A stretch of 64,000 nucleotides of DNA from Moringa oleifera (lineage: Eukaryota; Streptophyta; Magnoliopsida; Brassicales; Moringaceae). The stretch spans positions 4,876,501-4,940,500 of the forward strand of contig JAJFZO010000896.1 of NCBI GenBank assembly GCA_021397835.1. The letters are read 5' to 3'. Made by a program: the position numbers and the translations under genes. Below are positions 1 through 64,000 of the stretch, piece after piece. The notes under the pieces were generated by a model. That model had not been told where the DNA came from. It did no database searches and saw only the letters and a list, made by a program, of their open reading frames with translations. Each line of letters starts with the position of its first letter. The first letter of the stretch is position 1.

Positions 1-574
1 TTTAAAATCAAATCATAGGTCTTCCCCAAAAAAGAAAATGCATGTTTAATGCTTGAATTCTCATTCTTTGTGTTTTATGTGCAATAAAAAGTTAAATACA
101 AATCAGGTCGATAATTAATGTTAAAATAAAATAAAATAATCAAAAAAATTAAAGAATCTAAGAAAATAAAAAATCTAAAAAAAGAATAAAGTAAAAAAAT
201 CATAAAAGGTGAAAAATTAAAAAAAAAAGAAAAGAAAAGAAAGGAAATGAAATAGGAAAGAAAATCAAATAAAATTAAAAAAATTGAAAAATATATTGGA
301 AATCAAACAATAAAGAAAGGGAATCAAAGAAAATTGAAAAAGAAATCTAGAAAACCAAAGAAACGAAAAGAAAATCCAATGAAATGAAGAAATTAAAAAA
401 AAGTTATCAAAATTGAAAAAAGAGAAAAAAGGAAAAGAAAAAAGGAAATAAATAAAAAAATAACAAAAAACAAAGAAAGGAGCATAATGGATGAAAATCC
501 AAAAAAAAAAAATGATCATCAAATGGAAGAAAAGAAAATAAATCAAAAATTAAAAATATTTTTATCCAAAAAAA
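1..574. repeat. A-rich spacer of the 5S macrosatellite
   Basis: This purine-rich, AT-rich stretch contains no gene. From about 120 it matches the spacer that precedes half-5S copies elsewhere in the window, for example 3780-4307 and 20000-20567. It shares the recurring phrase agagcataatgga near the half-5S copy. The long Phe-rich open frames here on the - strand are composition artefacts. Confidence 0.7.
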
Positions 575-643
575 GGATGCAACTTGAGAATTTTTCAAGA
601 GGAATCACTTATCCTAATATTACTCTCACCAAAGCATGCTTAA
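575..643 (-). pseudogene. Half-length 5S rRNA copy
   Basis: On the + strand it reads ggatgcaact, then atcctaatattactctcacc, then gcatgcttaa. This is the reverse complement of the 3' half of plant 5S rRNA, from about nt 50 to the end. The 5' half is absent and the spacer follows directly. An A-run just left of it corresponds to a T-run terminator on the - strand. Confidence 0.8.
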
Positions 644-709
644 ATAATCAAGCAGAAGAAAAAATAAATCAAAATAATAAAATCTACAAAAACAATTTTA
701 TGAAAAAAA

Positions 710-826
710 GGTGCAACACAAGGATTTCTTAAAATAACTACCCATCCTAGCACTATTCTCGTTCAACCACGCCTAACTTTGGAGTTCTTATGGGATCCGA
801 TGCATTATCGCTAGTATGATCAAACC
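710..826 (-). pseudogene. 5S rRNA pseudogene, variant 1
   Basis: Near full length (about 117 bp). The order of blocks matches the reverse complement of plant 5S rRNA: tgcaacac, cccatcctag, ctattctcg, ggagttcttatgggatcc, tgcatta. The variant 1 signature is caaccac where 5S has caagcac, which alters the internal promoter box A. The far end reads gatcaaac instead of gatcgcac. Confidence 0.87.
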
Positions 827-984
827 TTAAAGTTTAAAAAATATTAAAGATGAAAGAAAATAATAAAATTAATATAAAAAAGAAAAAACATAAAAAATAA
901 TCAAAAAATAATCAAAAGAAAAAAAAGAAAAACTAAAAAAATAAAAAATAATAAAATTCAAAAATATGTTTTTATAAAAAAAGA

Positions 985-1104
985 GGGTACAACACGAGGA
1001 TTTTCAAGGAAGAATCACCCATCCTGGTGCTATTCTCGCTTAAGCACGTTTAACTTCAAAGTTCTAATGGGATCCAATGCAATAGTACTTGTGTGATCAC
1101 ACCC
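985..1104 (-). pseudogene. 5S rRNA pseudogene, variant 2
   Basis: Near full length. It keeps acaacacgagga, aatcacccatcctgg, tctcgcttaagcacg, gttctaatgggatcc and gtgtgatcacaccc. It begins 275 bp after the previous copy, as in a 5S rDNA tandem array. Confidence 0.88.
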
Positions 1105-1260
1105 AAAAATCTAAAAATTATTAAAAATAAAAAAATAATCACAAGAAAGAAAATAAACATAATGGAGAAAAATATAAAAATATATAAATTAACATAAAAC
1201 CAAAAAGAATCTAAACGAAGAAAAGAAAATAAATTAAAATAATATATTATAAAAATAGAT

Positions 1261-1371
1261 GGTGCAACATGGGTATTTCCTTGAAGGAACCACTCATCCT
1301 AGTACTATTCTCGCCCTTTAACTTCGGAGTTCTATAAGAATCCAACGCATCAATGTTGGTATGACTGCACC
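1261..1371 (-). pseudogene. 5S rRNA pseudogene, variant 3
   Basis: Carries the variant 3 signatures accactcatcc and tcaatgttgg. Most of aagcacgctta is missing (tcgcccttta), so box A is deleted. Variants 4 and 5, present in the next unit, are missing from this unit: only a stub (gcgacaagag, about 1562-1571) follows. Confidence 0.85.
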
Positions 1372-1555
1372 TAAAAAATTCAAAAAGTATTGAAAATGAA
1401 AACACAAAATCATAAAAAAGAAAACAGGAAAGAAAATCATTAAAAAAAAGGCATAAATGAGGAAAATTTTAAAAATAAAAATAAAAATAAAATGAAAGAT
1501 CATCAAATTAAGAAAAAAATAACACAAATTCAAAAATATTTTTTTATCCAAAAGC

Positions 1556-1580
1556 AAGGGTTGCGACAAGAGAAAAAGAT
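1556..1580 (-). pseudogene. 5S 3'-end stub
   Basis: gggttgcgacaagag resembles the 5S 3' end (RC gggtgcaacacgagg). It lies just before the Y block. Equivalent stubs occur at about 5866, 17039, 22105 and 59465, always in the same place, so they mark a fixed junction in the macro-unit. Confidence 0.5.
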
Positions 1581-1729
1581 TTTTTTTAAAAAAATGAACA
1601 GAAATCCAAAATACAAAAAAATTAAAAATAATTTAAAGAATAGATAAAATACAAAAATATGAACAAAATCCTTACAAAAGGAAATAACTAAATGTAAACA
1701 ACAAAATATCAAGAAAACGAATAAAATAG

Positions 1730-3790
1730 ATTAAAGTCTACTAAAAATTATGTAAACACGAAATGATCTAACACAGTGGCATGCCTTTAGAAATACAATT
1801 ATGAGATTTGAAGATCAAACAACATTAGCATGGTAAAAGATATAAGACGGAGAAAGGAAAAACACTCTAGATGGCACTTGAAAAATAACGGGTCACTCCT
1901 TCTATCTACTTTCACTCCTTCATCTTTCTCTCCCACTATTCTTGTATCCAAAAAAAAAAAATTATAGGTAAAGTTTCCATTCAATGTTGGAAAAGTTTGA
2001 TAGGAGTAGCTCCAATAAGACCACCTTTCCCAAACAAACACTAGCATTAAAAAACTTTGATCATGATAACAAATGGATTTAGATAATAGTCTTAATTGGA
2101 AAGTGTTTCAATGTACAAAGTCCTATGTCATGAATTTCAAAGTCCAAGCACTAGATTTAGGCATTTGAAATGTGATCTAAATGTCAAAGCCTCTAACTGC
2201 CATAATTGCTACCAACAAAATTTGGTGTCGACATATTCAAGTAACAAAAAATAGATACGAAAAAAAGTGTTTCTTTTAACATCGGTGAAAGCAATCAACC
2301 ACATAATGTCGTAAAACTCATATCAGAGGAGTTACCAAAAACTAAATTAAAACTAAATAATGGCATAATCCTATAGCGAAACAGTCATCATGAGATTTAA
2401 ACTTCTGCCTAGTTTCTTCCTTTTCTGCATATTAAAAGTTCATCTTGTAAACTAAATGACCTATGTAAACATGGTTAGACAGATAAACTATTAGGTTATC
2501 CAAACAGCAGTATATTTCAATGAGCATCTTAATACTCTACAAAGCTTGTTTTTGAAGTGAAAAATCCTCTGAGTGGAGCATCTTTATATTCTATTTAATC
2601 TGTATATGGAACAACTTATTAAAATCCAATGACAAATATTAGGCCAAAAAAATTAGAATCAGAAATATTAATTTCCCAATCCAATAGCCAAGAACATTCT
2701 ATAAAACTAAAATATTTGTAGAAAGCTCAAAAATAAAAACAAAATAAAATAAAAATGATAAACAACTCACTTGTATGCACATGCATCCATTAATAGTTCA
2801 AACAAGCCAATTCAAGTAAATTGCATATATAACAAAATCAATTTTAGTCAGTTATTTTGACTTTTGTTTGAGAAAAAAAATTAGACAAACTCTTATAATT
2901 AAGCAGTGTACAGTATCCCAAAGGCACTTTCACTTACATTATTTTGGCAGCAACTATTGGGAGCTCACAGAGTTAATGAGTTTTGAACAAAGTAATGTGC
3001 ATCTAAATATGAGTTAAAGCAACTAGATAAAATTTTCATAATGAATTATATCAAAACTTATCACTAATCCAATAACTCATGCAAAGTCAAAGCATGCCTT
3101 CTACAAAGTTAATGAGTTTTAAACATAGTGATATGTATCTAAATATAAGTCAAAGCCACTGGATAAAATTCTCAGAACAAATTATATCAAAACTTATCAA
3201 TAATCCAATAACTCATGCAATGTCGAAGCATGCCTTCTATAAAATTTGATATTTCAAATAAGTGTAACAAAAAGCCACCATAAATACAAAAGCATCTAAT
3301 TGTATTCAGAAAGCCAGTAGCATCTCCTAAACATGATAGACAGATGAGACCTTCCACATACACAATTTCCTTTAGTTAGTATTTGTTGATAAGCTTAATA
3401 ATCTCAGTGGTAATATTTAATTAGCAACTCTATCAACATACCAAACTCGTTTATGGGCTTGTCAAAACATTATAAAATCAATCTAGTGGGTTATATAATT
3501 CTTGAATAGTCATCAAAAAGGAATGCATAATGTCTTCATGAAAACAAATGTATGTCACCAACAGGATATGCGTTTACTACATAGATGAGATGTATTAAGA
3601 AAACATTCAGAGCATCAACATAAAAGAAAACGTAAGATCATTTTCATTTTCTCTCATCTTTCCGATAAGTGTGAATATCCTTATTCTCTTAACAACTTTA
3701 CAGACTTTCTAAAAATGAAAAACAAAAAAAGCAACTTGCATTCTCAAAATGAACAAAACATTGAAACTCATTTTAAGAAAATCGAAGAAA
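1730..3790 (-). repeat. Y block, copy 1 (internally deleted)
   Basis: Gene-derived block shared with 6.05, 13.3, 17.2, 22.2 and 59.6 kb. Aligned against copy 4, the sequence jumps at about 2391 from cagtcatcatgag straight to tttaaacttctgcc, so roughly 0.8-1.1 kb holding the YIF1 exons and the LLATG segment is lost. The remaining right part (2400-3790) matches 14.5-15.5, 18.7-19.9 and 61.1-62.4 kb. A candidate splice donor (RC of actcactt) lies near 2765-2773. No intact coding frame remains. Confidence 0.8.
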
Positions 3791-4307
3791 CCCAAGGAAA
3801 AAAATAGAAGAAAACAAAATACATAAAGTTTAAAAAATTTTGAAAATCATACGAAAATAAATTAAGTAAAATACAATAAAGAAAAAAAATCTAGAAAGAT
3901 AAACAAAAAGAACATCGAAAAAAATAATATTATAAAAAATAAAAGATTAAAAATAATAAAAAGTACTAAAGAAAATCAAATGGAATTAAAAAATTTTAAA
4001 ATATACTGAAAATCAAACATCGGAGACAGTGAGTCAAAGAAAATTCAAAAAGAAATCTAACAAAATCAAAGAAACAAAATGAACATCTAATAAAATGAAG
4101 AAATTAAAATCAAGTCATCGAAATTAAAAAAGAGAAGAGAGGAAAGAGAAGGAAATGAAAAAGAGCAAAAAATAAAACAAATAACAAAAATCAAAGAAAA
4201 GAGCATAATGGAGGAAAATGCAAAAAAATATAAAAAATGAAAGATCATCAAATAAAAGAAAAGAAAATAAATCAAAAATAAAAAAATATTTTTATCCAAA
4301 AAAAGAA
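3791..4307. repeat. A-rich spacer of the macrosatellite
   Basis: Purine-rich spacer joining Y block 1 to a half-5S copy. It is homologous to 7.64-8.14, 19.95-20.57 and 62.4-63.1 kb. No gene is seen. Confidence 0.7.
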
Positions 4308-4376
4308 ATGCAACACAACAATTTCTCAAGAGAAATAACCTAACTTAGTACTATTCTTGCCAAAGCACATATAAAT
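4308..4376 (-). pseudogene. Half-length 5S rRNA copy
   Basis: atgcaacacaaca, then tagtactattcttgcc, then aaagcacata. The 5' half of 5S is missing. It precedes a variant 1 copy, as at 575 and 20568. Confidence 0.75.
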
Positions 4377-4440
4377 AATAAAAAAAGAAAAAATAAATTT
4401 AAAAATAAAATTTAAAAATATTTGTTTATGAAAAGAAAAA

Positions 4441-4556
4441 TGCAACACGTGGATTTCTTAAGAGAACCACCAGTCCTAGTAATATTCTCGCTCAACCACA
4501 TCTAACTTCGAAGTTTTTATGAAATCTGATGCATTAAAGCTGCTATGATCGAACTT
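4441..4556 (-). pseudogene. 5S rRNA pseudogene, variant 1
   Basis: tgcaacacgtggatttctta, cagtcctagtaatattctcg, caaccacatctaacttcg, then gctatgatcgaac. It shares the caaccac change and the gatcgaac end with the copies at 710 and 20697. Confidence 0.85.
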
Positions 4557-4725
4557 AAAAGTTCAAAAAATATTGAAAATGAAAAAAAACAATAATATTA
4601 ATATAAAAAATGAAAAAAAGATAAAAAAGAAACAAAAATAAAATAAAATAAAACAAAAGATAATCAAAAGGAAGAAAAAGAAAAATTAAAAAATTAAAGT
4701 TAAAAAAATTTTTATAAAAAAAAGA

Positions 4726-4841
4726 GTGTGCAACACGAGGATTTTCAAAGATCGTACCATCCTAGCACTTTTCTTGCCCAAGCACGCTTAACTTTGGATT
4801 TTTAGTAGGATCCGATGCATTAGTACTAGTATGATCGTACC
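4726..4841 (-). pseudogene. 5S rRNA pseudogene, variant 2
   Basis: gtgtgcaacacgagg, catcctagcac, ttgcccaagcacgcttaac, taggatccgatgcattag and tatgatcgtacc are all recognisable. The box A region is intact; several bases are lost before catcctag. Confidence 0.87.
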
Positions 4842-5017
4842 TAAAAATTTAAAAATTATTGAAATTAAAAAAATAAAGTCATAAAAAAGAAATAAAAGAT
4901 AATGAAAAAAATATAAAAATAAATTAAAATAAAACAAAAAATAATCCAGAGGAAAAAAGAAAATAAATCAAAAATAATAAATCAGACAAAACATTTTATC
5001 CAAAAAAAAAAAAAGAA

Positions 5018-5138
5018 GGGTGCAAACATGAGTATTTCCTAGAAGGAACCACTCATCCTATTATAACACTTACCGAAGCATATTTAACTTCGGAGTTTTA
5101 ATGGGATCTAGTGAATCAATGTTGGTATGAACACACCC
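5018..5138 (-). pseudogene. 5S rRNA pseudogene, variant 3
   Basis: gggtgcaaacatgagtattt, accactcatcc, cggagttttaatgggatc, then tcaatgttggtatga. tagtactactctc has changed to tattataacactta, a change shared with the copy at 58609. Confidence 0.85.
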
Positions 5139-5318
5139 AAAAAATTCTAAAAGTATTTCTATCAAAAAATTCAAAAATTAGTGAAAATAAAAACATAAAA
5201 TCATAAAACAGAAAAGAACATAATGGAGAAAAATACAAAAAAAAAATAAAAATGGAAGATTATCAAATAAATAAATAAATAATAAAAATCAAAAATATTG
5301 TTTTATTAAAACCAAAAA

Positions 5319-5434
5319 GGTGCAATACAAGAATTTTTAAAGAGGAATCACCCATCTCAGTACTACTCTCACCCAAGCACGCTTCACTTTGTAGTTCAAA
5401 TGGGATCGGTGCTTAGTATTGGTATGATCGCACT
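5319..5434 (-). pseudogene. 5S rRNA pseudogene, variant 4
   Basis: ggtgcaatacaag, cacccatctcagtactac, cccaagcacgcttcac, then the variant 4 signature tgcttagtattggtatgatc. That signature replaces the ccggtgcattagtgctgg segment with a shorter version. Confidence 0.86.
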
Positions 5435-5586
5435 AAAAAATTCAAAAAAAATTAAAAAATGGTCATAAATAAGAAAAAAACATAATTAAAAAAATACAAA
5501 AAAGGAAACAATAAAATCAAAATAAAAAATTATAAAAATAAAAATAAATAAATAATAAAATAAACAAATATTTTTAAAAGAATAAA

Positions 5587-5702
5587 GGTGCGACACAAGA
5601 ATTTTCTAGAATGAATCATCAGTTCTAGTACTACTCCCACTGAGCACACTTCACTTCAGGTTTTAATGCAATTTGATACATTAGTGTTGGTATCATTACA
5701 CT
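5587..5702 (-). pseudogene. 5S rRNA pseudogene, variant 5
   Basis: gtgcgacacaagaattttc, agttctagtactactcccac, gagcacacttcacttcagg, then the variant 5 signature ttttaatgcaatttgataca in place of tctgatgggatccggtgca. Confidence 0.84.
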
Positions 5703-6757
5703 TAAAATTTCAAAACAAAATATTAGAAAGAAAAAAAACAAAATCACAAAAAAGAAAAGGCATAAGAAAAATGTAAAAAATTTAAATTTAAATAAAATGA
5801 AAGATAACAAAAGAAAAAAAATAATAAAAAATAAAAAATTCAAAAATATTTTTATCTAAAAAAGGCAGTGGGACACAAGAAAATGTTTTAAAAAAGGAAA
5901 TAAAGAAAAATAAAAAAAAAGTAAAAACTAAAAGTAATCTAAAGAATAGATAAAATACAAAAATAAGAATAAAATCCTTAAAAAATGAAATAACTTAAAG
6001 TAAACAACAAAAATGTCAAGATAACTATTTTATTTAACTAAAAATTATGTAAACATAAAATGATCTAACACAGTGAAATTGCCTTCAAGAAATACAAATA
6101 TGAGATTTGAAAATCAAAAAGCACTAACATGGTAAAAGCCATAAGAAAATCCACTAGAAAAAGAAAAAGTCAAAAAAATGATGAGTAACTTCCTCTATCT
6201 ATTTTTACTCCTCCATCTTTCTCTCTTTCTTTCTTCCCATCTAAGAAAAAATTATAGGTAAAGTTTTAGATCAATGTTGGAGAAATTTAATTGGAAGAGC
6301 TCCAATAAGACCACATTTCCCATAAAAGCACTAGCATAATACTTTTGTCATTGATAATAAATGGATTTAGATAAAAGCCTGAATTGGAAAGTAATTCAAA
6401 GTACCAAGTCCTATGACTCGAATTTCAAAGCCAAGCCCCAGATTTAGGTGTTTCAAATGTAATCTACCTATCAAAGCCTCTAACTGCCATAATTCTTACC
6501 AACAAAATTTAGTGCCGGCATATTCAATTAATATAAGTTCCGCTTCATACTTAAGTTTCATTGCAATAAAATAAATGCAAAAAAAAGTGTTTATTTTAAC
6601 AATAGTGAATGCGATCAACCACATAATGTTGTAAAACCCATATTAGAGGAGCTAAAAAAAAAACTAAATGAAAACTAGAGAATGGCATATTTTCGTAATG
6701 GAACAGTCATCATGAACCGAGGTGGAGAACAGAACGCAAAAGAGTTAACCAACTTAC

Positions 6758-7085
6758 TTCCCTTTAAGACCCAATGACAAGCTAGCAAGAACAATGTAAG
6801 TACCAAATGCCATAAATGAGATGTATGAGTCTGGGGCATTATATTATAAATTGGGGGCTTATAGAAAAGCCTTCCTCTTACTAGCCCAAATATTCTTGCC
6901 CAATGGCCTTGACAGGAAAACAAAAAGGAATATTGTGGGGGAAGAAAAAAGGTGCCAATAATAAAATTCGAGAAGGATATCGACTTACCTTGTGCAAGAA
7001 TGGAAATAAGACAACCTCAACTCATTCCTCACATAATGGTCATTTATTTGAAAGTAATACTGTGGATCCAAAAATGAGCTACTTA
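6758..7085 (-). pseudogene. YIF1: YIF1 (HRF1-family) exon fragments, copy 2
   Basis: YIF1 proteins are multi-pass membrane proteins of the ER-Golgi system that partner Yip1. Two exons are readable on the - strand. Exon a (about 7085-6989) encodes DPQYYFQINDHYVRNEL and, after a frame shift, LFPFLHK up to a GTAAGT donor. Exon b (6907-6758) encodes a GHW..RI..LVRGRL.YKPPIY segment and then, in another frame, NAPDSYISFMAFGTY and SLSLGLKGK before GTAAGTT. The NAPD motif and the first membrane segment are family hallmarks. One base is missing between PIYDI and NAPD, so it cannot encode the protein. The downstream membrane exons were not recognised. Confidence 0.85.
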
Positions 7086-7267
7086 TATGTTCATTTCAAA
7101 ATAATTAAAAAAAAAGCAAGAAAAACATGTAATAATTGATAATTAATGAATCAAATCAAAAGAGAAACTAAGAAAAAAAGGAAACCAACAAAATCTAAAA
7201 AAGTAAAATATCTCATAGCAACTTAGGTTTAACAAGAAAAGAATAAGCATGTAAGAATCCATGCCTG

Positions 7268-7440
7268 TAGCTAGTAGAAAAGCAATAACTTCTTGTTTAA
7301 ATAGTGCAATTTTTGCCGCCACTATGATCGATGCTTCTTCATCCATGAAAAAAGAAGCACCTGAGATACTGCAAAGTAAGCCTTCTCCATCGAGACCATC
7401 AAATCCCCTACAAGCTTGCATGCACCACATTTTCTTTATA
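7268..7440 (-). pseudogene. Conserved exon-like segment 'LLATG', copy 2
   Basis: On the - strand this region is open across MDEEASIIVAAKIALFKQ and ends in LLATG at a splice-donor-like site. The site is GC here (caggcatgg) and GT in copy 3. Just upstream, another frame reads GDLMVSMEKAYF. It recurs at 14254, 18427 and 60864. I do not recognise the protein, and frame breaks are present. It lies upstream of the YIF1 exons in every copy except copy 5, where it is absent. Confidence 0.5.
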
Positions 7441-8144
7441 TTAAGGTACCCTCAAAATCAAACAATTTGCCTATAATTCAGGACATCCAAATGCCATTGA
7501 ATAAAAGGCAACTCCATCTACAAGGCCTGTCCACATGAGGTTTAAACTTCTACCCACTTTTTTGTCTTTTTATCAATTAAAAGTTTCTTATTCTCTTAAC
7601 AATTTTACTGACAATCTAAAAAAGAAAAACAAAAGAAGCAACTTGTATTCTCAAAAATGGGCAAAACATTGAAACTCATTTTAAAAAAATCAAAGAAACC
7701 CAAGGAAAAAAATAGAAAAAAGTAAAATACAAAAAGTTATTAAAAATTTGAAAATCAAATAAAGAAAATAATAAAAATTATATGAAAATAAATTAAAAAA
7801 TACAAGAAAATAAAAACTCCAGAAAAAATAAATAAAAAAAATACTAAAAATCAAATAATAAAGAAAAAGAATCAAAAGAAAATAAAAAAATAGACCTTAC
7901 AAAACCGAGGAAACAAAAATAAAATCCAATAAAATGAAGAAATTAAATAAAAAAATTATAAAAATTAAAAAAGAGAAGAAAGGAAAGAAAAGGAAAAGAA
8001 AAAAGCAAATAAATAAAATAAATCAGATAAAAGAGCATAATGGAAAGAAATGCAAAAAAAAAAAAAAATGAAAGATCTTCAAATGGAAGAAAAGAAAATG
8101 AACCAAATTTTTAAAAATCAAAAAATATTTTTATCTTAAGAAAT

Positions 8145-8187
8145 GATGCAATACGAGAATTTCTTAGAAGGAATCACCCATCCCAGA
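8145..8187 (-). pseudogene. Half-5S copy, type A, truncated
   Basis: gatgcaatacgagaatttct up to cacccatcccag, then an abrupt switch to spacer. Only the last third of 5S remains. Confidence 0.7.
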
Positions 8188-8643
8188 ACAAATATAAAAA
8201 TTAAAATGAAAATCCAAAAAAAGTAATAATGCAAAAAATCATGAAAGATGAAAAAAATTAAATATGAAAGCAAGGAAAAGAAACGAAATGAAATAGGAAA
8301 GAAAATCAAATGAAATTAAAGAAAACAAATTCTAAGAATATACTGAAAATCAAATAGTAAAGAAAAGGAATCAAAGAAAATTGAAAAATAAACCTCACAA
8401 AACCGAGGAAACAAAAATAAAATCCAAGAAAATGAAGAAATTAAATAGAAAAGTTATCAAAACTGAAAAAGAGAAGAAAGGCAGAAAAGGAAAAGAAAAA
8501 AGGAAATAAATAAAATAAATCAAAGAAAAGAGCATAATGGAAGGAAATGCAAGATAAAAAAAAAAAAATGAAAGACCTTCAAATGGAAGAAAAGAAAATA
8601 AACAAAATTTTAAAAAATCAAAAAATATTTTTATCTTGAAAAA

Positions 8644-8712
8644 GGATGCAATACGAGAATTTCTTAGAAGGAATCACCCATCCTAGTATAGCTCTCGCCA
8701 AAGCACATTTAA
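8644..8712 (-). pseudogene. Half-5S copy, type A
   Basis: ggatgcaatacgag, cacccatcctagtatag, ctctcgccaaagcacattt. Followed by type A spacer (aataataaacatt). Confidence 0.78.
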
Positions 8713-9195
8713 ATAATAAACATTATACGAAAATAAATTAAAAAATACAAGAAAATAAAAAGTCTAGAACAAATAAATAAAAAGAACATCCAAAAAAAGT
8801 AATAATGTAAAAATCATGAAAGATGAAAAAAATTAAATATTAAAGCAAGGAAAAGAAACGAAATGAAATAGGAAAAAATTCAAATGAAATTAAAAATGCA
8901 AATTCTAAGAATATATTGAAAATCAAATAGTAAAGAAAAGGAATCAAAGAAAATTGAAAATAAACCTAACAAAATCAAAGAAACAAAAATAAAACCCAAT
9001 AAAATGATGAAATTAAATAAAAAAAGTTATCAAAATTGAAAAGAGAAAAAAGAAAAAGAAAAAATAAAATAAATAACAAAAACCAAAGAAAAGAGCATAA
9101 TGGAAGGAAATGCAAAAAAAAAAAAATGAAAGATCATCAAATGGAAGAAAAAAGAAAATAAATGAAAAATCAAAAAATATTTTTATCCAAAAACA

Positions 9196-9264
9196 GGATG
9201 CAACACGAGAATTTGTTAGTAGGAATCACCCATTCTAGTACTACCCTCGCCAAAGTACGTTTAA
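9196..9264 (-). pseudogene. Half-5S copy, type B
   Basis: ggatgcaacacgag, cacccattctagtactac, cctcgccaaagtacgttt. Followed by the type B spacer aaccaaaaagaagaaaaatg. Confidence 0.78.
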
Positions 9265-9679
9265 ATAACCAAAAAGAAGAAAAATGTAAATCAAAAATAA
9301 TAAAAAGATGAAAGAAAATGAAATAGGAAAGAAAATCAAATAAAATTAAAAAACAAATTCTGAGAATACATTAAAAATCAAATAATAAACAAATAGAATC
9401 AAAGAAAATTGAAAAATAAACCTAACAAAACCGAGGAAACAAAAATAAAATCCAATAAAATGAAGAAACTATATACAAAAAGTTGTCAAAACTGAAAAAG
9501 AGAAAAAAGGAAAGAAAAGGAAACGAAAAAAGAAAATTAATAAAATAAATCAAAGAAAAGAGCATAATGGAAGGAAATGCAAAAAAAATAATAATAATAA
9601 ATAAATGAAAGATCTTCAAATGGAAGAAAAAAAATAAACAAAATTTTAAAAAATCAAAAAATATTTTTATCTTGCAAAA

Positions 9680-9748
9680 GGATGCAATACGAGAGTTTCT
9701 TAGAAGGAATCACCCATCCTAGTATAACTCTCGCCAAAGCACGTTTAA
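9680..9748 (-). pseudogene. Half-5S copy, type A
   Basis: ggatgcaatacgagagtttc, cacccatcctagtataac, tctcgccaaagcacgttt. Type A spacer follows. Confidence 0.78.
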
Positions 9749-10249
9749 ATAATAAATATAATATGAAAATAAATTAAAAATACAAGAAAATAAAAAGTCT
9801 AGAAGATAAATAAAAAGAACATCCAAAAAAAGTAATAATGTAAAAATCATAAAAGATGAATAAAATTAAATATGAAAGCAAGGAAAAGAAACGAAATGAA
9901 ATAGGAAAAAAATCAAATGAAATTAAAAAAACAAATTCTAAGAATATATTTAAAATCAAACAATAAAGAAAATGACTCAAAGAAAATTAAAAATAAACCT
10001 AAAAAAATCAAAGAAACAAAAATAAAATCCAATAAAATGATGAAATTAAATAAAAAAGTTACCAAAATTGAAAAGGAAAAAAATGAAAAGGAAAAGAAAA
10101 AAATTAAATAAAATAAATAAAAAATCAAAGAAAAGAGCATAATGGAAGGAAAAGCAAAAAAAAAAAAAAAAAGAAAGAAAGAAAGATCATCAAATGGAAG
10201 AAAAGAAAATAAATCAAAAATCAAAAAATATTTTTATCCAAAAAAAAAA

Positions 10250-10318
10250 GTATGCAACACGAGAATTTCTTAGCAAGAATCACCCATCCTAGTACTACTC
10301 TCGCCAAAGCACGTTTAA
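10250..10318 (-). pseudogene. Half-5S copy, A/B chimera
   Basis: The 5S part is type B (gcaacacgag, tagcaag, tagtactactctc) but the spacer after it is type A (aataataaacattatatg). It breaks the strict alternation, as expected after unequal exchange inside the 5S half. Confidence 0.75.
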
Positions 10319-10813
10319 ATAATAAACATTATATGAAAATATATTAAAAAATATAAAAAAATAAAAAGTCTAGAACAGATAAATAAAAAGAACATCCAAG
10401 AAAAGTAATAATGTAAAAATCATGAAAGATGAAAAAAATTAAATATGAAAGAAAGGATAAGAAACGAAATGAAATAGGAAAGAAAATCAAATGAAATTAA
10501 AAAAACAAATTCTAAGAATATATTGAAAATCAAACAATAAAGAAAAGCAATCAAAGAAAATTAAAAATAAACCTAACAAAATCAAAGAAACAAAAATAAA
10601 ATCCAATAAAATGATGAAATTAAATGAAAAATTTATCAAAACTGAAAAAGAGAAAAAGGAAAAGGAAAAGAAAAAGAATAAAATAAAATAAACAACAAAA
10701 ATCAAAGAAAAGAGCATAATGGAAGGAAAAGCAAAAAAAAAAAAAATGAAAGATCATCAAATGGAAGAAAAGAAAATAAATCAAAAATCAAAAAATATTT
10801 TTATCCAAAAAAA

Positions 10814-10882
10814 GGATGCAACACGAGAATTTCTTAGCAGGAATCACCCGTCCTAGTACTACCCTCGCTAAAGTACGTTTAA
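10814..10882 (-). pseudogene. Half-5S copy, type B
   Basis: ggatgcaacacgag, tagcaggaatcacccgtcc, accctcgctaaagtacg. Type B spacer follows. The cccgtcc change is shared with 63648. Confidence 0.78.
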
Positions 10883-11283
10883 ATAACCAAAAAGAAGAAA
10901 AATGTAAATCAAAAATAATAAAAAGATGAAAGAAAATGAAATAGGAAAGAAAATCAAATAAAATTAAAAAAATTCGAAGAATACATTAAAAATCAAATAA
11001 TAAAGAAAAAGAATCAAAGAAAATTGAAAAATAAACCTTACAAAACCGAGGAAACAAAAATAAAATCCAATAAAATGAAGAAATTAAATAAAAAAGTAAT
11101 CAAAATTGAAAAAGAGAAGAAAGGAAAGAAAAGGAAAAGAAAAAAGGAAATAAATAAAATAAATCAAAGAAAAGAGCATAATGGAAGGAAATGCAAAAAC
11201 AAAAAAAAATGAAAGATCGTCAAATGGAAGAAAAGAAAATAAACCAAATTTTAAAATATCAAAAAATATTTTTTCATAAAAAA

Positions 11284-11352
11284 GGATGCAATACGAGAAT
11301 TTCTTAGAATGAATCATCCATCCTAGTACAACTCTCGCCAAAGCACGTTTAA
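11284..11352 (-). pseudogene. Half-5S copy, type A
   Basis: ggatgcaatacgag, tagaatgaatcatccatcc, tagtacaactctcgcc, aaagcacgttt. Type A spacer follows. Confidence 0.78.
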
Positions 11353-11847
11353 ATAATAAACATTATATGAAAATAAATTAAGAAATACAAGAAAATAAAA
11401 AGTCTAGAACAGATAAATAAAAAGAACATCCAAAAAAAGTAATAATGTAAAAATCATGAAAGATGAAAAAAATTAAATATGAAAGCAAGGAAAAGAAACG
11501 AAATGAAATAGGAAAGAAAATCAAATGAAATTAAAAAAACAAATTCTAAGAATATATTGAAAATCAAACAATAAAGAAAAGGAATCAAAGAAAATTAAAA
11601 TTAAACCTAACAAAATCGAAGAAACTAAAATAAAATCCAATAAAATGATGAAATTAAATAAAAAATCATCAAAATTGAAAAAGAGAAAAAGGAAAATGAA
11701 AAGAAAAAGAAAAAATAAAATAAATAACAAAAATCAAAGAAAAGAGCATAATGGAAGGAAAAGCAAAAAAAAAAGAAAAAGAAAGATCATCAAATGGAAG
11801 AAAAGAAAATAAATCAAAAATCAAAATATATTTTTATCCAAAAAAAA

Positions 11848-11916
11848 GTATGCAACACGAGAATTTCTTAGCAGGAATCACCCATCCTAGTACTACTCTT
11901 GCCAAAGCACGCTTAA
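11848..11916 (-). pseudogene. Half-5S copy, type B
   Basis: tatgcaacacgag, tagcaggaatcacccatcc, tagtactactcttgcc, aaagcacgctt. The 3' half of 5S is well kept; type B spacer follows. Confidence 0.8.
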
Positions 11917-12319
11917 ATAACCAAAAAGAAGGAAAATGTAAATCAAAAATAATAAAGAAATGAAAGAAAATCGAATAGGAAAGAAAATCAAATAAAATTA
12001 AAAAACAAATTCTAAGAATATATTGAAAATCAAATAATAAAGAAAAAGAATCAAAGAAAATCAAAAAATAAACTTTACAAAACCGAGGAAACAAAAATAA
12101 AATCCAATAAAATGAAAAAATTAAATAAAAAAGTAATTAAAATTGAAAAAGAGAAGAAAGGAAAGAAAAGGAAAAGAAAAAAGGAAATAAATAAAATAAA
12201 TCAAAGAAAAGAGCATAATGGAAGGAAATGCAAAAAAAAAAAAATGAAAGATTGTCAAATGGAAGAAAAGAAAATAAACCAAATTTTAAAATATCAAAAA
12301 AATATTTTTTCTTAAAAAA

Positions 12320-12388
12320 TGATGCAATACGAGAATTTTTTAGAAAGAATCACCCATCCTAGTACAACTCTTGCTAAAGCACGTTTAA
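12320..12388 (-). pseudogene. Half-5S copy, type A
   Basis: tgatgcaatacgag, cacccatcctagtacaac, tcttgctaaagcacgttt. Type A spacer follows. Confidence 0.77.
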
Positions 12389-12884
12389 ATAATAAACATT
12401 ATATGAAAATAAATTAAAAAATACAAAAAAATAAAAAGTCTAGAACAGATAAATAAATAGAACATCCAAAAAAAGTAATAATGTAAAAATCATGAAAGAT
12501 GAAAAAAATAATTAAATATGAAAGCAAGGAAAAGAAACGAAATGAAATAGGAAAGAAAATCAAATGAAATTAAAAAAAAATCTAAGAATATATTGAAAAT
12601 CAAACAATAAAGAAAAGGAATCAAAGAAAATTGAAAATAAACCTAACAAAATCAAAGAAACAAAAATAAAATCCAATAAAATGATGAAATTAAATAAAAA
12701 AGTTATAAAAATTGAAAAAGAGAAAAATGAAAAAGAAAAGAAAAAGAAAAAAATTAAAATAAATAACAAAACCCAAAGAAAAGAGCATAATGGAAGGAAT
12801 TGCAAAAAAAAATAATAATAAAAGATCATCAAATGGAAGAAAAGAAAATAATCAAAAATCAAAAAATATTTTTATCCAAAAAAA

Positions 12885-12928
12885 GCATCACCCATCCAAG
12901 CACTACTCTCGCCAACGTACGTTTAAAT
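12885..12928 (-). pseudogene. Half-5S copy, type B, internally deleted
   Basis: gcatcacccatccaagcact then ctctcgccaacgtacg. The 5S 3'-end part (gcaacacgagaatttctt) is lost, leaving about 44 bp. Type B spacer follows. Confidence 0.7.
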
Positions 12929-13734
12929 AACCAAAAAAAAAAAAGAAATATATAAGTCAAACATAATAAAGAAATGAAAGAAAATCAAATAGGAAAGAAA
13001 ATCAAATAATAAAGAAAAAGAATCAAAGAAAATCAAAAAATAAACCTTATAAACTGAGGAAACAAAAATAAGATCCAACAAAATGATGAAATTAAATAAA
13101 AAAGTTATCAAAACTAAAAAAAGAGAAGAAATGAAAGAAAAGGAAAGAAAAAAAGGAAATAAATAAAATAAATCAAAGAAAAGAGCATAATGAAAGGAAA
13201 TGCCAAAAAGGAAAAAAATGAAAGATCTTCAAATGGAAGGAAAGGAAATAAACCAAATTTTTAAAAATCAAAAAACATTTTTATCTTAAAAAAGGATGCA
13301 TAAAAGCACTAGCATAAAAATACTTTTGTCACTTCTAACAAATAGATTTAGATGAAAGTCTTAATTGGAAAGCATTCCAAAGTACCAAGTCCTATGACTT
13401 GAATTTCAAAATCCAAGCCCCAGCTTTAGATGTTCAAATGCAATCCACCTATCAAAGCCTCTAACTACCATAATTTCTATTAACAAAATTTGGTGCAGAC
13501 ATATTCAAGTAATACAACTTCTACTTCAAACTTAAGTTTCGTTGCAAAAAAATAAATGCGAAAAAAGTGTTCTTTTAACATCAGTGAAAGCGATCAACCA
13601 TATAATATTGTTGAAGCCATATCAGAAGAGTCACCGAAAACTAAATGAAAACCAGACAATGGCATATTTCTATAATGGAACAGTCATCATGAACTGAGAT
13701 GGAGAAAAGAACACAAAAGAGTTAACCAACTTAC

Positions 13735-14056
13735 TTCCTATTAAGACCCAATGACAAACCAAGAAGAGCAATGCAGGTACCAAATGCCATAAATGGGATG
13801 TATAAATCTAGGGCATTATATCATAAATTGGGTGCTTATAGGAAAGCCTTCCTCCTACTAGCCTAGATATTCTGATCCACAGGCCTTGATAAGAAAACTA
13901 AAAACATATTGTAAGGGAAGAAAAAAGGTCCCAACAATAAAATTCAAGAAGTATATCGACGTACCTTATGCAAGAATGGAAATAAGACAATCTTTAACTT
14001 ATTCCTCATATAATGATCGTTTACTTGAAAGTGATACTGTGGATCAGAGAAGGAGT
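13735..14056 (-). pseudogene. YIF1: YIF1 exon fragments, copy 3
   Basis: Exon b (about 13884-13735) encodes NALDLYIPFMAFGTCIALLG and SLGLNRK before a GTAAG donor. This is the cleanest copy of the NAPDLYIP motif plus first membrane segment. Exon a (about 14056-13965) encodes FSDPQYHFQVNDHYMR. The base missing before NA-D is missing here too (gatataatgcc). Stops occur in the PIYD frame. Non-functional. Confidence 0.85.
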
Positions 14057-14253
14057 TACTTATGTGTTCATTACGAAATCACAAAAAAAAAAGCAAGAAA
14101 AACATGTTGCAATTGATAACTAATGAATCAAATCAAAAGAGAAATTATAAAAAAAAAAAAAAGAGGAAAACCAACAAAATCCAAAAAAGTTTTAAAATAT
14201 GTCACAGCAACTTAGGTTTAATAAGAAAAGGATAAGTATGTAAGAATCCATAC

Positions 14254-14450
14254 CTGTAGCTAACAAAGAAGCAACAAGTTCTTGTCTGTATGGTGCAATT
14301 TTTGCCACCACTGTGACCGATCCGTCTTCGTCCACGAAAAAAAAAAGAAGCATTACTCTAAGATGTTACAAAATAAGCCTTTTCCAATGGCACCATCAAA
14401 TCCCGTGCAACCTTGCATGCCCCACCTTTTCTTGTATTAAGGTACCATCA
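14254..14450 (-). pseudogene. LLATG segment, copy 3 (best preserved)
   Basis: The - strand reads VDEDGSVTVVAKIAPYRQEL then VASLLATG, followed by a canonical GTATGG donor at 14253-14248. Upstream, another frame reads ARDLMVPLEKAYFVT, split by a stop before the VDEDG part. Protein identity is unknown to me; the pattern suggests a once-coding exon. Confidence 0.5.
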
Positions 14451-15587
14451 AAATCAAATGATTTGCCTATAATTTAGGACATTTAAATGCTGTTGAATAG
14501 AAGGCGGCTCTATCTGCAAGGCCTATCCACATGAGCTATGCAAACATGGACAAATAGATAAACCATTAAGCTCATCCAAACAGCAGTATATTTCAATGAA
14601 CATCTCAATATTCTTCAAAGCTTGTTTCTGAAGTGAAAAATTCTCTGAGTGGAGCATCTTTCTACTCTATTTAATTTGTATATGGAACAACTTATTGAAA
14701 TCAAATGACAAATATTAGGCAAAAAAAAAAATCATAACCAAAGATATCAATTTCCCGATCTAGCAACCAAGAACATTTCATAAAACTAAAATATTTATAG
14801 AAAGCTTTAAAAAAAATAAAATAAGATGGATAAACAACTCACTTGTATGCACATGCATCCATTAACAGTCCAAACAAGCCACAAAAAGTCAACTATATGT
14901 ACAGCAAAATCAATTTCAGCGAGTTGATTCGACTTTTGTTTCAAAAGAAAAATCATTAGACGCAATCTTATAAGTAGACAGCCTGTAATATCTTAAAGAG
15001 CACTTTCACTTACATTATTTCGCCAGTATATTGTAGGGAGCTCATAGAGTTAATGAGTTTTGAACATAGTGGTCTACATCTAAATATAAATCAAAGCAAT
15101 TGGATAAAATTCTCATAAGCAATAATATAAAAACTTATCACTAATCCAATAACTCGTGCAAAGTCAAAGCATGCCTTTCACTAAATTTAATATTTCAAAT
15201 AAGTGTAATAAAAAGCTACCACAAATACAAAAGCATCTAATTGTATTCAGAAAGCTCATAGGATCTCCTAAAGATGATAGACATATGAGACCTTTCACAT
15301 ACAAAGTTTCTTTTGGTTAAGCATTTGCTAATAAACTTAGTAATCTTAGTGGTAATTTCTATTTGACAACTTTATCAACATGCCAAACTCATTTATGGAC
15401 TTGTCAAAACATTGTAAAATAAATCTAGTGGGTTATATAATGCATAATAGTCATCAAAACAGGACGCATAATGTTTACATTGTAAAATAAATTTAGTGCT
15501 AATTCTTGAATATCACCAAAGCACGCTTAATCAAAAAGAAAAAAATAAAAAATAATAAAATCTAGAAGCATTTTTTATTAAAAAAAA

Positions 15588-15705
15588 GGGTAAAACATAA
15601 GGATTTCTCAAGAGAACCACTCATCTTAGAACTATTCTTACTTAACCATGTCTAACTTTGGAGTTTTTTTAGGATCCAATGCATTAGTACTAGTATGATC
15701 GAACT
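15588..15705 (-). pseudogene. 5S rRNA pseudogene, variant 1
   Basis: gggtaaaacataaggatttc, accactcatctt, taaccatgtctaactttgg, gcattagtactagtatgatc, then gaac. More decayed than the other variant 1 copies. Confidence 0.82.
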
Positions 15706-15866
15706 TAAAAGTTTAAAAAATATTAAAAACAAAAGAAAACAATAAAATTAATATAAAAGGAAAAAAAGAGCATAATAAAAAATAGAAAAATAAAAATAAA
15801 ATAAAATAAAAGATAATCAAAAGGAAAAAAATAATAAAATTTAAAAATATTCTTTTATTAAAAAAG

Positions 15867-15985
15867 AGTGTAACACGAGGATTTTCAATGAAAAATCATC
15901 CATCCTAGTACTACTCTCACCTAAGCACACTTTACATTAGAGTTCTAATGGGATCTAGTGCATTAGTACTTGTATGATGGCATCC
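15867..15985 (-). pseudogene. 5S rRNA pseudogene, variant 2
   Basis: gtgtaacacgaggattttc, atccatcctagtactactct, taagcacactttac, gttctaatgggatc, gcattagtacttg. About 119 bp long. Confidence 0.86.
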
Positions 15986-16165
15986 AAAAATCTAAAAATT
16001 ATGAAAAATTAAAAAATAAAGTCATAAAAAAGAAAAGATATGTAATGAAAAAAAATATAAAAATATAAAAATAAATTAAAATAAAAAATAATCCAAAGAA
16101 AGAAAAGAAAATAAATCAAAAATAATCAAGCAAAAAAAATATTTTATCATACAAAAACAAAGAAC

Positions 16166-16283
16166 GGTGCAACACAAATGTTTCGTAGAAGGAACCACTC
16201 ATCATAGTACTACTCTCGCCCAAGTACGCTTAACTTTGTGGTTCTAATGGGATCTAGTGCATCAATGTTGGTATGATCATACC
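16166..16283 (-). pseudogene. 5S rRNA pseudogene, variant 3
   Basis: ggtgcaacacaaatg, accactcatcatagtactac, tctcgcccaagtacgctta, gttctaatgggatc, tcaatgttggtatgatc. Among the better kept copies of this variant. Confidence 0.87.
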
Positions 16284-16473
16284 TTAAAAAATTTAAAAAG
16301 TACTTCTACTAAAAAATTAAATAATTATTAAAAATAAAAATAGAAAATCATGAAAAAGAAAAAAACATAATGGAGAAAAATACAAAAAAGAAACAAAAAT
16401 AAAATAAAAAATAAAAAATTATCAAATAAATAAATAATAAAATCCAAAAGTATTATTTTGTCAAAACAAAAAA

Positions 16474-16590
16474 TGACGCAATACAAGGATTTTTCAAGAG
16501 GAATCACCCATCTTAGTACTACTCTTGCCCAAGTACGTTTAATTTTGCAACTTAAATAGGATCGATGCTTAGTATTGGTATGATTGCACT
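16474..16590 (-). pseudogene. 5S rRNA pseudogene, variant 4
   Basis: tgacgcaatacaagg, aatcacccatcttagtacta, cttgcccaagtacg, gatgcttagtattggtatga. Signature shared with 5319, 21546 and 58921. Confidence 0.86.
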
Positions 16591-16748
16591 CAAAAATTCA
16601 AAAAAAAATTAAAATTAAAAAAAGATAATAAACAAGAAAAAGCATAATGAAAAAAATACAAATAATAAAATAACAAAATAAAAATAAACAATTATAAAAA
16701 ATATAAATCAACAATAATAGAATAAACAAATATTTTTATAAGAATAAA

Positions 16749-16866
16749 AGTGCAACACAAGAATTTCTTAGAAGGAATCACCCATTCTAGTACTCCTCCC
16801 GCTCAAGCACGCTTAACTTTGGGTTTTAATGCAATTCGATACATTAGTGATGGTATAATTGCACTC
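16749..16866 (-). pseudogene. 5S rRNA pseudogene, variant 5
   Basis: agtgcaacacaagaatttct, aatcacccattctagtact, ctcaagcacgcttaactttg, ttttaatgcaattcgataca, ttagtgatggtataattgca. A stub (gtgtgacacaag, about 17041) follows 290 bp on. Confidence 0.86.
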
Positions 16867-17920
16867 AAAATTTCAAAACAAAATATTAAAAAGAAAAAAA
16901 GAAAGCAAATCACAAAAAAGAAAAGGCATAAAAGAGGAAAATGTAAAAAAAAATTAAAATAAAATAAAATGAAAGATAAATAAAAGAAAAAAATTAATTA
17001 AAATTAAAAATTTTAAAAAATATTTTTTAACTAAAAAAAGGTGTGACACAAGCAAATATTTTTTAAAAAATGAAGAAAAATAAAAAAACTAAAAAACTAA
17101 AAATAATCTAAAAAACAAATAAAATACAAAAATATGAATAAAATCCTTAGAAAATGAAAAAAAATTGAAAGTAAACAACAAAAATATCGAGATAACAAAA
17201 CAAAATAAATTCAACTAATATTTATATAAACATAAAATGATCTAACATAGTGGGATGCCTTCAAGAAATACAAGTATGAGATTTGAAAATCAAAGAACAC
17301 TGACATGGTAAAAGCTATAAGAAAATCCATTGGAAAAAGGAAAAATCACTCTAGTTGGCACCTGAAAAATCATGGGTCACTCCTATTTATTTTTACTCCT
17401 CCATCTTTCTCTCACTTCCTATCTAAGAAAAATTATAGGTAAAGTTTCCATTCAATGTTGAAGAAGTTTGATAGTAGTAGCTCCAATAAGACCACCTTTC
17501 CCATAAAAGCACTAGCATAAAAATACTTTCATCATTGATAACAAATTGATTTAGGTGAAAGTCTTAATTGAAAAGCATTTCAAAGTACCAAGTCATATGA
17601 CTCGAATTCCAAAGTCCAAGCCCCATATTTAGGTGTTTTAAATGTAATCTACCTATCAAAACATCTAACTGCCATAATTCCTACCAACAAGATTTGGTGC
17701 CGACATATTCAAGTAATACAACTTCCACTTGAAACTTAAGTTTCATTGCAAAAAAATAAATGCGAAAAGAAGTATTTCCTTTAATATTAGTGAAGGTGAT
17801 CAACCATATAATGTTGTAGAACCCATATAAGAAGAGTTAAGAAAAACTAAACGAAAACCAAACAATGGTATATTTGTGTAGTGGAACAATCATCATGAGA
17901 TGGAGAACAGAACACCAAAG

Positions 17921-18240
17921 ACCCAATGACAAGCCAATAAGAACAACGTAGGGATCAAATGCCATAAATGATATGTATAAGTCTGGGGCATTATATCATA
18001 AACTGGGGGCTTATAAGAAAGCCTTCCTCTCACTAGCCCAGATATTCTTGTCCAATGGCCCTTACAAGAAAACCAAAAAAAAAAAAAAAAAATATTGTGG
18101 GCGAAGAAAAAAGGTGCCAACAATAAAACTCAAGAAAGATATCGACTTACCTCACGCAAGAATAGAAATAAGACAACCTTAACTCATTCCTCACATAATA
18201 ATCATTCACTTGAAAGCAATATTGTGGATAAGAGAAAGAG
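17921..18240 (-). pseudogene. YIF1: YIF1 exon fragments, copy 4
   Basis: Exon b (about 18062-17921) reads CKGHWTRISGLVRGRLSYKP then PVYDI in one frame, and continues as the membrane segment in another. This is the copy with the clearest GHWTRI..GRLSYKPP stretch. Exon a (about 18240-18151) ends at GTAAGT. The PIYDI/NAPD frameshift is present. Confidence 0.86.
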
Positions 18241-18426
18241 TTACTTATATGTTCATTTTGAAATTAAAAAAAAAAAAAGAGCAAGAAAACATGTAGTAAT
18301 TGGTAACTAACGAATCAAATCAAAAGAGAAATTAAAAAAAAAAACCAACAAAATCTTAAAAAGTTTTAAAATATCTCATAGCAACTTAGGTTTAACAAGA
18401 AAAGGATAAGCATGTAAGAATCCATG

Positions 18427-18610
18427 CCAGCTAATACAGAAATAATACCTTCTTGTTTGGATAGTGCAATTTTTGCCACCACTATGATCGATCCTTCTTC
18501 ATCCATGAAAAAAAGAAGCATTACTCTAAGATGTTACAAAGTAAGCCCTCTCCATCGGCACCACCAAATCCCCTACAACCTTGCATGCACCACGTTTTCT
18601 TGTATTAAGG
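18427..18610 (-). pseudogene. LLATG segment, copy 4
   Basis: Homologous to 14254-14450. The donor region has decayed (tccatgccagctaatac) and stops interrupt the frame. Confidence 0.45.
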
Positions 18611-19950
18611 TACCCTCAAAATCAAACAATTTGCCTATAATTTAAGACATCCAAATGCCATTGAATAGAAGGCAACTTTATCTACAAGACCTGTCCATAT
18701 AAGGTTTAAACTTCTGCCAAGTTTCTTGCCTTTTTGTATATTACAAGTTCATCTTGTAAACTAAATGATCTATGTAAACATGGGTAGACAGATAAATCAT
18801 CAAAATCATTCAAACAACAGTATATTTCAATAAGCATCTCAATACTCTTCAAAGCTTGTTCCTGAAGTGAAAAATCCTCTCAGTAGAGCATCTTTCTATT
18901 TCATTAAATCTATATATCGAACAACTTATGGAAATAAAATGACAAATATTAGGCCAGAAAAATCAGAATCAAAGATATTAATTTCCCAGTTCAGTAGCCA
19001 AGAACATTCCATAAAACTAAAATATTTGCAAAAAACTCAAAAATTAAAGGAAAATAAAATAAGAAGGATAGAAAACTCACTTGTATACACATGCACCCAT
19101 TAATAGTCCAAACAAGCCAATTCAAGTCAATTGCATCTACAGCAAAATCCATTTAGTTAATTGATTTGACTTTTACTTGAGAAGAAAAATAATCAGATAC
19201 ACTCTTATAAGCAGGCAACGTACAATGTCCTAGAGGCACTTTCACTTACTTATTTTGCCATCATATTGTTGGGAGCTCACAAAGTTAATGAGTTTTGAAC
19301 ATAGTGGTCTGCATCTAAATATAAGTCAAAGCAACTTCATAAAATTCTCATAAGGAATAAAATCAAAACTTATCACTAATCCAATAACTCGTGCAAAGTC
19401 AAAGCATGCCTTTTACTAAATTTAATATTTCAAATAAGTGTAATAAAAAGCTACCACAAATACAAAAGCATCTAATTGTATTCAGAAAGCTCATAGGATC
19501 TCCCAAAGATGATAGACAGATGAGAACTTCCATATACACAATTTCTTTTAGTTAAGCATTTGGTGATAGGCTTAATAATCTCAGTGGCAATTTTTACTTA
19601 ACAACTCTATCAACATATCAAACTCGTTTATGGACTTGTCAAAACCAAAATCAATCTAGTGGGTTATATAATTCTTGAATAATCATCAGAAAAGGGATGC
19701 ATAATGTCTTCATGAAAACAAATGCATGTCAACAACAGGGTATGTATTTACCACACAAATGAGATGTATTGAGAAAACATTTAGAGCATCAAGATAAAAG
19801 AAAAGGTAAGATCATTTTTATTTTCTCTTGTCTTTCCAATAAGTGCGGATATCCTTATTCTCTTAACAACTTTACTGACCTCAAAAAAAAAAAAAACAAA
19901 AAAAGCAACTTGTATTCTTAAAATTGACAAAACATTGAAACCTATTTAAA

Positions 19951-20465
19951 AAAATCCAAGAAACCCAAGGAAAAATAATAGAAGAAAACAAAATACAAAA
20001 AGTTTAAAAAAATTTTAAAAATCAAATGAAGAAATTAATGAAAATTATATGAACATAAATAAAATAAAATAAAATATAGGAAAATAAAATAAAAAACAAA
20101 AAAAATAAAAAGTCTAGAACAAATAAACAAAAAGAACATAAAAAAAACGCAATAATGTAAAAAATCATAAAAGATGAAAAAAATATATAAAAGAAAGATA
20201 AGAAAGGAAATGAAATAGGAAAGAAAATCAAATAAAATTAAAATACAAATTCTCATAATATACTGAAAATCAAAAAATAAAGAAAGGGAATCAAAGAAAA
20301 TTAACCTAACAAAACCAAAGAAAAAAAATCCAATAAAATGAAGAAATTAAAAAAATGTTATCAAAATTGAAAAAGAGAAGAAATGAAAGAAAAGGAAAAA
20401 AAAAGGAAAACAAATAAAATAAATAACAAAAATCAAAGAAATGAGCATAATGGATGCAAATGCAA

Positions 20466-20498
<33 letters not shown>

Positions 20499-20567
20499 CA
20501 TCAAATATAAGAAAGAAAATAAATCAAAAATTAAAAAATCAAAAAATATTTTTATCCAAAAAAAAAA
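19951..20567. repeat. A-rich spacer with (TA)n tract
   Basis: Macrosatellite spacer homologous to 3791-4307. At 20466-20492 it contains a run of about 13 TA units within aaatgcaa..taaaagatcatc, where sister copies have a short A-run. No gene. Confidence 0.75.
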
Positions 20568-20636
20568 ATGCAACACGAGAATTTCTTAAGAGGAATCACC
20601 CAACTTAGTACTACTCTCGCTAAAGCACGCTGAAAT
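20568..20636 (-). pseudogene. Half-length 5S rRNA copy
   Basis: atgcaacacgagaatttctt, cacccaacttagtactactc, tcgctaaagcacgctgaaat. Precedes a variant 1 copy, as at 575 and 4308. Confidence 0.78.
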
Positions 20637-20696
20637 AATCAAAAAATAAATAAATAAAAAAATAAAATCTAAAAATATTTTTTTTTATAAAAAGAA

Positions 20697-20814
20697 GGTT
20701 CAACACCAGAATTTTTCAAGAGAACCATCTATCGTAGTAATACTCTTACTTAACCACATCTACTTTCGGAGTTCTTATGGGATCTGATGCATTAATGTTG
20801 GTATGATCGAACTT
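20697..20814 (-). pseudogene. 5S rRNA pseudogene, variant 1
   Basis: ggttcaacaccagaattttt, taaccacatctactttcgg, gttcttatgggatctgatgc, gttggtatgatcgaac. Shares the aaccaca box A change. Confidence 0.85.
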
Positions 20815-20988
20815 AAAAGTTCAAAAAATATTGAAAATGAAAGAAAACAATAAAAGTAATATAAAAGAAAAAGAAAATAGCATAATGAAAAAAGATTGAA
20901 AACAAAAACAGAATAAAATAAAACAAAAGATAATCAAAAAGAAGAAAAAGGGAAAAAATAAAAAATAATAAAATTCAAAAAATAAAGA

Positions 20989-21107
20989 GGGTGCAGCACG
21001 AGGAATTCCAAGGTGGAATCACCCATCCTAGTACTATTCTCGCCCAAGCACGCTTAACTTTGGATTTCAGATGAGCTTCGATACATTAGTCCTGGTACGA
21101 TCGCACT
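20989..21107 (-). pseudogene. 5S rRNA pseudogene, variant 2 (best preserved)
   Basis: Among the copies closest to plant 5S rRNA: gggtgcagcacgagga, aatcacccatcctagtact, ttctcgcccaagcacgctta, atacattagtcctggtacg, atcgcac. Boxes A and C of the internal promoter are largely legible. It still has changes in loop A and in the ggatttcag segment, so I treat it as a pseudogene. Confidence 0.88.
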
Positions 21108-21271
21108 TAAAAATTTAAAAATTATTAAAAAAACAAAGTCATAAAAAAGAAATAAAACATAATGGAGAAAATATAAAAATAAATTTAAAATAAGACAAAA
21201 AATAATCCAAAAGAAAAAAAGAAAATAAATCAAAAATAATAAATTAGAAAAAAATATTTACCAAAAAAAAA

Positions 21272-21367
21272 TGTGCAACAAGAGTATTTCGTAGAAAGAA
21301 CCAGTCATCCTAGTACTACTGTCGCCCAAGCATGCTTAATTTCGAAGTTCTAATGGGATGATCGCAC
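21272..21367 (-). pseudogene. 5S rRNA pseudogene, variant 3, internally deleted
   Basis: tgtgcaacaagagtatttcg, agtcatcctagtactactg, tcgcccaagcatgctta, gttctaatgggatgatcgca. About 22 bp between gggat and gatcgca are missing, giving 96 bp. Confidence 0.86.
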
Positions 21368-21545
21368 AAAAAAAAAATTCAAACAGTATTAAAAATGAAA
21401 ACATAAAATCATTAAAAAAAAGAACATAATGGAGAAAAATGCAAAAACAGAAACAAAAACAAAATAAAAAAATGAAAGATTATCAAATAAACAAGTAAAT
21501 AGAAAATAATAAAATCCAAAAGCATTGTTTTGTCAAAACAAAAAA

Positions 21546-21662
21546 TGATGCAATACGAGGATTTCTCAACAGGAATCACCCATCTTAGTACTACTCTCGC
21601 CCAAGCACATTTAACCTTGCAGTTCAAATAGGATCGATGCTTAGTATTGATATGATCACACT
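21546..21662 (-). pseudogene. 5S rRNA pseudogene, variant 4
   Basis: tgatgcaatacgaggatttc, aatcacccatcttagtacta, ctctcgcccaagcacattta, gatcgatgcttagtattga, tatgatcacactc. Confidence 0.87.
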
Positions 21663-21821
21663 CAAAAATCTAAAAAAAAATTAAAATTATAAAAAAGTCA
21701 TAAATAAGAAAAAAAACATAATGAAAAAAATATAAATAATAAAATAATAAAATAAAAAATAAAAGATTATGAAAAAATATAAATAAAAATAATAAAATAA
21801 ACAAGTATTTTATGAGAATAA

Positions 21822-21938
21822 AAATGCAACACAAGAATTCTTAGAAGGAATCACCCATTCTACTACTACTCTCGCTCAAGCACGCTAAACTTCAGGTTTT
21901 GATGCAATTCGATACATTAGTGTTAGTATAATTCTACT
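21822..21938 (-). pseudogene. 5S rRNA pseudogene, variant 5
   Basis: aatgcaacacaagaattctt, aatcacccattctactacta, ctcgctcaagcacgctaaac, ttttgatgcaattcgataca. A stub (gatgtgacacgag) follows at about 22108. Confidence 0.86.
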
Positions 21939-22196
21939 CAAAATTTTAAAACAAAATATTAAAAAGAAAAAAAGAGAGAAAATCACAAAAAAGAAAAGGC
22001 ATAAGGGAAGAAAATGTAAAAAAATAAAAATTTAAATAAAATGAAAGATAAACAACAAAAAAAAAGAATTAAAAATAAAAATAAAAAATACTTTTTATCT
22101 AAAAAAAGGATGTGACACGAGAAAATGTTTTAAAAAAGAAAATGTAGAAAAATAAAAACTAAAAATAATCTAAAGAACATATAAAAGAAAAAATAT

Positions 22197-23273
22197 AAAA
22201 GCATGCCTTCAAGAAATACAATTATGAGATTTGAAGACCAGACAACACTAGCATGGTAAAAGCCACACGAAAATCCATTGGAGATAGGAAAAGTCACTCT
22301 AGATAGCACCTAAAAAATGACGAGTAACTCCCTCTATCTACATTTACTCCTCCATCTTTCTCTCCCTCTCTCTTCCTATCTAAGAAAAATCATAGGTAAA
22401 GTTTTCATTCAATGTTGGAGAAGTTTGATAGGAGTAGCTCCAATAAGACCACCTTTCCCATAAAAGCACTAGCATAAAAATACTTTTGTCACTGATAACA
22501 AATGTATCTAGATGAAAGTATTATTTGGAAAGCGTTTCAAAGTACCAAGTCATAGGACTTGAATTTCAAAGTCTAAGCCCTAGATTTAGGTGTTTCAAAT
22601 GTAATCTACCTATCAAAGCCTCTTACTGCCATAATTAACACCAACAAAATTTGGTGCCGACATATTCAACTAATACAACTTCAACTTCATACCTAAGTTT
22701 CATTGCAAAGAATAAATGTGAAAAGAAGTGTTTTTTTTAACATAAGTGAAAGCAATCAAACACATAATGCTATAGAATCTATATTAGAGGAGTTACCAAA
22801 AACTATATGAAAATCAAACAATGGCATATTTTTGTAATAGAACAGTCATCATGACCCAAGATTGAGAACAAAAGACGAAAGAGTTAACCGACTTACTTCC
22901 CATTAAAACCCAATGACAAGCTAGCAAGAACAACGTAGGTACCAAATGCCATAAATGAGATGTATAAATATGGGGCATTATATCATAAATTGGGGACTTA
23001 TAGGAAAGCCTTACACCCACTAGCCGAGATATTCTTGTTCAATGGCCTTGAAAGGAAAACAAAAAAGATACTAAGGGGGAAGAAAAAAGGTGCCAACAAT
23101 AAAATTCAAGAAGGATATCAATTTATTCTGTGCAAGAATGGAAATAAGATAACCTTCAATTTATTCCTCACATAATGATCATTTACTTGAAAATGATACT
23201 ACAGATAAGAGAAACACCTACTTAACTGTTCAATTCCTAATCATAAAAAAAAAAAAGCAAGAAAAACATGTCA
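22197..23273 (-). repeat. Y block, copy 5 (right-truncated at the island edge)
   Basis: Matches the other copies from gcatgccttcaagaaatac up to gcaagaaaaacatgt at about 23273, then diverges into caatcccaaaggccataagc. The LLATG segment and right part are absent. A YIF1 amino-terminal exon follows at 23784-23905 in the same orientation. Confidence 0.82.
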
Positions 23274-23905
23274 ATCCCAAAGGCCATAAGCCAACAACCT
23301 TAAATTCATATTCAAGTAATCAAAAAGGAAAAGGCAATAATACGCTATTTAGCACTAATTAACCTGATATGAGTTCCCTCTGGTACGAGATGTTGTTAGC
23401 AACTGCCATATCATTATGATCTCAAGCAAAGTTGTTTGAGCTTTTTTTTCAAGCAAAACATGAGTCCTTTGTTTAATTCATGTCAAAATCTTTATAATGT
23501 TTTGTTTTCAAAGAATAATTAACATTTGACATAAATTGGTCAAATGACAAGAAAAACCTTAATGTATATGTGCTTTCAACCACTCTATGAATAATTTGCT
23601 ATGAAATATTTTTCAATTCAAATGTGATCAAAAGCTGAAATTCGATCTTTTCCTCTGTCATGAGTCAAAAAGGTAGCAACATATTATCATTTAATAAAAT
23701 AAACTACATGCCTAATCATTCAAAGCTGTTTCAAGCTCAAACCAGAGTGGCACCTTAAGTTACGGTCTTCACATGCTACTTACATTGCTTTGCACATATT
23801 CAGAGCTTGATCCCAAGATCTTCTCTCCATATGTGCCCAGTTCAGTTCGGATGAGTCCAGAGCCAGCACCATAAAATGCATTCCCAAATTGAAGCATTTG
23901 CAGGA
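22897..23905 (-). pseudogene. YIF1: YIF1 pseudogene with amino-terminal exon, copy 5
   Basis: Only here is an upstream YIF1 exon present. The - strand 23905-23784 reads QFGNAFYGAGSGLIRTELG then TYGEKILGSSSEYVQSN, ending at a GTAAGT donor. This is the conserved amino-terminal part of plant YIF1. After about 0.5 kb of intron-like sequence come exon a (about 23215-23128, donor lost) and exon b (23045-22897, with the LSYKSPIYDI frame, shift, then the membrane segment). The same one-base shift before NAPD is present. Order and orientation agree with a real gene, so this looks like the ancestral arrangement. The exons for the later membrane segments were not found. Confidence 0.85.
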
Positions 23906-25260
23906 CAGCTTACTGAATTGTAGCAAACCAACCAACAGGAACGAAAGGTATAATGCCTTAGGTATCTTTGTTTAATAATGGCAACACAACTTATGTGGCA
24001 TCAGTATTTCCATTCTCCATGAACACTTCAATTAACACAAGTAAAATCAAAAGTCCAGTTCTAGGAAGTTTTATTTGTCTAGGAAAGTTGACATAACTTG
24101 TGTAGTGACAACCCTAGCTTTCTCACAGTACATTCAAGATAACCATGTAAAGAGCATTCTCACAAAGGTTCAGTGATTCTAATTATTTTTAAAGACAAAA
24201 AAAAAAAGAAAATCTAGAGAAGGAAACCACAACTTTTTTAAATACCATAGATATTCACGATACAAGAAGGCAGTGTGGCCAAAGTGCAAGAAGGAAACCA
24301 TACCTTATCATATGCATTACCAAACTGCCAAGAAAATATGAATTGCAGAACTGCTGTGCAGCTCTAACCCCTTTCTGCAAATGATGGATATCCAATATTA
24401 GCAAACAGTGCAAACTAGTACAGACCACAAGCTACAGTTTAAAACAATACAACTAGCAGAATGATCTTTTGTGTATTTCATATTTAATCTGACTCAGATA
24501 ACACAAATAAATAAGCTTTGCCATGAACTGAGCTGCTCGCAGGCTGCCTGGGTTCTGCTCTTGGCTGGCTTGCCTAATCTTGTTATAGTTTGTTTATTGA
24601 CAAGTTTGGCTCATTTAACTTGTCAGCCAGCTTGAATAAGTTAGTATTACAAATATTTATTTATACATCACATGAAATATATAACAAAGTTTTTGGGTTT
24701 TTTGTTCTTAACTGTTATGATGAACAGAAACATGTGTAGCATGAGTAAAATACCTCCTGAAATAACAAGCTCTGTTTTTCCCTTCTTCATTCTTTACCTA
24801 GATGGAGATTTACTCCCTAAATTTTCTTTCCATTTCTCTTTCATTACATTATATCAAATTGCCTATACACATACTATACGGGTATGTATGCGTATGATCT
24901 TTTTGATAGTTAAAGTATGTAGATCAGGAAAACAGAAAATTCGATGTGCTTGATGGTGGATCTTGATTGCACGAAAAAAATGTGTCTCTCACTCAGTTTA
25001 GGATTGTTATTTCATAATGTTTCTTTTTATACAATGTTCTCGGAACACTTAACTAATTGATTTATGATTCAGATTCTAATCCATCAATTTTTGTAGATTT
25101 TTGTTTGCTTTGTCACTTACATGGGTATCTTCGGTGATGTCTAATCACATGTGGGAGAAAATCATACATAAGAATACAAACTGCAACAAGAACAGGTGAT
25201 TGAGCATAGCCAACCATTTATTTCCCAGATAACACATCTTCGAACAACGATAAGGGAATT
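23906..25260. other. Intergenic or intronic, no recognised gene
   Basis: Base composition is more balanced than in the array. A 73-bp segment at 24311-24383 (- strand) lies between a TTTGCAG acceptor-like and an AAG-GTATGG donor-like site and contains QFGNAYDK in one frame, echoing the QFGNAF of the YIF1 exon. Whether it is a real exon is uncertain. The 93-residue + strand frame at 24672 shows no family feature. Confidence 0.4.
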
Positions 25261-25439
25261 ATACTAACCTCCCGTAGAATCACCTCCCATTTCTTGTTTG
25301 CAACCATCATTAGCAAGGGGTTAGACCGTCAGTTCCCATCATTTGAATCACTTGAGCCTTCTAGCTTATCAGTCAACAAATCCCACTTTGCTCTTTCTAC
25401 ATTTTGCCTCTATAAATTGAATACAAGAAGTGAAACAAG

Positions 25440-25682
25440 TCAATGTCTCCCAATTTCAAGAACAGCAGGATTGACAAACTCTTGGCACAGATCTGGGAAA
25501 GGGACCTCATCCTTAGGATACAAAAACAGAGATTTGTAGCTCAGAAATGCTGCAATTGACAGCACTGGTGACAAGCAACCAAATATTCCACCATAGAGCG
25601 GCATCTGCGACGTGAATCCTCTTCTTCGCCGTTGCCTTTGGGAGATCCAATCTTTTGATTGCATACGATTTCTTAAGGGCAT
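25440..25682 (-). CDS. Unrecognised 80-residue open frame
   Basis: ATG at 25682, stop at about 25440. The frame contains a basic stretch QRQRRRRGF near residue 17, a hydrophobic stretch GGIFGCLSPVLSIAAFL near residues 31-47, and a charged or polar C-terminus. GC content is higher than its surroundings, which could fit an old exon. It overlaps a + strand open frame. I see no family signature and no neighbour that clarifies its role; it may be spurious. Confidence 0.25.
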   Translation of the reverse strand: MPLRNRMQSKDWISQRQRRRRGFTSQMPLYGGIFGCLSPVLSIAAFLSYKSLFLYPKDEVPFPDLCQEFVNPAVLEIGRH

Positions 25683-25894
25683 TTAGCATTGGTATGGTTC
25701 CACGCCAAAAACGTGAACAGAAATAGCCGTTGTGAGGAGCACGTGAGCATTAATATCAGGTATCCATTTTTTATGTTTGCTTCGGATCGTGGCCAAAGCT
25801 GGGATGGGCTGGGCTGACTCCAGCGATCCTGTTACTCTGTAATTGGGCTGGGCTGACTGCAGCTATCGTGTAAACATGACTGTATTGGGCTTGG

Positions 25895-26160
25895 CCGGAC
25901 TGATTGCATATGGCGTGTTTCCAGTTCCAGTTGCCTTTGCTAATGTGCTTTCTCCATCTGGTGCTGCCCTACCATCTGTAGTAATGATGTATCCCATAAT
26001 CAGGATATCGGTTATGGTTCTTCTGCTGAGTGCTTTGAGTTTGGGTCTCTACAACTTGTGCATTTCTCAGGCATGGATAAGGCATCAGCTGTGTACGATC
26101 AACGGGATTATTAAGGAGATTTTGAACCAGATCAACCCTCTTCCTCAAACGTGGGAGGTA
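25895..26160 (+). pseudogene. PAP/OAS1-like nucleotidyltransferase 3' fragment, copy A
   Basis: Reads IAYGVFPVPVAFANVLSPSG and SVVMMYP, then shifts frame where the sister copy has YDQDIGYGSS. It ends at a GTAATT donor. It corresponds to 30384-30643 of copy B. It matches the C-terminal low-complexity region of plant proteins with a PAP/OAS1 substrate-binding domain. No catalytic domain is present. Confidence 0.65.
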
Positions 26161-27460
26161 ATTGCTCTGTTCTTTATATTAAATGCCAAGTTTACTCCAT
26201 TGGAGCCATTAAATAATAAGGATGTTCTTCCAGAGGTTTCTATAGATGGCTCCTGGTTTCTCCTATAACCGTGCTTACTAGAAAACGAGACCTTCTTTTA
26301 GCCAGAGGGGATTACAAGCTTAGAATAGCTTCGGATTGGTATGTATGAACCAAGCTTGATCTCAGTCTTTAACTGATGAAATTTTGCATCTATGCCAAAC
26401 AGCAATTTTAGTGGTTTAATAGACTAAGTGCTGAGCTACTTCAGCCTCTTCATCATTTAACTCTACTAAGAAAATCTGGTAGCAAAAGATTGAGCTCAGG
26501 CATGCAGGACACTTATTTCTTTCTATGAGGCAGGTTGAAAGGTCTCTCTACCATCTTGTTTCTTTTAAAGCTGTATTTCCTGCTAATGCATATCTTGTTT
26601 CTAGTAACTACGTGCATTCCAGAAAAAACATAAATTTATACATGTTCTTGACTAACCAGATAGCAATGTAGCCAATGTTAACGATGTTTCTGATGTGAGA
26701 AAAGTGAGATTGAAGAATTCCCTGATGGTATCTTGCATCAACTGAAACTAGCACCTTCTGCATTCCCAACACTAGTAATATGGAAAAGTTGAGTAGCCTC
26801 ACTCGTGCATCAGGTGCTATGGTCAAAAGTTTTATTAATTTAACATCAATAAAAAACCTTTTTATATATTTATATGATTTTTCTGGATTTGGTTTTAAGA
26901 AAAGAATTTTAGGCTTGAACATCAAACATAACTTTGAAGCTTCATTTAAATTATATTAAGTTTGCATGCGTAATTTTTTCACTGAACTCTAAAAATCTGC
27001 CTGCACCACATTGGGTGCCTTTAGCTTCATGATTGTGCAGGTACAGTCTTAACCAAGTTTAATCTGCCTATTATTACATGACAACACTTTTGATGTTTGT
27101 TTTTGTCTTAATGTTGTTTCTCGATTATCATTAGCAGGTTTTTGGTTTTTGTTTTACTTTCTAACGAAGAAGAGGAATAAATAAGAGGTGTGATACTGAT
27201 CATAATTGACTTTTCCCTTTCTGATAGAGGAGGGGAGCAGCATTTATGGCTTATGAAGCACTGCCCAACCGAACTGTTTGTTATATTAAAAGGCTTGGCA
27301 AGCCGAGTACTTTATTAATTTTATTAACCATTCATGCTAATGGGTCAACATACAGCAAAATAGCACCTCATACTCATTCGTGGAGACTAATAATAACTGT
27401 TAGCAACCACTACATTGCATTTGGAGTGAAACAAACCAAGTATACATCTACGATAAGGTA
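25895..27460 (+). repeat. Duplicated block A
   Basis: Diverged partner of block B (30384-33030). Shared landmarks: aactgaaactagcaccttctg (26740 and 32080), gactgatgaaattttgcatc-like text (26370 and 30860), and ttatattaaaaggcttggcaag (27280 and 32970). Block B is longer, mainly through a TA- and T-rich insertion at 32200-32640. Sequence between landmarks holds no recognised gene. Confidence 0.75.
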
Positions 27461-27681
27461 AGAAAACAATTGAAGTGGTGGTTGATGTTTATGCATGTTA
27501 GCTTGAAAACTAACTGGTATAAGGTGCCACATTGCAGGAAGTCTCCAAACTTGTGACATGGCATGGATTTGGCTCACCTGATATAGATGATAATGATGAA
27601 AATGCAGGATCTTACTTCATCAGTGCTATGTGCTGGAAGAGTGACTCCCCTACCATATAGGTGCTAGTGCTTGCTACTTGA
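27376..27681 (+). pseudogene. COP1: COP1 3'-end fragment (two exons)
   Basis: Exon i (about 27376-27452) retains ITVSNHYIAFG-like sequence equivalent to LTVNSxYIACGSETN of COP1 WD40 repeat 7, ending at GGTAAG. Exon ii (27538-27681) reads WHGFGSPDIDDNDENAGSYF then ISAMCWKSDSPT. About 27 bp encoding the LTANSQGTI region are then missing, a stop follows, and VLVLAT ends the frame. It is a second COP1 end, distinct from 45480-45809; the two share intron and 3' flank (27460-27900 and 45560-46100). Confidence 0.8.
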
Positions 27682-27689
27682 AACAATTA

Positions 27690-28519
27690 GAGAAGGCATA
27701 GTATTTTAGTAGGAAAAGATTAAGTGAAAAGTTTCTGTTGTTCATTGTTCATAGCTATAGCTACTTGTGTATATAATTCATTGGACGTGCAAAGTAAGAG
27801 ATACTCTGTTTGATCTAATGAGGCCTTGGTTGGCCTTGGTTCTGTAAATTCTGTAAATTTTGGCAACTTTTGATAAATGCATTTTTAATTTTGGCTGCTT
27901 GTCTTTTTACTCTTTGAGAATGAAATATGTGCATGAGAAAATTTTTACCACCTAATTTATATTTCTTCTGGCAGTTTATGAGTGGACTACCAAGATCTAG
28001 GAATCAGCTTTGAAGCTGTTGGGATTGTCCTGGGTTTTTGCAAGAGAAGTTCTAAATGTTGTTACTTATTTCATTACATTTTCCTGTTTTCCTTTTTAAC
28101 ATTATAAAGAAGGGATTAATTAAACTTTTGAAAGCAGCTCACAGGATCATGCATTGTAAACTATGTTGATATTATTGATTGATACACTCAACATTAGAAA
28201 GCGACTAGCTTCGACAATGATCATTTATGTCTTGACTTCTTGAAGATTTGGATAGTTTACCTCTTGTGTTTCAAAAACATTCACACAGTTTTTTTTTGAG
28301 ATAGAGAGGTATCTTGTTGCACCCAAGAAGAAAGTGGTGGTAAGATGCCTTGTTATGAGAGTGAGTGGTAATGTTGTTTTTTGTGTTTTATTTACTGCAC
28401 TATAGGGAAAGAGCTATTCTCCCGTGGTCTTATGGTTACAAAAATAGTAAAATTATTTTTTTTTGGGTGTTTCAGTTACTGCATTAAGGCTTCATAAATA
28501 GGTTGACTAAAGGAAAAAT
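27690..28519. other. No gene seen
   Basis: The first 200 bp match the 3' flank of the COP1 pseudogene (45810-46080). The rest is AT-rich single-copy-like sequence with no recognised feature. Confidence 0.5.
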
Positions 28520-30647
28520 TTGCCTTAGTTGGCTCACAATGTCAAAATGGCCAAGTTTGAACTCCTGTTAGTTAAGTTGGAAGATTCGATTAAATTGGGC
28601 TATGTCATTATGTTTAATTCTATATTCATCAAAATTTATGCAAGAGAACCGAGGCAAGAGGATAGTGATTATTGTGTTTGGAATGAATGGGATGTGGATT
28701 CTAGGACTGACGTGGTTGAAGTGGGCACTGACGTGGTTGAAAGCGCAGTTTCTGCAACTAGGACTTCACATTGTCAGACCCATTCTATGTCTGTTTACAA
28801 GCCAGACCTAGGGCTTGGATCCAAACTGATTCTGTCAGTTCTTCTTGCACTAGTAGATTCTGAATCAGAGCATAGTGGTCATGATAACGGACAGGTTCTA
28901 CCATATGCCTTGAATCCCCCTGGACCACCATTCCCTTCTCTAACCATGCTTCCAGTGTATAATCTTCCAATTGAGACAAAAACTTATTGTGCTTGTAAAA
29001 CCCATTCTGATAGGGATGAAAAGTTTAACATTTATCGAAAAGGTCAGCCAGATTGCTCGGATTCAACCAAGAATCTTTATCTGCCAGGCAATTTCAATAT
29101 TTCTACTTCTATGAAGGGTGATGCTCCCTTGCAGTGGTTTGACAATCACAAGCCTGACATTCTGAACAATGATTTTTTGGGCCATGGGAAGAATCTGCAA
29201 TATGGAAGGTTTTGCCAGAATAGTCTACATTATGGGTCTTTATTAAATCCTTCTTCTGTTGTTGCTCCACTAGTGGACTTAAAAGGATAATTTCTGTATG
29301 AATGTCCTGGAAAGCTTCCTTCTGAGAACATGAATATCTTTACTCAGTTTATGAGTTATAACTCTCGTCTTTTGCCCACATCCCAACTCCACATTTATTC
29401 TGATGGACCTCATGGTGCTGATGGACAGTATGCTGACAAGAGTACTTCATGTCGAGGTGGCAATGGACTGCCTAATCCTGTAAGATGATTGGCCCTAAAC
29501 TCAAGTGTTATTTAAGCTTAAGTTTATTTATTTATTTTTTCTTTTTTTATATATATAATGCAATCTTCGTTTTATCCCTGCTTCAAATATTCACCAAATT
29601 GTTACTAATCATTCAGTTGGGATGCAAAAAGGTTGATGTGTCACATCAAATATTTGACAGCTTCATCTATAGCATATGTGAAAGTTGGATTTAAAGTGTT
29701 TGTCATTCCCTTTTCAATTTTGCTTAGTCCTCTTATTTGACTTAAAATGGACCTGGAGGGCTGCAATTCACTGGTTAGTGAGACCACTTAAATTCTTTCT
29801 CTTGTGAGAGAGCAGGCTTTCCGAGGCTAGTAGAACATATCTTTTGAAAATACACAGTTGAAGATTGAACCATCAGCTTCGTGGTATGACTTGTTCCCAA
29901 CCAAAAGAACTGTTTAGCTTCTGAATTTGTTAAGTAAATCTGTGATTTTGAATTTATTTTTTGATTTTCCTTTGATTAACATCAATTTACCATGATTTTT
30001 GCTTTTCAGTCTTGTATTCAGTATTTCTGGTCTCATTATGCAGATCACTTATGTTTGTTTATTAATTCTTTAATCTCACAGAAGACTTTTTTCTGCAACT
30101 TGCCTTGTTCCAATACCAGAAGCTGTGGGAGGAGTTACAACTATGATAAGAAGAATCATCACCGTGATAGAGAAGGAAACTGGAATATTAACTCCAAGCC
30201 ACAGTCTGCTGGTCGTGCCCAGCATAAAAAAGTTCAGAAACCTAACATGAGGTTCAACAAGTGTACAGCAAACCATAGCCGATCGAATAGGCCACCACGG
30301 GATTCGTAGAAGCATCACCCATTTCCCTCAAGTTATCATAAAAGTTTTTCTCATTTCTCAGAATTCACAAATCATTGTTTAACCAACATTGCATATGGCA
30401 TGTATCCAGTTCCAGTTGCCTATGCTAATGTGCTTTCTCCATCTGGTGCTGCCTCACCATCTGTAGTCATGATGTATCCATATGATCAGGATATCGGTTA
30501 TGGTTCTTCTGCTGAGTGCTTTGAGTTTGGGTCTGTACAACCTGGCATTTCTCAGGCATGGGCAAGGCGTCACCTGTGTACGATCAACAGGATTATTAAG
30601 GAGTTTCTGAACCAGATCAACCCGCTTCCTCCAACTACGAAGGTAAT
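28520..30647 (+). pseudogene. PAP/OAS1-like nucleotidyltransferase 3' part, copy B
   Basis: Two exons. Exon 1 (about 28640-29479) contains NPPGPPFPSLTMLPVYNLP, then HKPDILNNDFLGHGKNLQYG and RFCQNS. It has a stop at about 29288 and resumes in another frame as ENMNIFTQFMSYNSRLLP, ending at GTAAGA. Exon 2 (about 30083-30643) contains NHHRDREGNWNINSKPQSAG, RSNRPPRDS, a stop at 30307, then YGMYPVPVAYANVLSPSGAA and YPYDQDIGYGSSAE, ending at GTAATT. These are hallmarks of the C-terminal tail of a plant family with a poly(A)-polymerase/OAS1-type fold, whose biochemical role is poorly known. The N-terminal catalytic part is absent. The 253-residue open frame at 28529 is part of exon 1, not an intact gene. 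Confidence 0.72.
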
Positions 30648-33030
30648 TACTGTGTTCTTTATACTAATGCCAAGTTTACTCCATTGGAGCTATTAAATAA
30701 TAAGGATGTTCTTCCAGAGGTTTCCATAGATGGCTCCTGGTTTCTCTTATAACTGTGCTTACTGGAAAATGGGACCTTTTTGAGCTAGAGGGGATTACAA
30801 GCTTAGAATAGCTTCAGATTGGTATGTATGAGCCAAGCTTAATCTCAGTCTTTAACTGATGAAATTTTGCATCTATACCAAACAGCAATTTTAGACTAAG
30901 TGGTTTAATAGACTGAGTGCTGAGCTCCTTCAGCCTGTTCATCATTTTACTCTACTAACAAAATCTGGTAGCAAAAGATTGAGCTCAGGCATGCAGGACA
31001 CTTCTTTCTTTCTATGAGACAGGTTGAAGGGTCTCTCTACCATCTTGTTTCTTTTAAAGCTGTATTTCCTGCTAATGCATATCTTGTTTCCAGTATCTAC
31101 TTGCATTAATGATTTCCACATTCAAAGTACAACTATTGATTGCATATTATCTGCCTGGCCCTTTTGCAATGGCATGACTTCTCTGGGAGAAATATGGGAG
31201 GGTCTTGTTAATGCTCGTGACATTTTAGACTACAGATTGTTGAGCATTCACTCCAAAAATTGGGAACTTGTCAAAGATGTGATTGAGGATTGACGAGCAT
31301 GCACCATTGCCAATGTGGACCTAATTAGTGAATGATGCTTTCACGTTGTTACGTTGGCATGATATTTGATTTCCACTGGCTTCTTGTTGATTTCTTCTTA
31401 CTTCTAAGCTGGGACTGTCTTTGATGTTTTTGAGGTATCATCTTAACTGGGGGGTTTGACTTGATTTACCACATTGTCGGGCCACTGGAATTATCAGTTG
31501 AAGGATTCAGATGTTCCTTCTCTTATGTCTCTAAGCCAAGGCGATGGTGTGGCTTCAACCAACTATGCTGGTAAATACCTTCCATTATCCAAGAGGGAAA
31601 TCTTGACTTTTTGTTCAAGTGTTGTGCATTGTTGACTGCAGGTATGTCACAGTATACTGAAACTATACATCAGATATAATCAGTATTCAAAAATCAGAAG
31701 GATCTATATGGTGTGAGGGGGAGTCATTTTGTCATTGTATATGAGGCTTCTTCAGCTTCATTATACTAGGGAATTTTAGAGGACAAAGAACCTATGTTGT
31801 ATTTAGGAGATTGTTTGTTTTATACTCAGCTCTTTTGCAATAATTGTTCTCTTACTTTGGTGGACATGTTACATGGGCTTATTTACATTCAGGTTCGCCT
31901 GTTGTTGATACAGTTTTTTATCACACATTCTGAAGTGGTAGACAAAAATGAAAAAAAGAAAAGAGGAGAAGAAAAAACATAAATGTATACATGTTCTTGA
32001 TTAATCAGGTAGCTATGTAGACGGTGTTTCTGATGTTAGCAAATTGAGACTGAAGAATTTCCTGGCGGTATCCTGCATCAACTGAAACTAGCACCTTCTG
32101 CCTTCCCAATACCATTAAGTGTACCTGGAATGTCATCCCTTATGGAAAAGTCAAAGTAGCTTTCTCTTTTGGAAGGTTGATAGGGGGTCTCTGTACGGCA
32201 CTGCGGTCAATTTTTTTTTTTTTTTAAATTTAGTGTAAAAAAATATTTTTATATATTTATATGATTTTTTAGATTGAATTTTAATAAAAGAATTTTAGAC
32301 TTGAACATCTAACATGACTTTGAAGCCTCATTTAAATTATATTAAGTTTGTATGTGTAAATATTTCTTTTATTCTGTGAAATTTCACTTATGTTTTTGCG
32401 TGTATATATATATATATATTCATATATTTATATGCTCTTTTGAATTTTTTAAAAAATTGAATTCAAACATTTAGCATGATATTGAGATTGCATTTAAATT
32501 ATATTAAATTTATGTGTTTCTTTGAAATTTTATTTAAATTATATTAAATTATATGTTTTTTTGGGGAAATTTTATTTAAATTTTATTAATTTTTTTATAA
32601 AATCTTATTTGAATTTTCTTACCAAACTAAAAAATTTTGCTTGCATCTTTGCCATTGGGTGCCTTTGGCTTTATGGTTGTGCTGGTATAGTCTTAACTAA
32701 ATTCCAGTCTTCCCAATCATCTTGTTTGTGTATATATATAATATACAAACAAAAGATTACTCATAGTGTAATCTGATTATTACATGATAACACTGTTAAT
32801 ATTTGTTTCTGTCTTAATATTGAGGCACTGCTAGTTTTCGTTAGCAGGTTTTTCATTTTTGTTTTAATTTCTAATGAATAGGAGGAATGGATATAAGTCT
32901 GATATCGCTCATAATTGACTTTTTCCTTTTTGATAGAAGTACAATTCGAAACACTGCTCAGTCGTTTGTTATGTTATATTAAAAGGCTTGGCAAGTTGAG
33001 TACAGCAAAAAAGCACCCCTTACACTGATT
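30384..33030 (+). repeat. Duplicated block B
   Basis: Partner of block A (25895-27460). It contains the end of PAP-like copy B, an unrecognised open frame at 31024-31293 (89 residues, ending GWELVKDVIED-like), and an AT-rich insertion with (TA)n at 32404-32420. Several ATTTAAATTATATTAA repeats near 32330-32580 look like local tandem decay products. Confidence 0.72.
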
Positions 33031-33080
33031 CATACAGAGGATAACATAGAGAATACTTTCACAAAGCCCCTAACTTAAAA
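33023..33080 (+). mobile_element. Possible Ty1/copia RNase H carboxy-end remnant
   Basis: The frame attcatacagaggataac.. reads IHTEDNIENTFTKPLT followed by a stop. The D-N-I..-F-T-K-P-L pattern is how many plant copia polyproteins end. Only about 50 bp are recognisable, so chance similarity is possible. Confidence 0.35.
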
Positions 33081-33111
33081 GACTCTAGGGACTTCATGTC
33101 TATTACTGAGT

Positions 33112-33150
33112 CCTCTGTCTATAAACATCCCCTCTCTCTCTCTTACAAGA
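33112..33150 (+). promoter_or_regulatory. Possible relic core promoter of the COP1 copy
   Basis: gtctataaac (about 33116) resembles a TATA box. It is followed by a pyrimidine patch (ccctctctctctctta), a common layout upstream of plant genes, about 270 bp before the COP1 ATG. No experimental or comparative support is available from sequence alone. Confidence 0.3.
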
Positions 33151-33388
33151 TCTTTCAAACTTCTTTTAAGACCCTTGTCAATTCCAATTGCCTATGCCCT
33201 AGACCCGAGCAAATGATTGACCCGAAGAAGAGGATTTCCTCTATCTTGCTAGTCGTAACAAGAAAGATAATACTTCAGATGGGTCATGAAGCGAGTATGA
33301 TGCTCCGGTATCTTTTGGAGATGAAGAGCTTCATCTCTAAATAATAATAAAAGAAGTTGTGAAAATTGAGGGCATTGAAGAAGTGTCG

Positions 33389-33688
33389 ATGGAGTCTTTT
33401 GTCCCAGCAGTGAAGCCAGATCTAATAACCTCTGCAACTGACTATCGGCCCTAGCTCGCTGGCGCTGGCATCGACTTCTCGGCCGATGGAACCGTCGCTA
33501 TGATAGGCGCATTAGGACTTGTTGTGCCCGATTTGCATGCAGATCATAAAGGACGCTTTTCCCCACCACATGTGGCCACACCTTCTGCTACATGTGCATC
33601 ATCACTTACATCGGCCACAAGAGTGATTGCCCCTATTGTGGCCATTACCTCACCAACAATCAGTTCCCTAATTTTTTTTCTCGATAAG
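33389..33688 (+). pseudogene. COP1: COP1 exon 1: RING finger
   Basis: ATG at 33389 opens MESFVPAVKPD, the usual COP1 amino end. The RING follows in two frames. The first reads CPICMQIIKDAFPH from about 33527. After a +1 shift near 33571 the second reads TCGHTFCYMCIITYIGHKSD then CPYCGHYLTNNQFPNF. All eight C3HC4 zinc ligands are present but split by the shift. A stop (tag) after DYRP at 33451-33453 also breaks the frame before the RING. The donor is GATAAG-GTTTGT at 33689. Confidence 0.88.
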
Positions 33689-35757
33689 GTTTGTTCGATC
33701 ACGTTTTGGGCTCCTTCAATTATCATTTCATTTGTTTGAGTTCAATTTATGAGTATATGTATGTCCACTCTATCGTTGTGATCGATTGTCTTTGGTCGTA
33801 GCTTTTTCTAGCAACAATGAGATGGACTTATAGAATAACAAATATTGGTAACATTTTTTGTGTGCCTGTATAATTTTGGTGTGGTGGATAAATCATGTTT
33901 GATTGCATAAGGTTAAAGAAATGATAGTTTTTGTAATTTCAGGTGGAAAAATAATGTAGGTCTGACTCTTAAGTTTTGAATGCAGCAGATGAGTAAAGAT
34001 GTATGAATTATTGTGATTGCTTGTGTCAATTTCATTGGTTGGCATATGTTTACTGTTGACATCGAACTGACCTGATTGATGTCTCAACTGTGGAGATCTC
34101 TTTACTCATACATTTGAAAATTAAGTTTAAATGGTGCTCATTAGAAGTTGAATTATAGTTAGAGGCAATATAACTGGCCCCACTTTTTTCCCCATTTGTT
34201 GGCTTTTTGTCCCCTAAATTTATGATGGGAACTAAAAGTGTTTCAAGCAGAGGGTACATTGAGTCATTCTTCTGAAGCAGAGATCTGTTGAGTCACTTTC
34301 TGTGGCTGCCCTTTAATTGCCTATTTGCTTTCATAGCTCACTATGAAACTCAATACCGTGGAATTCTTGTCAGATGTTAGAAAATTTATAATTTTTCTGG
34401 ATTTCTTTACAGTATCAATTTGATCTATCTTAGGATGTGTTCAACATTGTGAATGAATTGAAACATAAATTCCTGTACTCACTTATTTTGTTTCTTACCT
34501 TTTTGGGTAAATTTGATTATTAAATTGATTTATTATGAAGTTGACCACATGACTTGCACATAATTTGTATCTTGAAATGATCTACATCGCAATGCAGCTT
34601 ATTATTATACGATTTCTCTTTACCATATTTGTAGCTATTGAAGAAGACTTCTGCTCGTTAAATGTTTATTCTGGTCATGCATTTTAATTTTTAAGTTTAA
34701 ACACATAATTGATTTGAAAGTTTGGTTGGGCCATTTGTCCTACGTTATGTAGCAATTTAAATCTATATCCGTTTAACACCATATTGTTCACTATTTTTCT
34801 TTTACCTTCTAGCTAATAATTTTTCTAAGGTTATTGTACATTGTCTCTTATTGCTTCCTCATATAGAATATTTTGTGTCAATTTTTCATAATTTGTGATT
34901 AGTATAAAGTAAGGTTTGTGTTCACAATTCTGGTTTGGCAGTCTACTTAACATTGACAAGACTAAATAGGTAACAAATCTTTAGGAGCAATGTAGTTGCA
35001 ATGTGCTTGCCTCTCTCTTAAATATAATCCTGAATGTGGTTCTTGCCTCCAATCTATTATGGAGTGTAGTGCATTATGGAGTGCTGGATACTATAAGTGC
35101 ACAAAATAATTTATTGATTCACGTTCTGTCGTAGATGAAATGTATAATTAGCAAAGTCATATTTGTATATCAGAAAAAATGTTTGAGTTATTTAACCTCA
35201 TGATCAACTTCTCATAGTAGAAATTTTAAGTTTTTTCTTTGTATCAACATTTTCTTAAGCCTTAAATTTACAAGTATATTTCATCTAAATTCATCAGATT
35301 TTGATCTTTATTTCCTAAATGAACCTTGTTTGACTGTGTATGAGGCATTGATTTAGTATTTGAGCTGCAAATGCAATCTTATCCTTGAAACTGAGAATGG
35401 AATCATCCCTTAGCACTTCAGGCTGAAGATATGTTTGCATGCACATAATATGTTGAACAGAGATGTCTAAAAGATTGTTGTGATGGTGTATGGTTGAAAA
35501 TGTTTTCATTACTCTTTGTCCCTAGGTACAATAATATAATTATCTAGTTTTGAAATAAGACACAGAGGTCTCATCTAAGTTGTGAATTTCTGATGTGAAA
35601 AATATTTTGTAAATTTTAATGTGCATTTGTCTCTTTTAGTTACTTTTTAGCACATATTCTTCCAAATTCTTTCTAAATGCACTGGGGAATTGCTAGCCTT
35701 ATGATGTTCATTTGATTTATTTCATTTAAGAGTGATACCTTCTCTTGATTCTCATAT
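33689..35757. other. COP1 pseudogene intron, no other gene seen
   Basis: T-rich intron-like sequence between the RING and coiled-coil exons. The expected short exon after the RING (LLKK..Q region) was not recognised. Confidence 0.45.
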
Positions 35758-35915
35758 TGGGTTGTGATGTATCAATCAAGGAGATGGACAACCTCTTGAC
35801 ACTTGTCACAGAGAAGAAGAGGAAAACAGAGTAAGAGGACGCTGAAAGAAATATGCAAATACTGACTTGCATTGTTTGTGGAAGCAAAAATTATTAAATC
35901 GAATGAGAATGGTAG
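35758..35915 (+). pseudogene. COP1: COP1 coiled-coil exon(s)
   Basis: Reads GCDVSIKEMDNLLTLVTEKK then RKTE, a stop (taa), EDAERNMQI, and in a shifted frame DLHCLWKQK. This matches the COP1 coiled coil that mediates self-association and SPA binding. Confidence 0.87.
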
Positions 35916-36343
35916 CCGTGGGTTAGGGCCTAATTATTTGTGGTCTATAAATTCAATTTTCTTCATTCACTTTATTCTCACCCTCTTCCCCAATCCTTTA
36001 CTTAGTTTCACTTGTGTTAATACAGCACAAGGTCTTGCGTTAAAATTTTATTTTGACTTGTGCAATTTATTGCTTAATGGCGTGAAGGTCATTCGCTAAT
36101 TGACATGTCATGTTGTATCAATGTTCTGTTAAACATTTAAATGTTGACTCATGGAATTGGTGCTTTTGGTCTGCAATTGTGTGACATTAATTTATGTATT
36201 TTGATTAGATGAATATCTGTTGAAGCAGTTAATATTTTTGTTCTGTTGGTAGAAAATTAAATCAGTGATAATAATTGATGATTGTGTTGATTATTTATAT
36301 ATTTATTTGTTGTTCTAATGTTTTTCGTACTAATCCCTTGTAG

Positions 36344-36574
36344 ATGCAAATTGATTTGCAGTATATTAAAGAGGACATTAATGCTGTTGAAAGGCATAGA
36401 ATAGAGTTGTACCATGCAAGGGGCAGCTACTCAGTTAAATTGCGGATACTTGGAGATTATCCAAGTACAAGAAAGGCGTGGCCATCATTGTTAGATAAGA
36501 ATAAAAATGGTCTTATCTTGCTTCTCTTATTGTTAAAGGAGGGTCATTTCCAGGGAGTTATTCTAACAAAATAG
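36344..36574 (+). pseudogene. COP1: COP1 exon after the coiled coil
   Basis: Starts after a CTTGTAG acceptor: QIDLQYIKEDINAVERHRIE then LYHARGSYSVKLRILGDYPS then TRKAWPS and NGLI. Open for 76 codons and the longest well-preserved COP1 stretch here. The tail after NGLI (LLLLLKEGHF..) no longer matches. Confidence 0.9.
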
Positions 36575-37447
36575 TGGATGTCAAATCTCAAGTAAGTTTC
36601 TCATGTACTCCGAAAGGATGCTTTAATTGGGTACCCAATGTTTTAATCAATCAACGCTTTCTATAGCAAGAAAAAAGTGAGTCCATGCACAAGTTCATAA
36701 TAAGGTCTCATTTGAGCATATTCATTTGCCTCTAATAGGATTCGCGATATATTATTGTGCCTGACAATTTGTTTAGAAAAATTTTAGAACTTGACTGACA
36801 TCTTTTGCGGGGAATAAATCATACAACCAAATAGTCTTTTTACTGGTCTTGCATGCGTTTACTTTGGACATAAGCATAATCTGTGATCTTGTTTTCTTTT
36901 CACTAGCTGGTTGTCATGTCAAGTAATTGTTATTACAATAGGTTCCTGAAATTTTCTCGTGTAAATCAACTACCTAATATTAAGAGCAGATGAATGCTAT
37001 TGGTATATTCATTTTATGCACAAACCATGCACTGGCTAGACTTGTATCTTGTTCTATTTGTGGAACTTTTTGCTGCTTTTTGGTTTTACTATGTATTCTT
37101 GTGCTTGAAAATAATTATAGCAATTTGATAACTTTGATGTTACCCAGTGAGGGACACTAAAAGTCTCCTGATATTGTTTCTGTATGCATTACTTTCTAAT
37201 CAAGAATTCAGTTTTTAATCTTGTCTAGCTCCTTACAAGATCATTATATCCAATTCGTTGAAACATTAGTGTAAAGACTTGAGGTTGGCTATTTGATTTT
37301 TGTTTCTTTTTTATTTCTTCGTTTTGTTTTGTTTTGTTTTTGTCTCTTCAAATCTTGTGGTAACTATTTTTATCATGTGTTATCCATAACTTGTCACAAG
37401 ATATTAATTTCATTGCTTTGACTAGGCAAATCTATATTTCCTTGTAG

Positions 37448-37580
37448 TTCACTGACCTACAAGAATGTTGCCTTCAAGCGATGTTAGTTGGCAAGAGAGC
37501 GATAAAAATGTCATCCACAGGACGGGTCTTGCAGATCTTCAATCTGTGTTGACTACCTTCACTCATTAGAGCTAGGGTTG
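37448..37580 (+). pseudogene. COP1: COP1 linker exon before WD40
   Basis: After TTGTAG it reads FTDLQECCLQ. Shifted frames then give CHPQDGSCRSSICVDYLHSL-like text where COP1 has a GYHAGLADFQSVLTTF segment; the DNA gcagatcttcaatctgtgtt encodes ADLQSV in the right frame. At least two shifts. Confidence 0.75.
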
Positions 37581-37911
37581 TCTATTTTTATCTGCACGAC
37601 CTACTTTTTATAGTACGCTATGTTTTAGTTTTTTTTTCTTTTTTTAAAAAAATATTTGATAAATTCACTTGTCACTTATCTCTATTTTTAAATTCTTTTG
37701 AAACTATCGTTTGAGATTATTGCAGAACTGATGCATGGGGATCTAATTTTTTAAATTCTTTTGAAACAATTGTTTGAGGGTTATTATATAATGATGCTTT
37801 TGCTTTTTGTTATATCGTAATTAAACAAATGCTTGTGCAATGCGTTAAATATCAAATATTAATTTGTCCTATAGCCTCTTTGGTCTTTTAAAATGGTACT
37901 TTTGGAAAAAT

Positions 37912-38240
37912 GGTTGCAGAGCTTTATGGTGGAGAAAAATAGCCTCTGGAGGAGATGGAGGCTGGATATGGGAAGGAGAAGGGTGGTTGGGTTACAATGT
38001 CAAGGGGGAAACCTTGTGGAACCAATTTTTGGATAGCCATTAGGAGAGTTTGAGAGGAGTTTGTTCCATGGGTAGGGTTTAAGGGAGTAAGGGATGTTCT
38101 ATTAAGTTTTGGAATGATGCTTGGTGTGGAAAAGATCTTCTTTAGGAAGACTTTTAGGCTGTGTATTGTTTATCATGCAATAAAGAGGCTTTTGTGAGCT
38201 AACATGTGAGAATATTAAACAATGGTGTGACCTGGTAGGT
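37912..38240 (+). mobile_element. LINE fragment (zf-RVT region)
   Basis: Conceptual translation with stops gives LWWRKIASGGDGGWIWEGEG, SIKFWNDAWCGKDLL and a CNKEAFV-like end. The FW.D.WCG motif is typical of the region after the reverse transcriptase in plant non-LTR retrotransposons. It sits inside the COP1 pseudogene intron in sense orientation and is truncated on both sides. No poly(A) tail was identified. Confidence 0.65.
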
Positions 38241-38907
38241 GGGATTAAGGAGGGACGCTCAAGGTTGGGGGGTGGGTGTTTCTATGCAGTTTTTTGAGTG
38301 GATTTATGAAATCAAATCTAACATTGACAATGATGACACATTTGTTAGAATTGCTTCCATTGAGTCTTTTCACCTATCCGTTTTTTTATCGCTTTCTAAA
38401 CCCTTGTTTCTTTGCTTAAAATAAGATTCACTTCAGAATTACCCATTTTTTTATTCCCGAGTTTCTTCGAATTTAAAAGTTATCACCTTAGTAGGTTTCA
38501 AAACCGAGGCTCAATCCAATGAAGTCTGTATTGTCTACCAACTTTGCATTTTTCTCCCTTGTTTGCTTTGAGATTAGGATCATTAGGATGCCCTTTCCCC
38601 TTTCCTTTTGTTATGCTGAAATTGTTGAGTTCATTAGATATAAATTTCGATTCTTATCTTGAAAAGTGTTTACTCCTATTTTATTTCTTGCCTATCTTCA
38701 TTCATCTCTTTTGGTACTTTGGAGACTCATACTAATGCAGGACAGTAGAAAAGGGATAAGACAGAGTTTGGAGAAGGGAAACAGAGAAGAAGAAGAAGAG
38801 AGAAAGAGAGAAAGCTTAAAAGTTGAAACTTTATTTTTTGTCCACATCCAAATTGCTTAAAGCTCGTGTAGCCAATTTATAGGCTAAAGTAGCATATTCT
38901 TAATCAA

Positions 38908-39022
38908 ACTTGAGTCTTAATTGAATGATAAAAGAGGGTCCTAGTTTTAATTGAATAATGAAAGGGTCCTGGTTTGAATTGAATAATGAAAAGAGTCCTG
39001 GTTTCGAATTGAATAATGAAAC
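38908..39022 (+). repeat. Minisatellite, about 4 units of 30-37 bp
   Basis: Four successive units share tcctggttt-gaattgaataa and tgaaa (first unit: gtcttaattgaatgataaaa). Short local tandem duplication in intronic sequence. Confidence 0.8.
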
Positions 39023-39527
39023 TTACCTTATCATATTGTAAGCTAATTAAAAATTCAACTCTGATCCAACTAATAAAAACTAAAAGATAATCAAAATAAT
39101 CTAAATTTAAATGAAAGCTAGTAATTAATCAATTCCTAATTTTATGTGTTTGATAAGTCTTCAATGGTGAATGCTATCTGCATCACATATTTGGTTTAAT
39201 CAGAAATGATTTCTTCAGGTTGTGGATGAAATATTAGGAAGAATTCATATTCTAGATTTTTGTGAGAGGAAGCCTACAAAGCTAGCTGTGGGCTGAAACC
39301 CGTTTCCCTCCTGTACTCTCTTCTTAGACTCTTCCTAGAAAAAGGATGCAGTTATGGTATTGAGAATTTTTTTTAATTAAATTTTTAAACAAAGAGAGAG
39401 AAGAGATTTGTTAACAAATAATGAGAAACATATGCTTGTCAAAACTAAATTCTTAAACTGAAATTTCTAAGTGATGACTTGCAACACTTGATGTGTTGGA
39501 AATATTGTTATGTAGCTGGCAAGGGGG

Positions 39528-39950
39528 GTCAAAGTCTGAATGCAGTAGTAGTCTGGTCAAAGTCTGAATGAAGGCATGATACCAGTGATTGAATGACCAC
39601 AAAAACCTCGTTTGGGCAAAATGGCTGAGAAGGACTTTTGGACCTTATTTTTCATCTTGAAACATGGCTTTCATGGAGACAGTGAACATCCTCGAACAGA
39701 AACAATTTCGTCAAATTCTGGGAAGAAAATAGTCATTGAATGTATTACAAAGCAAGAATGCAGTAGAGTCTTGTCAAAGTTTGAATGAAGGCATCATATT
39801 GGTGATGTAATAACTATAAAAACCTCCTCTGTCCAAAATGGCTGAGAAGGATTTTAGATCTTATTTTTCATATGGAAATGCGCTTTCATGGAGACTATAA
39901 ACATGCTCAAAACAGAAACAATTGTCAAATTCAAGGAAAGCAAGTAAATA
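39528..39950 (+). repeat. Tandem duplication, two units of about 220-235 bp
   Basis: Unit 1 (about 39534-39730) and unit 2 (about 39758-39950) share gaatgcagtag, gtttgaatgaaggcat-like text, aaaatggctgagaagga, tttcatggagac and cagaaacaatt. The copies differ at roughly one base in six by eye. No coding sense seen. Confidence 0.8.
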
Positions 39951-40264
39951 CTGCTAAAGACTGGTATGTTTATGTGTTGTTATCTGACTCCTCCAGCCAT
40001 GGATATGTTTGTTGGTGTGAGTTAAAATGCTGCCTAACCTGATAGAAGCACGGATCTGAGCTTAGAATTTACATTTTCTATCAGGTTTGTCATAATTGTA
40101 GTTGTAGTTGCCCTTTAGGTCTTAATGAAGCCACATCTTTTATTTTTTCTATTATTTTTTGGGTGAATCAACTTACTCTCTCTTATTTTGTATCTGTGAT
40201 CGTGTAGCATTTTTCTGTAATAAAGTCTATTGAAGCCTATAATAGTGATTCTGTCTTCTTGCAG

Positions 40265-40341
40265 CATAGAATTTGACCGTGATGATAAATTTTTTGCTGC
40301 TGTTGGTGTCTCACGGCACATCAAGGTTTTTGACTTTTCCT
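40265..40341 (+). pseudogene. COP1: COP1 WD40 exon, repeat 1 part
   Basis: After CTTGCAG it reads SIEFDRDDKFFAAVGVSRHI then KVFDFS, in frame. It differs little from the COP1 consensus (D/K and T/V changes). Confidence 0.9.
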
Positions 40342-40910
40342 TGATAAGTAGTCATATTCTTATAGATAAATTTTAGAATATTGTAGCATGTCCTCTGTGT
40401 GTGTGTGTGTATGGACCTTGCAATGTTCATGTTTTTCCATCAGGTGAAAAAGATAAGGGGAGTATTAGACTTGGAAGAGAATGATATGATGTTACTTAAT
40501 ATCTCTGATTCTTAAAAATATTTTATTTCTGTGTGTTTGCTGTTTTAAATTTCTAATATGACTAATTAGCTTACTTTTCTACTTATACATATATGAGACA
40601 ACCAAATTAGAAAAGCTCCCATGCAATAAACTGTCATTATCTCATAGAAATTAGTTTGAGAACCCAATTTCCATGTCTTCAATTATGTTTCTTCTGATGG
40701 CTCCTGTGCCAGTTCCAGTTGTTTCCATTCTTCATTGGTGAAGCCTGTGAAGAAGATTTCTATTTGTTTTAGTTAGCTGCTTAGATATGACAATGGCTCC
40801 TGCTTGTTCTATGATGTCCAAACCATTGAAATAGTATTAGTGGATCATTTTTCCTTGTTTTTTCAATCATCAGGTTGTCTGCTAATTGTTGCCTTTACAA
40901 TGATTTCAAG

Positions 40911-41065
40911 GTTGTGAATGAACCCACATATGTACACTGTCATGTTGTGGAGATGTCAACACATTTTAAACTTAGTTGCTTGAGTTAGAACAAATATGCT
41001 AAGAATCATTAGCTAGTAGTGACTATGAAGGAATAGTAACTGTCTGGGATGTAACAACTCGACAA
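40911..41065 (+). pseudogene. COP1: COP1 WD40 exon, repeat 2 part
   Basis: After TTTCAAG: VVNEPTYVHCHVVEMSTHFK then LSCLS, a stop, NKYAKNH, then after a shift SSDYEGIVTVWDVTTRQ. It ends at GTAAAT. One stop and one shift. Confidence 0.88.
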
Positions 41066-41150
41066 GTAAATCATGGATTATCATGTTTCCATTTTGTTAT
41101 ATTACTTAATTGATCTTCTTGTTTCTCCGTATTTATCATTCCATTGGTAG

Positions 41151-41250
41151 AGTCTGATGAAATATGAAGAGCATGAAAAAATGTGCTTGGAATCTTGATT
41201 TCTCACGCAGAGGACCATCGATGCTTGTTTCTAGTAGTGATGATTGTAAG
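41151..41250 (+). pseudogene. COP1: COP1 WD40 exon, repeat 3 part
   Basis: SLMKYEEHEK, then (shifted one base) CAWNLDFSRRGPSMLVSSSD then DCK, ending at AAG-GTACCT. It matches the COP1 segment around YEEHEKRAWSVDFS. Confidence 0.88.
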
Positions 41251-43458
41251 GTACCTCTCTTTTTTTTGCTTTTTTTTTTCTCTTCATATCTTGTGGGATC
41301 CTTTAGTTCACTATATTATTGGATCAAAAAAGTACAAACTGGAGAATTACTGCTTGCATTATCTGCATGTGAAATTTTTTTCTGATAGAATTACTATGGA
41401 CTTCATTTTGTCATGCTTCTGATACCAATTCAGCTCTACAGTTGTGATGGCTGTGCTTTTGGTTTTTATAAGCATTGTTCAATTACTTCTTGATGTTGCA
41501 TGTGCTATTTCCTTCTACTATTTGTTCTTGAGTGTGCATAAGATCACTGGCAAGTAAATTATGTAGAAACCTAGGCTATATGCTTTAACTTGTCAAGTGA
41601 AACCTCGCAGATGGTCACTCAATCAGTTGCTGCATGCCATTCTTATTCGTTTTATGGTCACAAGACAAATTTAATTTTATATATCCTATGGGCACTAGTT
41701 TTGTATTTTGGTTTTGGTAATATATTGACTACCTATGTGACTTTTGACTGTATTTTACTTGTCTGCTTTTGAACTTGTGATTTTTGATGACATTAAGTTG
41801 ATAATGTAAGAATAAATCCAACATATTATGAAACTTCCTCAACTGAACATGCTTGTCAGTTGTGCCTTAATGAATGGGCAACATTGCCCCAATTGATTCA
41901 CGTAGACATTTTTTTTTTCTTTTTATGGATTCAGCAAGTTATAGTACTTCTTCTCCAGTGCTTGAGTCAAGCCTTCTTACTATTGATTCTTTCTATCTTC
42001 ATTGCTTCTAATGGCTTGAGGCAAGTAGTATGGTATCAATGCATCAACATGAAGTTAGTTACATATTAATCCTCATCTGGAGGGAAAAGATTGCATTTGC
42101 TGCTCTTTATAAAGAAGATTGGTTGTATGAGAAAATGGAGCCAAGTTTACATCTTTTGCCTGGTTACAAGTTTTGTGTGTACATTTGCACTTTACTAGGA
42201 TGTTGATGGGTACCCTGCCTCCATCAATTCTTTGATACTGACCAAATGGTTAACTCTTCTAGCTTTTCCTAAATAATGTGAGTCTAGACCAGTAAGGGTG
42301 ATCGGGTTATAGTTACCAATGTGGATATCATATGTAACCTAATTATATTCTTCTACAGAAAATGAGTGGCGAGATATGATTTCATTGAAAAGTCCTACCA
42401 TTATTATTGTTCAACTTGGTTGAAGTTTTCTACTGTTGATGGTTGTCTCAAAAGGGACATCATCATCTTGTAGATTTTATTGATTTCAGCCACATTCGAT
42501 TTGGTTTTAGATTATGGAGACAGATATATGGCCAAGCTCCAATAATATGGAATCCATCAAAATGATTGCTTTATTGAAAATTTTGTTTTGACTTTTACAT
42601 TCTAGTTGGTCTATCACAGATGGTGCAAAAGGCATCACCTTTTAACAAATGGTTCTCATCATAGCTACCTTGGTTTGGTTTATAAAAGTAGAGACTGATA
42701 TAGGCCTCAACTCCAGGATGCTTGGAGTCTATCATGATATGTTCAAATTCCTGGCTTCTGTTTTTTTTTCACTCGATTTATACTTTCAGCATTTGTCTCT
42801 GTGTGTGTGTATGAGAGAATCTAAATTTGCTTGTTTGCTTTTTCCAAGGTTGTGAAGTGGTTAGTTGTTCATGGATAACTTAGTGGCTCATAAATAGACT
42901 ATTGTATAATTGGATTATTAAAAAGCTGATTCAAATATACAAAATACTCTTCTTTGCTTTCACCACGAGGGTAGTAGAGAAATCAAATGAATTTTTGCAA
43001 TTAAATTATTTTTACATTGCACTGTTCTGTGTATTGGTTACAATGCACTCTGCATTACAGGAAATGTTTGGTCATGGGAAATTCATGCCTTGCTTGGTAG
43101 AAGTCTGCTATACATTAGCCTGTGCTGTGAAACCTGCTTTATCTGAGGTACACTGAGCTGATATGACTTATGTGAATTTCCCATGCTCACCCACATATAG
43201 GCATTCTGCAGCGATGGATTTGAAATTGCGGTTTATGTTGTTAAATTTTAGTTACATGATGTAGTTATAGGTAGTACATTGTTAATTATATTTCAGCTCC
43301 TAGATAAATAAGAAGCACTCCATTTTCATTTTCATAACATGACACTTAAAAGAAATGAGATGGAGAAGGGAACCTCATTCTGTGCAAATTTATCTAGGGT
43401 TTCACAATTAAAAGTAAAATGATTTCATCTTGGTTTGATGGTATAGAGAAACAAATTA
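41251..43458. other. COP1 intron region, missing WD40 exon
   Basis: No clear remnant of the exon that should encode the KxWCTKQ..NICxVKYNPGSS segment. The sequence is T-rich intron-like, with several short open frames lacking family features. Confidence 0.4.
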
Positions 43459-44560
43459 GGGGTCATTTGGTTCATGGAAGGGATTACATTAGCTAATGCT
43501 AAGGAATCAGATGCAGGTGGGATTGAGTAAGCTAATCCAATCTCAGGTTTGGTTTTGGTGTAACTGGTCTAGACAAGTGTCGGCAGGTGTGTTAAACTTA
43601 CTGGGTCCAAGTTGGTTAGTATCGTGTTCAGTGGCTGCTGAACTTAATGTTTGGGTGGGTGTCCAAGCTTCCAGTCAAAGAAGAAAGTGTATTGCATTGA
43701 TTTTTTTAGTCGTGTTTGGTTAGTGTGGGGAGAGAGAGGAACAGAAGAGTTTTTGAAGGGGTGGAAACATCTCTTATGGTGTTTGGAGATAGATGGCTTC
43801 ACACTCTAAAACTTTGAGTTATAGGGAATTCTTTTGTAAACGAGGATTACTTTGTAGAGTGTATAGATGTCCTTTTCTTTAGAAGTAGCTAAACATATGT
43901 ATTTGGGTGGCACCACCCTGGTGCTTTATAGTTACTGTAAATAAGCCACTGTTTTTGATAAAAAAAAATATCAAGTTTGGTATGCATTACAATATATACT
44001 AGTATTAGTTAATGTGATTATTGGTTGATAGGATTAATATGTATGATCAAAGTGAGATTAAGTTATAACGAAGTACCCTATTTTGAGTTAAAATAATTTT
44101 AGACAATTTTCACGTAGACACACACATGAACACATTCACATTATAGTCAGTTCTATTACATAGATTATATATTCACATTATAAAATTCAAGATATTTTAA
44201 TCCTTTACGCAACTGTTATCCTACTTTAATCTAACATACTAATATATTGCAGATACTATATTACATTGTAGCATAGTATACTATAGTGTAACATTATATT
44301 ATATTATATTGACTTTACATTACATTACATCATATTATTATATTTTTTTTCAAATCATTATCTATATGGGCAACTTTGAAGTATCCGAAGTCATTCATGG
44401 GTATTTAAGTTCAAAAGTTAATCCAAGTTGTTGGGATTAAATAAAGCCCTCCTTCGTGGGATTAGATAAATTTCAGTATATTAGCTAATGTCGACATTGG
44501 TAAATCTTGATGCTTTCCTCTGACAAATGGTATAAGTGATCCCACCAACCAAATAACCCC
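43459..44560. mobile_element. Possible non-autonomous DNA transposon with terminal inverted repeats
   Basis: ggggtcatttggtt (43459-43472) is mirrored by aaccaaataacccc (44547-44560) with one mismatch over 14 bp. Flanks are tta on the left and ttc on the right, so a 3-bp target duplication is imperfect at best. The interior (about 1.1 kb) has no transposase frame and may include a nested insertion. It lies in the COP1 pseudogene intron just before the 44631 exon. Confidence 0.5.
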
Positions 44561-44630
44561 TTCAGTTTTTGTTTTCTTTGAAGGGGAAGAGAAGAGTGCC
44601 GAAGTAGTAAACCCTATCACCTTTTTGCAG

Positions 44631-44804
44631 GTTGGTTCAGCAGACCATCACATTCACTATCATGATTTAAGAGATATCAGACAACCACTCCATGTGTGCA
44701 GTGGGCACAGAAAAGCTGTTTCATATGTGAAATTCATGTCTAACAATGACCTTGCTTCTGCTAACAGCATGCTGCAGTTATGGGATGTGAAGGGAGAACA
44801 TACC
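44631..44804 (+). pseudogene. COP1: COP1 WD40 exon, repeats 5-6
   Basis: After TTTTGCAG: VGSADHHIHYHDLRDIRQPL, HVCSGHRKAVSYVKFMSNND and LASANSMLQLWDVKG, then EHTG at a GTGAGT donor. Open throughout. STDST of COP1 is shortened to NS, and about 10 residues before HT are missing. Confidence 0.9.
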
Positions 44805-45479
44805 GGTGAGTCTTATATTTTTTCTTCATAAGTACCTGTGAGTTATGATGCGATATAGTTTGCAGGTGAGATCATATGTCAATGAATAATTTTGCTATGT
44901 TTTGACACAAACAGTTTTGTTTTGTAGGCTGGATAAAAAATAATCCTATACAGCGCAAACTTAGTTTTGTGCAGCAGTGAAATAGAATGAGTTATTACCA
45001 AACTTGCCAGACTTGAGAAGTTGGAACGTGAGTATGTAGAATTGTTGGAAAACGAAACTAACTATTAAATTAAATGGATCAATTTCTGGACTTCTGCTTT
45101 TTGGATAATTTTATTTACAATACTAGCAGTTGAAAGGTTTGGAATGGTAGGATTTTCTGACAAGAATATATGTGAAGTATGAAAGAAAGGAATTGTCCCT
45201 CATCCTTCCATCCTACTTGTAATTGATTCTTTCATGTATTTCTCTGGCCTGCTCATTACATACGAGTTACATGAATGCAATAAAAAAGTCATAGTTGCTG
45301 TTTTATGTGAAAATGGACAGATAGAGAGGTTTGTTGCAAGTAATTAAAAACTTTACCCCGGCTGCTAATTTTGGTGACTCTAGTACTTGATTCTAGATGC
45401 TTGCAGTTCAATTTTTATTGTCCCAAAAAGTTCCCTGTTTATCTGTGTCTGGCTGAGCGTAGTGTGAGGTCACACAAAC

Positions 45480-45557
45480 AAGAAGAGTTTTGTTAGACTA
45501 ACTGTTAACAGCCAGTAAATCGCATGTGGCACTGAAACAAACCAAGTTACATCTAAG
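45480..45557 (+). pseudogene. COP1: COP1 WD40 exon, repeat 7 part, with stop
   Basis: KKSFVRLTVNSQ, stop (taa 45516-45518), IACGTETNQVTSK, donor GTGAGA. The stop replaces the tyrosine codon of the conserved YIACGSETN motif. Confidence 0.85.
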
Positions 45558-45638
45558 GTGAGAAAACACTTAAAAGTGGCGGCTGATGTTTATGCATGTT
45601 AGCTTGAAATCTAACGGCTACATGGTGCCACGTTGCAG

Positions 45639-45809
45639 GAAGTCTCCGAACCTGTGACATGGCATAGATTTGGTTCTCCTGACATGGATGATAATGATGA
45701 AGCTGCAGGATCTATCTTCATTACTGCTGTGTGCTGGAAGAGTGACTCCCCTACTATGCTAACTGCTAACAGTCAAGGAACAATAGAGGTGCCAGTACTT
45801 GCTGCTTGA
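45639..45809 (+). pseudogene. COP1: COP1 last exon, intact frame
   Basis: After TTGCAG, 57 codons including the stop, uninterrupted: EVSEPVTWHRFGSPDMDDND, AVCWKSDSPTMLTANSQGTI, then VPVLAA and TGA. It ends exactly where COP1 proteins end. It differs from the 27538 copy, which lost the LTANSQGTI part. Confidence 0.92.
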
Positions 45810-47552
45810 AACAATTAGAGAAAGGCAAAGTATTCTAGTAGGAAAAGATTAAGTGAGAAGTCTATTGTTATTCTTGAGAGCTATAGCTACTTGTGAATAT
45901 AAATTACTGGAAGTGGCAAGGAAGAGATTCTGTTTGACTTGATGAGTCCATGGTTCTCTACGTCTTGCCACGTGTAGGTTATCAAAGTATAAGAAGTTTC
46001 GATGATGGTAATTTTTGAGAAATGCATTTTTATTTTGGACTTATTTTATTTTATTTTTGAGAGTGAAATATGTGCATAAATTTTTTTTACCACTTAATTC
46101 ATATTTAAATATGAATAAAAGCTGAGAGATTAATAGACAATTGATTTATGTTTTAACAAATGAAAAGTATGTTATGGTGGAAGTTGATCTGTACATATAC
46201 AAAGATATTTATTTATGTGTATGTTTATTGAGTTAACCATGTGCAGATATAAGTATATAGAAGCATGTATATGTGCATATAATATGATAGCATATAAATA
46301 AACCTGTTTATTGTGTTTATTTGAAGATTCACTTAGACTTGAAAATTTCAAATCAAAATAATTCATGTGAGTTGCATTTGTATTAATGTTGTACTAATTT
46401 TTTTTTGATATATTTTTCTTAAAAGTAAATATCATAAAATACCAAGTTAATGATATGATAGAGCAAAATGTCATGTAAGTTAAAAAAAAAAAAAGAGTTA
46501 ATTGATAATTTGATTTTAAAAAATTTTCTTATCGCCCAAGTATCACCACTTTTTTAATTTGAATATATTTAAATATTTTTTCATTGTGAAGATCATTACA
46601 TCTTTACTTTTTGAAAAAAAAAAAAAATCGACCTTGTGTTAAAGTAATCAAAATTCAACTCTTTTATGGTACAGTACAGTGGGTATTGTATGTTATCTCT
46701 CAAAGTTCCTCTCTTCTTTGTTCGTCAAGACTTACCGAACGAAAAAACTCATTTAGTCTCCTTCTCAGTTATTCTCAATTAGATTCTTTTACAATTTCGT
46801 CCAATTTTTATATCATGAAAGGTAACCCATGGATTTTGTTGCAAATCTCATCAAATTAATTAAATAAAAAATTATAAAAAACCAAATTTAATTTTTTAAT
46901 AGAATTAAGGTTTTTTGTTAAATAGTGACAAAATTTTGAACTTATCACTAGTATTAAGAAAAAATAAAACTCATTTCTATAATTTTTAAAATTTAGATAT
47001 TGGATTTAGTTTTAGCGTGGAATCATCATGAACTTTTTAAATTAAAATAATTAAAAAATAATTATTTTATTTCTTTATAATTATTTTTAGGTTTGAGGAT
47101 TTCATCAATATTCCCTTATTATTTAATGATGAAATGTTGAATTCATCATTAAATAGCAACAAAATTTGAATTTTGCTACTAAAATTAAGAAAAACATGTT
47201 TTAAAAAAATTTTGAATTTCAAAACGTGATTTAGTTTTTAGCAACAGAAAATAATTCTATTGCTAAACTCCTTAGATTAAAAATATAAAACATATATAAA
47301 AAGATAAATTTAATTTTTTTAATTAAATATTTTAAAATTTAAGGATTCTGTTGTTATAAAAGTTACATTAAAATTTAAAAACGAACATGAATTTTAATGT
47401 TAAAATCATTAAATTAAAAAATTTGTAAAAAGATAAACTGTATTTTTTAATTATTTTTTTAAAATTTAAGGGTTTCGCTATTATTTATCGTTATTTAAGA
47501 ACGGAAGGTGAAATTAATCGTCAAATAGTGACAAACATTTAGTTTTGTCTTA
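45810..47552. other. AT-rich region with diverged internal repeats
   Basis: The first 280 bp match the flank of the 27.5-kb COP1 fragment. From 46370 on the sequence is extremely AT-rich with a recurring phrase near aaatagtgacaaaattttga (46918, 47150, 47523) about 230-370 bp apart, suggesting subterminal repeats of a decayed DNA transposon. No coding frame and no convincing ends found. Confidence 0.4.
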
Positions 47553-48208
47553 TATCGTATTATAAGGAATAGTATTCAGAATGAAAATTACGTAATTTTG
47601 TTGAAAAAATTATTTGAAAAGTAAAAGAATAAGTTTGAATAGATTTGAATTAAAATATAGATAAAAGACCCACCATAAGTTCAGCATTAAAGGGATACAA
47701 AAAATCACCATCATAAGAGTAATAAACAAGGATATAGAAACCTCAACCCTCACCCCTTAAAGGAAAATACATGAACACTACTCTAAGAGATACAAAGATA
47801 TTTCTCACCACTCAATGTCTTCGAACATAAAAGATACAATGAAAAAAAAAAAAGAGAACATAAAGAGTTTTTGCAAATACAATATCTCAACTCCTTTCTA
47901 AGTCTAAAGCATATAAATAAATACTAGTATGCAGAACAACCATAGGAATTACGAAAATAATTAAGTTTTTGCTAATAACTAATCCATTCAATACATTTCT
48001 TTACAAAAAATGGAGTTAATGGGCTGATATAATTCTCTATTGAAAATCTACTAAGCTGCATGCCAACTATCCACAATCAAATTCAAAACTTCTCTGAATT
48101 TGGGCTCAAAACAGACTTGTAAATGCATAAAAAAGGGATCATAGGTCGTAGAAAGTATCGTAGCATCATGGGCTAATTGTGGTAACATAGGCACTCTTGT
48201 GTTAGTAT
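47553..48208 (-). mobile_element. Ty3/gypsy LTR copy R1 (solo)
   Basis: Homologous to the LTR at 57131-57795: shared pieces include gtttgaatagatttgaat, gcatcatgggcta and tgccaactatccac. Orientation matches the minus-strand element. No adjoining internal region was seen on either side, so it is a probable solo LTR. Confidence 0.75.
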
Positions 48209-48509
48209 TCTACTTATATCATGTAAAAATATATGAATAATCTTAGTAGTAAGAATAGACTTTTCAACATGTGGGTCGGTAAGCCATCCAACCTAACTTT
48301 CTTAAATGACTTTAGCAACAAATTTAAGATTTTAAAACTCTTTTTGCCTATTATTCTCTTTTACTATGTCCAAAATGACAAACATATTATTGTTACTTAT
48401 GTTATCTCTTTTTGAATTTCTCATAAAGTTTGGGGATTGGCCATGTTGTAGTTATTATTGTCCTTAAAACGTGAGGTTAATGCTACAGGTCATCAAGATC
48501 TTCTCACCT

Positions 48510-49128
48510 TGATGCCCTTTCAAGTGATTTTTTAATACAAGCAAAAAAGCATGATTAGAAGAGACTATATGGGCCAATCACAATATGCAAGAAGATTTGT
48601 TACAAAGCTTGATGTAGGTCAAGATTTGGTACATTTATAACTTCAAAAAATAGTCAATAATATTTGTTATTATTTGCTTTCTAGCGTATGGTATTTCTTT
48701 TTTTGATTTTGAGATATTTACTTTTTGAATTCAAGATAATTACTTTTTCAATTTAGGATTTCTTTTTTCAAATTTAGGATATTATCTTTTTGAATTTAGG
48801 ATAATTACTTTTTAGTTTTATATTATCTTTTATTCTTATATAAAAAGGGTGCAAGCTTGTAGAAATAATAACTTTAGAAGGGAATAAAACATTTGTGAGA
48901 TAGCTTTCTCCTCAATTTTTGTGAGAATATGTGAACTTATTAGAGATTTTTATGGTGTTTCTATTCAACTTATCAATCAATCATTCCATAATTGATTGTG
49001 ATGTCTTTATTATATCAAGGTTCTTGCTTTGATATAGTAACTGATTATGGTCACAATACAAATATGTTTCTTGAAGATCTTACCGGTCTTGATTTTGGGT
49101 CTCACTTTTCTTTATGAGATTCACATCA
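48510..49128 (+). mobile_element. LTR 1 of a short tandem retroelement cluster
   Basis: Begins tgatgccc and ends ttcacatca. A TATA-like tatataaaaagggtgcaagc occurs at about 48838, and an aataaaac poly(A)-like signal 45 bp later. The middle (48690-48830) contains 4-5 imperfect units of tttaggat-atttactttttgaa. Followed by a primer binding site. Confidence 0.78.
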
Positions 49129-49130
49129 AT

Positions 49131-49142
49131 TGGTATTAGAGC
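49131..49142 (+). promoter_or_regulatory. Primer binding site (tRNA-iMet type)
   Basis: tggtattagagc lies 3 bp after the LTR end, one base different from tggtatcagagc, the complement of the plant initiator tRNA-Met 3' end. Similar sites follow LTR 2 (50058) and LTR 3 (50695), and in reverse LTR 6 (53165-53176). Confidence 0.75.
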
Positions 49143-49494
49143 TAGCTTTAGTCTCAAGTTTGCCTATCTATGCCTATCTTTTTTTTTTTTTTGTATATAT
49201 TCTGTTTTAATTTAGAATTAATTTTTTCTTTCTTAATTCATCACAAAAGAGAAAAAAAAAGGTAAAAATGGGGGGAGAGCAATTAAGTTTTAGATTGTGC
49301 CACTAAAAAAAAAAAGAAAATAGCAACTTTGAGTTATGTTGCAAAAGTAAAAAAAAAAAAACATAATGTGAAAAAAAAGATAGTAGGGTTGAGTTGTGTT
49401 GCAAAAAAAAAAAAAAAAAAAAAAAACCAAACAAAAGGGTGTGATACAGAAATCTAGGAAGAAAAGTTATTAAAGAAATATGGGTGAACAAAAG
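49143..49494 (+). mobile_element. Leader / short internal region
   Basis: Contains poly(T), then poly(A)-rich tracts and two units of ttgagttrtgttgcaaaa. No gag or pol frame. Related leaders at 50056-50259 and 50693-50994, and reversed at 52836-53165. The element therefore appears non-autonomous. Confidence 0.65.
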
Positions 49495-50055
49495 AGTATC
49501 ATCAAAAGATTTACTATATGGGCTGACCATAAATGCAAAAAGAATTGTTGTAGTATATTTATACTGTCCAAAAGTAGTCAATAATATCTACTATTATTTG
49601 CTTTCTAGTGTAGGATTTCTTTTTTAATTTTAGGATATTTACTTTTCAAATTTTGGATATTTTCTTTTCAAATTTGGGATTTTATTTTTGAATTTAAGAT
49701 ATTTTATTTTTGAATTTAGGATAATTACTTTTTAGTTTTATGTTATCTCTTATCTGTATTTAAAGAGGGTGCAAACTTTACAAAAATAACTTTGGAAGGA
49801 AATAAAACATTTGTGAGGTTGCTTCCTCCTTTTTAGTTCTTTTGAGAATATGTGAACGTATTGGAGATTTCCATGGCATTTTATGTTTGACTTATCAATC
49901 AATCCTTTCATAATTAATTATGGCATCTTCATCATATGAAGGTTCTTGCTTCAATATAAGCAATGTGTTGTTGTCACCATACAAATTTGTTTCTAAAAGA
50001 TCTTGGAGACCTAACTTGATCTGGGGTCTTACTTTTCTTTATGAGATTCGCATCA
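49495..50055 (+). mobile_element. LTR 2 of the tandem cluster
   Basis: Matches LTR 1 from catcaaaagatttactatatg to gagattcgcatca. Contains tatttaaagagggtgcaaac as the TATA region. The start is slightly degraded. Confidence 0.75.
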
Positions 50056-50096
50056 TTTGGTATCAGCTAGTTCTAGTCTCAAGTTTACCTATCTTT

Positions 50097-50099
<3 letters not shown>

Positions 50100-50131
<32 letters not shown>
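50100..50131. repeat. (TA)n microsatellite in the leader
   Basis: An uninterrupted run of about 15 TA units where the first leader has tttttgtatatat. Expansion of a short seed. Confidence 0.85.
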
Positions 50132-50132
<1 letters not shown>

Positions 50133-50259
50133 CATTTTTAATTTAGAATTATTTCTTTCTTTCTAAGTTCAGCATACAATATATTTATATGAAAAAAAAA
50201 GGAGCCATTAAGCATTAGATTGTGTTGCCAAAAAAGAAGTCAATGTAAAAGAAGGTAAA

Positions 50260-50692
50260 GCATTTCTTTATTTAATTTTGGGATATTTACTTTTCAAATT
50301 TTGGATATCATTTTTTTTTTCAAATTTAGCTTTTTTTTTGAATTTAGGATTTTTTTTTTTTTGAGTTTAGAATCACTTCTCGAATTAATGTTATTTCTTA
50401 TCCCCATTTAAAGAGGGTGCAAGCTTTGTAAAAACAACGTTAAAAGATAATAAAATGTTTGTGAGATTGCTTCTTCTTTCTAATTCTTTTGAGAACATGT
50501 GAACTTATCGAAAATTTTCATGGGGTTCATATTTAACTTATCATTTAATCCTTTCATAATTAATTATAGCGTCTTTACTATGCCAAAGTTCTTACTGCAA
50601 TGGATTACGCTCACCATATAAATTTGTTTCTAAGAGATCTTGGAGATTTATCTTGTTTCTAGGTTTTACTTTCTTTTATGAGGTGTGCATCA
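50260..50692 (+). mobile_element. LTR 3, 5'-truncated
   Basis: Starts within the tttgggatatttacttttca subrepeats, keeps cccatttaaagagggtgcaa and ends aggtgtgcatca, with ttggtattagag next. Confidence 0.72.
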
Positions 50693-50994
50693 ATTGGTAT
50701 TAGAGATAGTTCTAGTCTTAGGTTTGTTTATCTTTTTTTCTTATATTTTGTTTTTAAATTAGAATTAATTCTTTCTTTCTAAGTTTAGCACAAAAAAAAA
50801 AAAAAAAAGAGAACCACTGACCTTTAAGTTGTGTTGCAAAAAAAAAAAAAGTAAAAGAATAAGGTTGCAACTTTGAGTTGGGCTGCAACAGAAAAGAAAT
50901 AATGTGACAGAAAAAGAAAAAGAAAAGGTAGTAATGTTGAGTTATGGTATAAAAAAAGTGTGATATAGAGATCTAAAAATTTTTTTGTTAAAGT

Positions 50995-51163
50995 AATATG
51001 AGTATTATTATCCGGTTCACCTCATTACTTGAAACCTTGAAGATGTGTTACAGTATATCCATGATTTGCAGAAGTAGTTAATAATATTTGCCATTATTTA
51101 CTTTTTAGTATAGGATATGTTTTTTTGATTTTGTGATATTTACTTGTCAAATTTTGGATATAA
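50995..51163 (+). mobile_element. LTR 4, truncated at the telomere-like block
   Basis: Corresponds to the first third of the LTR, up to gtcaaattttggatata. It then breaks directly into accctaatactgtaaaaccc. Confidence 0.65.
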
Positions 51164-52150
51164 CCCTAATACTGTAAAACCCTAAACCGTAAACAATAAA
51201 TCCTAAATCTTACACCCCAAAACCCTAAACTCTAAAAAATTAAATCCTAAACCCTTAAATTTTAAAATCTTAGACTATAAACCTTAAAACCTTAAAACCC
51301 AAAACTTTGAACTCTAAACACAAAATTTTGAACCCTAAAGCTTAAAGCCTAAGCCCTAAATAATTTTTCCTATACCATAGACCTTAAAACTCTAAAATCT
51401 ATAACCCTAGATCCTATCCTTATTCCCTAGACACTAGACCTAAAACTTAAATCCTACACCATCAACCTTTACAATAAATCCTAGACCTTAAACCTTAGAT
51501 CTTAAAACCCTATACCTAAAACCTTAGATCATAAAACCTAAAACCTAGATCATCGATCCTAGACCCTAGATCCTAAATCATAAACTTAGACCTTAGACTT
51601 TAAACCTAAAATCTAAACCCTAGATCCTAGACTCTAGACCCTAGACTTTAAATCTTAGATGACCTTAAACCGTAGACCTAATATCTTAACCCTATATCTA
51701 AAATCTAAAACCAAAACCCTAAATCATAATCTCTAGACACTAAAACCTAAACCCTAAACCCTAAACCATAATCTCTAGACTCCAAAACCTAGACCCACGA
51801 CCTTAGACCTTAAACCATATATCTTCGATCTTAGACTTAGACCCTAAACCCTAAAACACTAGACCTTAAAATTAAGGACCTTAGACCCTAGAAACCTTAG
51901 ACTCTTGAATTTAGACAACAGGTGCTGGAACTTAGACCCTAGACCCTAAACTCTAAATTCTATAAATCCTAGACTTTAGACCTTAAAACTCTATATCTTA
52001 GATCCCAAACACTAATTCCTAGACTCTAAACCTTAACCCTAAAATCCTACCCCTAAACTATGTAAACCTTAAACTTTAAACCCCAGGCGCCTAGAACATA
52101 GACCCTAAGCCTATAATCTAGCCTTACATTATAAACTTTAGACCCTAGAT
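51164..52150. repeat. Degenerate CCCTAAA-type telomere-like repeat, block 1
   Basis: About 1 kb in which most 7-8-bp steps are variants of ccctaaa (aaccctaaac, ctagacc, cttaaac). Perfect consecutive units are rare, so it is an old interstitial block. Bounded by LTR 4 on the left and LTR 5 on the right. No gene. Confidence 0.85.
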
Positions 52151-52798
52151 TGATGTGAACTTCACAAAGAAAATTGAGACCCAAAATCAAGATAGGTCTC
52201 CGAGATCTCTTAGAAACAAAATTATATGATGACTACGACCTATTGCTTATATCAAATTAAGAACCTTGGTATAATGAAGACATCACAATCAACTATAGAT
52301 GGATTGATTGATAAGTCAGATAAAAACGCCATGAAAATCTTTGATAAATTCACATGTTTTCAAAAGAACTAAGGACGAGGAAGCAACCTCACAGATGTTT
52401 TATTCCATTTCAAGGTTATTTATACAAGACTAGCACTCTCTTCAAATAAGGACAAGAGATTTTTTAACATAAAACTAAATGTAATTATTCAAAATTCAAA
52501 AGGTAAATGTCCTAAATTCAAAAAGAAAACGTCCTAAATTCAAAAATAAAATATTCAAAATTTAAAAAGAAATATCCTAAATTCTAACAATAATTTTCCT
52601 AAATTTGAAAAGTAAATATCCAAAAATTAAAAAAATCTTTTACTAGAAAAACAAATAAGAGGAAATATTATTGACCACTTTTGGACTTTGTAATATACTG
52701 TAAACCATGACCCATATCAAGCTCTACGACAAATCTTCTTGCATCATACGATTAGCCCATATAATAGATCTTCCAATGATGCTTTTTTGGTTGCATCA
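52151..52798 (-). mobile_element. LTR 5 (3' LTR of a minus-strand copy)
   Basis: About 648 bp. The reverse complement begins TGATGCAACCAAAAAAGC and ends near GTGAAGTTCACATCA. It is the same family as LTRs 1-4 in opposite orientation. Confidence 0.78.
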
Positions 52799-53178
52799 TT
52801 CCCTTTCTCTCAAAAAAGATTTGTCCTCAAATTTTTAATTAGTGAGATGAATTGGTTAATATCACCCATATTGCTTTAATAGAAATTTTTTTAGATCTTT
52901 GTAACACACTTTCTTTTGTAGTACAAGTCAATGCTACTACTTTTTTTTTTCCACATTATATATATAAATATATATATTTCCTTTTGGAGCACAATTGAAA
53001 GTTATTATCTTTCTTTTTTCATTATTTTTACTTTTTTTTTGCTAGCACTATCTAAAACTTAATGACTTTTTTTTTTTTTTTGCGTTGAGTTGAGAAAGAA
53101 GGAATTAATTTTAAATTGAAAACAAAATATACCAAAAAGATAGGCAAACCAAAGACTAGTACTAGCTTTAATACCAAT
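52799..53178 (-). mobile_element. Short internal region with polypurine tract
   Basis: Next to LTR 5 the - strand reads TTGAGGACAAATCTTTTTTG then AGAGAAAGGGAA, the usual end of a gypsy-type pol gene plus a polypurine tract. The rest is leader-like sequence up to the primer site at 53165-53176 (TTGGTATTAAAGC). The internal part of about 380 bp joins leader to pol end, so almost all coding sequence is deleted. Confidence 0.72.
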
Positions 53179-53697
53179 TAATTCAAACCTTACAAAGGAA
53201 AATGAGATCCTAATTCAAGATAGGAGTCCAAGATCTCCTAGAAACATGTGTACAATGACCACGATATGTTGCTTATATCGAAGCAAGAACATTGGTATAA
53301 TGAAGATGCCACAATTAATTATGGATGGGATTGAGTGATAAGTCGAATAGGAATGTCACGAAAATCTCTAATAAGTTCACATGTTTTTAAAAGAGCAAAG
53401 AAGGAAGAAGCAACCTCATAAATGTTTTATTCCCTTCCAAAATTATTTATATAAAACTTGTAACCTCTTTAAATAAGGATAAGAATTGAAACTTGAACGT
53501 AATTATTCTAAATTCAAAAACAAAAATATCCTATACAAGAAAGCAAATAATAGCACATATTATTGACACTTTTGAGATTATAAATATACTATAACAAATC
53601 GTGACCCACACAAAGCTCTGCAACAAATCTTCTTGAATTTTATGATTGGCTTATATAATTAATCTTCATAGGATGCTTTTTTGTTCGCACCACCTTC
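53179..53697 (-). mobile_element. LTR 6 (5' LTR of the minus-strand copy)
   Basis: Matches LTR 5 but shorter (about 519 bp), mainly through loss of the tttaggat subrepeats. It ends at ggatgcttttttgttcgcac, then the telomere-like repeat resumes. Confidence 0.75.
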
Positions 53698-54639
53698 ACC
53701 CTAAACCTTATACCCTAAAATCTTAAAATTGTTAATTATAAAATTGAAACGCTAAACCCAATGCCTTATACCTTAAAACCTTAAATCTTAAATCCCTAAA
53801 TGCCAAACCTTAAACTCTGTAGCCCAAACCCAAATCCATTTTTGTTGAACTTAGGTACTAAAACCCAAAACCATGAACCTTGAACCTTCAAACCATAAAC
53901 CCTAAACCATTTTCATTGGACCCTAGTTACTGAAACCTTAGACCATTAACATAAAACTATAAATGGTAAACATTAAAACCGTAAACCCTAACAACCTAAT
54001 ATCCTAAAACCCTATAACACTGAAGCCCTAAACCTTAATCCTAAACCATAAACCATAAATTCCAAACCCAAAACGTTGAATGTTAAACCTAGACCCTTAA
54101 CCCTAAAACCTTAACCCTAAAGCCTTAACCCTAAACTCTAAAATCTTTAAAACCTTAAACCTTAATCTGTAAACACTAAACATTAAAATCCTAAAACCTA
54201 AACCTTAACCTTAACCTGAACCTTAAAATCTTAAAACCTTAAAACCTTAAACCATAAACTCAAACTACCAATAATTCTAATTCCCTTAAAGCTTAAGCCG
54301 TAAAAACCTAAAATCCTAAAACCTAAAAACTCATAAACCGTAAAACCCAATCCTCAAAGCTTAAATCCCAGACCCTCAAAGCCACAAAACCCTAAACCAC
54401 GAACCTTGAACCTTAAACCTTAAACTGTAAACTCCAAACCCTAAATCCCAAACCCAAAAATTATAAACCATAAAACCTAGGATCTAGGGTCTAAGTTTTA
54501 AGTTTAAGGATTAAGGTCCAGGGTGTAGGGCTCACACTTTTGAGCCTTGAGTTCTTTATTTCGTAAACTCCAAATCACGAACCTTGAACCTTAAACCTTA
54601 AACCTTAAACATTAAATTGTAAACTCCAAACCTTAATCT
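53698..54639. repeat. Degenerate CCCTAAA-type telomere-like repeat, block 2
   Basis: Continuation of block 1 on the other side of the LTR element: aaccctaaac, cttaaacc, ctaaaacc variants. At 54478-54540 a short stretch switches to the opposite strand (tagggtctaagttttaag, tagggctc), indicating a small local inversion. Confidence 0.85.
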
Positions 54640-54975
54640 TTGCGTGTATGTACAGAAACTCTTTGAGTTCTCTCCTTCATCACTGTATCTCTTTGGTTAT
54701 AAGCCATTAAGTGGTGAGAAGCAACTTTGTATCTCTTAGGTAGTATTCATTAATATTCCTTTGAGTGATGAGTTATGAGATTTTTGTATCCTTGTTTATT
54801 GTCCTTACTGTGGTGATTTTCTGTATCCCTTTGGTATTAAACTTCGCAGTGAGCCTCTTATGCCTTATTTTCATTTAAATCTATCTGACTTGTGCTTGTA
54901 CTTTTCAAACAAATTTTCTAGCAAACTTACATCATTTTCATCACAAATATTGTTTCTTCATAGTTTGGTATCAAC
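54640..54975 (+). mobile_element. Ty3/gypsy LTR fragment R2, plus orientation
   Basis: The reverse complement matches 57131-57470. It ends tagtttggtatca, an LTR end, directly against the truncated reverse transcriptase of the minus-strand element. Confidence 0.7.
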
Positions 54976-55445
54976 TAACCATTCATATAAACCATATCTC
55001 ATCTCGAATGCGGTCTTTTATTCATCTCTAGGCCTAATTCTAATTTGATGGCAATCATTTCTCAAATCAATTTTAGAGACAATTGATGCACCACACAATT
55101 GATCAAGTAAATCATCCAACATTGTAATTGGGAATCAATAATCAATTTTGATTTTGTTGACAGTACGACTAAGCATACACATCCTCCAAGAACTATCCTT
55201 CTTTGGCACTAATGAGGTTGGAATAACACATGGACTCCTGCATGGTCAAATCAATCCTTTTGTGCTAACTCATCAACTTGCCTCTGATGCCTTTTATTCC
55301 TTTTAGGACTCATTTAGTAGGATACTTTATTAGGAAGAACAATCTCTGGAATTAGGTCAATGTGATGTTGAATGTCCCTCAAACATGGAAGGCCATGCGG
55401 AATCTCCTTTGGGGTAACGTCTTGAAACTCATCTAGAAAATTGTT
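54976..55445 (-). mobile_element. Ty3/gypsy reverse transcriptase, N-terminal part
   Basis: Translated on the - strand with stops: [76 protein letters not shown], and finally GLYEWLV at the break point 54976. The catalytic YxDD motif lies beyond the break and is absent. Confidence 0.85.
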
Positions 55446-55682
55446 TTATGATTTTTGATGGTTTCTTGTATTGCACATTCTCCTCTACTACACAACAGCA
55501 AAGACAACTCTACTTCTCTCCATTTCATACTTGAATTCACCACAGCACGTAAGAGCACTAATTTCTTTCTTTGCTGAACTTGCTTCAGTAGGTTACAATG
55601 GAGTTTAAATAATCTTTTCGTTATTCACCTTAAAAGGATTAGTATGCTTATAACCATCATACAATACCTTCTTATCATATTG

Positions 55683-56057
55683 CTAAGTTCTACCCAACAA
55701 CAAATGACAAGCATCCATAGGAGTACCATCATACCATACTTCATTGTTATAATTCTTACCAATAGAAAATGAAACTAAGTATCCTTTAGTTACTTTAATT
55801 TTACTCCCTTTTGGCAACCAGCACAATTGGTAAGGATTTGGATGTGGAATAGTTTCTAACTTGAGCTTTTGCACCATCTCCAAGGATGCCACATTCTGAA
55901 AGCTGCCACTACCAATAATCACCAAACACTCCCTGCCACGAGAAGCACATTTAGGGAGAAACACATTCTTTCTCACCCAACTTTCATCCTCTTTCACATG
56001 GGACACTTTCAAGTTATGTTGCAGTACAACGGACATACCATGATTAGCATAGGTCAT
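55683..56057 (-). mobile_element. Ty3/gypsy aspartic protease domain
   Basis: Open for 124 codons. Reads CLVIIGSGSFQNVASLEMVQ, PHPNPYQLCWL, KVTKGYLVSFSIGK, then PMDACHLLLGRT. The active-site D(S/G)G triplet is changed to GSG, so the protease is probably dead. The PMDAxHLLLGR end leads to the pol linker. Confidence 0.87.
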
Positions 56058-56156
56058 CTCTTCCTCATCATTATCTTGTTCTAGATCATTATTACCTTTA
56101 TCTTCTTCTTCATCACTAACATGTTCTACTAAAGTAATAATCCTTCTATTCGGACA

Positions 56157-56200
56157 ATCATAAGCAATATGACAAAAGTCATGACATTTGAAGCATTTTC
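56157..56200 (-). mobile_element. Gag zinc knuckle
   Basis: CFKCHDFCHIAYDC on the - strand fits CX2CX4HX4C, the nucleic-acid-binding knuckle of gag. A serine-rich linker region and then the protease follow. Confidence 0.85.
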
Positions 56201-57103
56201 TACCACCTGGTGTAGAAGAGTTAGGTGTTTGCTTGCTACTAACAGGTCCTTCACTTTTTCTTGCCCCTTTAGCACCACTTTACTTTGCATTGTTCAAATT
56301 AACTCCCTTAGAATACACGTCTTTGGAACCATATCGTGATCCCTTTTCAAACTTTTGTTGCTTCTTAACTTTTAAAGCCAACTTGCACATATCATTCAAG
56401 GACCATTATGGCGAAATTGAACCACTTTAGAAATCTCATGTTTTAGACCCCCACAATATCTAGCAAAGGTTTGCTCCTCTGGTTATACAACCTTCCTTTT
56501 AGCATCAAATTCTACAGTGTACTCCTCCACTGTAAGTTCCTTTTGCTTGAAATTATTAATTTTGAGAAAGATATCTTGCCTATAATTGTTAGCAAGTACT
56601 TCTTTTTCAACTACTTTTTCATCTTTTCCTATGTCATAATTTTTTTCTTCCCCTTACGCTCTTTTTTTCTGATTCTCCCACCAAAACTATGCATTTTTTG
56701 AGTTTTAATGCAACCAACTTCACCTTTTTGTGTTCTGATGGTTCATAAAACTCAAATATTCTCTCCATTGTATTAAGTGCCAATCAAGAAAATCATCAAT
56801 ATAGATTTTACCTTCAAACTCCGGGATGTCTAACTTTAGGCTATGCTTGTTCCACCATTCATCTTGTTCTCTATACCTACACGATATCTAACCAAATCTC
56901 TCGAGTGAGGAAGTGTCTTCGTCATAATCAAACTCTTGGACTTCATTATCTTGCTAGTTATTCCATCCCCTCAGTTCCTTAATCATTGCATCCTTCTTAT
57001 CTAACCGACGCTGCAATCTTTGAAGCTGTATGCTTAAGGACCCAATATCATCATCATGGTTACTCCATTCACTAGCAACTTTTTTCCCATTCCGTCTTGC
57101 CAT
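56201..57103 (-). mobile_element. Ty3/gypsy gag, broken
   Basis: ATG at 57103: MARRNGKKVASEWSNHDDDI, then a predicted coiled stretch QLQRLQRRLDKKDAMIKELR. Later a KLDIPEFEGKIYIDDFLDW motif (about 56840-56780) marks the capsid region. Stops and shifts interrupt the frame. ATG lies 15 bp inside the primer binding site. Confidence 0.83.
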
Positions 57104-57117
57104 GATCTCTAACCTAT

Positions 57118-57129
57118 GCTCTGATACGA
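57118..57129 (-). promoter_or_regulatory. Primer binding site of the gypsy element
   Basis: The - strand reads CGTATCAGAGC; apart from its first base (C for G) it matches the initiator tRNA-Met complement TGGTATCAGAGC. It sits between the LTR (57131) and the gag start. Confidence 0.8.
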
Positions 57130-57130
57130 A

Positions 57131-57795
57131 ACTTATACCATATTTTGAAGGAACAGTATTAGGAATGAAAATGATGTAACTTTGCTTGAAAAATTTTTTG
57201 GAGAGTACAAGCACAAGTTTGAATAGATTTGAATGAAAATAAGGGATAAAAAGCCCATCAACAAGTTTAATCCCAAAGGAGTACAAGAAATCACCACCCT
57301 AAGGACAATAAAAAAGCATACAAAAACCTCACAACTCACCACTCAAAGGGATACAGATAAACACCACCCTAAGTGATGCAGAGATGTTCCTTGCCACTCA
57401 ATAGCTCCCAATTGAAGACATATAGAGAAATAATAGGAGGAATACAAAAAGTTATGCACATACAACTCAAGTTTAAGTTGTATTTTAAGTCTAATATATG
57501 AAAATAAATACTAGTGCATAAAACAACCCTTAATGCATTGGGATTTTGACAATCCTTAAGTTTTTATAGATGAATAAATTATTTAATGCATTTGATTGAT
57601 AAAAAGATAAAGTTAATGGACTGAAATAAATCTCTCTTGAAAATTGCTAAGGTACTTGCCAACTATCCACCACTGAAGAATCTTTCGTAATCTCATCTCT
57701 AGAAAATCTTCCAAGTTGCATGCCAACTGTCCTTCACATAGCATCATGGGCTAAATGTGGTAACATAACCACTCATGTATCAATCTTCCCTAGTT
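57131..57795 (-). mobile_element. Ty3/gypsy LTR R3, shared by two elements
   Basis: About 665 bp. On the - strand it begins TGATACATGAGTGG and runs to about TTTTGAATATGGTATAA. It serves as 5' LTR for the gag-pol at 57103-54976 and as 3' LTR for the deleted element to its right. Confidence 0.8.
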
Positions 57796-57992
57796 GAAAA
57801 AGACTTGTCCTTAAGTATCCAGTGTCTTTCTCAACATGATATGGACTTAAGTCAGCCATATTGATCGTTGAATGATGTGAGGAAGTTGGCTTTAAAAGTT
57901 GAAAAGTAACAAAAGTTTGAAAGGGATAACACATCGTTCCATATATGTATATTCAACGAGAGTTAAATTGAAGCTGACTCTCAAAAGCAAGA
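57796..57992 (-). mobile_element. Remnant interior of a deleted gypsy element
   Basis: The - strand reads AAGGACAAGTCTTTTTCAAC then TAGGGAAGAT next to the LTR: the end of pol plus a polypurine tract. On the other side, GGTATCAATCTTGC abuts LTR R4 as a degenerate primer site. Less than 200 bp of interior remain. Confidence 0.7.
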
Positions 57993-58257
57993 TTGATACC
58001 ATATTTTGAAGGAACGGTATAAGAAATAAAAATAATGTAATTTTGCTGAAATTTTGTTTAGAGAGTATAAGCACAAGTTTGAACAAATTTGAATAAAAAT
58101 AAGGGATAAAAGGCTCACCGCCAAGTTTAATATCAAAGGAATACAGAAAATCACCACTTTAAGGACAAGGAACTCACCACTCAAAGGGATATAGACGAAC
58201 ACTAACCTAAGAGATTCAGAGATATTTTTCACCACTTAATGGCTCCCAACCAATCAA
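57993..58257 (-). mobile_element. Ty3/gypsy LTR fragment R4
   Basis: Matches the first 260 bp (by + coordinate) of R3 (tgataccatattttgaagga, aataagggataaaaggc, gaacactaacctaagag). It stops at ctcccaaccaatcaaaagga, where the 5S array resumes. Confidence 0.75.
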
Positions 58258-58308
58258 AAGGAAGAAAAGAAAAAAAAATAAAGTTAAAAAAATTTATCAA
58301 AAAATGAA

Positions 58309-58428
58309 GTGTGCAACACGAGGATTTTCAAGGAGGAATAACCCATCCTAGTACTATTCTTGCCCAAGCGTGCTTAACTTTGGATTTTTAATGGAATCCA
58401 ATGCATTAGTACTGGTATGATCATACCT
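58309..58428 (-). pseudogene. 5S rRNA pseudogene, variant 2
   Basis: gtgtgcaacacgaggatttt, acccatcctagtactattct, tgcccaagcgtgctta, gcattagtactggtatgatc. Close to the 4726 copy. The variant 1 copy that should precede it is missing where LTR R4 abuts. Confidence 0.87.
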
Positions 58429-58608
58429 AAAAATCTAAAAATTATTGAAATTTAAAAAATAAAGTCATAAAAAAGAAATTAAAGATAATGAAGAAAAATA
58501 TAAAAATATAATAATAAATTTAAATAAAACAAAAAATAATCAAGAGGAAGAATAGAAAAGAAATCAAAAATAATAAATTAGACAAAATATTTTGTCAAAA
58601 AAAAAAGT

Positions 58609-58729
58609 GGTGCAAACATGAGTATTTCCGAGAAGGAACCACTCATCCTATTATAACACTCACCGAAGCATATTTAACTTTGGAGTTCTAATGGGATCTA
58701 GTAAATCAGTGTTGATATGATCACACCTT
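58609..58729 (-). pseudogene. 5S rRNA pseudogene, variant 3
   Basis: ggtgcaaacatgagtatttc, accactcatcctattataac, gttctaatgggatctagtaa, cagtgttgatatgatcacac. Nearly the same as the 5018 copy, including tattataacact. Confidence 0.86.
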
Positions 58730-58920
58730 AAAAAAATTCAAAAAGTATTTCTATCAAAAAATTCAAAAATTAGTGAAAACAAAAACAAAAAATCATAAAA
58801 AAGAAAAGAATATAATGGCGAAAAATACAAAAAAGAAATAAAAATAAATAAAAATAAAAGATTATCAAATAAATAAATAAACAATAAAATCCAAAAATAT
58901 TGTTTTCTCAAAACCAAAAA

Positions 58921-59038
58921 TGGTGCAATACAAGGATTTTTCAAGAGGAATCACCCATCTTAATATTACTCTTGCCCAAGCACACTTCACTTTATAGTTC
59001 AAATGGGATTGATGCTTAGTATTGGTATGATCGCGCTA
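58921..59038 (-). pseudogene. 5S rRNA pseudogene, variant 4
   Basis: tggtgcaatacaaggatttt, aatcacccatcttaatatta, cttgcccaagcacacttcac, gatgcttagtattggtatga, tcgcgc. Confidence 0.86.
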
Positions 59039-59198
59039 AAAAATCTAAAAAAAATTAAAAATTAAAAAATGATCATAAATAAGAAAAAAACATAATTGAA
59101 AAAATACAAAAAAGGAAACAATAAAATAAAACATAAAAGATTATAAAAAATATAAATAAATAAATAATAAAATAAACAAATATATTTAAAAGAATAAA

Positions 59199-59300
59199 TG
59201 TGCGACACAAGGATTTTCTAGAATGAATCACCCCGCTCAAGCACACTTCACTTCGGGTTTTAATGCAATTTGATACATTAGTGTTGGTATAATTGCAATT
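59199..59300 (-). pseudogene. 5S rRNA pseudogene, variant 5, deleted
   Basis: tgtgcgacacaaggattttc, aatcaccccgctcaagcac, ttcgggttttaatgcaattt. About 17 bp (box C side, atcctagtactactc) are missing. Confidence 0.84.
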
Positions 59301-60354
59301 GAAATTTCAAAACAAAATATTAGAAAGAAAAAAAGAAAATCACAAAAAAGAAAAGGCATAAGAAAATTGTAAAAAATAAAAATATAAATAAAATGAAAGA
59401 TAACAAAAGAAAAAAATTGGTTAAAAATAAAAAATTCAAAAATATTTTTTTATCTAAAAAAAAGGCAGTGGACACAAAAAAAATGTCTTAAAAAAGAAAA
59501 TGAAGAAAAATTAAAAATTAAAAACTAAAAATAATCTAAAGAACAGATAAAATACAAAAATAAGAATAAAATCCTTAAAAAATGAAATAATTCAAAGTAA
59601 ACAACAAAAATATCAAGATAACTATTGTATTTAACTAAAAATTATGTAAACATAAAATGATCTAACACAGTGGAATGCCTTCAAGAAATACAACTATGAG
59701 ATTTGAAAATCAAAAAACACTAACATGGTAAAAGCCATAAGAAAATCCATTGGAAAAAGGAAAAGTAAAAAAAAAAAATGATAAGTAACTTCCTCTATCT
59801 ATTTTTACTCCATCTTTGTCTCTTTCTTTCTTCCTATCTAAGAAAAAATTATAGGTAAAGTTTCAGATCAATGTTGGAGAAATTGAATAGGAAGAGCTCC
59901 AATAAGATCACGTTTCCCATAAAAGCACTAGCATAATACTTTTGTCATTAATAAAAAATGGATTTAGATGAAAGCCTTAATGGGGAAGCAATTCAAAGTA
60001 CCAAGTCCTATGACTCGAATTTCAAAGTCCAAGTCCCAGATTTAGGTGTTTCAAATGTAATCTACCTATCAAAGCCTCTAACTACCATAATTCTTACCAA
60101 CAAAATTTAGTGCCGACATATTCAAGTAATATAACTTCTGCTTCATACTTAAGTTTCATTGTAATAAAATAAATGCGAAAAAAAAGTGTTTATTTTAACA
60201 ATAGTGAATGCGATCAACCACATAATGTTGTAAAACCCATATTAGAGGAGCTAAAAAAAACTAAATGAAAACTAAAGAATGGCATATTTTCGTAATGGAA
60301 CAGTCATCATGAACCAAGGTGGAGAACAGAACGCAAAAGAGTTAACCAGCTTAC

Positions 60355-60678
60355 TTCCCATTAAGACCCAATGACAAGCTAGCAAGAACAACATTAAGTA
60401 CCAAATGCCATAAATGAGATGTATGAGTCTGAGGCATTATATCACAAATTAGGGGCTTATAGAAAAGCCTTTCTCTTACTAGCCTAGATATTCTTGCCCA
60501 ATGGCCTTGACAGGAAAACAAAAAAGAATATTGTGGGGAAAGAAAAAAGGTGCCAATAGTAAAATTCGAGAAGGATATCGAATTACCTTGTGCAAGAATG
60601 GAAATAAGATGACCTCAACTCGTTCCTCACATAATGGTCATTTATTTGAAAGTAATACTGTGGATCAAAAAATGAGCT
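60355..60678 (-). pseudogene. YIF1: YIF1 exon fragments, copy 6
   Basis: Exon b (about 60505-60355) and exon a (about 60678-60587). Exon a keeps DPQYYFQINDHYVRN-like sequence. Its donor is degraded to GTAATT. The shared one-base loss before NAPD (gatataatgcc) is again present. Confidence 0.84.
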
Positions 60679-60863
60679 ACTTATATGTTCATTTCAAAAT
60701 AATTAAAAAAAAGCAATAAAAACATGTAATAATTAATAATTAACGAATCAAGTCAAAAGAGAATTAAGAAAAAAGGAAAACCAACAAAATCTAAAAAAGT
60801 TTAAAATATCTCATAGCAACTTAGGTTTAATAAGAAAAGAATAAGCATGTAAGAATCCATGCC

Positions 60864-61040
60864 TGCAGCTAGTAAAAAAGCAACAACTTTTTGTTTGAAT
60901 AGTGCAATTTTTGTCGCCACTATGACCGATGCTTCTTCATCCATGAAAAAAAGAAAGCACCTGAGATACTGCAAAGTAAGCCTTCTCCATCGGGACCATC
61001 AAATCCCCTACAACCTTGCATGCACTACATTTTCTTACAT
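60864..61040 (-). pseudogene. LLATG segment, copy 6
   Basis: The - strand reads FVxMDEEASVIVATKI-like text and ends in a FLLAAG variant at GCATGG. Identity unknown; same arrangement as copy 2. Confidence 0.45.
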
Positions 61041-62633
61041 TGAGGTACCCTCAAAATCAAACAATTTGCCTATAATTCAGGACATCCAAATGCCATTGAA
61101 TAAAAGGCAACTCCATCGACAAGGCCTGTCCACATGAGATTTAAACTTCTACCCACTTTCTTGTCTTTTTATCAATTAAAAGTTCATCTTGTAAACTAAA
61201 TTATCTATGTAAACATGAGTAGACAGATAAACTACTAAATCATCCAAACAGCAATATATTTCAATGAGCATCTCAATAATCTTCAAAGCTTATTCCTTAA
61301 GTGAAAAATCCTCTTAGTGGAGCATCTTTTATTCTATTAAATCTATATATCGAACAAGTTATTAAAATCAAATGACAAATATTAGGCAAAAAAAATCAAA
61401 ATCAAAGATATCAACTTCCTAATCAAGCAGCCAAGAACATTCCATAAAACTAAAATATTTGTAGAAAGCTTGAAAATAAAAACAAAATAAAATAAGAAAG
61501 ATAAACAACTCACTTGTATACGCATGCACCCATAAACAGTCCAAACAAGCCAATTCAAGTCAATTGCATGTATAGTAAAATCAATTTCAGTCAATTGATT
61601 CGACTTTTACTTGAGAAGAAAAATAATCAGACACTTGTAGAAGTAGGCAGTGTATAATATCCCAAAGGCACTTCCACTTACTTATTTTGGCATCATATTG
61701 TTGGAAGCTCATAGAGTTAATGAGTTTTGAACATAATGGTCTGCATCTAAATATAAGTCAAAGCAACTTGATAAATCAAATTCTCATAAGAAATAATATC
61801 AGAATTGATCACTAATCTAATAACTCGTGCAAAGTCAAAGCATGCCTTTTACTAAATTTAATATTTCAAATAATTTTAACAAAAACCTACCACAAATACA
61901 AAAGCATTTAATTGTATTCAGAAAGCCCATAAGATCACCCAAAGATGATAGATAGATGTGACCTCCCACACACACAATTTCTTGTAGTTAGGTATTTGTT
62001 GATAAGCTTAATAATCTCAGTGGTAATTTTTACCTAGCAACTCTATCAATATACCAAACTCATTTATGGACTTGTCAAAACATTGTAAAATCAATCTAGT
62101 GGGTTATATAATTCTTGAATAGTCATCAAAAAAGAATACATAATGTCTTCATGAAAACAAATGTATGTCAACAACAGGGTATGTATTTACCATATAGATG
62201 AGATGTATTGAGAAAACATTCAGAGTATAAACATAAAAGAAAATGTAAGATCATTTTTATTTTCTCTTGTCTTTCCGATAAGTGTGAATGTCCTTATTAT
62301 CTTAACAACTTTATTGACTTTCTAAAAAAGAAAAACAAAAGAAGCAACTTATACTCTCAAAATAGGCAAAACGTTGAAACTCATTTTTAAAAAATCGAAG
62401 AAACCCAAGGAAAAAATAGAAAAAAATAAAATACAAAAAGTTATAAAAAATTTGAAAATCAAATACAAAAAATATTAAAAAATACAAGAAAATAAAAAGT
62501 TTAGAACAAATAAATAAAAAGAACATCCAAAAAAAGCAATAATGTAAAAATCATGAAAGATGAAAAAAATTAAATATAACAGCAAGGAAAAGAAATGAAA
62601 TGAAATAGGAAAGAAAATCAAATGAAATTAAAA

Positions 62634-62700
62634 GATGCAACACGAGAATTTCTTAACAGGAATCACTCGTCTTAGTACTACTTTCGTTAAAATACGTTTA
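62634..62700 (-). pseudogene. Half-5S copy, type B
   Basis: gatgcaacacgagaatttct, aatcactcgtcttagtacta, ctttcgttaaaatacg. The preceding spacer is cut short (gaaatgaaattaaaa directly before it), so most of one A spacer is deleted. Confidence 0.77.
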
Positions 62701-63096
62701 AATAACCAAAAAGAAGAAAAATGTAAATAAAAAATAATAAAAAATGAAAGAAAATGAAATAAGAAAGAATATTAAATAAAATTAAAAAACAAATTCTAAG
62801 AATATACTAAAAATCAAATAATAAAGAAAAAAATCAAAGAAAATTGAAAAATAAACCTGACAAAACCGAGGAAACAAAAATAAAATCCAATAAAATGAAA
62901 AAATTAAATAAAAAGTTATCAAAATTGAAAAAGAGAAGAAAGGAAAGAAAAAGGAAATAAATAAAATAAATCAAAGAAAAGAGCATAATGGAAGGAAATG
63001 CAAAAAGAAAAAAAAAAGAAAGAAAGATCTTCAAATGGAAGAAAAGAAAAGAAACCAAATTTTAAAAAATCCAAAAATATTCTTTTCTTAAAAAAA

Positions 63097-63165
63097 GATG
63101 CAATACGAGAATTTCTTAAAAGCAATCACCCATCCTAATACACACTCTCGCCAAAACACGTTTAA
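63097..63165 (-). pseudogene. Half-5S copy, type A
   Basis: gatgcaatacgagaatttct, cacccatcctaatacacact, ctcgccaaaacacg. Type A spacer follows. Confidence 0.77.
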
Positions 63166-63647
63166 ATAATAAAAATTATATAAAAATAAATTAAAAATAC
63201 AAAAAAATAAAAAAAATCTAGAACAAATAAATAAAAAGAACATCCAAAAAAAGTAATAATGTAAAAATCATGAAAGATGAAAAACATTAAATATGAAAGC
63301 AAGGAAAAGAAAAGAAATGAAGTAGGAAAGAAAATCAAATGAAATTAAAAAAAAAAACAAATTCTAAGAATATATTGAAAATCAAACAATAAAGAAAAGG
63401 AATCAAAGAAAATTGAAAAATAAACCAAACAAAATCAAAGAAACAAAAATAAAATCCAATAAAATGATGAAATTAAACAAAAACGTAATCAAAATTGAAA
63501 AAGAGAAAAAAAAAAGGAAAAAAAAGAAAATAATAAAATGAATAACAAAAATCAAAGAAAAGAGCATAATGGAAGGAAATGAAAGATAATCAAATGGAAC
63601 AAAAGAAAATAAATCAAAAATCAAAAAATATTTTTATCCAAAAAAAA

Positions 63648-63717
63648 AATGCAACACGAGAATTTCTTAGCAGGAATCACCCGTCCTAGTACTACTCTCG
63701 CCAAAGTACGTTTAAAT
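63648..63717 (-). pseudogene. Half-5S copy, type B
   Basis: atgcaacacgagaatttctt, cacccgtcctagtactactc, tcgccaaagtacg. Type B spacer follows; the match to 10814 includes cccgtcc. Confidence 0.79.
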
Positions 63718-64000
63718 AACCAAAAAGAAGAAAAATGTAAGTAAAAAATAATAAAGAAATGAAAGAAAATGAAATAAGAAAGAAAATCAGATAAAATTAA
63801 AAAGCAAATTCTAAGAATATACTGAAAATCAAACGATAAAGAAAAAAATCAAAGAAAATTGAAAAATAAACCTAACAAAACCGACGAAACAAAAATAAAA
63901 TCCAAGAAAATGAAGAAATTAAATAAAAAAGTTATCAAAATTGGAAAAGAGAAGAAAGGAAAGTAAAGGAAAAGAAAAAAGGAAATAAATAAAATAAATC

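Follow-up and report, generated by a model that had tools for sequence, protein, structure and literature searches.

The 64-kb window, by which we mean the whole stretch of DNA that was analysed, holds five copies and a sixth fragment of a macro-unit in which an A-rich part, a 5S array, a Y block carrying YIF1 sequence and a tail block follow one another. In self-BLAST the unit matches were collinear and on the plus strand relative to one another, with starts near 0.1/0.6, 3.8/4.4, 15.5, 20.1/20.6 and 58.25 kb. An nhmmer search of the window, with a plant 5S sequence as the query, gave 38 5S-like matches, all of them on the minus strand, and 15 matches to Rfam 5S_rRNA reached the gathering score (38.1-55.8 bits). 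These results agree with an earlier note on this DNA, which had described one block order recurring, in whole or in part, in one orientation near 0.6, 4.3, 15.6, 20.6 and 58.3 kb; the self-alignment confirms that the 5S copies and the YIF1 pieces do recur in the same order. The matches between units are kilobase-long and collinear, with 74-91% identity and a conserved order, which chance does not produce. As bounded here, the units measure about 3.2-4.6 kb and are tandemly arranged between 0.1 and 23.3 kb, an enlarged A-rich stretch lying among them. The accessible part of PMC12692304 describes macrosatellites as satellite DNA with monomers of more than 500 bp that may be composite, and these tandem units are well above that size. 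Their 5S-like monomers are also arranged head to tail, with all 38 5S matches in one orientation, as in a 5S-derived satellite.

Organization of the individual units

All features described below lie on the minus strand. Unit 1, delimited by self-BLAST and nhmmer, has an A-rich part (123-643) ending in a half-5S (575-643, 5S nt 52-118), an array of three full 5S-like monomers at positions 1-3 (644-1557), a truncated Y block in which no YIF1 exon is recognisable (1558-2244) and a tail block T (2386-3961) that holds a 136-bp tandem duplication (2967-3243). The A-rich part of unit 2 (3843-4369, half-5S 4308-4369) overlaps the BLAST-bounded end of this tail. It is followed by a 5S array (4370-5870) of five full 5S-like monomers (4440-5703) and a 5S 3'-end stub adjoining Y, by a Y block (5871-7133) with remnants of YIF1 exons 3 and 4 (about 7089-6757) and the neighbouring intron, and by the start of the tail block, T0 (7134-7585). 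An expanded A-rich satellite (7709-13299), in which units of about 470-570 bp and of two types each carry a half-5S, directly abuts the Y block of the partial sixth copy (13299-14107, YIF1 exons about 14066-13734); the T0/T tail of this copy occupies 14108-15492. Unit 3 contains five full 5S-like monomers (15493-17030), a Y block (17031-18294, YIF1 exons 18263-17918) and a T0/T tail (18295-20060). In unit 4, an A-rich part (20068-20634, half-5S 20568-20634) precedes an array of five full 5S-like monomers, one of them matched only from 5S nt 32, with a stub (20635-22140), and a Y block (22141-23275) whose YIF1 exons (23225-22896) include a premature stop in exon 3. Unit 5 begins with 5S monomers at positions 2-5 (58231-59440; the start was placed by eye and the BLAST match runs from 58252), and continues with a Y block (59441-60730, YIF1 exons 60687-60354) and a T0/T tail (60731-62574). 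Beyond it, an A-rich satellite with half-5S (62630-64000) extends past the end of the window.

This anatomy preserves the outline given in the earlier note and amends it in several places. Full 5S copies number 3, 5, 5, 5 and 4 in units 1 to 5, and the five copies per unit that the note had reported are therefore found in units 2, 3 and 4 and not in units 1 and 5; similarly, a Y block with YIF1 exons is present in units 2-5, while unit 1 lacks a recognisable exon. The 5S stub beside the Y block is indeed there, at a Y/5S junction common to the five units aligned. Both the A-rich spacer and the half-5S exist, but as parts of one repeat, a two-type satellite with a unit of about 465-570 bp that bears the 3' half of 5S. 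To the five units listed we add the partial copy at 13.3-15.5 kb (Y plus tail, without a 5S array), to the blocks the tail T0/T of up to about 1.8 kb, and to unit 4 a right edge that runs further than described.

The YIF1 fragment and its continuation in unit 4

The gene piece was identified as YIF1 by Pfam PF03878 (30.6 bits against a cut-off of 27.6, in one of the nine reading frames given) and was matched as well in a tblastn search for which 120 plant YIF1 proteins served as queries. All five YIF1-bearing copies share a one-base frameshift, stops are present in several of them, and none of them gave a match to the final third, or more, of the YIF1 protein. With these defects, the copies lack the open reading frame over the YIF1 domain that a functional gene would have. 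Because the frameshift is shared, the gene piece had probably lost its function ahead of the amplification.

Near 23.3 kb, where the other copies switch to different DNA, unit 4 passes into intron 2 of YIF1 and on to an exon 2 that is well preserved (continuation at 23276-23900; exon 2 at 23778-23900, then GTAAGT). Exon 2 is highly conserved. Judged from this sequence, the edge is probably the ancestral junction. On one reading, unit 4 still passes without a break from the 5S array through dead YIF1 exons 4 and 3 to intron 2 and exon 2 in their original place at the array edge, and would thereby reveal which gene was the donor, where the joining took place and how intron 2 later gave way to T0. 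We put the chances that the window is, in this sense, the birthplace of the satellite at about even.

Relationships among units and 5S monomers

The 5S monomers, mostly 262-310 bp in length, appeared by eye to be of one kind, and the A-rich units are of two types; full-type matches were 70-84% identical to canonical 5S (nhmmer). In a tree of the 22 monomers, labels for array position required 4 changes, the minimum for five positions, whereas unit labels required 17, and the five position clades had bootstrap values of 81-100. This sorting by position points either to an array that had diverged before it was copied as one block or to homogenisation of equal positions between units. Gene conversion among equal positions would also produce it, and decay first is therefore not the sole reading.

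Divergence between units was similar from block to block: 0.134-0.149 for 5S, 0.133-0.145 for Y, 0.099-0.141 for T0/T and 0.112 for the A-rich part (one comparison). The exceptions were the 5S part of unit 1, with a higher value of 0.185, and three short stretches of 5, 46 and 97 bases (0.20, 0.11 and 0.08). Units 2 and 5 were the closest pair, at 0.049-0.072 in all three blocks compared, and also form the exception in a Y-block tree that is otherwise star-like and does not settle the unit order or the root.

The tail block and the intervening island

No convincing Pfam match to tail block T was obtained with three minus frames of unit 5 or with three plus and three minus frames of unit 3; an FcoT match (E 0.033) and another at E 0.26 were below the cut-offs and were taken as chance. 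Nor did blastn and tblastx detect similarity between T and the island at 23.3-58.2 kb. The idea that this island had simply been inserted into the array was rejected, since its two edges fall at different unit positions. Among other open frames of the window, one of 253 aa was without a match at E 1e-5 and a retrotransposon Gag-like frame had 52 matches.

Decay of the 5S copies

None of the 22 full copies has all three canonical promoter elements (box A, IE and the core of box C) in exact form. With this promoter damage and an identity of 70-84% to canonical 5S, the 5S part appears to be no longer a functional gene. In 5/22 full copies, however, none of these elements has more than one mismatch, and the box C core is kept exactly in 8/16 half copies. 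The mean folding z-score was -0.66 for the copies versus -2.42 for canonical 5S, and five of the 22 folded better than shuffles (z < -1.65). Given these near-intact promoters, box C cores and good folds, transcription of some copies is possible. Relative to canonical 5S, the copy consensus has 14 changed sites, all of them outside nt 50-90, a hint that the promoter was under constraint before the founder stage. After that stage, the promoter region and the rest of 5S showed no difference in rate of change (one-sided p = 0.56). In A/T columns the 5S part changed less than the spacer (p = 0.0002), which could reflect either constraint or a poorly aligned spacer.

In 21 of the full copies, one having been left out for misalignment, C>T or G>A changes made up 394 of the 623 substitutions relative to canonical 5S. 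They affected 92/250 CG, 80/189 CHG and 222/905 CHH sites; any change was seen at 134/1111 A/T sites. The observed/expected ratio for CHG was 0.54 in the array versus 1.09 in 23.3-46 kb, and the 46-58 kb stretch was likewise low (0.45). For CpG, the ratios in the 5S arrays (0.78) and the A-rich array (0.71) were both higher than in 23.3-46 kb (0.30), and CpG therefore gives methylation no support.

Alternative explanations

Gene-fragment capture, introns included, is typical of Helitron and Pack-type elements, and such a transposon might have taken up a 5S array together with YIF1 exons and propagated as an element, with the tandem layout as a secondary outcome. The units, however, are all head to tail in a single orientation and have internal junctions in common, while their outer edges differ: unit 4 ends in YIF1 intron 2 and unit 5 begins, by eye, in the spacer at 5S monomer 2. 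We consider this origin very improbable. Slightly less credit still goes to an assembly artefact, in which macro-units were mis-joined or contigs falsely duplicated, because the units differ at about 5-15% of bases and have unit-specific deletions, neither of which false duplication creates; a mis-join at 23.3 or 58.2 kb is possible.

A more serious competitor, though an unlikely one, is that the 5S-like monomers are tandem Cassandra retrotransposons (TRIMs with a 5S promoter in their LTRs) and the half-5S units Cassandra LTRs. Tandem Cassandra arrays do look like 5S rDNA (PMC7215508, accessible part), all Cassandras in the available text of PMC10853983 have in common a roughly 70-bp 5S core surrounding the promoter, close to the nt 52-118 of the half-5S, and the 14 consensus differences all spare nt 50-90. 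Yet the Cassandra primer-binding site (PBS) TGGTATCAGAGC (methionine-tRNA) had seven matches in the window at up to two mismatches and none inside the arrays, a test that copy decay limits, and its best matches to the unit consensuses had 3 and 4 mismatches of 12. Moreover, 21/22 full monomers match 5S starting within its first 8 bases, a T run follows the 5S end, inspection of the 5S monomers by eye revealed no LTR-internal-LTR alternation, and no promoter constraint was detected after the founder stage. Of the motifs in the accessible part of PMC7215508, box A occurs in 4/22 full copies, the half copies being cut too short for it, and box C in 0/38, partly through a change near its end in nearly all copies.

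Discussion

It is probable that the whole is a composite, non-coding and largely inert 5S-derived macrosatellite in a plant genome. A short 5S rDNA array built from a single deviant variant, whose spacer is rich in T on the 5S strand, would have become joined to an intron in a dead duplicate of YIF1. Its monomers would have decayed with the C-to-T excess expected of methylated plant DNA. The 5S array, YIF1 piece and tail may then have been amplified in tandem as a burst, by unequal recombination or rolling-circle reinsertion, with at least one later copy event involving units 2 and 5. Finally, a truncated 5S monomer with a long spacer at the array edge could have been amplified alone to give the two-type satellite. 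The earlier note had proposed that a decayed 5S array was linked to a gene fragment and the composite then amplified. Linkage followed by amplification gains support from the position-sorted tree, the similar block divergence, the common Y/5S junction and the frameshift in all five YIF1-bearing copies; the decay may have come before the joining or only after it. To judge from its sequence, the macrosatellite most likely makes no product, and any effect would be as heterochromatin.

How a satellite came into being can seldom be seen, since its founder is usually lost or homogenised. In this case the 5S gene and the YIF1 exons are still recognisable, the nested repeats, from 5S monomers and two-type half-5S units up to the macro-unit, can be dated relative to each other, and one edge keeps an apparent pre-amplification junction. 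If the window is the birthplace, it preserves, in order, the steps by which a decayed 5S array and a piece of a gene merged into one amplifying repeat. A practical caution is that 5S probes and Rfam matches in plant assemblies may mark decayed composite repeats.

The type of process is known, and the combination of 5S with YIF1 appears unusual. The earlier note knew of no described repeat of this make-up; this agrees with the open-access titles and abstract beginnings listed, among which no macrosatellite of 5S and a protein gene was found. Several known systems share part of the architecture. The wheat 5BS short-type region has strongly diverged 5S units, as here, but according to the accessible text its array is broken by transposons and is without genes or pseudogenes (PMC5688495), whereas here a gene fragment lies inside the repeat. 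In pike (Esox), blocks of 5S units form larger repeats, as here, and are densely methylated; the title calls those genes potentially functional (PMC5437419), unlike the decayed copies and gene fragment of our unit. Gnetophyte rDNA units also amplify a pseudogenised 5S inside the repeat, but carry functional 5S as well and, in the available text, no protein-gene fragment is mentioned (PMC6526317). Cassandra arrays are likewise plant tandem units bearing 5S, but the elements have a PBS, PPT and LTRs (accessible part of PMC7215508), and no PBS was found here. Known 5S-derived satellites include PLsatB of Plantago lagopus, a Hoplias malabaricus satellite and PcP190 of frogs, which like our monomers are tandem and 5S-like yet not 5S genes; unlike here, the available descriptions mention no protein-gene fragment or multi-kb composite unit. 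PLsatB, a satellite of the B chromosomes, arose by amplification that included 5S rDNA fragments, and a B-specific 325-bp satellite cluster is similar to 5S (PMC6410184, accessible part). Satellites derived from 5S are thus already known, in a plant too, and on these partial sources it is the composite with a gene fragment that appears to be new.

A composite unit recurs in one orientation

The earlier note had described a macro-unit recurring in the same order and a single orientation. Self-comparison of the window bore this out and extended it: a single composite unit recurs, whole or in part, and all unit-to-unit matches share one orientation. Read on the plus strand, each unit runs from an A-rich part through a 5S array and a YIF1-bearing block (Y) to a tail block (T0/T). 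Units u1 (0.1-3.96 kb) and u2 (3.84-7.6 kb) are followed by an expanded A-rich array that ends at 13.3 kb. Next come p, a partial copy consisting of Y and tail (13.3-15.5 kb), u3 (15.5-20.06 kb) and u4 (20.07-23.27 kb); a 35-kb island then precedes u5 (58.23-62.57 kb), from which A-rich DNA reaches the window end. Tail block T (61185-62574 and homologous blocks), for which Pfam gave nothing above cut-off, is common to u1, p, u3 and u5.

YIF1 exons had also been placed in the Y block of the units. In tblastn with 120 plant YIF1 proteins (placements read from the two best queries and one named query), residues about 50-141 were found in u2, u3, u4 and u5, and also in p; this search found none in u1. 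Pfam YIF1 exceeded its cut-off in one of nine frames submitted. Residues about 20-60 occur in one place only (23778-23900). For ease of reference these segments are named exons 3-4 and exon 2; both are predicted exons. Because a one-base loss near residue 113 is common to all five copies, the YIF1 piece was probably dead before amplification. The junction between Y and the 5S 3'-end stub is present in the five units aligned, u4 having an apparent internal deletion. From u4 the sequence continues through an intron to exon 2, the upstream exon end being followed by GTAAGT; the four other aligned copies part from u4 near position 23271 in its coordinates and pass into the common tail block. The simplest reading is that u4 retains the ancestral configuration; the Y-block tree supports no particular root for the units.

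The 5S copies and the probable order of amplification

Rfam 5S_rRNA gave 15 matches at or above the gathering score in the window, and nhmmer with a plant 5S sequence gave 38. Every one of these lies on the minus strand; 22 are near-full (one of them aligning from nt 32 onward only), and the other 16 are shorter, most of them starting at nt 52 (13) or nt 53 (1). Since all 38 carry letters in two alignment columns near nt 90 that are absent from canonical 5S (neighbouring bases are lost in some), descent from one deviant variant is suggested. The 17 monomers without a half-5S neighbour (a shortened copy, nt 52-118) measure 262-310 bp, with a spacer that is T-rich on the 5S strand.

In a maximum-likelihood tree the 22 monomers sort by array position (four label changes for five positions, the minimum; bootstrap 81-100 for position clades), as against 17 changes for unit labels. 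Conversion between equal array positions could produce the same position-sorted tree. Divergence between units is similar across blocks (about 0.10-0.15; u2-u5 0.05-0.07), and joint copying of the blocks is therefore probable; exceptions are the more diverged 5S part of u1 (0.185) and three segments shorter than 100 bases, whose values scatter. The earlier proposal that a decayed 5S array was linked to a gene fragment and the composite then amplified is thus supported by the position-sorted tree, the alike block divergence, the Y/5S junction common to the aligned units and the common YIF1 frameshift.

Eleven A-rich units of 465-570 bp can be excised between adjacent half-5S copies. They form two types (identity 91-96% within, 83-86% between) plus one intermediate unit, and their spacer has landmarks in common with the 5S-monomer spacer when the two consensuses are compared by eye. 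A deletion at the array edge would have taken spacer and 5S nt 1-51, after which the A-rich unit would have amplified separately; this is the likely origin of the A-rich satellite.

Decay and the promoter region

Across 21 full copies (one dropped), 394 of 623 substitutions from canonical 5S are C>T or G>A, with the highest rates at CG and CHG sites; a change that several copies inherited is counted in each of them. The observed/expected ratio of CHG is 0.54 within the array and 1.09 in 23.3-46 kb, but 0.45 in 46-58 kb. CpG offers no support for methylation: at 0.78 in the 5S arrays and 0.71 in the A-rich one, it is less depleted than in 23.3-46 kb (0.30).

In raw counts against canonical 5S, the promoter region has diverged less (143/837) than the 5' part (292/1017), and it contains none of the 14 differences of the 5S consensus. 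Counted on the tree, steps there equal those in the rest of 5S (2.47 vs 2.60 and 2.68; one-sided p = 0.56). Any constraint on the promoter would therefore have ended before the units arose. At A/T columns the entire 5S part is less variable than the spacer (p = 0.0002), which poor spacer alignment alone may explain. Box A, IE and the box C core are all exact in 0 of 22 full copies, with at most one mismatch in each in 5; the box C core is kept in 8 of 16 half copies. Full copies fold more weakly than canonical 5S (mean z -0.66 vs -2.42, from mononucleotide shuffles; z < -1.65 in 5 of 22).

The island between u4 and u5

The island (23.3-58.2 kb) holds YIF1 exon 2, RING and WD40 pieces and retrotransposon remains. 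Its two edges fall at different unit positions, which rules out a simple insertion into the array. The RING-finger piece (33565-33640, plus strand; Pfam at its cut-off) and the WD40 piece (44619-44800, plus strand; Pfam below cut-off, matching plant COP1 structures at E 4e-24) are probably parts of a COP1-like gene, or of a pseudogene of that kind, whose introns are long. A direct duplication of about 720 bp (25903-26618 and 30388-31107) has 91.7% identity. Degenerate telomere-type AAACCCT repeats (51177-51796 and 53976-54459) adjoin an inverted repeat pair (50345-51043/52824-53533, 72%), and 22-bp minisatellite arrays lie at 48700-48813, 49621-49734 and 52486-52634. Together with the YIF1 and COP1 matches, the telomere-type repeats point to a plant source. 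A Gag-like retrotransposon open frame (55686-56279, minus strand) has 52 protein matches (68% identity for the best), several with precomputed PF00098 or PF03732.

Comparison with known systems

The main rival in plants is that the 5S-like monomers are arrays of Cassandra, a TRIM retrotransposon with a 5S promoter in its LTRs (PMC7215508, PMC10853983); its primer-binding site, however, was not found in the arrays, at up to 2 mismatches, or in the unit consensuses. The recurrence of a composite 5S-YIF1 unit is confirmed and extended here. The earlier statement that no repeat of such make-up has been described agrees with our search of the open-access literature, in which no title or abstract listed describes a macrosatellite uniting 5S with a protein-gene fragment. 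Satellites derived from 5S are themselves known, in fish, in frogs and, among plants, on the B chromosomes of Plantago lagopus (PMC6410184 for Plantago).
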